The position numbers and the translations under genes were made by a program. This document shows positions 1 through 52,742 of a stretch of DNA of 52,742 bases, piece after piece. The notes under the pieces were generated by a model. That model was not told the DNA's origin, searched no databases, and was given only the letters and a program-made list of their open reading frames with translations. Numbering within the stretch: the first letter of the stretch is position 1; every line of letters begins with the position of its first letter. This DNA is from an uncultured Clostridium sp. (GTDB taxonomy: Bacteria; Bacillota; Clostridia; Clostridiales; Clostridiaceae): assembly GCA_902785295.1 (NCBI GenBank), contig CACZYK010000029.1:1-52742 (forward strand), in the 5' to 3' direction.

Positions 1-284
1 TATTTTTTTTGTGAGAATTTAATTATATCAGAAATTTAGCATAAATGTTTCTTTTTTTATTTGTAAAATTTTTCAAGCACTTTTGCACTATTATAGTATG
101 AAATTAATAACAAAGAGCTTACTACTTCTAACAAATAAGGCTTTTTTATTAATCTAAATTTAAAATTATATATTTTCAGAAAATATATAATAATATATAA
201 TTAAATTATTAGTAAACTTGAGTGGTAATGATATTTATTGAAAAATCAATTCCTCAAAAAAATATTAAACAAAGAGGTGAAAAA

Positions 285-1247
285 ATGAAGAAATTATCAG
301 CAAAATATATGTTAAAATATATAGATTATTTTAGAAGAGATGATATAAACATATATACAATAGAAGAAAAAGATGAATTACACTATCCAACATATGATAA
401 AACATTTATACAATTTGAAGAAGATTTTAGGAATTCAGAGCTTATAGATTATAACTTTAAGTTTATAATAAATAAATTGAATAATTTTCAAGATACTCTT
501 TATAATTTAATTCCTAAATGTGACTATTCAGTATTAAAAGTTCTTTTTACATATTATATTATGATAGAAAATGAAAGGGATGGAGCTTGGATTGAGGAAA
601 TAGAAAATAAAACCTTTTTAAAACTTTTGTTAAGGCTTCAAGAACTTTTAGAAGGAAAAAAAAGCGATGGAATTGACTATATTAATATAGAAAAAAAGTC
701 TGGTATAGAAGTTTTTAAATATAATAATAAGTACTTACCATACACATTAAAAGATTTTTGGTCTTTTCAATATTCAAATTTAATATCTTCTAAAGTAAGA
801 GATGATATAAGTAAATTCATTGTTGCAAAAGCATTAAATATTACAGATAGAAAATTTGAATATTTTGATGGACATGATTTAACTTCAAAAGAAGGAATTC
901 CAATAGAGGTAAGGTCAGCATCATATATTACTCCTTTAGGAGAAAACCCTTCAAAGGAAATAGAATTTAATATATATAAAAATGGAGATACTAAAAAGAT
1001 ATATGGATTTATTTATATATTTTGTTTATTATCTCATAGAAGCAAAGAAGGCTTAGACCCTTTAGATATAAATCAATGGGAATTTTATGTAACAACTAAA
1101 AGCAATTTAGAAAAAATATTAAATGGTAATGAAAAAATAACATTAAAAAAATTAATTTTAAATAATGCAATAGAAAGTGAATATGAAAACTTATATAAAG
1201 ATGTAATAAAATTATGTTTAAAAGAAATAAGAAATAATAAAAGATAA
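285..1247 (+). CDS. PD-(D/E)XK nuclease-like protein, function unknown
   Basis: Encodes about 320 residues. I start at the ATG at 285 because AGAGGTG lies just upstream; the frame is open from 222 but that ATG has no clear ribosome site. The N-terminal half is helical and acidic. The C-terminal half (roughly residues 190-310) contains DGHDL, then IPIEVRSASY, later YIFCLLSHR and QWEFYV. This resembles the core of restriction-endonuclease-like folds (D, then E-x-K), with the usual lysine replaced by arginine (EVR). It may therefore be an inactive or variant nuclease fold. No methyltransferase or other defence partner is visible downstream; anything upstream lies outside the window. The family assignment is from motif shape only. 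Confidence 0.55.
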   Translation: MKKLSAKYMLKYIDYFRRDDINIYTIEEKDELHYPTYDKTFIQFEEDFRNSELIDYNFKFIINKLNNFQDTLYNLIPKCDYSVLKVLFTYYIMIENERDGAWIEEIENKTFLKLLLRLQELLEGKKSDGIDYINIEKKSGIEVFKYNNKYLPYTLKDFWSFQYSNLISSKVRDDISKFIVAKALNITDRKFEYFDGHDLTSKEGIPIEVRSASYITPLGENPSKEIEFNIYKNGDTKKIYGFIYIFCLLSHRSKEGLDPLDINQWEFYVTTKSNLEKILNGNEKITLKKLILNNAIESEYENLYKDVIKLCLKEIRNNKR

Positions 1248-1317
1248 TCTGCCTTTAAGGAAACAATAGAAATTTATATGAATAATATAAATTATAATGT
1301 TTTGGCAGGTGAATAAA

Positions 1318-1548
1318 TTGAATCCTTATGAGTTAATAATGTTAATAAAGAAAAGAATGCAAGACCCTGTTTTTGCTCAAAAGTTTAATGCATTAATAAA
1401 TGAACTTAATTCTATACCAGGACTTCAACAAGAGGTTATGAGAATAGTGCAAATAAATGATGATAAAAAAAGACAAAGAGCCATAGAAAGACTTCCAAGT
1501 AAGGTTAAAAAAACAGTAAATGAAATGTTTCAGCTTTTAAATAGTTAA
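1318..1548 (+). CDS. Small helical protein, unknown function
   Basis: A 76-residue protein starting at TTG 1318, five bases after AGGTGA; an in-frame ATG at 1297 lacks a ribosome site. The sequence is amphipathic helix throughout, with QKFNALINELNSIPGLQQEV and a basic KRQRAIERLPSKVKK segment. No signal peptide or membrane segment is seen. It follows the preceding gene by about 70 bases on the same strand and may be co-transcribed with it. A family B hairpin begins nine bases after its stop codon. I do not recognise a function. Confidence 0.65.
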   Translation: MNPYELIMLIKKRMQDPVFAQKFNALINELNSIPGLQQEVMRIVQINDDKKRQRAIERLPSKVKKTVNEMFQLLNS

Positions 1549-1556
1549 AGTTTAGT

Positions 1557-1654
1557 GGGGTTGTTGCATTAAGAAAAATTAATAGAATATATAGTGTTTT
1601 ATCAAAATGCTAGTATACTATATATTGTTATAAAATTTTTTGTGCGACAGTCCC
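1557..1654. repeat. Family B long hairpin, copy B1
   Basis: Outer stem of 12 pairs, 1557-1568 (GGGGTTGTTGCA) with 1643-1654 (TGCGACAGTCCC), three of them G-T wobbles. Inner perfect stem AATATATAGT (1586-1595) with ACTATATATT (1617-1626). It starts nine bases after a stop codon, so it could terminate transcription, but the same two-storey architecture recurs at 27394, 32311 and 44817. The rest of the 290-base gap (1655-1838) holds only a probable promoter for the next gene, with -10 TATAAT at 1784-1789. Confidence 0.7.
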
Positions 1655-1838
1655 ATATAATTTAAATTTAACCAATCAAAGTTCCAAGTACAAAAGGTTT
1701 AATTGTATGTTTAGCATAATTATTTTTGTAATTTTAGCAAGTTAAATACTCATTAACTAGGTAGAATTTTTTTATGCTAACGATATAATAAATATAAAAG
1801 TAGTAATAAAAAATTCTATATAAAAAGGGGAGGATAGT

Positions 1839-2354
1839 ATGCTTGATTTTATTAAAAATTCAGATTATGAGATATTAAAATACATAAATAAAAATATGAA
1901 ATGTAAGTTTTTAGATAAGGTTATGCCGATTATAACATGGCTTGGAAATGGAGGACTTATATGGATAGTAATATCTATAATCATGTTAGAAACAGGAAAT
2001 TTAAAAAATGGCTTATCAATGCTTTTATCAATAGCATGTTCAGCAGCCTTAGTTGAAGGAATAATAAAACCAATTGTAAGAAGAGCAAGACCTTTTTTAA
2101 AAGAAAGTAAAGAAGCAGAGCTTTTAATAAAAAAGCCTATAGGATATTCATTCCCTTCAGGACATTCAGCAGCTTCCTTTTCAGCAGCAGTAGTGTCATT
2201 ATCAATTGGAATTCCATTTGCATATGTATTTTTGATTTTAGCATTTTTAATTTCATTTTCAAGAATGTATTTATTTGTACATTATCCAACTGATGTAATT
2301 TGTGGGGGAACATTAGGAGCTATAGTAGGATATATAGTTTCAATTTGTGTATAA
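1839..2354 (+). CDS. PAP2-family membrane phosphatase, probable undecaprenyl-diphosphate phosphatase
   Basis: A 171-residue membrane protein with all three parts of the PAP2 signature: K77-x6-RP (R84 P85), PSGH (106-109) and SR-x5-H-x3-D (S141, R142, H148, D152). About five membrane segments surround them, with the catalytic residues on the outer face in known relatives. Members of this size (BcrC/YbjG type) remove a phosphate from undecaprenyl diphosphate so the lipid carrier can be reused for wall synthesis. The neighbour, a DUF368/PopT carrier translocase, supports that role. Start is at ATG 1839, preceded by AGGGGAGG. Phosphatidylglycerophosphate phosphatase activity is an alternative. 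Confidence 0.85.
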   Translation: MLDFIKNSDYEILKYINKNMKCKFLDKVMPIITWLGNGGLIWIVISIIMLETGNLKNGLSMLLSIACSAALVEGIIKPIVRRARPFLKESKEAELLIKKPIGYSFPSGHSAASFSAAVVSLSIGIPFAYVFLILAFLISFSRMYLFVHYPTDVICGGTLGAIVGYIVSICV

Positions 2355-2380
2355 AATATGAATTATATTATAAATTTTTT

Positions 2381-2397
2381 ATAAAATATGGTATAAT
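2381..2397 (+). promoter_or_regulatory. Extended -10 promoter for the DUF368 gene
   Basis: ATAAAATATGGTATAAT contains TATAAT at 2392-2397 with an upstream TG (extended -10) and no convincing -35. The identical 17 bases occur in front of argH at 13671-13687, and the match extends upstream with only two differences. It lies 36 bases ahead of the start codon, so the DUF368 gene can be expressed apart from the upstream phosphatase gene. Confidence 0.6.
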
Positions 2398-2432
2398 ATG
2401 AATGATTACTTATTTAATTTTAGGAGGAAAAA

Positions 2433-3314
2433 ATGAATATTATTAATGTTATAGGTGGTTTTTTTATGGCACTAGCAGATAGTGTCCCAGGAGTTTCGGG
2501 AGGCACAATAGCCTTTATAATGGGTTTTTACGATAATTTTATAGGCTCTTTAGATGCTCTTGTAACACCAGGAAAAGATAAAAAGAAAGCTATTAAATTT
2601 TTAATTAAACTTGGTATAGGATGGATTACTGGATTTATTTTAGCAGTTTTATTTATTACATCAGTTTTTGAAAAGCATATTTATGCTATAAGCTCACTAT
2701 TTACAGGATTTATTGTTTTTTCTATTCCATTAATTTATAAAGAAGAAAAAAATACAATATCAAAACAATATAAAGATATAATTTTTTTAATTATAGGAAT
2801 AGTTATAGTAGCTTTAATAACATATTTTAATCCAAGCTCTGGTGGAGAGGGTGGAATGAATCTTGCTTTTAGTAACTTAAATATAGGAAAAGTTTTATAT
2901 GTGTTTGTAGTTGGAATGGTAGCAATATCTGCAATGGTTCTTCCAGGAATTTCAGGTTCAACTTTACTTCTTATATTTGGACTTTATGCACCTATAATGA
3001 ATGCTATAAAATCATTTTTAAAGCTTGACTTTTCTTATACTGTAATATTAATTGTATTTGCTCTTGGAATAATAGTAGGAATATGTTCAACAATAAAAAT
3101 AATACGTTATGCTTTAGAAAAAAGTAGAGCAAAGATTATATTTTTTGTATTAGGACTTATGGTAGGTTCATTATATGCTATATTTATGGGACCAACTACT
3201 TTAGAAGTACCACAAGATGCAATGACTTTTAAGAGCTTTAATATAATATTCTTTATTATAGGTGGAGCTTTAATAATAGGACTTGAAAAATTAAAACAAG
3301 TTCTTTCAAAATAA
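2433..3314 (+). CDS. popT: DUF368 membrane protein, PopT-type undecaprenyl phosphate translocase
   Basis: A 293-residue polytopic membrane protein, about eight hydrophobic segments. It carries the DUF368 hallmarks: an N-terminal ALADSVPGVSGGTIAFIMG motif and a second, internally repeated copy around residue 170 (VLPGISGSTLLLIFG), suggesting an inverted duplication. DUF368 proteins have been shown in other Firmicutes and Vibrio to return undecaprenyl phosphate across the membrane for reuse (PopT). The start at ATG 2433 follows TAGGAGGAAAA. It sits 78 bases after a PAP2 phosphatase gene, so dephosphorylation and flipping of the same lipid carrier are encoded side by side. Family assignment is strong; the transport role is from family knowledge. 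Confidence 0.85.
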   Translation: MNIINVIGGFFMALADSVPGVSGGTIAFIMGFYDNFIGSLDALVTPGKDKKKAIKFLIKLGIGWITGFILAVLFITSVFEKHIYAISSLFTGFIVFSIPLIYKEEKNTISKQYKDIIFLIIGIVIVALITYFNPSSGGEGGMNLAFSNLNIGKVLYVFVVGMVAISAMVLPGISGSTLLLIFGLYAPIMNAIKSFLKLDFSYTVILIVFALGIIVGICSTIKIIRYALEKSRAKIIFFVLGLMVGSLYAIFMGPTTLEVPQDAMTFKSFNIIFFIIGGALIIGLEKLKQVLSK

Positions 3315-3374
3315 AAAGGCAGAGTTTTATATACTGCCAAATTAGGAAAAACAATATAAAAAATGCTATAAAAG

Positions 3375-3416
3375 GGTTGTTTGCAGTAAAATTTATTGCA
3401 AATAACCTTTTTTTTC
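3375..3416 (+). terminator. Intrinsic terminator after the DUF368 gene
   Basis: Stem GGTTGTTTGCAGTAAA (3375-3390) with TTTATTGCAAATAACC (3392-3407), two G-T wobbles, followed by a run of eight or more T. It ends the two-gene lipid-carrier region. Confidence 0.85.
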
Positions 3417-3423
3417 TTTAGTT

Positions 3424-3450
3424 AGAGCAGAATAAATATATTATTTTGCT
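3424..3450. repeat. Half copy of family A hairpin (A8)
   Basis: AGCAGAATAAATATATTA at 3426-3443 repeats, in reverse complement, the right arm of the hairpin at 15107-15126. The other arm and the loop are missing here. It follows directly after an unrelated terminator and is best read as a decayed or solo arm. Confidence 0.55.
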
Positions 3451-3462
3451 TTTTATTTAGTT

Positions 3463-3491
3463 TTGCATATTGATAAATGTTATCATAATAT
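3463..3491 (+). promoter_or_regulatory. Promoter with Fur-like box for the MBL-hydE-hydF operon
   Basis: TTGCAT (3463-3468), a 17-base spacer and TAATAT (3486-3491) form a good promoter. The spacer contains the palindrome TGATAAATGTTATCA (3471-3485), matching 12 of 14 defined positions of the Gram-positive Fur consensus TGATAATnATTATCA. Its placement between -35 and -10 is classic for repression. Iron control is inferred, not shown. Confidence 0.65.
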
Positions 3492-3530
3492 ATATAATTA
3501 ACAATAAATATTTATTATTGAGGCGAAAAA

Positions 3531-4478
3531 ATGGGTTCTAAGGGTATAGAAAATGAGAGTGAAAAAAATGCAAAAGATAAAAAATTTATAAGAAAAAATA
3601 AATTAATTCATATTTTTTTTGTAGTTATAGTTATAATAGTAAGTATTATATTGGCATCATATTTAATTGATGATTTTCTTATTAGTGAAACAGACCTTTT
3701 TGGAAATGTAACAGGAACTCTTGAAGTTCATTATTTAGATGTTGGTCAAGGAGATTCTATATATATTAAATCAGGTGATTGTGATGTGCTTATAGATGCA
3801 GGTCCTAAAAGTGAAATAAATCATCTTCTTCAGCAGTTGGCAGAGCTTAATGTTAAAGATTTAGATATAGTAATAGCTACTCATCCTCATGAAGACCATA
3901 TTGGTGGAATGGTAGGAATTTTTGATACTTATAAAGTAAAAAAATTTTATATGCCTAAGGTAACAAATACTACAATGGTCTTTGAAAATATGATTAATTC
4001 AGTTAAAAATGAAGGATTAAAAATAAAAACAATTAAAGAAGGAACAAAGATAAAAATTGATGGATGGGGAGTAATTAAAGCATTTTCTCCTGGAGAAGAA
4101 GAATATGATGATATTAACAATTATTCTCCTATAATGAAACTTACATTTGGAGAAACTACTTTTATGTTTACAGCAGATGCTGAACAATTAGCAGAAGAAG
4201 AGGTTTTATCAAAATATTCAGAAGAGGATTTAAAATCAGATGTAATAAAAATTGGACATCATGGTTCAACAACTTCATCTTCAGAAGAGTTTATAAAAGC
4301 TGTATCACCTAAGTATGGAATTATTAGTTGTGGAGAAGATAATCCATATGGTCATCCTCGTAAAAAAACTTTAAAAACACTAAGCAAATATAACATAGAA
4401 ATATATCGCACAGATAAGCAAGGACAAATAACAGCTATAAGTGATGGAGAAACTATTGAATTTACTACTGAAAAATAG
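3531..4478 (+). CDS. Membrane-anchored metallo-beta-lactamase-fold hydrolase (ComEC C-terminal-like)
   Basis: A 315-residue protein with a charged N-terminus, one membrane segment at about 27-48, then an extracytoplasmic metallo-beta-lactamase fold. Visible motifs are LDVGQGDS, the metal site THPHEDHIGG (about 120-129), TADAE and GHHGSTTSSS (about 243-252). This is the nuclease-like module of ComEC without its competence-channel membrane domain, a common stand-alone type in clostridia. It has the first ATG after GAGGCG at 3531. It is followed by hydE after 27 bases, so it is probably transcribed with hydEF from the promoter at 3463, although a functional link to hydrogenase maturation is not obvious. 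Substrate is unknown; DNA or a wall component is possible. Confidence 0.8.
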   Translation: MGSKGIENESEKNAKDKKFIRKNKLIHIFFVVIVIIVSIILASYLIDDFLISETDLFGNVTGTLEVHYLDVGQGDSIYIKSGDCDVLIDAGPKSEINHLLQQLAELNVKDLDIVIATHPHEDHIGGMVGIFDTYKVKKFYMPKVTNTTMVFENMINSVKNEGLKIKTIKEGTKIKIDGWGVIKAFSPGEEEYDDINNYSPIMKLTFGETTFMFTADAEQLAEEEVLSKYSEEDLKSDVIKIGHHGSTTSSSEEFIKAVSPKYGIISCGEDNPYGHPRKKTLKTLSKYNIEIYRTDKQGQITAISDGETIEFTTEK

Positions 4479-4505
4479 AATTGTTATTTAAAAGGAGAGC
4501 TAACT

Positions 4506-5567
4506 TTGGAATACAAAATAATAGATAAATTATATGAAACAAATAATGCAACAAGGGAAGAACTAGAATTTTTATTAGAAAATTTAAATGATGATTCAAA
4601 AAAATATCTTATTGAAAAATCTAATTTAACAAGAATGAAGGTTTATGGAGATAAAGTGTATCTTAGAGGGCTTATTGAATTTACTAATTATTGTGTTAGA
4701 AATTGTATGTATTGTGGTATAAGAGTATCAAATAAAAATGCAGAAAGATATAGGCTTACAATAGATGAAATACTAGAGTGTGCAGAGCTAGGCGATAGAT
4801 TAGGTTATAAAACCTATGTACTTCAAGGGGGAGAAGACCCTTATTTTACAGATGATATTATGGTAGAAATAATATCAAAAATAAAGAAGCGTTTTCCTGA
4901 AAATGCAATAACCATATCTTTAGGAGAACGTAGCTATGAATCTTATGAAAGAATGTTTAAAGCAGGAGCTGATAGATATCTTATAAGGCATGAAACTGCT
5001 ACAAAAGAGCTTTATGAAAAACTTCATCCAGGAGCAAGCTTTGAAAATAGAAGAAGATGCCTTGAAGACTTAAAAAAGATAGGATATCAGATAGGCTCTG
5101 GATTTATGATAGGGCTTCCAGGTCAAAAGGTTAGTGATTTAGTAAATGACCTTTTATATGTAAAAGAATTAAATCCTCATATGGTTGGAATTGGACCTTT
5201 TATATCTCATAAGGATACTCCTCTTAAAAATGAGAAAAATGGTACATTAGAAGATACAATAACTTTAATAGCAATTTTAAGGCTTCTTTTACCAAATGCC
5301 TTAATACCAGCAACTACTTCTCTTGGAACAATAAATCCACTAGGAAGAGAACTTGGAATTAAAGCAGGGGCAAATGTTGTAATGCCAAATCTTTCTCCAA
5401 CAAGTGTAAGGGAAAAATATTCACTATATGATGGAAAGATATGTACTGGTGATGAAGCAGCAGAATGTAGAAGATGTATTGAAGGAAGAATTAATAGGGC
5501 AGGCTTTAAGGTAGAGGTTTCAAGAGGAGATAATATAGAATGGAAAAGGAGAGGGGAAAATGAATAG
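4506..5567 (+). CDS. hydE: [FeFe]-hydrogenase maturase HydE, radical SAM enzyme
   Basis: A 353-residue radical SAM protein. The SAM-cluster cysteines are in CVRNCMYC (C63, C67, C70), followed by GGEDPYFTD, a long TIM-barrel, and the C-terminal GANVVMPNLSPTSVREKY typical of the HydE/BioB/PylB group. HydE works with HydF and HydG to build the di-iron part of the H-cluster. Translation starts at TTG 4506, seven bases after AAAGGAG. The 3' end overlaps hydF by eight bases, arguing for coupled translation and fixing the assignment. hydG and the hydrogenase itself are not in this window. C-terminal cysteines (CTGDEAAECRRC) may hold the second cluster found in some homologues. Confidence 0.93.
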   Translation: MEYKIIDKLYETNNATREELEFLLENLNDDSKKYLIEKSNLTRMKVYGDKVYLRGLIEFTNYCVRNCMYCGIRVSNKNAERYRLTIDEILECAELGDRLGYKTYVLQGGEDPYFTDDIMVEIISKIKKRFPENAITISLGERSYESYERMFKAGADRYLIRHETATKELYEKLHPGASFENRRRCLEDLKKIGYQIGSGFMIGLPGQKVSDLVNDLLYVKELNPHMVGIGPFISHKDTPLKNEKNGTLEDTITLIAILRLLLPNALIPATTSLGTINPLGRELGIKAGANVVMPNLSPTSVREKYSLYDGKICTGDEAAECRRCIEGRINRAGFKVEVSRGDNIEWKRRGENE

Positions 5568-6747
5568 TACACCAAATTCAAATAGAAAACATATAGTTAT
5601 TTATGGAAAAACAAATGCAGGAAAATCATCTTTAATAAATAGGTTAGTTGGTCAAGATGTTGCTTTGGTTTCAAAAGAGGCTGGGACAACAACAGACCCA
5701 GTATTTAAAGCTATGGAGCTAATTCCAATAGGACCTGTGTTATTTATAGATAGTGCAGGAATTAATGATAAAACTTCTTTAGGAGATTTAAGAGTTTCTA
5801 AGACTTTAGAATTATTAAAAAGAACAGATTTAGCTATTTATCTTATGGATGGAGAGGATATTGATAAAAATTCATTAAATGATATGATTCTTCAATTTAA
5901 AAAATTTAATATTCCATACATAGTTGTAATTAATAAATGTGATAATTTACATAAAGAAAAATTTGAAGAGTTAAAAAATGAATTTAAAGATGGAATATTT
6001 ATTTCTGCATATAATAATAGTGGTATAGATAAATTAAAAGAAAAACTTATAGATATGCTAAAAGAACAAGAAGAAGACATTTCTTTAGTTGGAGACCTTC
6101 TTCCTTATGGTTCAAGAGTTGTTATGGTAGTTCCAGTAGATTCAGAAGCACCAAAAGGAAGGCTTATACTTCCACAGGTTCAATGCATAAGAGATTGCTT
6201 AGACCATGGTATTAAAAGCTACGTGGTAAGGGATACTGAACTAAAAGAAGCACTTGAAGAAATAAAAGATGTAGATTTAGTTATAACAGATTCTCAGGCT
6301 TTTAAAAAGGTTGATGAAATAGTTCCTAAAAATATAAAATTAACAAGCTTTTCAATGCTTTTTGCAAGACAAAAAGGAGATATTAATGAATTTTTAAAGG
6401 GAGTTGAAGCTGTTAGAAATTTAAAGCCTAAAGATAAAATACTTATATCAGAAAGCTGTACTCATAACACATCACATGAAGATATAGGAAGAGTAAAAAT
6501 ACCAAAGCTTCTTTCAAAGTATGTTAAAGGAGAGCTAGATATAACATTTAAAGTAGGTCATGAATTCCCAGAAAACATAGAAGATTACAAGCTTGTAATA
6601 CATTGTGGAGCATGTATGGTAAATAGAAAAACAGTAGTTAATAGAATTAAATTATGTAAAGAAAAAGAAATTCCTATAACTAATTATGGAGTTATATTAT
6701 CATTTTTAACAAATACATTAGATAGAAGTAAAGTTATTTTTAAATAA
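5560..6747 (+). CDS. hydF: [FeFe]-hydrogenase maturation GTPase HydF
   Basis: A 395-residue scaffold protein. An Era/TrmE-like GTPase domain occupies about residues 8-165, with the P-loop GKTNAGKSS near the start and NKCD later. A dimerisation region follows, then the cluster-binding part with the conserved C-x-H in ESCTHN (about 299) and HCGAC (about 348-352), the ligands of the [4Fe-4S] cluster that carries the H-cluster precursor. The ATG at 5560 lies in the end of hydE and is preceded by GGAGAGGGG. The length is normal for the family. A weak AT-only palindrome (6746-6776) lies just after the stop and may end the operon. Confidence 0.95.
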   Translation: MNSTPNSNRKHIVIYGKTNAGKSSLINRLVGQDVALVSKEAGTTTDPVFKAMELIPIGPVLFIDSAGINDKTSLGDLRVSKTLELLKRTDLAIYLMDGEDIDKNSLNDMILQFKKFNIPYIVVINKCDNLHKEKFEELKNEFKDGIFISAYNNSGIDKLKEKLIDMLKEQEEDISLVGDLLPYGSRVVMVVPVDSEAPKGRLILPQVQCIRDCLDHGIKSYVVRDTELKEALEEIKDVDLVITDSQAFKKVDEIVPKNIKLTSFSMLFARQKGDINEFLKGVEAVRNLKPKDKILISESCTHNTSHEDIGRVKIPKLLSKYVKGELDITFKVGHEFPENIEDYKLVIHCGACMVNRKTVVNRIKLCKEKEIPITNYGVILSFLTNTLDRSKVIFK

Positions 6748-6866
6748 TTAAATAAAGAATTTAGTCTTATTTAATTAAATTAAAAAAGTTTATATTGTGA
6801 TAAATTAATTGTAGAAAAAAATCTAAAAATTTTAAAAAATCTATACAAATAAATAGAATTTAGGGG

Positions 6867-6872
6867 TATAAT
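6867..6872 (+). promoter_or_regulatory. Probable -10 element for the GH13 gene
   Basis: TATAAT preceded by GGGG, with a weak -35-like TACAAA at 6844-6849. It would give a short leader that carries the strong AAAGGGGGGA ribosome site at 6890-6900. Confidence 0.45.
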
Positions 6873-6889
6873 ATAGATAGAAAATATTA

Positions 6890-6936
6890 GAAAGGGGGGA
6901 GCTGATGAAAATTTAATTTTCAATCGGCAAAGATGA
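6890..6936 (+). promoter_or_regulatory. Unusual ribosome-binding region with a three-codon mini-ORF and a small hairpin
   Basis: The strong site AAAGGGGGGA (about 6890-6900) is followed at ideal distance by ATG 6905, but that frame is only ATG-AAA-ATT-TAA. The same bases form a stem, GATGAAAATT (6904-6913) with AATTTTCAATC (6915-6925, one bulged base). The glucosidase start at ATG 6937 lies about 36 bases from the ribosome site. Either the hairpin brings the site close to ATG 6937, or the mini-ORF regulates re-initiation. Confidence 0.45.
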
Positions 6937-8520
6937 ATGAGTAATTGGGTTAATGAATCAGTGTTTTATCATATTTATCCTTTAGGTTTTTGTGGAGCAC
7001 CAAGCAAAAATGATTGGGGTGAAACTGTTCCTAGAATAAAAAAGGTTATTGAATGGATACCACATTTAAAGAAAATAGGAGTTAATGCAATTTATTTTGG
7101 GCCACTATTTGAATCAACAGAGCATGGATATGATACAGCAGATTATAATAAGCTTGATAGAAGATTAGGAACAAATGAAGATTTTAAAGAAGTTTGTAAA
7201 GAATTACATAAAAATGGTATAAGTGTTGTAGTTGATGGAGTATTTAACCATGTAGGAAGAGACTTTTGGGCATTTAAAGATGTACAACAAAATAAACAAG
7301 GCTCTAAGTATTGTGGATGGTTTGAAAATTTAAATTTTGGAGGTCCAAGTCCCATGGGAGATCCTTTCTGGTATGAAGGATGGGAAGGACATTATAATTT
7401 AGTTAAGCTTAACCTAAAAAATCAAGAAGTTGTAGATTATTTGTTAAATTCAGTCGGAAACTGGATGGAGGAATATAAAATAGATGGTTTACGTCTTGAT
7501 GTTGCTTATTGTATGGATGAGGACTTCTTTAGAAAGCTTAATTCTTATTGTAAAGCAAAGAGAGAAGATTTTTGGCTTATGGGAGAAATGGTTCATGGGG
7601 ACTATGCAAGACTTGCAAAACCAGGAATGTTAGATTCTGTAACAAACTATGAATGCTATAAAGGAATATACTCTTCACATAATGATAAAAACTATTTTGA
7701 AATAGCACATTCACTAAATCGTCAATTTGGAAGAGGGGGAATATATGAAAAGATATATACCTATAACTTTATAGATAATCATGATGTTAATCGTATAGGA
7801 AGTGTTTTAAGTAACGAAAACTATATATACAATGTATATACTATTTTATATACAATGCCTGGAGTTCCATCTATATATTATGGAAGTGAATGGGCAATTA
7901 AAGGAATGAAATCAAATGGTTCAGATGCTCCTATACGTCCATGTTTAGAATTAAATAATATGGATGATAGTTGTAAGTTAATTAAACATTTAGAAAGATT
8001 AGCTTATGCAAGAAAAAATTCTTGTGCTTTAAAGTATGGAAGCTATGAGCAGGTATTAGTTAGAAATCAACAATTTGTTTTTTGCAGAGTTTCAGGAGAT
8101 GACAGAGCATATATAGCAGTTAATTTAAGTGATAATGATGAATACTTAAACTTTAATGTAAATAAAAATGAAGAATTTAAGGATTTATTAACTGGAGAAA
8201 GTATAGGTGTAAATAATTATAATGTAAATATTAAAGTGCCAGCTTTTAGTGGAAAAATTTTAGTTGTAGCAAGTTCTTTAAAAGAAGAATTTGAAGAGAA
8301 GAAAGAAGAAACTTTAGAAAATAAAGAAGAAAAATGTGAAGAAAAAACATTACAAGAAGAAACTAAAGAAGAACAAGTAATTTCAAGCTTACAAGAAGAA
8401 AAAACAATATCAGAAGAAGAAACTAAAGAAGCAAGAATAAAAATATTGAATGATAAGTTAGATGCACTTCAAATTCTTATAAATGATTTAAGAAAAGAAG
8501 TAGAGGAATTAAAGAAATAA
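6937..8520 (+). CDS. Cytoplasmic GH13 alpha-glucan hydrolase with a charged coiled-coil tail
   Basis: A 527-residue alpha-amylase-family enzyme without signal peptide. The (beta/alpha)8 barrel motifs are intact: DGVFNHVG, DGLRLD with nucleophile D188, GEMVHG with acid/base E217, and FIDNHD with D283. It most resembles cytoplasmic maltodextrin-degrading glucosidases/neopullulanases. A beta-sandwich domain ends near residue 445. After it comes a tail (about 447-527) rich in Glu and Lys, closing with a predicted coiled coil (KLDALQILINDLRKEVEELKK), not usual in this family. The next gene is a surface pullulanase, so oligomers released outside could be split inside. The first in-frame ATG is 6937; the ribosome site is far away (see that entry). 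Exact substrate is uncertain. Confidence 0.85.
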   Translation: MSNWVNESVFYHIYPLGFCGAPSKNDWGETVPRIKKVIEWIPHLKKIGVNAIYFGPLFESTEHGYDTADYNKLDRRLGTNEDFKEVCKELHKNGISVVVDGVFNHVGRDFWAFKDVQQNKQGSKYCGWFENLNFGGPSPMGDPFWYEGWEGHYNLVKLNLKNQEVVDYLLNSVGNWMEEYKIDGLRLDVAYCMDEDFFRKLNSYCKAKREDFWLMGEMVHGDYARLAKPGMLDSVTNYECYKGIYSSHNDKNYFEIAHSLNRQFGRGGIYEKIYTYNFIDNHDVNRIGSVLSNENYIYNVYTILYTMPGVPSIYYGSEWAIKGMKSNGSDAPIRPCLELNNMDDSCKLIKHLERLAYARKNSCALKYGSYEQVLVRNQQFVFCRVSGDDRAYIAVNLSDNDEYLNFNVNKNEEFKDLLTGESIGVNNYNVNIKVPAFSGKILVVASSLKEEFEEKKEETLENKEEKCEEKTLQEETKEEQVISSLQEEKTISEEETKEARIKILNDKLDALQILINDLRKEVEELKK

Positions 8521-8534
8521 TTTAACTTGGTTCA

Positions 8535-8619
8535 AAAATATTAGGACTCTTATGTTATTCAGCTGTTCCGTCGACAGGCTCCAAGTCACTGCTTCATAAA
8601 ATAAGAGTCCTAATATTTT
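8535..8619. repeat. Family A long hairpin, copy A1
   Basis: Perfect 19-base stem: 8535-8553 (AAAATATTAGGACTCTTAT) with 8601-8619. The 47-base loop holds, in reverse orientation, the family core (GTTCCGTCGACAGGCTCCAAGTCAC at 8565-8589 when read on +, split here only for description). It begins 14 bases after the GH13 stop. The copy at 30512 has nearly the same flanks (ACTTGnTTC before, AAGCAA after) but a different stem sequence that still pairs. Confidence 0.8.
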
Positions 8620-8625
8620 ATAAGC

Positions 8626-8842
8626 AATGTTAAATTTATTAAGCACAAGCAAAAAAATAATAGAACTGTTACAAAGAGATATTAATGTTGAGTATTGTAT
8701 TAAGATATTATTATGCAATATTTATTTTAAAATTTCTTTTTGGCATGGTTCTATTTTTTTTGTGATAAAGTTTATATAACTAAATAAAACAACAAGAAAC
8801 AAGAAATTTTTGATGAAGAAATATAAAAAATATGTCGAGAAA
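8626..8842. other. Intergenic stretch without recognised content
   Basis: Together with the hairpin before it and the promoter after it, this makes up a 418-base gap. I see no supported reading frame, RNA gene or strong hairpin here. Confidence 0.4.
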
Positions 8843-8901
8843 AAATTAAGTGAAATCAATCACTTTAATTTTATTGACTTTAGAGGAAAATAAGATAAAA
8901 T
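8842..8901 (+). promoter_or_regulatory. Pullulanase promoter with upstream palindromic operator
   Basis: TTGACT (8874-8879), a 16-base spacer and TAAAAT (8896-8901) form the promoter. Immediately upstream is a palindrome, AAAATTAAGTGA (8842-8853), AATCAA, TCACTTTAATTTT (8860-8872). The centre TGAAATCAATCACT agrees with six of eight fixed positions of the catabolite-responsive element TGnnAnCGnTnnCA, lacking the CG centre. It may bind CcpA or a local maltodextrin regulator. Confidence 0.55.
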
Positions 8902-8938
8902 AAATTATGAAAAGAATTTCATAAGGAGATGGGAAAAT

Positions 8939-11900
8939 ATGAAGAATTTTAAAAAAATGTTTGCTTTTCTTCTGGCTTTTGTTTTTGTAGCAGCTTTAAT
9001 AAAAGTTCCATTTACAACAAAAGCAGATGAAGCAACACCACAGTCAGTGATTGTAAAGATTAAATATTCAAGAGCTGATAATGATTATTCAGATTGGGAT
9101 GTTTGGACATGGGATGATAAAGGAAATCCTGGTACAGCAAAAGAGTTTTCAGGAGTAGATAGTGAAGGAGTTTATTTAATCCTTGAAACAACATCAGATT
9201 CAAATTTAGGTTTTATAATAAGAAAAAAAGATTGGTCTGATAAGTTTGTTAATGAAGATGTAAAGCCTGATTTATCACAAGGAGATGTTGAATATTTAGC
9301 TACTTTATCAGAAGATGGAAGCAGAAATTTATCAACTAGAGAATTTAAACAAGCATTTGATAAAGTTACTTTAAATCTACATTATTATAGATTTGATGAA
9401 GATTATACTAATTGGGATTTATGGGCATGGGCACCAGAAGGAAAGAATTACGAATTTACTGATGACGATTTTGGTAAGGTTACCACTGCAGAATTTTCTA
9501 ATGTGGATGCAGAAACTAATGTGGGATTTATAGTAAGAAAAAATGACTGGTCTCAAAAGGACTGGGAAGCTGATAGATTTATAAATAAAGCTTATATGAA
9601 TGCTGATGGAGTAGTTGATGCTTATATAGTAAGTGGACAAGAAAAAGTTTACTATACTAAAGAAGCTGCACTTGAAGCTATTGAGATTGCTAAAAATCCT
9701 AGAGTTACTGAAGCAAATATAAATTCACTAAGAGAAATTCAATTTGCTGTTAACTCTAAAGTAGGAGGAGATTTAGTTTTAAAGATAACTTCAGCAGATG
9801 GAAAAGAAGTTTCATATGAAAGTATTGAATTAGATGAATCTGGTTTATCTGGTGTAGTTTATTTATCACAAGATTTAGATTTAAACAAGAATTATACATT
9901 AACAATTGAAGGTTTAGAAGGAAAACAATTAATGCCAGGTAAGGTATATGATAGCGAAGAATTTGCTGAAGCTTATACTTACAATGGAGAATTAGGTGCA
10001 GTTTACAGCAAGATTGGCACAACATTTACACTTTGGGCACCAACAGCTTCTGATGTAAAGGTAGCTTTATATGGAACTGATGGTAAAAATAATGGAGAAG
10101 CTGAAAAAGTACTTCCAATGACTAAAGGTGAAAATGGTTCTTGGTCACTTGACTTAGCTGGAGACCAAAAAGGTCAATTCTATAATTATTTAGTAACAAT
10201 TGATGGAACTACTAATGAAGTAGTAGACCCATATGCAAAAGCAGTTGGAGTTGATGGTAATCAAGGTATGGTTGTAGATTTAGCTGCAACAAATCCAGAA
10301 GGATGGGATGAAGATACAAAACCAGTACTTGAAGACCCAACAGATGCAGTTATTTATGAAATGCATATAAGAGATTTCTCTATTTCAGATAACTCAGGAG
10401 TATCACTTGAATATAAAGGTAAATATAATGGTGTATGGCAAGCAGGAACAACAATTCCAGGAACTGATGTAAAAACTGGAGTAGACCACTTAAAAGAATT
10501 AGGAGTAAATGTTGTTCATATACTTCCAACATTTGACCATCAATCAATTAAAGAAACTGAATTAGATAAACCTCAATTTAACTGGGGATATGACCCTAAA
10601 AACTATAATGTACCAGAAGGTTCTTATTCATCTGACCCATATACTGGAACAATAAGAATTGAAGAATTTAAGAAAATGGTTCAAGAACTTCATAAAGCTG
10701 GAATAAGAGTAGTTATGGACGTTGTTTATAACCATACTGGAGCTACTTTAGATTCAAATCTTAACTTAGCAGTTCCAAACTATTATTACAGACAAGCTCC
10801 AAATGGAAACTTCTCAAATGGTTCAGGTTGTGGAAATGAAACAGCATCAGAACGTTCAATGGTTAGAAAGTTTATGGTAGATTCAGTAACTTACTGGGCA
10901 AAGGAATACCATATAGATGGATTTAGATTTGACCTTATGGGATTACATGATATAGACACAATGAAAGAAATAAGAACTGAATTAAACAAAATTGATGATT
11001 CAATTCTTATGTATGGTGAAGGATGGACTGGTGGAGAATCTCCATTAGCACAAGATAAAGCTGCTCTTAAGGCAAATACAACTCAATATGGTGATTTACA
11101 AATAGCTGCATTTAGTGATGACATGAGAGATGGTATAAAAGGACATGTATTTACAGCAACAGCACCAGCATTTATTAATGGTGGACAAGGATTTGAAGAA
11201 ACAATTAAATTTGGTATTGTAGCTTCAACACCAAATGACCAAGTTGATTCAAATAAGGTTGCAAATAAAACTAAAGCTTGGGCAAATCAACCATATCAAA
11301 CAATAAACTATGCTTCAGCTCATGATAACTTTACTTTATGGGATAAGTTACAAACAACTAATCCGGAAGCTTCAAGAGATGAATTAGTTCAAATGAACAA
11401 AATGTCAGCTACAATAATTTATACTTCTCAAGGTATACCATTTATGCAAGCTGGTGAAGAAATGGCAAGAACAAAGCTTAATGCAGATGGAACATTTAAT
11501 GAAAACAGTTATAATGCACCAGATTCAGTTAATCAAATTGATTGGGAAAGAAAAGTAGAGTACAGCGATTTATATGATTACTATAAAGGCTTAATTTCTA
11601 TGAGAAAAGCTCACAAGGCATTTAGAATGAACACTACTGAAGATATCCAAAAGAGCATTAATTTCTTAGACAAACAACTTGAACTTCCAGCTAACGTTGT
11701 AGGATATACATTAAGTGGAGAAGCTTCAAATGATATTTGGAAGAATATAATGGTAATATTTAATGCAAATGATACAGATGTTGAAATTCCACTTTACAAT
11801 GGAGATTTAGATTGGGAAATTGTTGTTAATGGAGAAAAGGCAGGAGTTGAATCTTTAGGAAGCATAAAGGGTTCAGAAGGTTCTATAGTAGTACCAGCTC

Positions 11901-12214
11901 ATACTTCTTATGTTTTAGTTGATAAGGAAAGTTATGAAGCATCAATAGCTGATAACAATAATCCATCAGATGATGAAAATAATAACCCATCAGAAGATAA
12001 TAACAATACATCAGAAGATAATAACAATACATCAGAAGATAATAACAATACATCAAATAATAATAACAATAATTCTTCAAATACTAATAATTCAGGTTCA
12101 TCAAATGCACCATCTAAAACTGGAGATTCTAATAATATAATTTTAGTTTTAGCTTTAATTGGAATTTCAGCTGCAGGAGTTATAGTATTTTCTAGAAAGA
12201 AAAAAATATCTTAA
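8939..12214 (+). CDS. pulA: Secreted, surface-anchored type I pullulanase
   Basis: A 1091-residue exported protein. Residues 1-29 are a signal peptide ending TTKA. Two pullulanase-associated starch-binding repeats follow (about 35-110 and 138-230, each with YSDWDVW/YTNWDLW). A CBM48-like domain is near 350-440 (GTTFTLWAPTASDV). The GH13 catalytic domain has the pullulanase motif NWGYDP (about 547), DVVYNH, GFRFDLMG (nucleophile near 664), GEGW (acid near 693) and SAHDN (near 794). The C-terminus has an Asn/Ser/Glu repeat (NNNTSED three times), PSKTGD, one membrane helix and KKKK, a sortase-like anchoring signal, though the motif is not canonical LPxTG. It cleaves alpha-1,6 bonds in pullulan and glycogen. 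ATG 8939 follows AAGGAGATGGG. Confidence 0.94.
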   Translation: MKNFKKMFAFLLAFVFVAALIKVPFTTKADEATPQSVIVKIKYSRADNDYSDWDVWTWDDKGNPGTAKEFSGVDSEGVYLILETTSDSNLGFIIRKKDWSDKFVNEDVKPDLSQGDVEYLATLSEDGSRNLSTREFKQAFDKVTLNLHYYRFDEDYTNWDLWAWAPEGKNYEFTDDDFGKVTTAEFSNVDAETNVGFIVRKNDWSQKDWEADRFINKAYMNADGVVDAYIVSGQEKVYYTKEAALEAIEIAKNPRVTEANINSLREIQFAVNSKVGGDLVLKITSADGKEVSYESIELDESGLSGVVYLSQDLDLNKNYTLTIEGLEGKQLMPGKVYDSEEFAEAYTYNGELGAVYSKIGTTFTLWAPTASDVKVALYGTDGKNNGEAEKVLPMTKGENGSWSLDLAGDQKGQFYNYLVTIDGTTNEVVDPYAKAVGVDGNQGMVVDLAATNPEGWDEDTKPVLEDPTDAVIYEMHIRDFSISDNSGVSLEYKGKYNGVWQAGTTIPGTDVKTGVDHLKELGVNVVHILPTFDHQSIKETELDKPQFNWGYDPKNYNVPEGSYSSDPYTGTIRIEEFKKMVQELHKAGIRVVMDVVYNHTGATLDSNLNLAVPNYYYRQAPNGNFSNGSGCGNETASERSMVRKFMVDSVTYWAKEYHIDGFRFDLMGLHDIDTMKEIRTELNKIDDSILMYGEGWTGGESPLAQDKAALKANTTQYGDLQIAAFSDDMRDGIKGHVFTATAPAFINGGQGFEETIKFGIVASTPNDQVDSNKVANKTKAWANQPYQTINYASAHDNFTLWDKLQTTNPEASRDELVQMNKMSATIIYTSQGIPFMQAGEEMARTKLNADGTFNENSYNAPDSVNQIDWERKVEYSDLYDYYKGLISMRKAHKAFRMNTTEDIQKSINFLDKQLELPANVVGYTLSGEASNDIWKNIMVIFNANDTDVEIPLYNGDLDWEIVVNGEKAGVESLGSIKGSEGSIVVPAHTSYVLVDKESYEASIADNNNPSDDENNNPSEDNNNTSEDNNNTSEDNNNTSNNNNNNSSNTNNSGSSNAPSKTGDSNNIILVLALIGISAAGVIVFSRKKKIS
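11980..12055 (+). repeat. Short tandem repeat in the pullulanase wall-spanning region
   Basis: An 18-base unit encoding N-N-N-T-S-E-D type peptides (AATAACAATACATCAGAAGA with variants) repeats three times and degrades at both sides. The unit is in frame, so copy changes would alter only the stalk length. Confidence 0.65.
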
Positions 12215-12234
12215 TAAAAATAAGATTTAAAAAG

Positions 12235-12263
12235 AAGATGGCTAAATAAGCCATCTTTTTTTG
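12235..12263 (+). terminator. Intrinsic terminator after pulA
   Basis: Perfect nine-base stem AAGATGGCT (12235-12243) with AGCCATCTT (12249-12257), five-base loop, followed by seven T. Confidence 0.93.
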
Positions 12264-12409
12264 TATGATAAAATATAGCAAAATTTGCATATTATAAGAA
12301 TTCGAGTAAATATGACAAGAATATATATACATTTAAGTCGAAACATGTTATTATATATATAGGATAATAAAAAAATTGTGAAATGATTTTAAGAAAAGAG
12401 GTGAGATAA

Positions 12410-13657
12410 TTGATTATATATGAAAATTTATTAAATTCTAAAGAATATGAATGTACTTTAGGAAAAAAGGAATTAGAAGCATTATATATAAATACACCTA
12501 TTTCAGAAAATCTTGCAGAAGCCTTTGTTGATAAAGCAATAGAGTACATAAATTTAAAACTTATAAATTATGAAGAAAAAGATTTTTCAGAATTTGACGA
12601 ATGGTTATCATACTTAATTAATTATCAAAACCTTTTATTAGACAAAGTTAGCACTTTGGTTGATGATAAAACTATAGACGAGGAAAATTTAAAAAATTTA
12701 ATAAAAGATTTTATATATAGAGGGAAATCTAAAAGTGAAGTTTCATTAGGACTTGTATTATCTGGAGATTATTTAGAGGATTATGAAATAGACTATATAG
12801 TAAAGGTTTTTTCTAAAAGTGGAGATTATATTTTTTATTTAACAGATTGTATAAAAAATATAGAAGATTATGAAGAATTTCTTTTTGATTTATGTAAAAA
12901 AGCAGAGGGTACTATAAAAGTTTTTGCAATAATGAACATGGATTTTTCTAAGGAAGAAGAGGTAAAATATTTAATAAATGAAGGCTATAAAAATAATGAA
13001 TATACAGACCTAATAATAAAACATATAATGGAAAGTGATTTTATATGGAAATATTTAAATAAAGATGATTTAAGCTTTAAAGATATAAAAAGTATATCTT
13101 ATATAGTGGCAAATTACATAAGAGACAAGGATGTAGAAGCTCTACCTTGTATAATGAATTTAATAAAGTTATATCTTCCATATGCAATAATAGGAGGCTC
13201 AGATATTTATTCAATATATGCAATTTATTTAATGGAAACGGCTATATCTCATAAAAAGTTAGAATATCTTGAGGATAGAGAATTTTTATTAAACATAATC
13301 AAAGATAAGTTAAAAAGATGTGAATATCTTTTTAGAACAGCATTAAAAAAAGCTCAAGGTGATGTTACAGATATTATAGAGCTTGGAGAATATTATAAAT
13401 ATAAATTTTCATTTGAAGAGCTTAAGCCTTATTTAAAGACTGTAAAGAATGGATATTTTATATATTATTATTTCCAAAATTCCTCATCATTATTAGAAAG
13501 AGAAGATTGTAAGCGATATTTTATTGAAAATCATAAGTTTAAAGAGGTTCTTGAATATTTTGATGAATTAGAAAACTATAATAAAGCTTCTGGTGAAGGA
13601 GACTTTATAGTAAGATTTGATTCAGCATTAAAAAGAAGAAACAGTATTGGCTCTTAG
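12410..13657 (+). CDS. Conserved-looking helical protein, unknown function
   Basis: A 415-residue cytoplasmic protein, rich in Glu, Lys, Tyr and Ile, with no signal peptide or membrane segment. Translation begins at TTG 12410, six bases after AGAGGTG. The sequence looks like repeated pairs of helices, as in HEAT/TPR-like scaffolds, but I cannot identify a family. It is preceded by the pulA terminator and followed by argH with its own promoter, so it is probably a single-gene unit. Base and codon use match the neighbours. Nothing in the context indicates a role. Confidence 0.75.
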   Translation: MIIYENLLNSKEYECTLGKKELEALYINTPISENLAEAFVDKAIEYINLKLINYEEKDFSEFDEWLSYLINYQNLLLDKVSTLVDDKTIDEENLKNLIKDFIYRGKSKSEVSLGLVLSGDYLEDYEIDYIVKVFSKSGDYIFYLTDCIKNIEDYEEFLFDLCKKAEGTIKVFAIMNMDFSKEEEVKYLINEGYKNNEYTDLIIKHIMESDFIWKYLNKDDLSFKDIKSISYIVANYIRDKDVEALPCIMNLIKLYLPYAIIGGSDIYSIYAIYLMETAISHKKLEYLEDREFLLNIIKDKLKRCEYLFRTALKKAQGDVTDIIELGEYYKYKFSFEELKPYLKTVKNGYFIYYYFQNSSSLLEREDCKRYFIENHKFKEVLEYFDELENYNKASGEGDFIVRFDSALKRRNSIGS

Positions 13658-13670
13658 CTTATAATTTCTT

Positions 13671-13687
13671 ATAAAATATGGTATAAT
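13671..13687 (+). promoter_or_regulatory. Extended -10 promoter for argH
   Basis: ATAAAATATGGTATAAT, identical over 17 bases to the promoter at 2381-2397, with TATAAT at 13682-13687 and an upstream TG. The -35 region is poor in both. Confidence 0.6.
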
Positions 13688-13722
13688 CATTAAGAATATA
13701 TAAAAATTTTGAGGTGAATAGA

Positions 13723-15010
13723 ATGAAATTATGGGGCGGACGTTTTAGAAAAGCCGAAAATGAATTAATGGAAGAATTTAATAAATCCTTTGGATATGAC
13801 AATGTTCTTTATAAGGAAGATATAGAAGGAAGTATTGCACATGTATATATGCAAGTAAAATGTGGACTTCTTACAGAAGAAGAAGGAAAGCAAATTACAG
13901 ATGGTCTTATTAAAATATTAGATGACATAGAAAGTGGAAATCTTTTATTAGAAGGAGATTATGAAGATATACATAGCTTTGTAGAAATAAATTTAATTGA
14001 GAGAATTGGAGATGTTGGTAAAAAGCTTCATACAGCAAGAAGCCGTAATGACCAAGTAGCATTAGATATGAGATTGTTTGCTAAAGAAAAGGCTCAGTCA
14101 ATTGTGGAATTGGTTAGTAATCTTAAGAAGACAATAAAAGAAAAAGCAGATGAAAATCCTGTTATAATGCCTGGATACACACATCTTCAAAGAGCACAAG
14201 TTGTAACATTTAAGCATCATTTAATGGCATATTATAGTATGTTTGATAGAGATGAAAAAAGATTAAAAAATGCTTTAGAAATATTAGATGAATCACCACT
14301 TGGATGTGGAGCATTAGCAGGAACAACTCATAATATTGATAGAACAATTACTCAAGAAAAGCTTGGATTTAAAAGAGTAGTTACAAACTTTATGGATGGA
14401 GTAAGTGATAGAGATTATTTACTTGAACTTATGAGTGATTTTTCAATTATAATGATGCATTTAAGCAGATTAAGCGAAGAACTTATCCTTTGGAATAGTA
14501 AAGAATTTGATTTTGTAGAAATTGATGATTTATATACTACAGGAAGTTCAATAATGCCTCAAAAGAAAAATCCAGATGGAGCAGAACTTATACGTGGAAA
14601 GACAGGAAGAGTTTATGGAAATTTAATGGGACTTTTAACAGTTATGAAGGGAATTCCTTTAGCATATAATAAGGACATGCAAGAAGATAAGGAAGGATTC
14701 TTTGATAGTGTAAAAACAATAGAAATGTGTCTTCAAATAATGGAAAGAATGATTTCAACCTTAAAGCTTAAAGAAGAAAACATGAAAAAAGCAGTTCATG
14801 GAGGATTTTTAAATGCAACTGAAGTGGCAGATTATCTTGTTAATAAAAATGTTCCATTTAGAGATGCACACAGTATAGTTGGAAAGATTGTTATTTATTG
14901 TGAAGATAACAATAAGGCTATTGAAGACAGAAGCTATAGATTCAGATATATATAGCTTTATAGATTATGAAAATATATTAAATAAGGGTATAAAGAAAAA
15001 TTTAAAATAA
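13723..15010 (+). pseudogene. argH: Argininosuccinate lyase with frameshifted C-terminus
   Basis: Up to residue about 402 this is a normal argininosuccinate lyase of the fumarase/aspartase superfamily: KLWGGRF start, HTARSRNDQ, PGYTHLQRAQ and the signature GSSIMPQKKNPD. It would release arginine and fumarate from argininosuccinate. The frame then reads RSYRFRYI and stops at 14955. In the +1 frame the sequence from 14930 to 15010 reads EAIDSDIYSFIDYENILNKG, which fits the missing lyase C-terminus. Around 10 family residues between AIED and EAIDSDIY are absent, so a short deletion with frame change at about 14925-14930 is likely. Start is ATG 13723; a GTG at 13714 is within the ribosome site. 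No argG is adjacent. Activity of the 410-residue product is doubtful. Confidence 0.8.
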
Positions 15011-15053
15011 ATAATAAGAAGGTTTTCTTATAAAAAGGAAAATTCTTTTAGTT

Positions 15054-15129
15054 AAAGCAGATTGAATATATTATTTTTTCCTAACCTAAAGCTATCAAGG
15101 AAAAAGTAATATATTTATTCTGCTTTTTT
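15054..15129. repeat. Family A long hairpin, copy A2
   Basis: Stem 15054-15073 with 15107-15126 (AAAGCAGA..AATATATTA and its complement, about 18 of 20 pairs), then T-run. The loop CTAACCTAAAGCTATCAAGG, followed by AAAAAG, follows the A-family pattern (CCT..ARC..AGGAAAAAG). It lies about 45 bases after the restored end of argH and could serve as its terminator. Confidence 0.7.
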
Positions 15130-15202
15130 CTATAGTAAAAATATTGAGTAAATTTTAAAAGTTTAGTATAATTATTGAAATAAAGAAGGTGAGGAGAGAT
15201 AT

Positions 15203-15907
15203 ATGAGTGAGTTTATAGAGTTTAGAGATGTTAAAAAGGTTTATAAAATGGGTGAGGTTGAGATAGAAGCTTTAAGTGGAGTAAACTTTTCTATAAAAAA
15301 AGGAGAATTTGTTGTAGTTGCAGGAGCTAGTGGAGCAGGAAAAAGTACAATATTAAATATATTAGGAGGAATGGATACGCCTACAAGTGGAGAGATATTT
15401 GTGGATAACTCAGAAATAAGTAAATATTCACAAAAAGAGCTTACTACATATAGAAGATATGATATAGGATTTGTCTTTCAGTTTTATAATTTAGTACAAA
15501 ATTTAACTGTGGTTGAAAACGTTGAGCTTGCAACAGAGATATGTAAAAATCCTCTTGATATAATGGAAACAATAGAAGCTGTTGGCTTAAAAGACAGAAA
15601 AGATAACTTTCCAGCACAACTTTCAGGAGGAGAGCAGCAAAGAGTTGCAATAGCAAGGGCTTTAGCTAAAAATCCTAAGCTTCTTTTATGTGATGAGCCA
15701 ACTGGAGCTTTAGATTATAATACAGGAAAAGCAGTATTAAAGCTTCTTCAGGATACTTGCAGAAAATATAAGATGACAGTTGTTGTTATAACGCATAATC
15801 TAGCATTAACTCCAATGGGTGATAAGGTTATAAAAGTTAAGAATGGAAAAGTAAGTTCAATTACAATTAATGAAAATCCAACTCCTGTTGAAAGGATTGA
15901 GTGGTAG
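15203..15907 (+). CDS. ABC transporter ATP-binding protein, MacB/LolD type
   Basis: A 234-residue ATPase with Walker [11 protein letters not shown]-loop FQFYNL, signature LSGGEQQR, Walker [13 protein letters not shown] and switch His in ITHNL. This subclass partners FtsX-type permeases that act as mechanotransducers or peptide/lipid extruders, not importers. The stop codon is one base before the start of the large permease gene, so the two form an operon. ATG 15203 is preceded by AAGGTGAGGAG. No two-component system, which often sits next to such exporters, is adjacent. Confidence 0.93.
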
Positions 15908-15908
15908 T

Positions 15909-18900
15909 ATGAAGAAGACTTTATTTAAGGATACTTTTAGAGAAATAAAAAAATCTTTTGGAAGATTTTTATCTATTTTTGCCATAGTAGCAATTGGAGT
16001 AGCTTTTTTTGTTGGAGTTAAATCTTCGTCTTTTGTTATGAAGCATACTGCAGATAAATATTATGATGATTATAACTTAATGGACTTTAGAATTTTATCA
16101 ACTTTAGGTTTAACTGAAGGAGATGTAGCTGAAATTAGAAAGGTAAATGGAGTTAAGGGTGTTTTCCCAACTCACAGTATGGATGTATTAACATCAATAA
16201 AATCAGATGAATATGTTCTTAAAGTTCATGGACTTCCAGGAGGAGCAGATAATAATGAGGATTATATAAATAGAGTTAATCTCATAGAAGGAAGACTTCC
16301 AAAAAAATCAGGAGAGTGTGTTGTAGAAAAGGGAAAAATCTTTTCTACTTCACTAAAAATAGGAAATAAAATAAAACTTTCTACTGGAAAGAATGAAGAT
16401 ATATCTAATTATTTAAAAAATGAGGAATATACTATAGTTGGTATGGTAGAAACTCCTTATTATCTTTCCTATGAAAAAGGAACAAGTGATATAGGTAGTG
16501 GAAAAGTAAATGGCTTTATTATGGTTCCTGAAGATGATTTTAATATGGAAGTATATACAGAAGTTTTTGTAACTGTAAATGGTGCTAAAGAATTTAATTC
16601 TTATAATGATGAATATTTTGAAGTTACAGATAAAGTTAAGAAAAATATAGAAAGCATTGGAAAAGAGCGTGGAGAAGTTAGAGTTGATGATTTAAAAGCT
16701 CAGGCTTTAGAAAAGCTTAATGAAGGAAAAGGTGAATATGAAAAAAATAAAGAGATTTATGAAAATAAAATAAAAGAAGCAGAGGAGCAGATAAGTGCTG
16801 GAAAGGATAAAATAACAACAGGAGAAGAGGAATTAAAAAACAAAAAAGAAGAATTTAATGACTTTTTAAAAGAAACAGAAAAAGCATTATCTGAAGGAGA
16901 AAATAAAATACTTCAAGGAGAAAATCAATATAAGACTGCTTTATCAGAATATGACAAAGCAAAAACTCAGTATGAAACAAGAAAAACTCAATATGAAGCT
17001 ATTAAATTAGAATATGATAAGGCTAAAGAAAGTTTTGATATTAAAAAAGAAGAAGCAGATAAAAATATAAGTTCTTTTGAAGAACAACTTAAAGCACCTA
17101 AAGAAAGTGTAGAAAACTTAAAACAAGAAATACAAAGCCTTTATGATACTCTTGAAAATGAAAATTTAACAAATATAGAAAAGCAAATTATAAATTCAAA
17201 AATAAAATTAAGAGAGGCTACTTTAAAAACAGCAGAGGGAGCTTTATCTTATTTAGATAATAAAATAGCAGAGGAAAAAAACAAACTTCTTTTAGCAGAA
17301 AAAGCATTTCAAGTTGTTGAAAATCAATTTATTAACGTAGAAAATGCTTTTAATTCTGGAGAAAAACAGCTTAAACAAGCAGAAATTCAGCTTCAAACAG
17401 CAAAAGAAACCCTAGAAAATTCAAAACTTCAACTTCAAGATAAAAAGATTCAATTTGAAAATGGAAAGGTTACTGCAAATGATGAATTTGAAAAGGCAGA
17501 GGAAAAGCTTAATTCTGGAAAAGAAGAAATCAAAAAAGCAGAACAAGAGCTTGAAAAATCAAAAAAGTATGGAGAAGAAGAATTAAATAAGGCTTTAGAA
17601 AAAATCCAAAGAGGAGAAGAAAAAATAGATTCTATAGAACCTCCTACTTGGTATGTCTTAGATAGAAAGCTTCATTATAGTTATATGGATTATGGAAGTG
17701 CTGCAGATAGAATGGATTCAATAGCAAAGGTATTTCCAGTATTTTTCTTTATAGTAGCAGCTTTAGTATGCTTAACTACTATGACAAGAATGGTTGATGA
17801 GGAAAGAGGAGAAATAGGAACTTTAAAGGCTTTAGGGTATGAAAAAGGAGCTATTGCTTCAAAATTTATAATTTATGCTTTTATTGCTAGTATTTCAGGA
17901 AGCATTGTGGGAATATTGATAGGGGCAGTATTATTTCCAACAGTTATTTATAATGCTTGGGCAATTATGTATGTAATGCCAAAAGTAGATATTATATTTG
18001 ATTGGAAGCTTGCTTTCTTGGCAACAATAATAGCAACCTTAATAACAACTTTATCAGCATTATTTTCATGTTATAAGGAATTAGTTGCAACTCCATCTGT
18101 TTTAATGAGACCTCTTCCACCTAAAAATGGAAAGAGAATATTATTAGAAAAAATAACATTTATATGGAAAAAATTATCTTTTACTCAAAAGGTAACAGCA
18201 AGAAATTTATTTAGATATAAAAAGAGATTTTTAATGACTGTTATAGGAATAAGTGGATGTACAGCACTTTTACTAGTAGGCTATGGAATAAAGGACTCAA
18301 TTCAAACAATAGCAAATATACAATATGAAGAAATTATAAAGTTTCAAGGTGATATTTCTTTAAAGGATAATTTAACAATTGAAGAAAGAAAAAAAGTTTT
18401 AGAGGACGTAAAAAACAAAGAAGTAATATCTGATGCCTTAGATGTTGAATTTAAGAATACAACTGTAAAAGATGATGAATCTGAAACAAGTGTTTCTCTA
18501 GTTGTACCATCAGATATAGAAAAATATAAAGATTATGTATGTCTTAGAGAAAGAAAAAGTAAAAATATGCTTGATTTAGATAAAGATAAGGTTATTATCT
18601 CAGAAAAGTTAAGTAAAAACTTAGGAGTTAAGAAGGGAGATAAAATAAATATAACTATTGGAGATGGATATTATGATGAGGTTACTGTAGGAGGTATTAT
18701 GGAAATGTATGCAGGGCATTATGTAATAATGTCTCCTAAATATTATAAAGATACCTTTAATGTTACTCCAGATTATAATACAATATTTGTTTTAACAAAA
18801 AATAAAGATACTTCTATTGAAAATGAATTAGGAAAAGAAATAATTAGCATGGATAAAGTAAAATCAGTAAACTTTTATTCTTCAAAGATTACAAATTTTA

Positions 18901-19319
18901 ATAATACAATATCGAGTTTAAATTTTGTAGTTGTAGTATTAATAGTATCAGCAGCAGCCTTAGCTTTTGTTGTATTATATAACTTAACTAATATAAATAT
19001 AAGTGAAAGAATAAGAGAAATAGCAACAATAAAGGTCTTAGGATTTTATGATAATGAGGTTGCAGCATATGTATATAGAGAAAATATAATTCTTACATTA
19101 ATAGGTTCTATAGTAGGGCTTGGCTTAGGCGTATTTCTTCATAAATTTATTATGACTACTGTTGAATTAGAAAATGTTATGTTTGGAAGAAATATAAACT
19201 TTATGAGCTATATATATTCTATTTTACTTACTTTGGGTTTTGGAATTGCAGTAAATTTAGTAATGTACTTTAGATTAAAGAAAATTCCTATGGTAGAATC
19301 ATTAAAATCAGTAGAATAA
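15909..19319 (+). CDS. Very large FtsX-family ABC permease with extracellular coiled coil
   Basis: A 1136-residue membrane protein. One membrane helix is near residues 20-42, then a MacB-like extracellular domain to about 265. A long Glu/Lys/Gln-rich segment of heptad character (about 275-570) follows, likely an extended antiparallel coiled coil. The first FtsX domain with three helices lies near 600-740. A second helix (about 780), a second extracellular domain and a C-terminal FtsX unit with three helices end the protein. It pairs with the ATPase gene one base upstream. I start at ATG 15909; the open frame begins earlier but overlaps the ATPase gene. The coiled coil suggests a reach across the wall to a partner. 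Substrate unknown. Confidence 0.9.
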   Translation: MKKTLFKDTFREIKKSFGRFLSIFAIVAIGVAFFVGVKSSSFVMKHTADKYYDDYNLMDFRILSTLGLTEGDVAEIRKVNGVKGVFPTHSMDVLTSIKSDEYVLKVHGLPGGADNNEDYINRVNLIEGRLPKKSGECVVEKGKIFSTSLKIGNKIKLSTGKNEDISNYLKNEEYTIVGMVETPYYLSYEKGTSDIGSGKVNGFIMVPEDDFNMEVYTEVFVTVNGAKEFNSYNDEYFEVTDKVKKNIESIGKERGEVRVDDLKAQALEKLNEGKGEYEKNKEIYENKIKEAEEQISAGKDKITTGEEELKNKKEEFNDFLKETEKALSEGENKILQGENQYKTALSEYDKAKTQYETRKTQYEAIKLEYDKAKESFDIKKEEADKNISSFEEQLKAPKESVENLKQEIQSLYDTLENENLTNIEKQIINSKIKLREATLKTAEGALSYLDNKIAEEKNKLLLAEKAFQVVENQFINVENAFNSGEKQLKQAEIQLQTAKETLENSKLQLQDKKIQFENGKVTANDEFEKAEEKLNSGKEEIKKAEQELEKSKKYGEEELNKALEKIQRGEEKIDSIEPPTWYVLDRKLHYSYMDYGSAADRMDSIAKVFPVFFFIVAALVCLTTMTRMVDEERGEIGTLKALGYEKGAIASKFIIYAFIASISGSIVGILIGAVLFPTVIYNAWAIMYVMPKVDIIFDWKLAFLATIIATLITTLSALFSCYKELVATPSVLMRPLPPKNGKRILLEKITFIWKKLSFTQKVTARNLFRYKKRFLMTVIGISGCTALLLVGYGIKDSIQTIANIQYEEIIKFQGDISLKDNLTIEERKKVLEDVKNKEVISDALDVEFKNTTVKDDESETSVSLVVPSDIEKYKDYVCLRERKSKNMLDLDKDKVIISEKLSKNLGVKKGDKINITIGDGYYDEVTVGGIMEMYAGHYVIMSPKYYKDTFNVTPDYNTIFVLTKNKDTSIENELGKEIISMDKVKSVNFYSSKITNFNNTISSLNFVVVVLIVSAAALAFVVLYNLTNINISERIREIATIKVLGFYDNEVAAYVYRENIILTLIGSIVGLGLGVFLHKFIMTTVELENVMFGRNINFMSYIYSILLTLGFGIAVNLVMYFRLKKIPMVESLKSVE

Positions 19320-19326
19320 ATTGAAT

Positions 19327-19378
19327 AAAATCCTTCCTATGAAGCAATACTAAAATTAAGTATCATAGGGAGGATTTT
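19327..19378 (+). terminator. Terminator hairpin whose 3' arm contains the next gene's ribosome site
   Basis: AAAATCCTTCCTATGA (19327-19342) pairs with TCATAGGGAGGATTTT (19363-19378), 16 pairs with one G-T, and an inner ATACT/AGTAT stem. The GGGAGG at 19368-19373 is also the only ribosome site for ATG 19383. Confidence 0.75.
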
Positions 19379-19382
19379 TATA

Positions 19383-20012
19383 ATGCCAATAACAATAATA
19401 ACAACAATAATATCAGCTTTTTCAATAATAGCAGGCTCATTATTAGGAGCACTATGTAGTTGGATAATAAATAGAAAAATGCACCAAAAAAGAATACAAG
19501 AAGATTATAAGTTAATGCAAGAAAATCGAAGGTATGAAGAATCTTGCAAAAAAAAGCAGCTAGTTAATAATGCAAACGTAATAAGGCTTGATATAGCAAC
19601 AGCAATTTTTCAAAGCATAAGAAGCCTTCAAAATAAAGATGAGGACAAAAAATATCTTTATCTAATGCCATTAAACAAGGAATATTCATCAGCAATAATA
19701 TCTCTAAGTGATGAGTATAGCCTTCAAGAGCTTAGTCTTATATATCAGCTTTATGGAATTATAGAAAAAGTAAATAAAGATATACAAGGTTGGAAGTTAG
19801 GAGACAATAGAGCTTATGATAAAGTACTCAAAGGATTTAAATCAATTTTATACAAAATATATAAAGATAATTATGAAAGTATATTAAAAGTAAATCCAGA
19901 TATGATTTCATATGAAGAATTATATAACAATGAATATATTGATAATGAATATAAAAAAGTATTAAAAAAATTAAATAAACTTTGCTTTATGGAAAATAAT
20001 ACAAAAAAGTAA
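19383..20012 (+). CDS. Membrane-anchored protein of unknown function
   Basis: A 209-residue protein with one N-terminal membrane helix (about 3-28, ITTIISAFSIIAGSLLGALC) followed by a basic stretch and a cytoplasmic helical domain. The helix followed by charged coiled region (RKMHQKRIQEDYKLMQENRR) is seen in many phage-like and accessory proteins, but no family is recognised. ATG 19383 lies nine bases after GGAGG, which is buried in the hairpin described at 19327. It is 63 bases downstream of the FtsX-type permease and 75 before the next gene, which has its own -10 (TATAAT near 20043). Confidence 0.7.
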   Translation: MPITIITTIISAFSIIAGSLLGALCSWIINRKMHQKRIQEDYKLMQENRRYEESCKKKQLVNNANVIRLDIATAIFQSIRSLQNKDEDKKYLYLMPLNKEYSSAIISLSDEYSLQELSLIYQLYGIIEKVNKDIQGWKLGDNRAYDKVLKGFKSILYKIYKDNYESILKVNPDMISYEELYNNEYIDNEYKKVLKKLNKLCFMENNTKK

Positions 20013-20086
20013 GAAGTAACAAAACACTTTTGGAAAAATATGTTATAATAAAAACATAAAAATTTTCTAAAAGTGGAGGAAAAGTG

Positions 20087-21010
20087 ATGAAAAAATATAT
20101 AGAGATTATGGAATCACTAATGAAAAATTATCATTATAAACTAGAGTTACTTTTAAAAACAAATGATTTAAGTGAATATTATAATGAAAACCATGATGAA
20201 TTTGAAGATAAAAAGTATATATCTCGTTTAAGATTAGTAACAGCCATATTATATTCATCAGATTTTAAAGATGAAGATATTGAGCCACTTGTTGATAAGT
20301 TATATTTGAGGGAACTAAAAAATAATGAAGAAAGTGCTTTTAGCAAAAGTGAGGTTTTAGATATACTTGCTTCTATAAGAGAAAGTTATAAAGAAAAAGA
20401 TGATTATAAATTCTTTGAAAAGATGGAAAACATAGACCCAAATTTTAAAATTAATTTAGTAAAGAGAGTTAATACTAAAAATATTAAAAATCTTCTTATT
20501 GAAGAGTGTATAGAAATGACATTACATTTAAAAGAATATGAAACAGCCTCTAAACTTATTGATGAATGGACTAAAGAGCAAAAGGAATGGAATATAGATA
20601 ATTTAGGAAAGCTTTATTATTATGAAAGAGACACAAAAAATTATAAAAAGCAACTTGAAACAGAAGAAAAGATAATTGATATTGTGAAAAAATCTAATGA
20701 TAATAGTGAAATAAGCGAGAGACTTAATAAGTATGCTAAAGACCTTATTAATTTTAACTATTATGAAAAAGCAAAAGAGGTATTAAAAGAAATGATGCCT
20801 TATTTAGAAAAAACAGATATAACATGGTATAAAACTATTTTAGGACAAGCAGTACTAGAAAATTATATGGATTTAATACTTAAGAATACAGAAGATAAAG
20901 AAATAAAAAGTCTTTGGAATGAAATAGAGCCTTATTTGTTAAAGACAAAAGACAATATGTCTATTATTTTAAAAAGTAAGATGGAGAAAGCTAAAGAAAG
21001 TATAGCTTAA
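20087..21010 (+). CDS. Helical repeat protein, unknown function
   Basis: A 307-residue acidic and lysine-rich protein that appears wholly alpha-helical, with TPR-like spacing in the second half (YETASKLIDEW, YYEKAKEVLKEM). No catalytic motif, signal peptide or membrane segment is visible. I use ATG 20087, seven bases after GGAGG; GTG 20084 is too close. A promoter -10 is present about 40 bases upstream. A small hairpin at 21082 follows. Function unknown. Confidence 0.7.
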   Translation: MKKYIEIMESLMKNYHYKLELLLKTNDLSEYYNENHDEFEDKKYISRLRLVTAILYSSDFKDEDIEPLVDKLYLRELKNNEESAFSKSEVLDILASIRESYKEKDDYKFFEKMENIDPNFKINLVKRVNTKNIKNLLIEECIEMTLHLKEYETASKLIDEWTKEQKEWNIDNLGKLYYYERDTKNYKKQLETEEKIIDIVKKSNDNSEISERLNKYAKDLINFNYYEKAKEVLKEMMPYLEKTDITWYKTILGQAVLENYMDLILKNTEDKEIKSLWNEIEPYLLKTKDNMSIILKSKMEKAKESIA

Positions 21011-21081
21011 ATATTAAGAAATAATTAAGGAAAAATAAGATTATATTAATTGACCAATTAAAAGTTAAAACTATAAAATAT

Positions 21082-21112
21082 AGGTGTAGTGTTATATACA
21101 CCTGTATTTTAT
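21082..21112 (+). terminator. Weak intrinsic terminator
   Basis: AGGTGTA (21082-21088) pairs with TACACCT (21097-21103), eight-base loop, followed by GTATTTTAT. It lies about 70 bases after the helical-repeat gene. Confidence 0.55.
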
Positions 21113-21187
21113 GTCGTTTTGTCTTGATTTTGAACTTATTAAGGCAGAAAAACAAAACATTATTAATAAAAAGATGAGGAAAATAAA

Positions 21188-21703
21188 ATGAGAAAATCTT
21201 TTAAAGTTATAGTTTTAGGTATATTTATAATAGTAACAGCAATGCTTATGTGTAAGCCTGGAGGAAAGGCTTATGAAAAAAAGATAACTTTTAGTTCTAT
21301 AGATGAAATTATAGAAATATTAAATAATAATTCATTAAATGTCATAGATAAATCTGGAATATATGTAACAAATAATATATTTTCAGAATGTTTATCTAAA
21401 AGAAAAAGGATATGTGGTAATAACTTAGAATATTCAAGAATTAATCTTAAATATAATGAAGAAAAAAATACAGAAAATGCACAAAAGCAAGTTATTAATG
21501 AATATTTAAGATTATGTAAAAAAAATTTAGATGGGTATAAAGTATATGACAAAATTGAAGCTAGAATATATGATTTTGAAGGAACATATATTCATGATAA
21601 TACTTATAATAAAGGAGAAATAAGTTTAGTATTTATTGATGAAGGAGAAGGCTGGGTAATAGATTATTTTATGATTAACGATTTAGGAGAAGAAAATCAA
21701 TAG
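21188..21703 (+). CDS. Small exported protein preceding an ABC exporter
   Basis: A 171-residue protein with a signal peptide or anchor (residues about 6-22, VIVLGIFIIVTAMLMC) and a mixed alpha/beta body of about 145 residues. A cysteine at the end of the hydrophobic run (MLMC-KPG) could be a poor lipoprotein site. Its stop is 23 bases before the ABC ATPase gene, so it probably belongs to that operon and may be a substrate-binding or accessory factor. No family is recognised. Start ATG 21188 follows GATGAGGA. Confidence 0.65.
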   Translation: MRKSFKVIVLGIFIIVTAMLMCKPGGKAYEKKITFSSIDEIIEILNNNSLNVIDKSGIYVTNNIFSECLSKRKRICGNNLEYSRINLKYNEEKNTENAQKQVINEYLRLCKKNLDGYKVYDKIEARIYDFEGTYIHDNTYNKGEISLVFIDEGEGWVIDYFMINDLGEENQ

Positions 21704-21726
21704 AAAAGATACATGGAGGATGATTT

Positions 21727-22623
21727 ATGATAGAAATAAAAAATCTTTCTGTTGAATTAGAAGAGAAAGAGATTTTACATAATATAAATTTAAAGATGGA
21801 CAAGGGTAAGATTTATGGAGTTATTGGACCAAATGGAGTAGGAAAGACAACTTTAATTAAATCTTTAGTTGGAATATATAAAAATAATAAGGGTAGTATC
21901 TTATATGATGGAGAAGAAGTTTATGATAATCCTAAGGTAAAAGAAAAAATAGCATATGTTGCTGATGAAAATAATTTTTTCACTTCTTTTACAATAAAGG
22001 ATATTATAAAATTTTATAAAATGGCATATAAAGATTTTAAAGAAGAAAAATTTCATAATATGAATAAGATATTTAATGTAAATATAAAAAAAAGATTTTA
22101 TATGCTTTCTAAGGGAACTAAAATGAGAGTAGCTTTTATGATTGCATTTGCACAATGTGGAGAATATATGATTTTAGATGAACCAACTTCTGGTCTTGAC
22201 CCTATATTAAAAAATAAGCTTTTAAGGCTTCTTCAAAAGGAAGTTAAGGAAAGAAATATAACAATTATAATAAGTTCTCATCATTTAAGTGAGCTTGAAA
22301 AGATATGTGATGATATTGTAATTATAGATAATGGAAAAGTATCTTATGAAAGTAGTTTAGATAATATGAGAAAATCTATTAAAAAAATTCAAGTAGCTTT
22401 TGATATGCCTGTATATGAAGAGGACCTTAAAGGAATAAAAGGCATATTTAAGCTATCAAAGGTAGGAAGAGTATTTACCATAATAACTGACGATTATAGT
22501 GAAAAATTTATAGACGAGCTTAAAAAGTTTGAACCTCTTTTTATAGAAGAAATTGACCTAAATTTAGAAGACATATTTATTTATAGATTGGAAGAGGGGA
22601 GTATAGATGAAGAAATTATATAA
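21727..22623 (+). CDS. ABC transporter ATP-binding protein, YtrB/BcrA type
   Basis: A 298-residue ATPase with Walker A GPNGVGKTT, a divergent signature LSKGTKMRV, Walker B MILDEPTSGLD and the switch histidine in SSHHLSELE. The C-terminal 90 residues form the extra domain common in exporters of the YtrB/BcrA group. It overlaps the permease gene by 17 bases, indicating translational coupling. ATG 21727 follows TGGAGG. Such systems usually export antibiotics, peptides or wall intermediates and are often controlled by a GntR-type gene; none is next to it here. Confidence 0.9.
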   Translation: MIEIKNLSVELEEKEILHNINLKMDKGKIYGVIGPNGVGKTTLIKSLVGIYKNNKGSILYDGEEVYDNPKVKEKIAYVADENNFFTSFTIKDIIKFYKMAYKDFKEEKFHNMNKIFNVNIKKRFYMLSKGTKMRVAFMIAFAQCGEYMILDEPTSGLDPILKNKLLRLLQKEVKERNITIIISSHHLSELEKICDDIVIIDNGKVSYESSLDNMRKSIKKIQVAFDMPVYEEDLKGIKGIFKLSKVGRVFTIITDDYSEKFIDELKKFEPLFIEEIDLNLEDIFIYRLEEGSIDEEII

Positions 22624-23680
22624 TAAGGCATTATTTTATCAATATTTATATACTGGAAAATGGCCAATATTGTTTGGAGTTATCATTTTTTTTATTGCAA
22701 CTTATGGAGAAACACAAAGTATGTTTTCTACTTTAAAATTAAATATAAGTTCATTATATTCAAATAAAATGGAACCTAGAGGAGTTTTATATTTATTTAT
22801 TATATGTGTTTCTTTATTTATAATTTATATTTTTATAACAGGATTTAATAAAAGAAATAATTTAACATTTTTAAATTCCTCTCCTTTTACAAGAAAAGAA
22901 ATAAAGCAAAATGAGATATTATTTTTATTATTATCTTTAATTATATTTGTATTTATATTTTTATATGTAAATATTTGCCTTTACTATAACCAAAGAGAGC
23001 TTTTATCAATATCATCTATGTACATAAGCACTCTTGTAAATGATACTTTAAGGTTATTTTATATAGGATTTTTATTTATTATTTATCTTGAGTTTATGGA
23101 TATGCTTTTTTCAAATACAGTTTTTACAATTATATCAATGATGATATTTCCTTTTGTTATTATAATTAATTTTTTAAGTATAGTATCTATTTTGGATTCT
23201 TTAGGAATATATATATCTAGTAATTACATTATAAATAGTATTTTAAGTAAGTTTGAAAATAGCATAAGATATTTAATAATTGGAATTTTGAGTCCCTCTT
23301 TAATAGAAAAAATAATAATCTATTTAATACTATCTTTAATAATAATATTAGGACTTATTTTTATAGATAAAATTAATAAGAAATTTACAATAAACAATAT
23401 TAATAAATTTTTTAATTTCATAATTGTAAAAAAAATATTTTTATGGATAACTTCTTTAAATTTTGTAAATTTTATATTCACTTTTATTATTAGTATCTGT
23501 ATTAGTAAATTTTATTATGAAAAATTTTATTATGAAGATCCATATTATACAGGAATAGTTCCAGCTCCTTTTAGTTTAATGGAGGGTATAGTACTTTTTG
23601 TGATAATAAATATAGCTATAATATTAATATCAAAATTTTTAGTTAAGGTAATTAATAAATTCATAGAACAAATAATATAG
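22607..23680 (+). CDS. ABC exporter permease subunit
   Basis: A 357-residue integral membrane protein with about seven hydrophobic segments, very rich in Ile, Leu, Phe and Asn, no catalytic motif. It begins inside the upstream ATPase gene (17-base overlap), with GAGGGGAG as ribosome site. The arrangement and size fit ABC-2 type permeases that work with YtrB/BcrA-like ATPases. The substrate cannot be read from sequence. Confidence 0.82.
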   Translation: MKKLYNKALFYQYLYTGKWPILFGVIIFFIATYGETQSMFSTLKLNISSLYSNKMEPRGVLYLFIICVSLFIIYIFITGFNKRNNLTFLNSSPFTRKEIKQNEILFLLLSLIIFVFIFLYVNICLYYNQRELLSISSMYISTLVNDTLRLFYIGFLFIIYLEFMDMLFSNTVFTIISMMIFPFVIIINFLSIVSILDSLGIYISSNYIINSILSKFENSIRYLIIGILSPSLIEKIIIYLILSLIIILGLIFIDKINKKFTINNINKFFNFIIVKKIFLWITSLNFVNFIFTFIISICISKFYYEKFYYEDPYYTGIVPAPFSLMEGIVLFVIINIAIILISKFLVKVINKFIEQII

Positions 23681-23691
23681 AACAAATCTTA

Positions 23692-23725
23692 ATTCTTTAG
23701 AATATTATATACTAATCTAAAGAAT
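23692..23725 (+). promoter_or_regulatory. Hairpin directly upstream of the Cys-rich peptide gene
   Basis: Perfect nine-base stem ATTCTTTAG (23692-23700) with CTAAAGAAT (23717-23725) around a 16-base AT loop. Its right arm abuts the AGGAG ribosome site. It could end the preceding operon or shape the peptide's leader; there is no T-run. Confidence 0.5.
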
Positions 23726-23740
23726 AGGAGTTGGTCAACT

Positions 23741-23947
23741 ATGTCAAGATGTTGCTGTAGATGTAGGAATAGATGTTGTAATAATTCTTGCAACTGCAAT
23801 AATTGTAGAAATTGTTGTGGTGGATTCGGTAACTGCGGAGGATTTGGTAATTGTGGTGGATTTGGTAATGGCTCATGGGCTTGGATTTGGATAATTTTAT
23901 TATTTGGTTTCGGCTGGGGAGGATTTGGCCCAGGTTTCTTCTGGTAA
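23741..23947 (+). CDS. 68-residue Cys/Gly/Trp-rich small protein
   Basis: The protein has three parts. Residues 1-26 contain 12 cysteines mixed with Arg and Asn (MSRCCCRCRNRCC, then C-x-C and C-x2-C spacings). Residues 27-44 repeat GGFGNC. The end is hydrophobic and aromatic (WAWIWIILLFGFGWGGFG), able to enter or lie on a membrane. Ribosome site AGGAG is ten bases before ATG 23741. Composition and size recall small Cys- or Gly-rich spore coat or YjcZ-like membrane peptides of Firmicutes, but the dense cysteine head is distinctive. It could bind metal or form disulphide networks. The local base composition is GC-richer than the neighbours because of Gly and Cys codons. Function is unknown. Confidence 0.7.
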   Translation: MSRCCCRCRNRCCNNSCNCNNCRNCCGGFGNCGGFGNCGGFGNGSWAWIWIILLFGFGWGGFGPGFFW

Positions 23948-23983
23948 TAACAAGTAATCTCCAAGTTAACAATAATTTAAAAG

Positions 23984-24008
23984 AGGCACCAATTTGGTGC
24001 CTAGTTGT
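23984..24008. terminator. Terminator between convergent genes
   Basis: AGGCACCAA (23984-23992) pairs with TTGGTGCCT (23994-24002), followed by AGTTGTTTTT. It overlaps the stop codon of the minus-strand gene that ends at 24001. Confidence 0.85.
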
Positions 24009-24828
24009 TTTTAAGAGACAAATAAGTATTCTTTAAAAGTAAAGCATCATTTTCAAGAATTGGACTTTCACAAATTACACAACCTTTAACATTAAAATCT
24101 ATAAACGCTTTTAAACATGCTTCATAATTAAAATCACTTTCCTTTAATGGAAGGTGTTTTTTTTCACCCTTAGGAGAATAATCAATTCCAGAAATATGAA
24201 TATGTAAATCATCTAAAGCTTCCTGTCCTAAGCCAGAACGCACTTTGTTTAGTATTTCAGCAAAGTCATCATAGCTTTTTAAAGAGCCATTATTTCTTGC
24301 ATGAATGTGAGAAAAATCTATACATAGTTTACAAGTATCTATTTCACTACATATTTCTATAAGTTCATCAATATCTCCAAATTGAGAGCCTTTTCCTGTG
24401 GTTTCTAATCTATAATCTACGCCAAAGTAAGGAAGCTTTTTTAGGTTTTTCTTTATTTCTAAAATAGTTTCTTTTTTTGAGGATTTTAAATAAAAACCAG
24501 GATGAAATATAAGACTTCTTCCATTAACAGAATTCAAGGCTTCAGCTCCATTTATAATTCTTTCTAATGACTTTTCTTTTTTCTCTTCCTCTACAGCATT
24601 TAAGTTAATATAATAAGAGCCATGTGCAGAAAGATAGAAATTACATTTTTCTTTAGCTTTTAATATAGAATCACGATTTTTATCAGTAACATTTACAGAC
24701 CTTACAAAAGGAAGCTCCATAGCATCTAGTCCTATATTATATAAATATTCTATTCCAGTTGCATAATTAAATTTATCTCCTTCTTTTCCTAAAGGAAGAC
24801 CTGAAATTCCAAATAATAATTTATCCAT
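24001..24828 (-). CDS. TIM-barrel protein of the endonuclease IV / sugar-phosphate isomerase family
   Basis: A 275-residue AP2Ec-like TIM barrel. The metal-binding pattern of endonuclease IV and xylose isomerase-like proteins is visible as LSAHGSYYINL, LIFHPGFY, RLETTGKGSQFGD, LCIDFSHIHAR, DLHIHISG and a final VICESP. The GSQFGD and IDFSHIHA motifs resemble the archaeal and clostridial endonuclease IV-like group (AP-site repair), while sugar isomerase activity cannot be excluded. The coding start is ATG at 24828, with GAGGTG upstream; a TTG at 24840 lies in that ribosome site. A Fur-like palindrome sits at 24854-24868 in its promoter region. Confidence 0.75.
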   Translation of the reverse strand: MDKLLFGISGLPLGKEGDKFNYATGIEYLYNIGLDAMELPFVRSVNVTDKNRDSILKAKEKCNFYLSAHGSYYINLNAVEEEKKEKSLERIINGAEALNSVNGRSLIFHPGFYLKSSKKETILEIKKNLKKLPYFGVDYRLETTGKGSQFGDIDELIEICSEIDTCKLCIDFSHIHARNNGSLKSYDDFAEILNKVRSGLGQEALDDLHIHISGIDYSPKGEKKHLPLKESDFNYEACLKAFIDFNVKGCVICESPILENDALLLKNTYLSLKNN

Positions 24829-24853
24829 AATACACCTCAAATATATTTTTTAT

Positions 24854-24868
24854 CAATAATGATTATCT
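24854..24868 (-). promoter_or_regulatory. Fur-like palindrome upstream of the TIM-barrel gene
   Basis: CAATAATGATTATCT matches 11 of 14 fixed positions of TGATAATnATTATCA. It lies 26 bases before the start codon of the minus-strand gene, downstream of a possible -10. The match may be chance in AT-rich DNA. Confidence 0.35.
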
Positions 24869-24988
24869 ATAAATAATCTTTTAATTTTATAGGAAATTAT
24901 ATATTTTGAAAATTGTGAACAACTTGTTAAGTTAATAATAAAGCTTAATAAAAGAAACAAGTTTAAGAATTTCCTTTCATTTAGTGAG

Positions 24989-25066
24989 AAAGTTTTAATT
25001 ATTATTTTGCGTTGACTTGGAGCTTGTCGACGGAAAAAGCAAAATAATAATTAAAACTTTTTTATA
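24989..25066. repeat. Family A long hairpin, copy A3
   Basis: Perfect 22-base stem: 24989-25010 (AAAGTTTTAATTATTATTTTGC) with 25039-25060, described by its ends only, plus a T-run. The 28-base loop 25011-25038 contains GTTGACTTGGAGCTTGTCGA then CGGAAAAA, and GTTGAC can pair with GTCGAC inside it. The hairpin lies between two divergent genes, so no transcript needs a terminator there. Upstream, TTAATAAAAGAAACAAGTT (from about 24946) is shared with copy A5. Confidence 0.8.
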
Positions 25067-25100
25067 TTATATCAAAACATAAAAATAACTTCAAATTAAG

Positions 25101-25129
25101 TTGTTATTTTTCTTTGCTAAAGTTATAAT
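25101..25129 (+). promoter_or_regulatory. Promoter for the pseudouridine synthase gene
   Basis: TTGTTA (25101-25106), 17-base spacer, TATAAT (25124-25129). It lies to the right of hairpin A3, so the hairpin is upstream of the transcript. Confidence 0.65.
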
Positions 25130-25156
25130 CAATTAAGATAGAAAGGTGGCGAAATT

Positions 25157-25815
25157 GTGGAAGAAAGATTACAAAAATTTATGGCAAGTTGTGGGATAGC
25201 TTCTAGAAGAAAATGTGAAGAGCTTATACAATTAGGCAAAGTTAAGGTTAATGGAGTTATTGTAACAGAACTTGGAATAAAGGTTGATAGAAGTAAAGAT
25301 AGGGTTGAGTATGATGGAAAAGTAATAAAGCCAGAAGAAAAAAAGGTTTATATAATGTTAAATAAACCAGAAGGATATATAACGAAGAAAGAATATATCC
25401 TATAGGAAGACTTGATTATGATAGCTCAGGACTTCTTCTTTTAACAAATGATGGAGAGATATATAATAAAATAATTCATCCAAGGGTAGAAATAACAAAA
25501 AAATATATAGCTGTTGTAAAGGGTGAATTTAAAAAGAATGAGCTTGAAAAATTTAAACAAGGTGTGGACATAGGAGGATATATTACATCACCAGCTAAAA
25601 TTAAGGTATTAAAATTTCAAGATGACAAGACTACAGTAGAAATAGGAATACATGAAGGAAAAAATAGGCAAATAAGAAAAATGTGTTCTGCTTTAAATCA
25701 TGATGTTTTAGCTTTAAAGAGGGTTTCTATTGGAGAAATAAAACTAGGAGATTTAAAAAGAGGAGAATATAGAAGTCTTACAAAGAAAGAACTTAATTAT
25801 ATAAATAGTTTATAA
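25157..25815 (+). pseudogene. RsuA/RluB-family pseudouridine synthase, broken by an internal deletion and frameshift
   Basis: The first part (from GTG 25157, ribosome site AAAGGTGG) is an S4 domain (RLQKFMASCGIASRRKCEELI) followed by the start of the synthase domain, NKPEGYIT, and stops at 25405. The next frame resumes at about 25384 with ERIYPIGRLDYDSSGLLLLT, containing the catalytic Asp of GRLD, and runs to 25815 (KNRQIRKMCSALNHDVLALKR). In family members about 17-18 residues (T-x-KD..RPTVLDLL type) join GYIT and the YPxGRLD block; they are missing here. So about 50 bases are lost with a frame change. The product would normally modify 23S or 16S rRNA. Loss of function is likely unless the sequence contains an error. 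Confidence 0.85.
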
Positions 25816-25866
25816 GTGTGCTATATATAGAAATTTTTAGAGTATAGCAATATAGGTGGTGAAAAA

Positions 25867-26406
25867 ATGTATAAGTATGTTGGAGATATAAGTGCAATTT
25901 CTCAAAATATAATAAAAAATTATTTAGAAAATAAGGAAGTAGCAATAGATGGAACCCTTGGAAATGGTCATGATACAGATTTCTTATCAGAGAATTTTAA
26001 AAGAGTATATGCTTTTGATATTCAAAAAGAAGCATGTTTAAATTATGAAAAGAAAAATAAAGAAAATGTTAATATAATAAATGCTTCTCATCATCTTTTT
26101 AAAGAATATATTAAAGAAGGTGTTGATTGTATTATGTATAATTTGGGATTCCTTCCTGGAGGAGATAAAAATATTACAACTTTACATGAAACTTCATTAA
26201 AAAGTATAAAAGACGGGTTAGATTTACTTAAGCATGAAGGAATTATGACATTGTGTATATATACAGGTCATAGTGAAGGGAAAAAAGAAGAAAGTTCTAT
26301 TTTAGAGTATTTAAAGAATCTTCCTAAAAATGAATATGGAGTTATGGTTCATTCGTTTTTAAATAGAAATAATGCTCCAAAGCTTGTAGTTGTTGAAAAA
26401 AAGTAG
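25867..26406 (+). CDS. mnmM: MnmM/YtqB-like class I methyltransferase
   Basis: A 179-residue Rossmann-fold methyltransferase of the rRNA_methylase/YtqB family. Motif I is IDGTLGNGHDTDFL, the acidic residue after beta2 is in YAFDIQ, and the family-specific NLGFLPGGDKNITT is present. In Bacillus subtilis and relatives this protein (MnmM) adds the methyl group that completes mnm5s2U in the tRNA wobble position; assignment here is by family. ATG 25867 follows AGGTGG. It is 51 bases downstream of the broken pseudouridine synthase, also an RNA-modification gene, and may share its transcript. Confidence 0.82.
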   Translation: MYKYVGDISAISQNIIKNYLENKEVAIDGTLGNGHDTDFLSENFKRVYAFDIQKEACLNYEKKNKENVNIINASHHLFKEYIKEGVDCIMYNLGFLPGGDKNITTLHETSLKSIKDGLDLLKHEGIMTLCIYTGHSEGKKEESSILEYLKNLPKNEYGVMVHSFLNRNNAPKLVVVEKK

Positions 26407-26423
26407 TTTTAAAAGAATATTTA

Positions 26424-26452
26424 TTGAATATGTCTTTTTTTGGTGGTAAAAT
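26424..26452 (+). promoter_or_regulatory. Promoter for the RpiR-type regulator gene
   Basis: TTGAAT (26424-26429), 17-base spacer, TAAAAT (26447-26452), 45 bases ahead of the ATG. Confidence 0.6.
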
Positions 26453-26496
26453 GAAAAGGCATCGTAATTAAAAAATTTTTTGGGTAGGATGATAAT

Positions 26497-27381
26497 ATGG
26501 AAAATGATAATAAAGACTTAATGAAGCTTATTCAAGAAAGATTTTCAAAGCTTAGTAAAGGACAAAAGCTTATAGCTGAATATATATTAAATAATTATGA
26601 TAAAGCAGCTTTTATGACAGCTGCTAAGCTTGGAGTAGCTGTAGGGGTATCAGAATCTACAGTAGTAAGATTTGCAAATGAGTTAAACTTTTCAGGATAT
26701 CCAAAGCTTCAAAAGGCTCTTCAAGAATTAATTAAAAATAAGCTTACAACAGTTCAAAGATTAGAATTGTCTAATGATTTTGTATCTGATGGAGATGCAC
26801 TTAAAGGAGTGCTTAAAGCAGATACAGAAAACATAAGAGCAACATTAGAAAAAATTAATCCAGATACCTTTGAAAATGTGGTTAATTCTATTTATAAGGC
26901 AAAGACAATATATGTGATAGGACTTAGAAGTTCTACAGCATTAGCAGAATTTTTAGGTTTTTATCTAAACATAATTCTTAAAAATGTAAGAATTGTAAGC
27001 TATGGAATTTCAGACATATTTGAGCAGGTTATTAATATCAAAGAAGGGGATTTAGTAATAGGAATAGGTTTCCCTAGATATGCTGCAAAAACTATAGATA
27101 TTTTAGATTTTGCAAAAAGTAAAGGAGCAGAGGTTGTTGCTTTAACAGATAGCCTTTTATCACCTTTAGCAACAAAAGCAGATTATACTCTAATTGCTCA
27201 AAGTAATATGGCATCTTTTGTAGATTCTTTAGTAGCCCCTCTTTCTGTAATAAATGCTTTAATAATAGCAATTGGAATGAGGGAAAAAAGTAATATATCA
27301 AATACATTTAACAATTTAGAAACAATTTGGAAAGAGTATAATGTTTATTCTTATAATAACAAAATTATTTCAGATAATTAA
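26497..27381 (+). CDS. MurR/RpiR-family transcriptional regulator
   Basis: A 294-residue regulator. Residues 1-80 form the RpiR helix-turn-helix domain (LSKGQKLIAEYILNNYDKAA, then GVSESTVVRFANELNFSGYP). A linker leads to a SIS sugar-phosphate-binding domain (about 125-260; YVIGLRSSTALAEFLGFYL and VIGIGFPRYAAKT). Such proteins sense phosphosugars and usually control neighbouring sugar-use genes. Here the neighbours are an RNA methyltransferase and convergent asnB, so the regulon lies elsewhere or the gene regulates itself. The start is ATG 26497, preceded by GTAGGATG. Confidence 0.9.
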   Translation: MENDNKDLMKLIQERFSKLSKGQKLIAEYILNNYDKAAFMTAAKLGVAVGVSESTVVRFANELNFSGYPKLQKALQELIKNKLTTVQRLELSNDFVSDGDALKGVLKADTENIRATLEKINPDTFENVVNSIYKAKTIYVIGLRSSTALAEFLGFYLNIILKNVRIVSYGISDIFEQVINIKEGDLVIGIGFPRYAAKTIDILDFAKSKGAEVVALTDSLLSPLATKADYTLIAQSNMASFVDSLVAPLSVINALIIAIGMREKSNISNTFNNLETIWKEYNVYSYNNKIISDN

Positions 27382-27393
27382 TAATTAAAAGTC

Positions 27394-27492
27394 ATGAGCT
27401 GTTGCATAAATAGTTTTAATTACAATATATAGTATATCTTATATAATTAAATATTTTATATATTGTAATTATTAATTAATGAAACAGCTCAT
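27394..27492. repeat. Family B long hairpin, copy B2
   Basis: Outer stem ATGAGCTGTT (27394-27403) with AACAGCTCAT (27483-27492). Inner perfect 13-base stem AATTACAATATAT (27418-27430) with ATATATTGTAATT (27458-27470). It fills the space between the convergent rpiR-type gene and asnB and could terminate both transcripts. Confidence 0.7.
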
Positions 27493-27498
27493 TAATTA

Positions 27499-29271
27499 TT
27501 AAATTTCAATATCTAAATTATATTTTTCAAGCCAATAGTTTATTTGAATTAGATAAGCTATAAGTTGAGCTCCTGTCATAAGTTGTCCATACCATGGAAC
27601 TTTATAGGAGTTTCCCTTACTATCAACAATAGCTTTAACCTTTTCTTTATCAATAAGAGTAAGAATAGGAGAAGTTTTGTTATTTAATATATTTTTCATA
27701 ATTGAACATACTATTTCAGTATAAATAGGATTATGAGTTTTAGGATAAGGACTCTTTTTTCTATAAATTATATCTCTAGGAAGTATTCCTTCAAGAGATT
27801 TTCTAAGAAGTCCCTTTTCTCTTCCATTTAAAAGTTTAATTTTGGTAGGAATATTAAAGGCATATTGTGCTAGGCGTATATCTGCAAAAGGTACTCTTAC
27901 TTCTAAGCTATTTCTCATACTCATTCTATCTTTACGATTTAGTAAAGTAATCATAAACCATTTTATATTTAAATAAAATAATTCTCTCATTCTAAAATCT
28001 TCTTTATCTTCATCTGGTAAATGTGGAACTTTTTTTAGGGTATCATTATACATAGCTTGAGACATTTCTTCTATTTCTAAATTTTTTATTCCATCATTTA
28101 AAATAGATAACCTATCATTAATAAATCTAGACCAAGGAAAGGTATTTGCATATTTTAATTCATCACGAGTAAACCATGGATAACCTGCAAAAAGCTCATC
28201 AGCACATTCTCCAGATAAAGCAATTACAAAATCTTTTCTAACCTCTTTGCAAAATAAAAATAAAGAAGAATCTACATCTGCCATTTGAGGAAGGTCATTA
28301 GCTTCTGTTGCATTATATAAAGCATAAGCTAAATTCTTATGATTTAAGGTTATAGTTTTATGATTTGAACCTATAAATTTTGCCATTTCTTCTGCCCAAT
28401 ACTCATCTGAAGTAGGTTGAAATAAAGATGATTTAAAATATTTATCATTATCTTCATAATCAATAGAGTAAGTAGTTAAAATTTTATTTTTCTTTTTAAA
28501 TTCACTAGAGGCTATAGCAGAAATAGCAGAAGAGTCTAAACCCCCAGATAAAAAAGTACATAATGGAACATCACCTACAAGTTGTCTTTTTATAGAATCA
28601 ATTAATAAACTTTTAGTATGTTCTATTATTTCTTCTTTTGTTTCATTATTTTCTTTTGCTTTAACATCCCAATATTCTTTAAGAATACAATTATCCTTAT
28701 TTATTATCATGTAATGTCCTGGGGGAATTTCTTTTATACCTTTTAATATTCCACTTCCAGGAACTCTTGCAGGTCCTAGTGCAAATAATTCCGTAAGACC
28801 TTTTCTATCAATTACTGCTTTTATATTGGGGTGGCATAATATGGCTTTTATTTCAGAGGCAAAAATAATATTATTATCTTTTATAGAATAAAACAAAGGT
28901 TTTACTCCCATTTGGTCTCTAGCAAGAAAAACAGAATTCTCTTTTTTATCAAAGATAACCTCTGTATCAGAATAAGATTTAAATTTAAAGCCATTAATAA
29001 GTAAATCCTTTCTTATATCCTCTGTATTATAAAGCTCTCCATTATATATAAGAATATATTCATTATTTTCTATGTTTTTTATCATTGGCTGTTTTCCACC
29101 TGTTTTATCAACTACAACCAGTCTTCTGTGTCCTAAAAGTACATTATTTGATAGGTAATGTCCCTCTTCATCAGGACCTCTTTTAATAAGAGTGTTTTCC
29201 ATTTTAAATAAAATATCTTTATCATCTAATATATTTTTATGAAAATTAATTATACCTACAATTCCACACAT
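27499..29271 (-). CDS. asnB: Asparagine synthetase B (glutamine-hydrolysing)
   Basis: A 590-residue two-domain enzyme. The N-terminal class II glutamine amidotransferase starts MCGIVGIINF, so Cys2 becomes the catalytic nucleophile after Met removal, and includes RGPDEEGHY and LGHRRL. The C-terminal synthetase domain has the ATP pyrophosphatase motif LSGGLDSSA (about 240) and RNSLEVRVPF. It converts aspartate, glutamine and ATP to asparagine in the cytoplasm. Transcribed divergently from hisC from a 162-base region filled with inverted repeats. Length is slightly longer than E. coli AsnB, normal for Firmicutes. Confidence 0.93.
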   Translation of the reverse strand: MCGIVGIINFHKNILDDKDILFKMENTLIKRGPDEEGHYLSNNVLLGHRRLVVVDKTGGKQPMIKNIENNEYILIYNGELYNTEDIRKDLLINGFKFKSYSDTEVIFDKKENSVFLARDQMGVKPLFYSIKDNNIIFASEIKAILCHPNIKAVIDRKGLTELFALGPARVPGSGILKGIKEIPPGHYMIINKDNCILKEYWDVKAKENNETKEEIIEHTKSLLIDSIKRQLVGDVPLCTFLSGGLDSSAISAIASSEFKKKNKILTTYSIDYEDNDKYFKSSLFQPTSDEYWAEEMAKFIGSNHKTITLNHKNLAYALYNATEANDLPQMADVDSSLFLFCKEVRKDFVIALSGECADELFAGYPWFTRDELKYANTFPWSRFINDRLSILNDGIKNLEIEEMSQAMYNDTLKKVPHLPDEDKEDFRMRELFYLNIKWFMITLLNRKDRMSMRNSLEVRVPFADIRLAQYAFNIPTKIKLLNGREKGLLRKSLEGILPRDIIYRKKSPYPKTHNPIYTEIVCSIMKNILNNKTSPILTLIDKEKVKAIVDSKGNSYKVPWYGQLMTGAQLIAYLIQINYWLEKYNLDIEI

Positions 29272-29301
29272 AAAATTACCTCATTTCAAAGTTCATATCT
29301 A

Positions 29302-29398
29302 TAACATTCATATATGTTAAAATATGATAAGATTTTATAAAAAGTTACTATAAAATTATAAAATCTTATAGACCATCTAATAAGATTAGGAGTATACT
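29302..29398. promoter_or_regulatory. Inverted-repeat array in the asnB-hisC divergent region
   Basis: Three palindromic units occur within 90 bases: TAACAT-6-ATGTTA (29302-29319); a perfect 14-base repeat ATAAGATTTTATAA (29327-29340) with TTATAAAATCTTAT (29356-29369); and AATCTTAT (29362-29369) with ATAAGATT (29380-29387), sharing an arm with the second. A possible hisC -10, TATACT, is at 29393-29398. The layout suggests an operator for one or both genes, or alternative hairpins. Confidence 0.5.
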
Positions 29399-29433
29399 AA
29401 AAATAAATAAAAATCATACCTTAGGAGGAATAT

Positions 29434-30495
29434 ATGAGTAAATTTTGGAATGAAACAGTAAATAAAATTGAACCTTATGTACCAGGAGAGCAACCAAGAG
29501 ACAAAAAATATGTAAAGTTAAATACAAATGAAAATCCATATCCACCATCAAAAAAGGTACTTGAAGTTGTTAAAAATTCAGCAAATGAGGATTTAAGACT
29601 TTATCCAGACCCAGTATGTACAGAATTAAGTGAAGCAATTGCAAATTTCTATGGCTTAAATAAAGAAAATATATTTTTAGGAAACGGTTCTGATGAAGTA
29701 TTAGCATTTTCTTTTATGACATTTTTCTCAAAGAATAAAACAATATTATTTCCAGATATAAGCTATAGTTTTTATCCTGTATATGCAGAATTCTTTGGAT
29801 TAAATTATAAAATGGTTTCTCTTGATGAGAAATTTAATATACCATTAGAGGAGCTTAAAAAGGAAAATGGAGGAGTAATACTTCCAAATCCTAATGCTCC
29901 AACAGGAAAATACATAAGCACAGACAAGCTTAAAGAACTTTTAGAGGAGAATAAAGATAGTGTTGTTATAATAGATGAAGCTTATATAGATTTTGGTGGA
30001 GAAAGCATGGTTAAGTATATTAAAGACTACAATAATTTATTAGTAGTACAAACTTTTTCAAAATCAAGGTCATTAGCAGGTTCAAGAATAGGTTTTGCTC
30101 TTGGAGATAAGGAGCTTATTGAAGGACTAAACAGAGTAAAAAATAGTATAAATTCATATACAATAGATAGAACAGCACTAGCAGCAGGAAAGGCAGCTAT
30201 TGAGGACAAAGAATATTTTGAAGAAACAAGAAATAAAATAATAAAAACTAGAGAAAATGTATCAAAAGCTTTAAAAGAAATGGGATTTAAGGTTTTAGAT
30301 TCTAAAGCAAACTTTATATTTATATCTCACAAAGATTTTGAAGGACAATATCTTTATGAGGAATTAAGAAATAGAGGAGTTTTAGTAAGATTCTTTAATA
30401 AAGATAGAATAAATAAATTTTTGAGAGTAACAATTGGCACAGATGAAGAGATGGATATATTAATTGAAAAGCTTAGAGAGATTACAAAGCATTAA
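29434..30495 (+). CDS. hisC: Histidinol-phosphate aminotransferase
   Basis: A 353-residue fold-type I PLP enzyme: KLNTNENPYPPSKKV near the N-terminus, NGSDEVLAF, NPNAPTGKY, and the PLP lysine in TFSKSRSLAGSRIGFA (about 210). It transfers an amino group from glutamate to imidazole-acetol phosphate in histidine synthesis; members also act on aromatic amino acids. It is alone, without the his operon. ATG 29434 follows AGGAGGAATAT. It is followed 16 bases later by hairpin A4. Confidence 0.9.
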   Translation: MSKFWNETVNKIEPYVPGEQPRDKKYVKLNTNENPYPPSKKVLEVVKNSANEDLRLYPDPVCTELSEAIANFYGLNKENIFLGNGSDEVLAFSFMTFFSKNKTILFPDISYSFYPVYAEFFGLNYKMVSLDEKFNIPLEELKKENGGVILPNPNAPTGKYISTDKLKELLEENKDSVVIIDEAYIDFGGESMVKYIKDYNNLLVVQTFSKSRSLAGSRIGFALGDKELIEGLNRVKNSINSYTIDRTALAAGKAAIEDKEYFEETRNKIIKTRENVSKALKEMGFKVLDSKANFIFISHKDFEGQYLYEELRNRGVLVRFFNKDRINKFLRVTIGTDEEMDILIEKLREITKH

Positions 30496-30511
30496 ATATT
30501 GACTTGTTTCA

Positions 30512-30660
30512 AAAATATTAGGTTCCTTATGTTATTCTTTTAGGAAGCCCGACTCACTTTGTTCGCTGGGTAAGTTCGAAGAGCAAAATATAAAATTTTG
30601 ATTCTCACTTATCGACAGGCTCCAAGTCACGCCTTCATAAAATAAGGAACCTAATATTTT
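30512..30660. repeat. Family A long hairpin, copy A4, with enlarged loop
   Basis: Perfect 19-base stem 30512-30530 (AAAATATTAGGTTCCTTAT) with 30642-30660. Compared with copy A1 at 8535, the stem has GTTCC in place of GACTC and the other arm is changed to match. The loop is 111 bases against 47 in A1: it keeps TCGACAGGCTCCAAGTCAC (30612-30630) but carries extra, GC-richer sequence (30542-30600, with GCCCGACTCACTTTGTTCGC). The IS begins only 19 bases to the right. Together with the IS inverted repeat it fills the 308-base gap after hisC. Confidence 0.8.
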
Positions 30661-30674
30661 AATAAGCAAAATTA

Positions 30675-32231
30675 ATAATTAGGGTTTGCTCAGCAAATAA
30701 AAATTACTGATAAAAACACACTTTAGAAGAATTTTGTATTATAATAAGTGCAAGGATTATTTAGAAATATAGTAAAAAAGCTTGCACTTGAGGTGGGATT
30801 ACAATGTATAAAACTGAACAACAATTAAAATTTGAAGATTTTGTATTTCCATATGGAAAATTGAATGAAGATAATAGATGGGTAAAATTATCTAAAATAA
30901 TTCCTTGGGATGAAATTGAAATTAAATATGCTAAGAAATTTAAAAAGAAAGGAAATCCAGCTAAAAATGTAAGAATAGCTTTAGGTAGCCTTATAATACA
31001 ACAAACATTAAATTGTTCAGATAGAGAGCTTGTTAATCAAGTATCTGAAAATCCATATCTTCAGTTTTTTATTGGATTAAAAGAGTTTCAAGAAAAAGCT
31101 CCTTTTTCAGCATCTGTTTTAGTAGATTTTAGAAAGAGATTTTCTTCAAAATTTCTTTCTGAAATTAATGAATTGATTATCGAAAGCGGAAGCAAAGATA
31201 ATGATTCTGATAAAACTGATGACGACTCAAATGATACTTCTGGTAATAATGGTACTATAATAATGGATGCTACTTGTGTTCCATCTGATATTTCTTATCC
31301 ACAGGACTTAAATCTCTTAAATGAAGCAAGAGAAAATTTAGAAAAGATTATAGATAACTTAAATAAAGATTTTAAAGGTAAAAAGCCCAGAACTTATAGA
31401 AAAGTAGCAAGAAACGAATTCTTGAAAATTTCAAAAGCAAGAAAAAAGCCTACTAAAAAGTTAAGAAAAGTAATCAGAAAACAATTAGGATATATACATA
31501 GAGATTTAGGTTACATTAATAATATGAGTGAAGGTGGAACTTTACTTACTGATAAACAAAAAGAGAAAATTGATATTATCATTAATGTTTATAATCAACA
31601 GAAAGAAATGTTTGATAACAAAAAACATAGTGTTAAAGATAGGATAGTCAGTCTTACTCAACCATATGTACGACCAATTGTTAGAGGCAAAGCAAGTGCA
31701 AAAACAGAATTTGGAGCTAAAGTAGAGATAAGTGTAATCAATGGATTTTCAAGAATTGAGTTTTTAAGCTGGGATGCTTATAACGAATGTGATAGCTTGG
31801 AAACAATAGTAGAAAGATTCAAAGAAAGAAATGGTCATTACCCTGAACGAGTATTAGCAGATAAAATTTACAGGAATAGAGATAACCTAAATTATTGCAA
31901 AAGTAAAGGTATAAGACTTAGTGGTCCTAATTTAGGGCGTCCAAGAAAAGATAATGTATATGATAAAAAAATAGAATATATTGATTTGTGTGATAGAAAT
32001 GAAGTTGAAGGTAAATTCGGTGAAGGTAAAAGAAAATATGGTTTAAATCGTATTTTAACAAAACTTAAAGAAACTTCAGAATGTGTCATTAATATTGCAT
32101 TTATTGTTTCAAATCTTAATAAGAGATTAAGATCTCTTATTAAAGTTATGCTAAATTTTATTTTGAAACTTATATTTGATGAAAATTATAATTATAAAAA
32201 ATATAGGGTTTGCTGAGCAAACCCTAAATAA
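30675..32231. mobile_element. Complete insertion sequence with 4-bp target duplication
   Basis: Inverted repeats TTAGGGTTTGCTCAGCAAA (30679-30697) and its exact complement at 32209-32227 bound a 1549-base element. ATAA flanks both ends (30675-30678 and 32228-32231) and is read as the target duplication. One transposase gene lies within, and its stop codon (TGA 32214-32216) is inside the right repeat. The right end is itself palindromic (AGGGTTTGCT-G-AGCAAACCCT). The element looks intact and possibly active. Family: DUF772-type DDE elements (IS1182/IS5 relatives). Confidence 0.88.
30804..32216 (+). CDS. DDE transposase (DUF772 type, IS1182/IS5-like)
   Basis: A 470-residue transposase. Residues about 45-130 form the DUF772 DNA-binding domain (KNVRIALGSLIIQQTLNCSDRELV). 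Candidate catalytic residues are the Asp in IIMDATCVPSD (about 154), the Asp in RVLADKIYRNRDN (about 353) and the Glu in EVEGKFGEGKRKYGLNR (about 400). Basic linker regions (KKPTKKLRKVIRKQ) separate them. ATG 30804 follows GAGGTGGG. The frame is unbroken and full-length. The C-terminal residues are encoded by the right inverted repeat. Confidence 0.92.
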   Translation: MYKTEQQLKFEDFVFPYGKLNEDNRWVKLSKIIPWDEIEIKYAKKFKKKGNPAKNVRIALGSLIIQQTLNCSDRELVNQVSENPYLQFFIGLKEFQEKAPFSASVLVDFRKRFSSKFLSEINELIIESGSKDNDSDKTDDDSNDTSGNNGTIIMDATCVPSDISYPQDLNLLNEARENLEKIIDNLNKDFKGKKPRTYRKVARNEFLKISKARKKPTKKLRKVIRKQLGYIHRDLGYINNMSEGGTLLTDKQKEKIDIIINVYNQQKEMFDNKKHSVKDRIVSLTQPYVRPIVRGKASAKTEFGAKVEISVINGFSRIEFLSWDAYNECDSLETIVERFKERNGHYPERVLADKIYRNRDNLNYCKSKGIRLSGPNLGRPRKDNVYDKKIEYIDLCDRNEVEGKFGEGKRKYGLNRILTKLKETSECVINIAFIVSNLNKRLRSLIKVMLNFILKLIFDENYNYKKYRVC

Positions 32232-32310
32232 AGTTTTAAATATGAAACAATTAATAGACTGCTTTGAAAATAAGATTATTATGTTTAGGAAAATATAAGA
32301 TAAGAATATT

Positions 32311-32399
32311 AAAGTTGTGGTAATAATAAATTAAGATATAGTGTTTTGCTAATTTTTAGAGGGTTAGTATACTATAAGATTTCTTTGTACCACAACTTT
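32311..32399. repeat. Family B long hairpin, copy B3
   Basis: Perfect 12-base outer stem AAAGTTGTGGTA (32311-32322) with TACCACAACTTT (32388-32399). Inner stem TATAGT (32337-32342) with ACTATA (32371-32376), and TTAGTATACTATA is shared with copy B1. It lies just beyond the stop codon of the minus-strand gene, and T-runs on that side would make it a terminator for it. Confidence 0.7.
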
Positions 32400-32410
32400 A
32401 TTTTTATGAT

Positions 32411-33181
32411 TTATTTTTTCATAAATTCTTTGTATTTGTTTTTTAAGTTTTTATAGGTATCATTAAATTTTAATGATTTGGCTCTTGGGTAGTTGATAAG
32501 CATGTTTGAATATCTGTTTTTGAATTTAATAAAAAGTGCTTGATAGTCTTTGTTTAATTTTTCTACTTTAGGAATTAATGCTTTGTAGTCTTTGCTCTTG
32601 TTTTCAATTTGAAGTTTTAAGTTTTCTGTTTCAGTTTTGATTCTATCAATAAACGATAATAATTTATTGAAGTCAAGGGCATTTTTGGCTGAAATAATAA
32701 AGTCTGTAATAAATATAATGCTTATTATAAAAACCAATATAGATATTGTATTGTTTTTTAAACTTAAAACAAATTTTTCAACTGGTTTATGAATAAATAA
32801 TGTAAGAGCTACTGAAAGAACTCCCCAAAATAATGAGCTTTCAAGACATATACGTCCTTGAAAGTTAAATTTATCTTCAGTATAATCCCAATATTTAATT
32901 TTAAAGATATTTTCTATAAGTACTGCTGAAATATATTCTAAAATAGTTGCTGCAATCATTCCAACAAAGTATATTAAAATTGGTTTGTCCTTTATTGGAA
33001 GAGACACAAAAAGCATCATTACAGAACCAAAACCATATATAGGAAGCATAGGAATTTTTAAAAATCCTCTGTTAACAAGTTTTCTTGTCCTAACAGATAC
33101 AATAGAAGATTCAACTATCCAACCTAAAAAACAGTATATATAAAAAATAAAAATCCAAATAGTAAATGAGTAAGTAAACAT
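32411..33181 (-). CDS. CmpB-type putative ABC transporter membrane protein
   Basis: A 256-residue protein matching the putative type IV ABC permease family (PF06541 style): FLGWIVESSIVSVRTRKLVNRGFL near the N-terminus (described in part), MLPIYGFG, then a region ending KYWDYTEDKFNFQGRICL, with about five membrane helices. The last 80 residues are a soluble coiled coil (RIKTETENLKLQIENKSKDY). No ATPase partner is adjacent, and despite the name transport has not been shown for the family. ATG 33181 is preceded by AAAGGAGATG on the minus strand. A family B hairpin follows the gene. Confidence 0.8.
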   Translation of the reverse strand: MFTYSFTIWIFIFYIYCFLGWIVESSIVSVRTRKLVNRGFLKIPMLPIYGFGSVMMLFVSLPIKDKPILIYFVGMIAATILEYISAVLIENIFKIKYWDYTEDKFNFQGRICLESSLFWGVLSVALTLFIHKPVEKFVLSLKNNTISILVFIISIIFITDFIISAKNALDFNKLLSFIDRIKTETENLKLQIENKSKDYKALIPKVEKLNKDYQALFIKFKNRYSNMLINYPRAKSLKFNDTYKNLKNKYKEFMKK

Positions 33182-33450
33182 TACATCTCCTTTTAAAAAG
33201 TAAAATTAATGAGTTAAAAGTTAAACTCTAATTTTATTATAATATAAAAGAATATGTATATCAAATATTGCTTTTTTAAAGTTTAAGTTAAGTAAAAGTT
33301 TTTAAATTTATCCATTTTTGTGGTCAAATGAATGTAATATTGAAAAAATAAAACAACATTATTTATTATATTAAGAAAAACATTTAATAAATATTGAAGC
33401 ATTATATTAAAAGATGATATTATATAAATATTATAAGGAGTGTGAAAAAT
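33182..33450. other. Divergent intergenic region
   Basis: Contains GAGTT/AACTC (33211-33228, GAGTTAAAAGTTAAACTC), a small inverted repeat near the minus-strand start, and otherwise AT-rich DNA without a supported gene or RNA. Confidence 0.35.
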
Positions 33451-33777
33451 ATGGATAAAGAAATATTGGAATTATTACATAGCATGGCAGAAAATATTAA
33501 TGAATTAAAAAAAGGGCAAGAAGAATTAAAGACAGAAGTTAAAGAATTAAAAACAGAAGTTAAAGAAATAAAAACAGAAGTTAAAGAAATAAAAACAGAA
33601 GTTAAAGAAATAGATAAAAAAATAGACACATTGTATAATGCAGTTGCGGAAATAAAAGAAGATATCACAGAAATAAATCAAGGAATAACATTATTGGATA
33701 GCAAAGTAATAAAAATCCAAAATGTTACAAGAAATAATTCTTTTGAAATAGCCAATTTAAAAGCAGCTAATAGATAG
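33451..33777 (+). CDS. Coiled-coil heptad repeat protein
   Basis: A 108-residue protein that is almost entirely coiled coil. After a short head (MDKEILELLHSMAENINELKKG) come four exact-phase heptads of the type KTEVKEL/I, then IDTLYNAVAEIKEDITEINQ and a tail. The heptads are encoded by 21-base tandem repeats (33529-33612). ATG 33451 is ten bases from AAGGAG. No signal peptide or membrane segment. Similar small proteins are often misannotated as phage or DUF coiled coils; function unknown. A perfect terminator follows. Confidence 0.7.
   Translation: MDKEILELLHSMAENINELKKGQEELKTEVKELKTEVKEIKTEVKEIKTEVKEIDKKIDTLYNAVAEIKEDITEINQGITLLDSKVIKIQNVTRNNSFEIANLKAANR
33529..33612 (+). repeat. 21-base tandem repeat, four units
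   Basis: Units of AAAACAGAAGTTAAAGAAATA type, one heptad each; units 3 and 4 are identical, units 1 and 2 differ at a few bases. Being in frame and nearly identical, it can change copy number by slippage without breaking the gene. Confidence 0.75.
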
Positions 33778-33785
33778 TATGGGTA

Positions 33786-33838
33786 CAACAATAAAGAGAT
33801 AATATATATGCTAATAATCATCTCTTTATTGTTGAAAA
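33786..33838. terminator. Bidirectional terminator
   Basis: Perfect 15-base stem CAACAATAAAGAGAT (33786-33800) with ATCTCTTTATTGTTG (33820-33834), 19-base loop, between the convergent coiled-coil gene and map. Confidence 0.85.
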
Positions 33839-33840
33839 TA

Positions 33841-34710
33841 TTAATGAGTTAAAATTTCAGCACCAGTTTCTGTTATTAAAACTGTATATTCCCACTGCGC
33901 TGAAGGATATCCATCTTCTGTAAGAACTGTCCAGTCGTTATCTGCATCTATAAATATGTCTGGTTCTCCCATGTTAATCATAGGTTCTATTGTAAATACC
34001 ATTCCAGGAACTAAAAGCATGTCTGTCCCTTTTTTACCTACATGAGCTACAAATGGGTCTTCATGGAATTCGATTCCCACTCCATGACCTCCAAATTCTC
34101 TTACTACAGAATATCCATTTTCTTCTGCATGAGTTTGAACAGCTTCTGCTATATCTCCTAAGAATCCCCAAGGTTTTGCTGCTCTAAAACCTAAATTTAG
34201 ACATTCTTTAGCAACATCAACTAGCTTATTCATTTGTGGATTTACATTTCCTATTTTAAACATTCTTGAAGCGTCTGAAAAATATCCATTATATATTGTA
34301 GATACATCTACGTTAATAATATCTCCATCTTTAAGAATTATATTTTTATCAGGAATACCATGACATACCTCGTCATTTATAGATGTGCATACACTTTTGG
34401 GAAATCCTTCATAATTAAGAGGAGCAGGTATAGCACCTTGAGATATTGTATAGTCATAAACTAATGTATTTATTTCTTCTGTTGACATTCCAGCTTTTAT
34501 ATTTTTTGCAACTAAATCTAAAACTGCTGTATTTATTTTAGCACTTTTTTTTATTCCTTCAATTTGTTCCTTGTTTTTAATAAGGCTTCTATCAGGAACA
34601 ATACAGCCTTGTGATTTATAGTATGCAATTTTTTCATCTATTTCAAGATGACACTTCTTATATTTTTTATTGCTGCCACACCAGCATAAATCATTTCTAC
34701 TTAAATTCAT
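33841..34710 (-). CDS. map: Methionine aminopeptidase type I with N-terminal SEC-C zinc motif
   Basis: A 289-residue enzyme that removes the initiator Met from nascent proteins. The first 20 residues hold a SEC-C zinc motif (NDLCWCGSNKKYKKCH), an extension seen in a subset of Map proteins and thought to help ribosome contact. The catalytic pita-bread fold follows, with metal ligands in INVDVSTI, FSDASRMF, GGHGVGIEFHEDP, FTIEPMIN and QWEYTVLIT. Minus strand, start ATG 34710 with GGAGAGAG upstream. Stand-alone; the terminator at 33786 ends it. Confidence 0.95.
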   Translation of the reverse strand: MNLSRNDLCWCGSNKKYKKCHLEIDEKIAYYKSQGCIVPDRSLIKNKEQIEGIKKSAKINTAVLDLVAKNIKAGMSTEEINTLVYDYTISQGAIPAPLNYEGFPKSVCTSINDEVCHGIPDKNIILKDGDIINVDVSTIYNGYFSDASRMFKIGNVNPQMNKLVDVAKECLNLGFRAAKPWGFLGDIAEAVQTHAEENGYSVVREFGGHGVGIEFHEDPFVAHVGKKGTDMLLVPGMVFTIEPMINMGEPDIFIDADNDWTVLTEDGYPSAQWEYTVLITETGAEILTH

Positions 34711-34884
34711 AAAAATCTCTCTCCTTAAATAAAACTATTTACTAAATTATATACCCAAGAATAAAGTAATGCAATCTAAGTAAATTTCAGAAAAATTAAG
34801 AACTTAAAAAAATTTTTTATGTGTGACATAGGAAAGAAAGGATGAGCGTAAAATATTATATATGATTTTAAGGAGGACTTATTT

Positions 34885-35238
34885 ATGATAATAAAGGTTT
34901 ATGATTTAAAGGATTTAAAAAGTTATGCCATTTCAGGCCTTTTAATTTTAACTTTATCAACAATTTTATATTTCTCTTTAAAGGGTGATGCATATAAAAA
35001 AGCTAGTATGCTCCTTTTAACTTTTATATATCCTTTAATTTTTATTGGACAAGGAGTTTTTATGACAATAAAAGATAAGGATTTTTTAATTCCTTTAGTT
35101 ATTTCAATTTTAACAACAATTATATCCATATATCTTTATTTTTCTCCTTATGAATTAATGTACTGTTTTCTTTATATAATATTATGTACAATAGCTTCAG
35201 TATTTACTAAAGAAGTATTAATTAAAAAAGAAGAATAA
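34885..35238 (+). CDS. Small membrane protein, unknown function
   Basis: A 117-residue protein with four hydrophobic helices (about 16-33, 42-60, 68-85, 90-107) and short loops, ending in KKEE. No motif is recognised. ATG 34885 follows AAGGAGG at good distance. The next gene starts 86 bases later on the same strand, with its own AGGAGG. Confidence 0.65.
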   Translation: MIIKVYDLKDLKSYAISGLLILTLSTILYFSLKGDAYKKASMLLLTFIYPLIFIGQGVFMTIKDKDFLIPLVISILTTIISIYLYFSPYELMYCFLYIILCTIASVFTKEVLIKKEE

Positions 35239-35323
35239 ATAAAAAGTTTTTTAATTATTCTTTAAATTTTTTCTGTAATATAGTAAAATATTTAATTAGG
35301 ATAGATGTTTAGGAGGATAAAAA

Positions 35324-36541
35324 GTGAGTAGTAGGGTAATAGTAATTGGAGCAGGACCAGCTGGAATGATGGCAGCTATACAAGCTGCAAAAAATCATGA
35401 GGTTATATTATTAGATGGAAACGATAGAATTGGAAAGAAATTATTCATTACTGGAAAAGGAAGATGCAATGTAACTAATGCAAAGGATATTTCTGAATTT
35501 TTTGAGTTTATTCCTGGAAATCCTTACTTTTTATATAGCTCTTTATATACATTTACAAATAAAGACACAATGGAGTTTTTTAAAAAACAAGGAATTGAGT
35601 TAAAGGTAGAAAGAGGAGATAGAGTATTTCCTAAGTCAGATAAATCTTCAGATATTATAAAAGGACTTTCAAAAGCACTTAAAGATGCAAATGTAGAGAT
35701 AAGTCTTAATAGCAAGGTAACAGATATAAAATTTGAAGACAATAGCATTAAAGAAATTATAATAAATAATTCTAAAAAGCTTAAAGGGGATTATTATATA
35801 ATAGCAACAGGTGGAGCTTCATATCCATCAACAGGCTCTACTGGAGATGGTCAAAGATATGCTAAAAAAGGTGGTCATAATATAATTAAGCTAAATCCTT
35901 CTCTTGTTCCAATAGAAACTAAAGATGAATGGGTAAAAGAGCTTATGGGATTATCTTTAAAAAATGTTTCTGTTACAATAAAAGAAGGAAAAAAATCTGT
36001 TTACAAAGAACAGGGAGAGATGATATTTACTCATTTTGGAGTATCAGGGCCTTTAATATTAAGTGGAAGTAGGTTTATAAAAGAAGGAAAAGAATATACT
36101 CTTATAATAGATTTAAAACCTGCTTTAGATATTCAAGAGCTTGATAAAAGAGTTCAAAGAGATTTTCAAAAGTATATAAATAAAGACTTTAAAAATTCTT
36201 TAGATGAGCTTCTTCCTAAAAAACTTATTCCAGTAATAATAAAGATGAGCAATATTCCTGAAAATAAAAAGGTAAATGAAATAACTAAGGAAGAAAGAAA
36301 AAGATTAGTAAATCTTATAAAAAATTTATCTATACAAATATCAGGGCTTAGAAGTCTTACAGAGGCTATTGTTACTTCAGGAGGAGTTGATACAAAAGAA
36401 ATAGATCCTTCAACAATGAAGTCAAAGCTTATTAATAATTTATCCTTTGCAGGAGAGGTTATCGATGTTGATGCCTTTACTGGAGGATATAATGTACAAA
36501 TAGCACTTTCAACTGGCTTTGTGGCCGGCTCAAATATTTAG
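35324..36541 (+). CDS. HI0933/BaiN-type flavoprotein oxidoreductase
   Basis: A 405-residue NAD(P)/FAD protein. The N-terminal Rossmann motif is VIGAGPAGMMAAIQAAK, followed by the family signature GKKLFITGKGRCNVTNA. The C-terminus has the FAD-closing FAGEVIDVDAFTGGYNVQIA. Relatives are annotated as aminoacetone oxidase-like or BaiN; the physiological substrate is generally unknown. Translation starts at GTG 35324 (AGGAGGATAAAAA before it). It precedes cmk by about 80 bases, and a new promoter lies in between. Confidence 0.88.
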   Translation: MSSRVIVIGAGPAGMMAAIQAAKNHEVILLDGNDRIGKKLFITGKGRCNVTNAKDISEFFEFIPGNPYFLYSSLYTFTNKDTMEFFKKQGIELKVERGDRVFPKSDKSSDIIKGLSKALKDANVEISLNSKVTDIKFEDNSIKEIIINNSKKLKGDYYIIATGGASYPSTGSTGDGQRYAKKGGHNIIKLNPSLVPIETKDEWVKELMGLSLKNVSVTIKEGKKSVYKEQGEMIFTHFGVSGPLILSGSRFIKEGKEYTLIIDLKPALDIQELDKRVQRDFQKYINKDFKNSLDELLPKKLIPVIIKMSNIPENKKVNEITKEERKRLVNLIKNLSIQISGLRSLTEAIVTSGGVDTKEIDPSTMKSKLINNLSFAGEVIDVDAFTGGYNVQIALSTGFVAGSNI

Positions 36542-36542
36542 C

Positions 36543-36570
36543 TTGTATGAGAAGAAAAAAAACTATATAA
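36543..36570 (+). promoter_or_regulatory. Promoter for cmk-ispH/rpsA
   Basis: TTGTAT (36543-36548), 16-base spacer, TATAAT (36565-36570), 50 bases ahead of the GTG start of cmk. Confidence 0.55.
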
Positions 36571-36619
36571 TAGATATTATAGTGGATTTTACTAAAATAT
36601 AGTGAAAGGTGGTATAACC

Positions 36620-37279
36620 GTGAATTTTTCAGTAGCAATTGATGGTCCGGCAGGAGCGGGAAAAAGTACCATAGCTAAACTGGTTTCTAAAGAATTTAAT
36701 TTAATGTACATAAATACAGGTGCTATGTATAGGGCAGTAGCTTTAAAAGCTAAGGAGAATAATTTAGCTCCTTCTGACATAGAAAAAATATGTAGTTTAA
36801 TAGAAACTATGAAGATGGAATTTAAAGAAGATGATCTTATATTAAATGGAGAAAACGTTCAAGATAAGATTACTGTACCAGAAATAAGCTCTATAGTTTC
36901 TGAATATGCAAAAATAAAAGAAGTAAGAGAAATGTTAGTAAAGCTTCAAAGGGAAATGTCAAAAAAATTTAATGTTATAATGGATGGTAGAGACATTGGA
37001 ACAGTTGTATTAAAGGAAGCTCCTTTTAAGTTTTTCTTAACAGCAACAGCTGAAGAAAGGGCAAATAGAAGATTTTTAGAACTTAAGGGTAGAGATATTC
37101 CTTGCGATTATGATAAAATCTTAAGTGATATAATAGAAAGAGATTATAAAGATTCTCACAGAGAAACAGACCCATTAAGAAAAGCTGATGATGCAATTGA
37201 AATTGACACTACTGGATTAAATATAAAAGAAGTTACAGAAAAAATAAATTCTTATATAAGAAATGTGATTAAAAATTAA
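36620..37279 (+). CDS. cmk: Cytidylate kinase
   Basis: A 219-residue nucleoside monophosphate kinase that phosphorylates CMP and dCMP. The P-loop is IDGPAGAGKST (about 6-16), followed by YINTGAMYRAV, MDGRDIGTVV and RDYKDSHRETDPL. The GTG at 36620, six bases after AAAGGTGGT, gives the usual length and N-terminus (MNFSVAIDG); the upstream GTG at 36602 lacks a ribosome site. The following ispH-rpsA gene is 33 bases away, a conserved arrangement in clostridia and close to the cmk-rpsA order of other bacteria. Confidence 0.95.
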   Translation: MNFSVAIDGPAGAGKSTIAKLVSKEFNLMYINTGAMYRAVALKAKENNLAPSDIEKICSLIETMKMEFKEDDLILNGENVQDKITVPEISSIVSEYAKIKEVREMLVKLQREMSKKFNVIMDGRDIGTVVLKEAPFKFFLTATAEERANRRFLELKGRDIPCDYDKILSDIIERDYKDSHRETDPLRKADDAIEIDTTGLNIKEVTEKINSYIRNVIKN

Positions 37280-37312
37280 AATTATCACATATACTTAGGA
37301 GTAAATAAATTT

Positions 37313-39223
37313 ATGAGAAAAGTAAAATTAGCTAAAAATGCAGGATTCTGCTTTGGCGTACAGCGTGCAGTAGAAGAGGCAATAAGAATACAAAAAGAAT
37401 ATATGAAAAAGGTATATACCCTAGGTCCTCTTATCCATAATAATGATGTGGTAAAATATTTAGAGGAGCATCATATATTTGCAATAGATTTAAAAGATAT
37501 AGATACTCTAAAAAAAGATGATGTTATAGTAATAAGGTCTCATGGAGTAACTAAAGAAATACTAGAATTTTTAGAAAGCAAGGAATTAGTAGTATTAAAT
37601 GCTACTTGTCCATTTGTATCTAATATACAAAAGAAGGTAGATAAATTTTCTTCAGAAGGTTATGATATAGTTATCTTAGGAGATAAAAATCATCCAGAGG
37701 TTATAGGAATAAATGGTTGGTGTCAAAATAAGGCCATTATAACTGATGGAAATTATTTACCAGAAAATCTTCCAAGTAAGATTTGTGTTGTTGCACAAAC
37801 AACTGAAAAGTTAGAAAACTGGAATAAAACCATAGAAAATTTAAAAAAGGCACAGGTTGAGGAATTAGTAACCTATAATACTATCTGCTCTGCAACAAAT
37901 GTAAGGCAGGAAAGTGCAGAAAAGCTTTCAAAAGAAGTTGATGCAATGATTGTTATAGGAGGAAAAAATAGTTCTAATACCACAAAACTTTATGAAATTG
38001 CAAAGCGCAATTGTAAAAACACCATACATATAGAAAATTCATCTGAATTACCAGAAGAATATATAAATAATTTAAATTTCAAAAAAATTGGCATTACCGC
38101 TGGTGCATCAACACCAGATTGGATAATCAGGGAGGTTATTAATATTATGCAAGATGAAAATATCAAAAATGATGAACAAGCAAAATTAATGGAGGAAATT
38201 GATAAGACTATATCTATTGGTTATGAAATAGAGGGTGAAATTCTTTACAAGACTAACGATGGAATAGTTGTTTCTATTGTTGGAAATGGAAGAGATGGAG
38301 TAATTCCTTACAAGGAATTAACTGCTAAAGAAGATCCAAAAGAATTTGCAGAAAAATTAAATATAGGAGATAAAATAAAAGCTAAGGTTGTTAGATTAAA
38401 AGATGAAGACAATAATGTAGTTTTATCAAGAATTGAATATGAAAAGAAAGAAGCTTATGAAGAATTAGAAAAGTTATTCAATGAAGGAACTATATTTGAT
38501 GTTACAATATCAGAAACAAAAGATAAGGGCTTAGTTGCTTATTATAAGGGTGTAAGAATATTTATACCAGCATCTCAAATAGATATAAAATATATATCAA
38601 ACAAAGAAGACTTTAAGAATATGACAATTCCAGTAAAATTAATAGAATTTGCTCAAGGAAATCCATCTAAGATAATAGCTTCAAGAAGAGTTATTTTAGA
38701 AGAGGAAGCAGCTAAGAAGGAAGAAGAAGCATGGGCAAATTTACATGAAGGAGATGTTTTAAAGGGAGAAATCAAGAGATTCACTAACTTCGGTGCATTT
38801 GCAGAAGTAAATGGAATAGATGGACTTATTCATCTTTCACAAATATCATGGAATCATGTTAAAAAGGCTGAAGATTACTTAAAGAAGGGTGACATTGTTG
38901 ACCTTAAAATTATCGATTTAGATAAAGAAGCTAAGAAGCTTTCATTAAGCATAAAGGCTTTAACTCCAGAACCATGGAGCAATGTAGAAGAAAAATATCC
39001 AGTAGATTCAATAGTTTTAGGAAAGGTTGTTAGAATTAATGACTTTGGTGCTTTTGTTGAATTAGAACCTGGAGTAGATGGATTAGTTCATATTTCAAAG
39101 ATAAGCCATGAAAGAATTGAACATCCATCACAAGTTTTAGAAGTTGGTCAAGAAATAAAAGCTAAAATTCTTTCAGTAGATGCTGAAAAGAAGAGAATAA
39201 GCTTAAGCATAAAAGATATCTAA
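37313..39223 (+). CDS. ispH-rpsA: Fused HMB-PP reductase (IspH/LytB) and ribosomal protein S1-like protein
   Basis: A 636-residue natural fusion. Residues 1-280 are IspH, the iron-sulphur enzyme that makes IPP and DMAPP in the MEP pathway: cluster cysteines in NAGFCFGVQ (12), NATCPFV (about 96) and NTICSATN (about 196), with RSHGV and GAST also present. Residues about 300-636 contain four S1 RNA-binding domains (about 309-375, 391-458, 478-546, 563-634). The last two (FTNFGAFAEVNGIDGLIHLS, INDFGAFVELEPGVDGLVHI) are the most canonical. The fusion is known in Clostridia; the physiological reason is not. ATG 37313 follows TAGGAG. A terminator follows at 39240. Confidence 0.96.
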   Translation: MRKVKLAKNAGFCFGVQRAVEEAIRIQKEYMKKVYTLGPLIHNNDVVKYLEEHHIFAIDLKDIDTLKKDDVIVIRSHGVTKEILEFLESKELVVLNATCPFVSNIQKKVDKFSSEGYDIVILGDKNHPEVIGINGWCQNKAIITDGNYLPENLPSKICVVAQTTEKLENWNKTIENLKKAQVEELVTYNTICSATNVRQESAEKLSKEVDAMIVIGGKNSSNTTKLYEIAKRNCKNTIHIENSSELPEEYINNLNFKKIGITAGASTPDWIIREVINIMQDENIKNDEQAKLMEEIDKTISIGYEIEGEILYKTNDGIVVSIVGNGRDGVIPYKELTAKEDPKEFAEKLNIGDKIKAKVVRLKDEDNNVVLSRIEYEKKEAYEELEKLFNEGTIFDVTISETKDKGLVAYYKGVRIFIPASQIDIKYISNKEDFKNMTIPVKLIEFAQGNPSKIIASRRVILEEEAAKKEEEAWANLHEGDVLKGEIKRFTNFGAFAEVNGIDGLIHLSQISWNHVKKAEDYLKKGDIVDLKIIDLDKEAKKLSLSIKALTPEPWSNVEEKYPVDSIVLGKVVRINDFGAFVELEPGVDGLVHISKISHERIEHPSQVLEVGQEIKAKILSVDAEKKRISLSIKDI

Positions 39224-39239
39224 AATTTTAAACTAGAAG

Positions 39240-39270
39240 AACTCCTGAAGAATTTTAGGAGTTTTTCTTT
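39240..39270 (+). terminator. Intrinsic terminator after ispH-rpsA
   Basis: ACTCCT (39241-39246) with AGGAGT (39257-39262), followed by TTTTCTTT. The next gene starts only 15 bases further. Confidence 0.85.
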
Positions 39271-39284
39271 ATGATTGGAGTGCT

Positions 39285-40139
39285 ATGGTTAGTATTGAAA
39301 AATTAAATGGAAAAAATATTGCTTACTTTAAAACATTGTCAGAAGAAGCAAAGAAAGTTATGGGATATAGATTAGATTTTTTTGCTTCATATAATGAAAA
39401 GAGTTTTTTTGGCAAGCATCTCATAAGAAAAATGATGAATTTAATAAAGTATAATGATAAATATATTGGATATATATGGATTAAATATTCATCAAATAGA
39501 GTAATATACATTCAGGATATATATGTAAAGCATGAATATATTAATTATATAAGAGATGGGTTTCTTTTATTATTAAGAGGAAATAGTTTTGTATATGAAG
39601 CAATAGAAAATGAGTATTCAAAAGATTTAGTAAATGCTATTGGAATGACTAAGTTAAGAGAAACTTTCCTTTTAAGTTTAGATACAAGATATCCAAGAGA
39701 AAGGGTAGATTATAAACTTAAATATAAAAAATTTAAAATAAATGAAGATGAAAGGCTTAGATGTAAAATACAAAATAGAGTTTTTAGAAATTATGTAAGA
39801 GTTCCTATAACTCCAAGTGATATAAGATATGATGAAAAACAAAAATATTATTTAAAAGATTTATGTATTTTTGCTTTGTTAGATAATAATCCTATAGGAT
39901 ATGGACAGATAATATTTGATAGAGGAGTTTATTCTATAGTAAACTTTGGAGTACTTTATGAAGAAAGAGGAAAAGGATATGGGAAAGAATTTTTAAATAA
40001 GCTTATAGATTTAGCAAAGGAAAATAGTATAAAAGAAGTTAATATAAGAGTAGATTCTTCAAATAAAATTGCAAGAAATTTATATGAAAGAGTAGGTTTT
40101 GACGAAGAATACAGTTTTTCTACATGGGTCTGGGAATAA
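39285..40139 (+). CDS. GNAT-family N-acetyltransferase
   Basis: A 284-residue protein whose C-terminal 100 residues form a GNAT domain: VNFGVLYEERGKGYGKEFLNKL with the acetyl-CoA loop (RGKGYG) and ARNLYERVGF near the end. The N-terminal half looks like a degenerate second GNAT fold (YIWIKYSSNRVIYIQDIYVK), so it may be a tandem-GNAT protein. Substrate unknown. ATG 39285 has TTGGAGTG upstream and sits directly after the previous terminator. Confidence 0.82.
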   Translation: MVSIEKLNGKNIAYFKTLSEEAKKVMGYRLDFFASYNEKSFFGKHLIRKMMNLIKYNDKYIGYIWIKYSSNRVIYIQDIYVKHEYINYIRDGFLLLLRGNSFVYEAIENEYSKDLVNAIGMTKLRETFLLSLDTRYPRERVDYKLKYKKFKINEDERLRCKIQNRVFRNYVRVPITPSDIRYDEKQKYYLKDLCIFALLDNNPIGYGQIIFDRGVYSIVNFGVLYEERGKGYGKEFLNKLIDLAKENSIKEVNIRVDSSNKIARNLYERVGFDEEYSFSTWVWE

Positions 40140-40212
40140 AATAGAAATTCTATACAAAAACAATAAAAAATACACAAATTTTCATAATATACTATAAAAA
40201 AATTAGCGTTAA

Positions 40213-40241
40213 TTGAAAAAATAAATCTTGTAATGTAATAT
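40213..40241 (+). promoter_or_regulatory. manA promoter
   Basis: TTGAAA (40213-40218), 17-base spacer, TAATAT (40236-40241), 35 bases ahead of ATG 40276. Confidence 0.6.
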
Positions 40242-40275
40242 ATAAGTATTAATATATATATTATGGAGGTTAATT

Positions 40276-41208
40276 ATGAAGGAAATTTTATTTTTAGAAC
40301 CAGTATTTAAAGAAATTATTTGGGGTGGTGATAAGCTATCTACAAGTTATGGATATAAAATTACAAGTGATACAACAGGAGAATGTTGGGCTGTAAGTGC
40401 TCATAAAAATGGAGATTGTAAGTTAATAAATGGAGAATTTAAAGGAGAAAGCTTAAGTTGGTTATGGGATAACCATAGAGAAATTTTTGGAAATGCTAAA
40501 GGAGATGTCTTTCCTTTATTAATAAAAATAATTGATGCAAAGAAGGATTTAAGCATACAAGTTCATCCAGATGATGAATATGCAAAGAAGAATGAAAATG
40601 GAGCTCTTGGAAAAACTGAATGTTGGTATATCTTAGATTGTGAAGAAGGTGCTACAATAGTTGTAGGACATAATGCAAAATCAAAAGAAGAATTAAAGCA
40701 GATGATAAAAGAAAAGAGATGGAATGAATTAATAAAAGTACGTCCAATTAAAAAAGGAGATTTTTTTCAAATCACTCCAGGAACAGTACATGCAATAAAG
40801 GGTGGTACAGTAATTTTAGAAACACAACAAAATAGTGATATTACTTATCGTCTTTATGATTATGACCGTCTTTCAAATGGAAAGCCAAGAGAGCTTCATC
40901 TTGAAAAAAGCATTGATGTTATAAAATGTCCTTATATAGAAAATAAACAAGACTTTAAAATTATAAAAGAAGATAGTTATGATGAAAAAGAACTTGTTAA
41001 ATGTGAATTCTATGAAGTTAAAAAATTAGATATACATGGAGAAAAGAGTTTTGTTCAAAGTAAACCTTTTGAAATTGTAAGTGTAATTGAAGGAAATGGA
41101 TTCATTAATGAAATTGAAATAAAAAAAGGAGACCATTTCATTATACCTTTTGAATATGGTAAATATAAACTTAAAGGGGATATGGAGCTTATAATTTCAA
41201 ATATTTAA
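40276..41208 (+). CDS. manA: Mannose-6-phosphate isomerase, class I
   Basis: A 310-residue cupin metalloenzyme interconverting mannose 6-phosphate and fructose 6-phosphate. Zinc-site motifs are QVHPDDEYAKK (about 97-107), GKTECWYIL and GTVHAIKGG (about 170-178), and the substrate-site RLYDYDR follows. Length matches the short Firmicute form. ATG 40276 follows TATGGAGG. The downstream lipoprotein gene starts 39 bases later but appears unrelated in function. Confidence 0.93.
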   Translation: MKEILFLEPVFKEIIWGGDKLSTSYGYKITSDTTGECWAVSAHKNGDCKLINGEFKGESLSWLWDNHREIFGNAKGDVFPLLIKIIDAKKDLSIQVHPDDEYAKKNENGALGKTECWYILDCEEGATIVVGHNAKSKEELKQMIKEKRWNELIKVRPIKKGDFFQITPGTVHAIKGGTVILETQQNSDITYRLYDYDRLSNGKPRELHLEKSIDVIKCPYIENKQDFKIIKEDSYDEKELVKCEFYEVKKLDIHGEKSFVQSKPFEIVSVIEGNGFINEIEIKKGDHFIIPFEYGKYKLKGDMELIISNI

Positions 41209-41247
41209 TTAAAAATAATGGTATAAATGGGGGTTGAGAATAAATTT

Positions 41248-41988
41248 ATGAAGAAAAATAAGATTATAGCTATATTAATGGTAATGACTTTATCATTATC
41301 ATTTACACTAACTGGTTGTAGCGATAATAATAATAAAAGTAGCAAGGTAGAAACATCAATAGTAGAAACAGGTGCACCTGAAAGTTCCACTCTAGATGAA
41401 TACACTATTGAAGATGATCAGTATAATGTTAAAAATGTTATTATAAAGCATCCAAGATTAAAATATTCTGATGAAAATAAAACTAATATCATTAGTGCTT
41501 TAGTGGAAAGTGGAGGAATGATTAGTACAAAGTATTATGATGATCAAGATAAACTTAATATGAATATTAAGTATAAAATAAAAAGAAAAAATAAAAAAAT
41601 TATAAGTGTAGTTTTTGAAGGAACAGGATATGTAGAAGGAGCAGCTTATGCTAATAATCATTTGTATTCAGTAAATGTAGATTTAAAGAATGAAAGTTTA
41701 CTTAAGTTGTCAGATTTTATTGATATAAATGAAGAGTTAGCAGAAAAAATAAAAAATGCTACAGTTTCTGATGAGCAAAAAGAGGCTTTTAATACTCTTA
41801 CATCACAAGATATTTTAAATAAGCTTTCAGTATGTGATGAAGTAGATAATTTTAAGTCAGACCAAAGTTATAGCTATTTAACAGAAGATTCTTTAGGAAT
41901 TATTCTTCCTGTTGAACATGCATTGGGAGATTATATACAAGTAGAAATTCCATTAAGCGAAATTCAATTAAAAATGGAAATAGAATAA
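41248..41988 (+). CDS. Lipoprotein with DUF4163/DUF3298-like domains
   Basis: A 246-residue lipoprotein. I start at ATG 41248 because it yields a clean lipobox signal peptide (MKKNKIIAILMVMTLSLSFT, then LTGC-S). The mature part shows YNVKNVIIKHPRLKYS and IKYKIKRKNKKIISVVFEGTG, typical of DUF4163, and ends ALGDYIQVEIPLSEI, typical of DUF3298 (PdaC/RsiV type). These domains bind wall fragments or lysozyme in known members. It is 20 bases before a MocR-type regulator gene. Confidence 0.72.
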   Translation: MKKNKIIAILMVMTLSLSFTLTGCSDNNNKSSKVETSIVETGAPESSTLDEYTIEDDQYNVKNVIIKHPRLKYSDENKTNIISALVESGGMISTKYYDDQDKLNMNIKYKIKRKNKKIISVVFEGTGYVEGAAYANNHLYSVNVDLKNESLLKLSDFIDINEELAEKIKNATVSDEQKEAFNTLTSQDILNKLSVCDEVDNFKSDQSYSYLTEDSLGIILPVEHALGDYIQVEIPLSEIQLKMEIE

Positions 41989-42008
41989 ATAATCAGGAGT
42001 GATAATTT

Positions 42009-43451
42009 TTGATTTTTTCAACTTTAAAGTTAAAAAGTGATGAGGCAATAGATACTCAGCTTATTAATCACATTTTAAAGGGGATAGAAATTGGAGAACT
42101 TAAAAAAGATAGTAAGCTTCCCTCAACAAGAGAAGTAAGTAGCTTTTTAAAAATAAGCAGAAATTCTGTAATATCTGCTTATGAAGAGCTTGAGGCTATG
42201 GAAATAATAATAACTAAAAGAGGAAAGGGAACTTTTATATCAGTTGATTCTAATGAAAAGATTCAAGGATATAATATAGATTGGAAAAATAAAATTAATT
42301 ATTATGGAAAAACATTAAGAGAAATGGATGTTATAAAAAATGAGCTTTCCTTTAAAAAAGGTATGATATCTTTTAAATCAATAGCACCAGATTATACTCT
42401 TTTTAACTTAGAAGATTTTAAAAGAGCTTTTTTAGATTGTTTTTCCTTTGAGCAAGCTAATATATTAAATTATGGATATGCAAAAGGATATAAACCATTA
42501 ATTGAATATTTATTTCAGTATATGCAAGAAAAAAATGTGGATACTAAAAATAAAGACATATTAATAACTAATGGATTTACAGAAGCTTTTGATATGATAA
42601 TAGAAACTCTTACAAAAGAAAATGATATTGTAGTTTGTGAGGAGCCAACACATAATACTGCTTTAAAAATAATGAAATCTCATAAAGTTAATGTAATTCA
42701 AATACCTATGGACAAAGATGGAATTAAAACTAAAGAATTAAGAAAGGCTTTTAAAGAAAATAAACCAGCATTTTTATATTTAACTCCATCTTACAATAAT
42801 CCTACAGGAATTGTTATGAAAGCTTTAAGAAGGCAAGAAGTTTATAATATTGCAAAGGAATTTTCAGTTCCTATTATTGAGGATGGATTTAATGAAGAAC
42901 TTTTATATTCAAGTTCTCCAATTGAACCTTTAGCTTCACTAAGTAAAGATGGCAATTCTGTAATCTATATTGGAAGCCTTTCAAAAATTTTATTTCCAGG
43001 ACTTAGAATAGGTTGGATATTAGGAGATAAATTTCTTATAGATATATTAGAAAGTGTAAAGAGGGGAAGAAATATCCACTCTTCTTTTTTGGACCAAGGA
43101 TGTCTTTATTATTACTTAAAAAGTGGAGCATTCCCAAAGCATGTAAAAGCAGTTAGAAAATATTATAGAGAAAAGTATCTTTTACTTATGGAATGTGTAG
43201 AAAAATATCTTGATTATGAATATGTAACAGGAGAAGGTGGTCTTCATATATTTTTAAAGCTTAAGGATAATATAAGTTCAAGAAAACTTTTAGATTTATG
43301 TTATAAAGATAATGTTATATTTATGCCAGGAGATGTTTTTTTTGCAAAGAATAAGGGACAAGATACCCTAAGAATAGGTTTTGGAAGAGTAAGTAATGAA
43401 AACATTAAAAAAGGAATAAGGATTATTGGAGAAAATTTAGAAAAGTTATGA
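42009..43451 (+). CDS. MocR/PdxR-type regulator (GntR wHTH fused to aminotransferase fold)
   Basis: A 480-residue protein: N-terminal GntR winged helix (LPSTREVSSFLKISRNSVISA, about 38-58) and a fold-type I aminotransferase domain from about 110. PLP site: YIGSLSKILFPGLRIGW, Lys near 325; TPSYNNPTGI and GDVFFA present. Such proteins sense PLP or amino acids and regulate B6 or amino-acid genes. Translation from TTG 42009, ribosome site AGGAGTG. AlaX follows after 45 bases and might be a target. Confidence 0.9.
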   Translation: MIFSTLKLKSDEAIDTQLINHILKGIEIGELKKDSKLPSTREVSSFLKISRNSVISAYEELEAMEIIITKRGKGTFISVDSNEKIQGYNIDWKNKINYYGKTLREMDVIKNELSFKKGMISFKSIAPDYTLFNLEDFKRAFLDCFSFEQANILNYGYAKGYKPLIEYLFQYMQEKNVDTKNKDILITNGFTEAFDMIIETLTKENDIVVCEEPTHNTALKIMKSHKVNVIQIPMDKDGIKTKELRKAFKENKPAFLYLTPSYNNPTGIVMKALRRQEVYNIAKEFSVPIIEDGFNEELLYSSSPIEPLASLSKDGNSVIYIGSLSKILFPGLRIGWILGDKFLIDILESVKRGRNIHSSFLDQGCLYYYLKSGAFPKHVKAVRKYYREKYLLLMECVEKYLDYEYVTGEGGLHIFLKLKDNISSRKLLDLCYKDNVIFMPGDVFFAKNKGQDTLRIGFGRVSNENIKKGIRIIGENLEKL

Positions 43452-43496
43452 TAAAATATAATTTATGAAGAATTTTTGAAAGGAGAATAAAAACTT

Positions 43497-44705
43497 ATGA
43501 CAAGTGAAACAGAAAAGCTATTTTATAAAGACCAATATATTAAAGAATTTGAAGGAAAAGTTCTAGAGGTTACAGAAAGACAGGGTAAATTTCATGTATT
43601 TTTAGATAAAACTGCATTTTTTCCAGGAGGGGGAGGACAGTCTTCTGACTTAGGAACTCTTGATGGAAAGGAAGTTATTGATGTAGTAGAAGAAGGGGAT
43701 AAAATAGCCCACATTTTAAATGAAAAAATAGAAGAAGGAAAAGTTGTAAAAGGAATTATTGACTGGAAAAGAAGACAAGATGGAATGCAACAACATTTAG
43801 CACAACATGTATTATCAGGTTGCTTTTTCTCTATGTTTAATGCAAATACTGCAGGAATTCATTTAGGACATGATGTAAGTACAGTAGATATCATTGGAAA
43901 TATAAGTGAAGATATGATAAGAAAAGCCGAGAGAAGAGCTAATGAAGTAATAAAAGAAAATCATAAAGTTAATTTTATTATGACAGATAGAGAAAAGGCT
44001 CAAGCTATGGGATTAAGACGTGACTTAGCAACTGATGATAATACTATAAGAGTTGTACAAATTGAAGATTTAGATATAAATGCTTGTTGTGGAGTACATC
44101 CATCACATACTTTAGAGCTTCAGATGATAAAGATAAAGGGATGGCTTTCTCATAAAGGAAATACAAGAATAGAATTTTTAGCTGGAGATAGAGCAGTAAC
44201 TTATGTCTTAGTTAGAGATAATATGCTTGATGAAATTTGTAAAAAACTTAATACAGCAGATAATGAGGTTATAAATAGAATAAATAACTTAAACAATGAT
44301 TATGCAGAGGCTTTAGAGGAAAAGAAAAAGTTAAAGGCTGAACTTTCAAAGTATGAGGTTCAAAATCTTATTGATTCTGCAGAAAAATGTGGTGACTTTA
44401 TAATAATAAATAAAATATATGAAAATGAAGATATGAAATATTTAAATAAGCTTGCAGGTTCTCTTACAGAAGAAGATAATAGAGTTGTATTATTTGCAGT
44501 AAAGGGAGAGGATAAAGCTAATCTTTTATTTGCAGTATCTAAAAATTTAAAAGAAAAGAATATGGGAGCTTTAGTTAAAGAAACCCTAGCTTTAATTGAT
44601 GGAAGAGGTGGAGGAAGTCCATTAATTGCTCAAGGTGGAGGAAAAAATGTAGCAAATCTTGAGAAAGCTATGGAATATGCATTAGAAAAAGTTAAGGAAA
44701 TTTAG
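43497..44705 (+). CDS. alaX: Alanyl-tRNA editing protein AlaX (long form with DHHA1 domain)
   Basis: A 402-residue free-standing editing factor that hydrolyses mischarged Ser- or Gly-tRNA-Ala. Domains: AlaRS-like C-terminal oligonucleotide part (FFPGGGGQSSD), zinc editing site HLAQH (about 99-103) with CCGVH (about 198-202), then a coiled linker and a DHHA1 domain (KETLALIDGRGGGSPLIAQG, residue about 360-380). ATG 43497 follows AAAGGAG. Immediately follows the MocR-type gene and may be co-transcribed. Confidence 0.92.
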   Translation: MTSETEKLFYKDQYIKEFEGKVLEVTERQGKFHVFLDKTAFFPGGGGQSSDLGTLDGKEVIDVVEEGDKIAHILNEKIEEGKVVKGIIDWKRRQDGMQQHLAQHVLSGCFFSMFNANTAGIHLGHDVSTVDIIGNISEDMIRKAERRANEVIKENHKVNFIMTDREKAQAMGLRRDLATDDNTIRVVQIEDLDINACCGVHPSHTLELQMIKIKGWLSHKGNTRIEFLAGDRAVTYVLVRDNMLDEICKKLNTADNEVINRINNLNNDYAEALEEKKKLKAELSKYEVQNLIDSAEKCGDFIIINKIYENEDMKYLNKLAGSLTEEDNRVVLFAVKGEDKANLLFAVSKNLKEKNMGALVKETLALIDGRGGGSPLIAQGGGKNVANLEKAMEYALEKVKEI

Positions 44706-44766
44706 TAAGTTCATAACTTTAAATTAAATAAATTTAGCAATTTACTTAAAATTTTTAATTATCAAA

Positions 44767-44795
44767 TTGTAAAGCTTGTGTAAAAATGATATACT
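44767..44795 (+). promoter_or_regulatory. Promoter upstream of the ROK kinase leader
   Basis: TTGTAA (44767-44772), 17-base spacer, TATACT (44790-44795). A transcript from here would start near 44802 and carry hairpin B4 in its leader before ATG 44942. Confidence 0.6.
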
Positions 44796-44810
44796 TAATA
44801 GGAAAGTAAG

Positions 44811-44905
44811 AAGGAGTTGTCACATTAAGAAATGCTAATACAATATATGGTATTAAAAAAGCATGTTATTATATATTGATTAAAAATTTTTTAGTGACAA
44901 GACCT
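44811..44905. repeat. Family B long hairpin, copy B4, in the ROK kinase leader
   Basis: Outer stem TTGTCAC (44817-44823) with GTGACAA (44894-44900), extended by AGG/CCT across two mismatches. Inner stem CAATATAT (44841-44848) with ATATATTG (44871-44878). AAAAATTTTTTAG precedes the right outer arm. Unlike the other B copies it lies between a promoter and its gene, not after a gene. Confidence 0.65.
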
Positions 44906-44941
44906 GTTAAATATAAAAATTATGTGTGAGGGGGCCGAAAA

Positions 44942-45886
44942 ATGGAAAAGAAATATGTAATTGGAGTAGATTTAGGTGGAACAAAAATCTACACAGCATT
45001 AGTTGACTTAGAAGGTAACATGAAAAAAGAAGTGATAGTAGAAACAGAAGCAGAAAAAGGAGAATTAGCAGTTCTTCAAAAAATGCTTGATACTATAGAT
45101 TATGTACTTGATGGTACAAATAAGGAAGAAGTAAAGGCTATAGGAATAGGTTCTCCAGGACCTTTAGATGTAGCTAATGGATTAATTGTTTATACACCAA
45201 ATCTTCCATTTAAAAACTTTAATATAGTTAAACCTATAAAAGAAAGATATGGAATAGAAACTTTCTTAGATAATGATGCAAATGTTGCAACTCTTGGCGA
45301 ATTTATGTTTGGTGCTGGAAAAGGTACTGAAAATATGGTATTTATAACTGCAAGTACAGGAATAGGAGGCGGTGCAATAATTAATGGAAAGTTATTTAGA
45401 GGAAGCACTGCAAATGCCTTAGAAATTGGTCATATGACTCTTATGAATGGAGGACCAAGATGTGGATGTGGAAACACTGGATGTGCTGAAAGTTTAGCTT
45501 CTGGAACAGCAATAATGAATAGAGGAAGAGAAGCAGCTAAAAGTAATTGCAAAACTTCATTAAAAAATTATCAAACAATAACTTCTAAAGAAGTATTCCA
45601 AGAAGCCGCTAAGGGAGATAAGGAAGCTAAGAGAATAATAGATAATGCATTAAATTATTTAGGAATAACTTTTGCAAATGCAGCAAATATCTTTGACCCT
45701 GATATGATAGTATTAGGAGGAGGAGTAAGTAATGCAGGACCAATAGTTTTTGAAAAAATAGCAGAAGTTATGGAAGAAAGATGCATGACTCCAATTTATA
45801 ATCACTGTAAGGTAGCTAAGGCTGAACTTGGTGGAAAAGCTGGAGTTTTAGGAGCTGCCGCTCTTGCTATAATAGAAAGTAAATAA
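44942..45886 (+). CDS. ROK-family glucokinase
   Basis: A 314-residue sugar kinase. ATP site GVDLGGTKIYTALVD (7-21), catalytic Asp in DNDANVATLGE (about 112-122), second nucleotide motif ASTGIGGGAI, and the ROK zinc motif GPRCGCGNTGCAES (about 174-187). ROK proteins without an HTH domain, like this one, phosphorylate glucose or related sugars. Glucose could come from the glucan enzymes in this window. ATG 44942 is preceded by GAGGGGG. The leader carries hairpin B4. Confidence 0.92.
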   Translation: MEKKYVIGVDLGGTKIYTALVDLEGNMKKEVIVETEAEKGELAVLQKMLDTIDYVLDGTNKEEVKAIGIGSPGPLDVANGLIVYTPNLPFKNFNIVKPIKERYGIETFLDNDANVATLGEFMFGAGKGTENMVFITASTGIGGGAIINGKLFRGSTANALEIGHMTLMNGGPRCGCGNTGCAESLASGTAIMNRGREAAKSNCKTSLKNYQTITSKEVFQEAAKGDKEAKRIIDNALNYLGITFANAANIFDPDMIVLGGGVSNAGPIVFEKIAEVMEERCMTPIYNHCKVAKAELGGKAGVLGAAALAIIESK

Positions 45887-45974
45887 AAAGTAATTATACT
45901 TACTATTAAATTGTAGGTAATTTTCTAGGTTTAATAGTAAAATTTAATAAAAGAAATAAGTTCAGAGATTTTAG

Positions 45975-46045
45975 AAAGTGTGAATTATTATTTTGTATTA
46001 ATTTAGAAATGAAAAAGCAAAGTAATAATTTCACACTTTTTATAT
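45975..46045. repeat. Family A long hairpin, copy A5
   Basis: AAAGTGTGAATTATTATTTTG (45975-45995, 21 bases, given by ends AAAGTGTG..ATTTTG) pairs with 46018-46039 with one bulge and one wobble, then TTTT. Loop TATTAATTTAGAAATGAAAA is the most degenerate of the family. Flank TTAATAAAAGAAATAAGTT (from about 45944) matches that of A3. The rest of the 412-base gap before htpG shows only the htpG promoter. Confidence 0.7.
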
Positions 46046-46230
46046 TATAAGTAAATTATATGAGTTACTAAGTTGTTAATTTAATATCCTTTTTTATTTT
46101 ACAGCTAACATAATTTTAAGGAATATTAATAGAATTTTATTAAATTTTATAAAGAAAGCTTGTTATTCTAAAATAAATTAATAATGGTTATGTTTTCTCT
46201 CCGAAACAAAGATTTACTTCAAAATTAGTT

Positions 46231-46260
46231 TTTGACTTTCTTTGACTTTAAAATTATAAT
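46231..46260 (+). promoter_or_regulatory. htpG promoter overlapped by a CtsR operator
   Basis: Promoter TTGACT (46232-46237), 17-base spacer, TATAAT (46255-46260). The repeat TTTGACT-TTC-TTTGACT (46231-46247) is, on the other strand, AGTCAAA-GAA-AGTCAAA, a full match to the CtsR consensus (A/G)GTCAAA-NAN-(A/G)GTCAAA. It covers the -35 box, the expected place for repression. Confidence 0.85.
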
Positions 46261-46298
46261 ATATTTTGTTACATGATAATAATAGGAGATGAAAATAA

Positions 46299-48248
46299 AT
46301 GAGTAATGAAAAAGGAACTATATCAATTGATACCGAAAATATTTTTCCAATAATAAAGAAATGGTTATATTCTGATAAGGATATATTTATAAGAGAATTA
46401 ATAAGCAATGGATGTGATGCTGTAAGCAAGCTAAAGAGATTAATTTCTTTAGGAGAAGCAAAGGAAGTTAGTGAAGGCTTTAAGATTACAGTTACAGTAG
46501 ATAAAGAAAATAAAACATTAACCTTTACTGATAATGGTATTGGTATGACAGAAGAAGAAGTTAAAAAGTATATAAATCAAGTAGCATTTTCAGGTGCAGC
46601 AGACTTTATGGAAAAGTATAAAGAAAAGATGGACCAAGGAAATGATATAATAGGTCATTTTGGACTAGGATTTTATTCAGCATTTATGGTTTCAAAAAGA
46701 GTTCAAATAGATACACTTTCTTATAAAGAAGGAGCAGAAGCTGTAAGATGGATTTGTGATGGCGGTACTGAATATGAAATATCACCTTCAGATACAAAAA
46801 AAGAAAGAGGTACAACAATAACTCTTTATATAGATGAAGAAAGTGAAGAATTTTTAAATGGATATAAGGTAAGAGGAATAGTTGAAAAGTATTGTTCATT
46901 CCTTCCAACAGAAATTTATTTTGTAGATGTTGAAGAGGAAAAGAGAAAGGCTGAAGAAAAAGCTAAAAAAGAAGAAGAAATTAAAAAGAAGAAAGAAGCA
47001 GGAGAAGAAGTAGAGGAAGAAGAAAATGTAGTAGATGTTCCTCAAGCTATAAATGATACAAATCCTCTTTGGCTTAAAAAACCTTCTGAATGTACAGATG
47101 AAGAATATAAGGATTTTTATAGAAAGGTATTTAATTGTTATGATGAACCTTTATTCTGGATTCATTTAAATGTAGACTATCCATTTAACTTAAAGGGTAT
47201 TTTATACTTCCCTAAACTTAAAAATGAATTTGAATTAGTTGAAGGACAAGTAAAACTATTTAATAATCAAGTCTTTGTAGCTGATAATATAAAGGAAGTA
47301 ATTCCAGAATTCTTATTACTTCTTAAAGGTGTTATAGATTGTCCAGATTTACCTCTTAATGTATCAAGAAGTTTCCTTCAAAATGATAGAGAAGTAGCTA
47401 AGATATCTAAACATATTGTTAAAAAGGTTGCAGATAAGTTAAATTCAATATTTAATAATGATAGAGAAAAATATAATAAGTTCTGGGATGATATACAATT
47501 ATTTATTAAATATGGTTGCCTAAGAGATGAAGGATTTTATGATAAGATAAAGGATTCTATTGTATTTAAGACAATAAATGATGAATATGTTACATTAAAA
47601 GATTACCTTGAAAAAGCAAAGGATACTCATGAAAATAAAGTATTCTATGTAAGTGATTTAGAAAAACAATCACAATATATTAAGTTATTTAAAGAATATG
47701 GAATTGATGCAGTAATATTAAGTACTCCAATTGATAATAACTTTATGTCATTCTTAGAATATAAAGACCAAAATGTTAAATTTACAAGAGTTGATTCTGA
47801 TATATCAGACATTTTAAAAGACAAGGATGAAAATAAAGAAGATAAAAAAGAAGAAAATGAAAAAATAATAAAAGTCTTTAAGGATGTTGTTGGAGAAAAG
47901 ATGAAGGAATATTCAGTTGAAAGTTTAAAGAATGAAGGAACTCCAGCTATGGTTTTAACTTCTGAATATTCAAGAAGAATGGCAGAAATGCAAAAGCAAT
48001 TTGGTGGAAATATGATGGCAGGAATGAACTTCCCACAAGAAAGAACATTAGTAATTAATGATAAAAATGCCATAGTAAAGAAACTTGTTTCTTTAGCTGA
48101 TGATGAAAGCAAGAAGGATAAGGTATCATTAATTGTTAACCAAATTGTTGACCTAGCACTTATAGGAAACAAAGAGCTTAATGCTGAGGAATTAGATACA
48201 TTTATAAAGAGAACAAATGACCTTATGACAATGGTTATTGACCTATAA
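46299..48248 (+). CDS. htpG: Hsp90-family chaperone HtpG
   Basis: A 649-residue chaperone. The GHKL ATPase motifs are ELISNGCDAVSKL (about 29-41), DNGIGMT, GHFGLGFYSAFMV and GTTITLYI. A charged linker (EEKRKAEEKAKKEEEIKKKK, about 210-240) is longer than in E. coli HtpG. The middle domain has the catalytic Arg in NVSRSFLQNDREV. The C-terminal dimerisation part is complete. ATG 46299 follows AGGAGATG. Regulation by CtsR is indicated by the operator upstream. Confidence 0.96.
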   Translation: MSNEKGTISIDTENIFPIIKKWLYSDKDIFIRELISNGCDAVSKLKRLISLGEAKEVSEGFKITVTVDKENKTLTFTDNGIGMTEEEVKKYINQVAFSGAADFMEKYKEKMDQGNDIIGHFGLGFYSAFMVSKRVQIDTLSYKEGAEAVRWICDGGTEYEISPSDTKKERGTTITLYIDEESEEFLNGYKVRGIVEKYCSFLPTEIYFVDVEEEKRKAEEKAKKEEEIKKKKEAGEEVEEEENVVDVPQAINDTNPLWLKKPSECTDEEYKDFYRKVFNCYDEPLFWIHLNVDYPFNLKGILYFPKLKNEFELVEGQVKLFNNQVFVADNIKEVIPEFLLLLKGVIDCPDLPLNVSRSFLQNDREVAKISKHIVKKVADKLNSIFNNDREKYNKFWDDIQLFIKYGCLRDEGFYDKIKDSIVFKTINDEYVTLKDYLEKAKDTHENKVFYVSDLEKQSQYIKLFKEYGIDAVILSTPIDNNFMSFLEYKDQNVKFTRVDSDISDILKDKDENKEDKKEENEKIIKVFKDVVGEKMKEYSVESLKNEGTPAMVLTSEYSRRMAEMQKQFGGNMMAGMNFPQERTLVINDKNAIVKKLVSLADDESKKDKVSLIVNQIVDLALIGNKELNAEELDTFIKRTNDLMTMVIDL

Positions 48249-48261
48249 TATAATTAAATTA

Positions 48262-48340
48262 AAAGTGTAAATTATTATTTTGTGTTGCCTTAAAGGCAGT
48301 AGGGCAGAAAAAGCAAAAGTATAATTTACACTTTTTTTAT
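48262..48340. repeat. Family A long hairpin, copy A6
   Basis: 48262-48282 (AAAGTGTAAATT..TTTTG) pairs with 48314-48334, two mismatches, followed by TTTTTTT. Loop TGTTGCCTTAAAGGCAGTAG, then GGCAGAAAAAG. It lies 13 bases after htpG and can act as its terminator; a -10 for truA (TATAAT 48350-48355) follows closely. Confidence 0.78.
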
Positions 48341-48387
48341 TATGTATGATATAATTAAAATGATTTTAAGAGATTAAAGGAGATATG

Positions 48388-49131
48388 ATGAACAACATAA
48401 AATTAACAATACAATATGATGGAACTAGATATAATGGATGGCAAAAGCAAAAGGAGAAGAATATTACAACCATTCAAGGAAAGCTTGAACATGTTTTAAG
48501 CAAAATGACTGATGAAGACATTCAACTTATTGGTTGTGGAAGAACTGATGCAGGGGTTCATGCAGATAATTTTGTGGCAAATTTTACTACAAATTCAACA
48601 AAACCTTTAGAAAAAATAAAAGAGTACTTAGATGAATATCTTCCAGAGGATATCATAATTAAAGAGGTTAAATTAGCAAGTCCAAGATTTCATGCAAGAT
48701 ATAATGTAAAGTCAAAAAGTTATGTTTACAGAATAAATAATAATGAAAATAATGATGTATTTACAAGAAAATATGCTTATCATATAAAAGAAAAACTTAA
48801 TATAGAAGATATGAAAAAAGCATCAGAATTTTTAATTGGGATTCATGATTTTAAGAGTTTTACAAATTTAAAAAGTAAGAAAGAAAAATCAACTGTAAGA
48901 ACAATAAATTATATAAATATAAGTGAAAATAAGGGTATGATAAATATAGAGATTAATGGAAATTCCTTTCTTTTAAATATGGTAAGGATAATTATAGGAA
49001 CATTAATCGAGGTTGGATTAGGTAAAAGAAGTCCTTTGGAAATGGAAGATATAATAAATGCTATGAATAGGGAAAAAGCAGGAGAAAGAGCACCAGCTCT
49101 TGGGCTTATGATGAAATGTGTTGAGTATTAA
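48388..49131 (+). CDS. truA: tRNA pseudouridine synthase A
   Basis: A 247-residue enzyme that isomerises uridines 38-40 in tRNA anticodon arms. Catalytic Asp lies in [11 protein letters not shown] (about 49-59); other family motifs are [22 protein letters not shown] and [16 protein letters not shown]. The second of two adjacent ATGs (48388) is best spaced from AAGGAG; 48385 is too close. It is followed by the surface protease gene after 39 bases. Confidence 0.95.
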
Positions 49132-49170
49132 TTTAAAGAGATTTTATTGAGAATAAAAAGGGGGATTTTC

Positions 49171-51507
49171 ATGAAAAGAAGGGGTATAATTTTAATAATA
49201 GCTTTAGCTTTAGGGCAAATTCCTGTAACTACTTATGGAAAAGAAATAAGTACATCTTTAACAGAAGAATATAATTTAGTAAAAGAATATAATCCAGCTT
49301 ATGAAGAGTACTTAAAAAAAATGGAAAGTGGAGAAGAAGAAATTATAAATATGCCTTCTCCTTATATAATAGATGGGACAAGTATAGAAAGTAGTTATAA
49401 TCAATATGAAGAATATGATCCTAGAAAATTAAATCTTATGACATCAGTAAAAGACCAAGGTACATTAGATGTATGTTGGAGCTTTGCTAGTTTAGGGACA
49501 TTAGAAAGTTATTTAGCATTAAATAGAGATGAATATTATGATTTCTCAGAGGAGCATTTAAGATGGTGGGGAACAGCTGATGAAGAAGGCTATGGATGGC
49601 ATAGAGCTGCAGATAGAGGAGGATATGACCAAATAGCTCTTGGATATTTTACTGCATGGGCAGGACCAAAACTTGAAAGTGATATACCATTTCAATATTC
49701 AAAGTTAGCACCTAAGCCTAGTAATATGAACAAAGCAGAAACAGCCTTTAATGTTTCACGCATAATGTATCTTAAAAATGATAAAGAAACTATAAAAAAT
49801 GCAGTGCTTAAATATGGAGGAGTTTATACAGCATATTTTCATTCTGCTCTTTATTATGATAAGATTAATGGAACTTATTGCTATCCTGGACAAAGAACTG
49901 CTACAAATCATTCTGTTATAATTGTTGGATGGGATGATAACTATCCTAAAGAAAATTTTAGATTAAATAGTAGTATAGAAAATGATGGAGCATGGCTTGT
50001 TAAAAGCAGTTGGGGAAACAATAATAATGAAGGAGGCTATATTTGGGTCTCTTATGAAGATACAAGTATATTAGATGAAGGTTATAATACCAATTATTCA
50101 ATTTTAGAAGCAGAACAATCAAGTAATAATTATAAATTATATCAGCATGATGAAGAAGGAGCAGATTATACATTTAAACTTGCAAAGGAAGATGGAGAAC
50201 CAGAAACAAACCTTTATGTTGCTAATCTTTATGATTTTACAGAGGATTATAATATTTTAGATTCAATTGTTTTTCAAACAACTAATCAAGGAGCAACTTA
50301 TGATTTATATTATATTCCTTTAAAAGAAGATATTCCTGACATTGAAAATAAAATAGTTTTATATAGTGGGACTGTTCCTTATTCAGGATATATAAAGACA
50401 GATGTAAATTCTTTTATACTTCCAAAAGGAAAGGGTCTTATAGGGGTACACATAGATAATAGTATTAATAATAAAGCAGCATCTATAGGATGTCAGGAAA
50501 ATTTAGTATATTCAAGTGGAGAGTATCTTTATAAAGCAAAGGTTAATTTAGGAGAAAGCTATATATTTAATGAAGATTCTATTGAAGACTTAAATTTATT
50601 TGATAAAACAGAGCCAAGAAACTTTACTATAAAGGCAATAACTAAAAAGTCAAATGATAGCTCAATTTCAGAAGGAACAATTGGAGAAAAAGCTATAGAA
50701 TTTAATAAGAATAACAAAGAATATAATATAGAGCTTCCATATTATTATAAAGATTCACTACAACAAATAAAATTTAAAGCTAATAATAGTTTTGGAAAGA
50801 TAATCTCAATAAATAATATGGAAAAGAATTCAAATGAAGTTTATGATAAAATAGAACTTAATGAAGAAAATCCTAAAATAGAAGTTATATGTGAAGCACC
50901 AGATAAAACTAAAATAAGTTATTTAATAAATATTTCTTTTTCAAGTGAACTTAATTATGGAGAAGATATAAATAAGTTTTTAGAAAAAGATATAGAGGGA
51001 AATGAAGAAGAATATTTAAATATAGCAAAATTAGTAGTAAATAGCTATGATAATTTAAGTTTAGATGAAAAAAATAAAGTGTTAAATGAAAATAAAGAGA
51101 AGGTTGAAAATTTAAGAAGCTTTATTAAAGAAAAGGAAGAACCTATTATTCCACCATCAGAAGATGATAATAAACCAAATGAAAAAAATCCTTCAAAAGA
51201 TAACAATCAGCAAGGTGAAGAGAATTCATCAGAGGATAGCAATAAGCCAGGTGAAGAAAAACCATCAGATGGTGATAATAAACCTGAAGAGGAAAATTCA
51301 TCAAAAGATAAGGATAATTTAGAAAATAAAGTTTCTTTAAATAGGGACAAAAATTTAAATAAATCAAGCTTTGTTCTTACAGCTGATGATTTAAATACTA
51401 AAGGATTTTTAATAACAATGGTTATTTTTTGGATATCTTTAGGTATTATAATTCATTTTAATAGAAAGCATGAAAAGAAAGAAGATAAGAAAAAGAATAA
51501 AAAATAA
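49171..51507 (+). CDS. Surface-anchored papain-family (C1) cysteine protease with lectin-like region
   Basis: A 778-residue exported protein. Residues 1-25 are a signal peptide (ends TTYGK). The C1 domain has DQGTLDVCWSFAS with Cys at about 102, and NHSVIIVGWDD with His at about 247. The usual catalytic Asn motif KNSWG reads KSSWG here, so Asn is Ser. A beta-rich lectin-like region (about 310-500) follows, then a Pro/Asp/Asn/Ser-rich stalk with SEDDNKP repeats, one membrane helix (about 738-760) and a very basic tail. It has no LPxTG motif, so it is held in the membrane. I use ATG 49171 after AAAGGGGG. Substrate unknown. Confidence 0.88.
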   Translation: MKRRGIILIIALALGQIPVTTYGKEISTSLTEEYNLVKEYNPAYEEYLKKMESGEEEIINMPSPYIIDGTSIESSYNQYEEYDPRKLNLMTSVKDQGTLDVCWSFASLGTLESYLALNRDEYYDFSEEHLRWWGTADEEGYGWHRAADRGGYDQIALGYFTAWAGPKLESDIPFQYSKLAPKPSNMNKAETAFNVSRIMYLKNDKETIKNAVLKYGGVYTAYFHSALYYDKINGTYCYPGQRTATNHSVIIVGWDDNYPKENFRLNSSIENDGAWLVKSSWGNNNNEGGYIWVSYEDTSILDEGYNTNYSILEAEQSSNNYKLYQHDEEGADYTFKLAKEDGEPETNLYVANLYDFTEDYNILDSIVFQTTNQGATYDLYYIPLKEDIPDIENKIVLYSGTVPYSGYIKTDVNSFILPKGKGLIGVHIDNSINNKAASIGCQENLVYSSGEYLYKAKVNLGESYIFNEDSIEDLNLFDKTEPRNFTIKAITKKSNDSSISEGTIGEKAIEFNKNNKEYNIELPYYYKDSLQQIKFKANNSFGKIISINNMEKNSNEVYDKIELNEENPKIEVICEAPDKTKISYLINISFSSELNYGEDINKFLEKDIEGNEEEYLNIAKLVVNSYDNLSLDEKNKVLNENKEKVENLRSFIKEKEEPIIPPSEDDNKPNEKNPSKDNNQQGEENSSEDSNKPGEEKPSDGDNKPEEENSSKDKDNLENKVSLNRDKNLNKSSFVLTADDLNTKGFLITMVIFWISLGIIIHFNRKHEKKEDKKKNKK

Positions 51508-51525
51508 ATATTAAAATTTATTTAG

Positions 51526-51600
51526 AAAGTGTGAATTATTACTTTGCAGTAACCTAGAACTAGCAGGAAAAAGCAAGTAATAATTTCACACTTTTTTATT
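51526..51600. repeat. Family A long hairpin, copy A7
   Basis: 51526-51547 (AAAGTGTG..CTTTGC) pairs with 51573-51594 with single-base bulges. Loop AGTAACCTAGAACTAGCAGG then AAAAA. It fills the space between the protease gene and the convergent helicase gene, and T-runs on the right suit termination. Confidence 0.78.
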
Positions 51601-51607
51601 TTGTCTT

Positions 51608-52735
51608 TTAAAGAAGTTTACCTTGTTTTAATATTTTTTTTGCTATTTTTATATTAAATTCTCTTTCATAAATTCTTATTGTAGCTTTTTCTTTAGAGGT
51701 AACTAAAGAAATTGTACATCCAGAATTATTTCCTCTTGAAGTTCTTCCAGCTCTATGAAGATATTCATTAGGATTAGATGGAAAATCTAAGTTTATTATA
51801 TAATCTATTTCTTGAATGTCTAAGCCTCTTGCAGAGATGTCAGAAGAAACTAATATATTTATCTTACCATTTCTAAAGCTTTCTAAAGCATTTTGCCTTT
51901 GTTCTTTTGAAAGACCTTTATGTATTGCAAAGGCAGATTTATTATGAAATTGAAGCTTTTCAGTAACAAGATTTATTTCATATCCTCTATTTACAAAGAC
52001 TAAAGCTTTTTTTGGATTTACAGCAGCTATGAGCTTTCTTAAAGTTTCAAATTTTTCTCTTTTATCTACTTCAATATACATATGAGAAATATTAGGATTT
52101 AGGGCTACCTTTTCTTTGCTTTTAAAAACCTCAGGATTTTTCATTAGTGATTTTGCAAGGGATAAGGTAGCATCATTAATTGTTGCGGAAAACACTAAAA
52201 GCTGTCTATCTCTCATTGTAGCTTTTATTATATCTTTTACTGTTGGACTACTTGTATTATCTAAAAGATTATCTGCTTCATCAATAACTATTGTTTTTAA
52301 AGTATGAGCAGTAACTTTTCTTTTTCTTATTAAATCTGCAATTCTTCCTGGAGTGCCTACAACAATCTGAGGTTTTATTTCTTTTATTTTTTTGATTTGT
52401 TTATCAATATTAACATCTCCAATAAGTCCTAAAGTAGCAATAGGAATTTCGGAGTTTTTACTTAATAATTTAACCTGCGAAACTATTTGCATAACAAGCT
52501 CATGGGTAGGAGCTAATATAAGCGCTTGCATTTCTTTTTTATTTATATCTATCTTTTGAAATAATGGGGCAGTAAAAGCTAAAGTTTTTCCACTACCTGT
52601 ATAAGCTTCTCCTATAACATCTTTATTTTCTAATATACAAGGAATTGAAAGCTTTTGTATTTCAGTAGGAGAGGTTATACCTTGTGCTTCTAGTCCTTTA
52701 ATAATATTTTCATTTAAACCTAATTCTTTAAACAT
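51608..52735 (-). CDS. DEAD-box RNA helicase, short form
   Basis: A 375-residue helicase with only the two RecA-like domains and a short tail. Motifs: Q motif (GITSPTEIQKLSIP), I (AYTGSGKT), Ia as PTHEL where most have PTREL, GTPGR, II (VIDEADNLLD), III (SAT), IV (ALVFVNR), V (ARGLDIQEIDYII) and VI (HRAGRTSRG). It lacks the C-terminal RNA-binding extension of CshA or DbpA. Likely roles are mRNA or ribosome remodelling. Minus strand, ATG at 52735, complete within the window. Confidence 0.93.
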   Translation of the reverse strand: MFKELGLNENIIKGLEAQGITSPTEIQKLSIPCILENKDVIGEAYTGSGKTLAFTAPLFQKIDINKKEMQALILAPTHELVMQIVSQVKLLSKNSEIPIATLGLIGDVNIDKQIKKIKEIKPQIVVGTPGRIADLIRKRKVTAHTLKTIVIDEADNLLDNTSSPTVKDIIKATMRDRQLLVFSATINDATLSLAKSLMKNPEVFKSKEKVALNPNISHMYIEVDKREKFETLRKLIAAVNPKKALVFVNRGYEINLVTEKLQFHNKSAFAIHKGLSKEQRQNALESFRNGKINILVSSDISARGLDIQEIDYIINLDFPSNPNEYLHRAGRTSRGNNSGCTISLVTSKEKATIRIYEREFNIKIAKKILKQGKLL

Positions 52736-52742
52736 AGTATCT

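Follow-up and report, generated by a model that had tools for sequence, protein, structure and literature searches.

One conserved tip on changing, paired stems: hairpins in Clostridium that point to a family of small mobile elements

BOX, RUP and NEMIS/Correia elements are modular bacterial repeats that form families of similar sequence, and integron attC sites keep a fixed orientation behind stop codons, favor structure over sequence and carry the outer boxes RYYYAAC ... GTTRRRY. The REP and BIME palindromes are short, interspersed elements that number in the tens to hundreds and lie near the 3' ends of genes; in the available part of one account, many REPs are found no farther than about 15-20 nt from a stop codon (PMC12306157), and the accessible text of another places a GTAG or CGTC tetranucleotide tag at their foot (PMC3733652). 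New stem-loop families were named from Yersinia, Bordetella and Enterococcus by Petrillo et al. (2006; PMC1590033), whose account, in its available part, also covers AT-rich hairpins behind genes in low-GC firmicutes, some in repeat families and with A-tract/T-tract symmetry.

The hairpins described here, found in a window of 52,742 nt (positions 1 to 52,742 of contig CACZYK010000029.1, from an uncultured Clostridium sp.), resemble each of these systems in part. They share the small size, dispersal and gene-end location of REPs, but REPs conserve the tag at the foot, whereas the Clostridium hairpins conserve the apex and vary at the foot. Like BOX, RUP and NEMIS/Correia, they are short, structured, intergenic, non-autonomous and partly modular (a module A plus a core hairpin); unlike them, they carry one tip on unrelated, covarying stems. 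They also share the AT-rich composition, the location, the repeat families and the tract symmetry of the firmicute stem-loops, although no conserved tip on variable stems is described in the available part of PMC1590033. The combination of the same tip, changing but paired stems and varying site occupancy points to an undescribed small mobile element family: we put at roughly 60% the probability that these are short non-autonomous mobile hairpins of the genus Clostridium, kept by pairing, with a tip recognized by trans-acting machinery.

The initial annotation listed seven window hairpins with stems of 19-22 bp around a conserved loop. All seven are indeed hairpins, with about 19-25 nearly perfect pairs each; the conserved loop stands for three of them, with intact or nearly intact cores at 8568-8588 (-), 25013-25033 (+) and 30609-30629 (-), while the other four (15054, 45975, 48262 and 51526) are decayed relatives. 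The core at 30609-30629 has 3 mismatches and a long extra loop domain; at this site (30512) and at 8535 it lies on the minus strand, a detail absent from the earlier description. The covariance model R1 recovers the three intact sites (E 6e-33 for 8568, 3e-21 for 30609 and 1e-13 for 25013) and none of the four decayed ones, even at E up to 10, so the latter are assigned to the family by their nucleotide similarity to type II copies in related genomes (best blastn E about 1e-18 for 45975, 1e-15 for 48262 and 3e-16 for 51526). The single match of 15054 is another decayed hairpin (E 3e-5); a stem scan picks both 15054 and 48262.

The type I element at 8518..8635 (-) begins directly after the TAA stop of the ORF at 6937-8520. 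A second type I element, at 30495..30677 (-), has a long apical domain (GTCGATAAGTGAG ... GTCGGGCTTCC), a form also present at G087 C41:19785-19962. The type II element consists of module A at 24881..24982 (+), a AGGAAATT ... AATTTCCT hairpin with a CTTTCATTTAGT tail in alignment A2 (31 of 42 type II copies plus the copy from genome G075), and a core hairpin with T-tract at 24983..25065 (+; 25-nt arms, 96%). Module A also occurs without the core hairpin in the relatives G082 and G087 (matches ending near query 18083), and the core hairpin is common to the window and G082 C390. The decayed copies are all on the plus strand: a IIb-like hairpin with a T-tract and the loop TCCTAACCTAAAGCTATCAAGG at 15049..15127 (inverted repeat, 29-nt arms, 90%), whose place holds different genes in relatives; a type II remnant of module A with hairpin and T-tract at 45920..46041, present in G082 and not in G087; a type II-like hairpin with a T-tract and a GGGC-type loop at 48258..48338, where G082 and G087 carry different hairpins; and, between two convergent genes, the hairpin at 51520..51598, also type II-like and with a T-tract, whose place is taken by another repeat in G082 and by an unrelated plain hairpin in G087. 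In these copies the core is lost while stem and T-tract persist, which is what one would expect of a core needed for spread rather than for a resident function.

In the other species the core takes the form Y-GACTTGGAG-n-CGACGGA-R and again lies inside hairpins with unrelated stems. The motif, Y-GAC-UU-GGA-G-n-C-GAC-GGA-R, can be drawn as GAC-UU-GGA over GAC-GGA; as drawn, the tip would hold two tandem G.A pairs flanking a C-G pair, a UU bulge and a G-C pair. This fold is our drawing; the measured parts are the core sequence and the covariation that flanks it. The Y-R pair that closes the core is Watson-Crick in 113 of 120 cases (T-A 82, C-G 31) and covaries. The initial statement that the stems have no common sequence holds between types I, II, IIb, III and the families of other species, and fails within type I, where the stem is partly conserved (AAAATATTAG-nnnnn-CTTAT) around a hypervariable yet paired stretch. 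Among 52 distinct type I copies, from an alignment (A1) whose filter on core mismatches and complementarity favors paired copies, 157 both-sided changes were counted vs 48.7 ± 5.8 after shuffling; none of 500 shuffles reached 157, and slid controls gave 21-32. Of the 54 short-loop type I copies selected for A1, 53 were used; the other had a broken right arm and was dropped. In module A covariation is nearly nil (1 of 17 pairs). G.T outnumber A.C mismatches 79 vs 17 across 113 hairpins, a count to which positions fixed in types II and IIb contribute most, and 14 vs 8 in type I; neither count singles out a functional strand.

A covariance-model search, as had been proposed at the outset, found members of the family in 11 of the 68 Clostridium genomes, the reverse of the result that would have spoken against the initial proposal; R1 counts are upper estimates, since the same palindrome can score on both strands and some matches are of this kind. 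Among loci inspected outside three close relatives, the core was present in 47 of 48, and the lone miss, L203, had been inspected over the wrong part. A class-wide search for the core pattern in 391 genomes, a sample with only six other members of the genus, gave four single matches beyond the own genome (G429, G462, G099 and G446); these are attributed to chance, having no matching hairpin and looking coding, and the reversed control matched nine genomes once each. One locus at the end of an uncultured Clostridia contig (L046) was doubtful and left out: its core lies in a 13 bp inverted repeat but is coding-like (DLELVDG). Exact core patterns had no match in viral contigs in any of three scans. 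Against plasmids, neither L207 nor the window copies of types I and II had a match, and L186 had one of 58 bases in Fusobacterium vincentii, covering only its upstream part; against phages, the type I window copy and L207 had none, and the type II window copy had one of 35 bases in a Fusobacterium phage.

Could these simply be plain intrinsic terminators, vertically inherited, with an accidental or ancestral likeness of loops? A T-tract does follow the stem in type II, and likewise in the window's four decayed copies, and AT-rich hairpins near stop codons are common in low-GC firmicutes, according to the available text of PMC1590033. This explanation is nevertheless very unlikely: the own 3.2 Mb genome holds 57 core matches (up to 3 mismatches) vs 0 for the reversed pattern, an identical tip sits on unrelated stems in several species, and there is no proper T-tract on either side of type I copies (which have only ATATTTTTGA in that role) and no T-tract on either side of the G016 copies. 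The clean empty sites largely refute it. The comparison of orthologous regions, also suggested initially, revealed presence/absence, with clean empty sites in relatives for four occupied sites: window 8568 (empty in G087 C233) and C48:22773, both type I, G082 C83:30212 (type II) and C24:25598 of the own genome (type IIb). A further candidate, an empty site facing G082 C266:9376, was rejected since the relative has a different copy there. No outgroup polarizes the comparison, so individual cases could be losses instead of gains, and most of the mobility evidence comes from three close genomes.

Array copy number varies between relatives, and stems or loops can also differ at orthologous sites. 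At two or three orthologous loci the apical half has been exchanged inside an otherwise identical stem, which means that tip-only exchange does happen, by conversion or otherwise. Two readings had been offered at first. That of a structured RNA/DNA element recognized through its loop is well supported by the core on unrelated stems in eleven genomes, the covarying flanks and the presence/absence at orthologous sites; that of a core which alone jumps into pre-existing hairpins finds no support in the strict sense, since the whole hairpin is missing at all four empty sites.

The copies are placed in a regular manner at gene ends. Of the 69 classifiable copies of types I and III, 65 have a right-hand gene that points toward them (for the own genome alone, 35 of 37). 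In 41 of these 65 the facing gene's stop is no more than 18 nt away; the remaining 24 have a long loop, belong to an array or both, with one at 48 nt. Of 30 classifiable type II copies, 25 follow a gene in the sense orientation and have a T-tract, and type II copies look like terminators placed after T-tracts. Both counts set aside rows at contig or stretch edges (10 of 84 for type I/III, 17 of 48 for type II/IIb) and inside called ORFs (5 and 1, respectively). Such placement, together with a strict motif with two GGA and covarying flanks, would suit a regulatory RNA motif, bound for instance by CsrA (which prefers GGA in loops) or by a tandem-G.A-binding protein, in hairpins that regulate or stabilize transcripts and spread only secondarily; the sense orientation of type II fits as well. 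We consider this unlikely: the core strands of types I and III run antisense to the neighboring gene, and for 36 cases classed '--' no neighbor would transcribe them; further, the core decays while the hairpin stays, and site occupancy differs between close relatives.

If the elements are mobile, the question of an enzyme arises. With their small size, their tens of copies and their position close to stop codons, the palindromes recall REPs, as the available parts of PMC3733652 and PMC12306157 present them, and could be moved by an IS200/IS605-type (RAYT) transposase, a highly improbable explanation here. PF01797 (Y1, IS200-like transposase) gave no match in the own genome (G000), G082 or G075, one in G087 and two in G016, one of them with stops; these are drafts, and at 96% completeness a Y1 gene could have been missed in G000. 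By eye, the element ends in A1 read TTAAYTTTG and CAAGCTAA-like, with no GTAG or CGTC tag, and it is the tip that is conserved while the stem is free. A set of dispersed attC-like sites, processed by an integrase of the integron type, would account, in outline, for the fixed orientation just behind stop codons and for stems kept by structure; we regard this as the remotest of the explanations. The ends are usually TTARCTTG ... CAAAATTAA and not attC boxes: the window 8535 copy fits both boxes, and other copies mostly have TTAGC and ATTAA there (by eye). There is no cassette array. Copies are dispersed at many unrelated genes, and the integron integrase TIGR02249 was above cut-off in none of five genomes, the weak matches being ordinary tyrosine recombinases found likewise in all 14 controls.

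The ORFs neighboring the copies included no recurrent transposase, reverse transcriptase or other gene family, the exceptions being ABC ATPases and a single pair of similar proteins. As a separate observation, the genomes hold 1 (G000), 3 (G082) and 1 (G087) reverse transcriptases. Rfam had no match in the window at curated score, weak miRNA-like and similar matches below threshold, and, across 12 other loci, a single T-box outside the hairpin. No description of the core was found in the open literature (subscription papers lay outside the search); the matches listed for its ten-letter string concerned plants, animals and other unrelated subjects.

The mobile hairpin that we favor would thus be an element of about 75-190 bp, with a 15-25 bp stem kept by pairing and not by sequence and topped by one structured motif, whose copies would settle at gene 3' ends: types I and III right behind the stop codon in a fixed orientation, type II behind terminator T-tracts, bringing a T-tract of its own. 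Trans-acting machinery may recognize the tip and the paired stem, in the form of either single-stranded DNA or RNA, and thereby copy the element, and resident copies could then act as terminators while the tip decays. More tentatively, and with considerable doubt, the tip might be the strand-specific signal of a mobilization system that delivers hairpins to gene ends, with the stem rewritten or copied arm-to-arm at copying, so that both bases of a pair change at once and wobble intermediates are almost absent, and with a tip that can be swapped as a cassette in a resident hairpin.

What unites these mobile palindromes would then be a three-dimensional tip and not a sequence; the family would span a well-studied genus and have gone unnoticed because its stem sequences differ. 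Such a family offers natural covariation data on the joint evolution of hairpin arms, and may serve as bait for finding a nucleic-acid-binding or mobilizing protein. It would also be a ready source of terminator turnover in these bacteria, with three relatives carrying three different hairpins at window position 51526.

All seven hairpins that the initial annotation had proposed in the window, contig C29 of a 3.2 Mb draft genome in 151 contigs (G000), are indeed hairpins; the loop core it described for them is present in three (8568, 25013 and 30609) and decayed in the other four. With up to three mismatches allowed, TGACTTGGAGCYTGTCGACGG matched 57 times in this genome and the reversed pattern not once. 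Among 68 genus genomes, exact CTTGGAGYYTGTCGA occurs 52 times in G000, 41 times in G082, 17 times in G087, once each in G016 and G075 and not at all in the remaining 63, while the control, reversed CTTGGAGYYTGTCGA, has a single occurrence in each of two genomes. On the basis of identical loci, G082 corresponds to SUG910 (JALFQD, Clostridium sp.) and G087 to RUG296 (ONGV, uncultured Clostridiales), both carrying the same repeats.

From the outside to the core, type I (~115 bp) has an outer helix and a helix of 19 bp (AAAATATTAG-nnnnn-CTTAT), followed by a T.C mismatch that never varies, four pairs, a tandem GA/GA mismatch that is likewise invariant, and a short variable helix that carries the core. 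Type II (~190 bp) runs from module A, in which AGGAAATT/AATTTCCT closes a hairpin that has a tail, through the core hairpin to a T-tract; type IIb has a different stem and type III yet another. Long-loop forms have an additional domain (GTCGATAAGTGAG ... GTCGGGCTTCC), and there is also a GGGC form. Partial matches show module A without the core hairpin as well, and at G087 C170:6581 (locus L119) it is accompanied by a core hairpin in the opposite orientation to its own, as though a flip of the loop had taken place between the arms. In many type II copies, among them that at window 24920-24935, module A includes TGTGGATAA, which resembles a DnaA box and is not conserved in every copy. Arrays in which tips of types I and III alternate (unit ~202 bp) lie at L107 (G000 C75) and L143 (G082 C101), with more units in the former.

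The covariance search called for in the initial annotation did find further copies: the family model, R1, matched in 11 of the 68 genus genomes (57 had no match), with 51 matches in G000, 42 in G082, 46 in G087, 46 in G063, 23 in G016, 15 in G004, 10 each in G066 and G080, five in G085 and one each in G015 and G075, some matches being a single palindrome scored on both strands. A more thorough search gave 104 in G063, 18 in G004, 13 in G066, 11 in G080, eight in G085 and one in G015. Outside the three close relatives the core was visible in 47 of 48 inspected loci (at L203 the search covered the wrong part). The 43 distinct cores follow Y-GACTTGGAG-n(3-6)-CGACGGA-R apart from a few deviations, and their stems vary from one species to another. 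Across all genomes, the bases flanking 120 cores with an exact left half were T-A (82), C-G (31), T-G (3), C-A (3) and T-T (1). On paper, GAC-TT-GGA and GAC-GGA taken as two strands could pair with each other, with two tandem G.A pairs enclosing a C-G and a G-C pair. A T-box leader (L200 1190-1393, minus strand) lies near one G066 hairpin.

Covariation was measured at 40 pairs in 52 distinct copies of type I, with 500 shuffles and the structure slid by 1-3 columns as controls. Paired cells made up 90.5% vs. 82.5% in shuffles, a percentage that leans upward because the filter applied to the alignment favoured paired copies; pairs changing on both sides numbered 21 vs. 13.8, both-sided cells 157 vs. 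48.7 ± 5.8 (21-32 with the slid structure), and the score was 0.226 vs. 0.088, values that none of the 500 shuffles reached. Helix 3 changed on both sides in 15 of 27 pairs, with one-sided change rare (5 cells); outer helices 1 and 2 were weaker (61.5% and 72.4% paired). Wobble pairs are scarce, as copying from arm to arm or conversion would produce. The fixed mismatches are never "corrected", which speaks for an element shaped by selection on a structure rather than by arm-to-arm copying alone; both may be acting.

Fifteen comparisons were made of orthologous sites between relatives. Five show stem differences at paired positions, most of them two-sided: C20:24015, C2:35578, C79:4577 (orthology uncertain), C79:10609 (one double and one wobble change) and C10:15257 (one double change, with a different left flank). 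A sixth, C98:554 with its relatives, has one-sided intermediates as well as double changes; C20:27483 has a one-sided change to G.T, and five stems are identical. In the remaining three, the difference is a block comprising the apical half, on stem halves that are identical (C10:17742, C81:5733) or nearly so (C34:22344). Some of these differences could be due to conversion by another copy.

Placement was scored by simple ORF calling (≥80 aa), with orthologues counted separately, so that rows are not all independent. In 84 type I/III rows the right-hand gene faces the element in 65 (35 of 37 in G000 alone), three are "++", one is "-+" and 15 were set aside. Of those 65, 41 lie ≤18 nt from the facing gene's stop (TAA 34, TAG 7); the other 24 are long-loop forms (6), array members (14), both (3) and C3:59034, at 48 nt. 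The left gene is in sense in 25 of the 30 classifiable type II/IIb rows (48 in all), and where the genes converge, the right end in most cases adjoins the other gene's stop. At 13 of 17 G016 loci the right gene faces the element.

Sites also turn over between relatives. Clean empty sites were found for window 8568 (missing in G087), C48:22773 (missing in G082), G000 C24:25598 (missing in RUG296) and a type II insertion at G082 C83:30212 (missing in G000), where a T-tract on both sides fits target duplication or a reused tract. The 45975 hairpin is present in G082 and absent in G087; that at 24989 also occurs in G082 and falls within a deleted stretch in G087; at 15054 the relatives have other genes, and at 48262 and 51526 both have different hairpins or repeats. 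A second palindromic family (window 27361-27525), in which GAGCTGTTGCATAAAT-type arms enclose a TATATTGT stem, matches G082 and G087 at many places, and repeats of this type occupy the 48262 and 51526 sites in G082.

No PF01797 match was found in G000 or G082, no integron integrase exceeded the cut-off in five genomes, and no recurrent transposase-like ORF adjoined the copies; G000 has one RVT_1 match. No Rfam family matched the hairpins, exact-pattern scans of IMG/VR did not find the core, and plasmids and phages gave no full match to the elements. The hairpins form a genus-wide family in which the tip is conserved, the stems covary, placement is 3' and sites turn over, and we infer that it is mobile and that recognition of the tip drives its movement.
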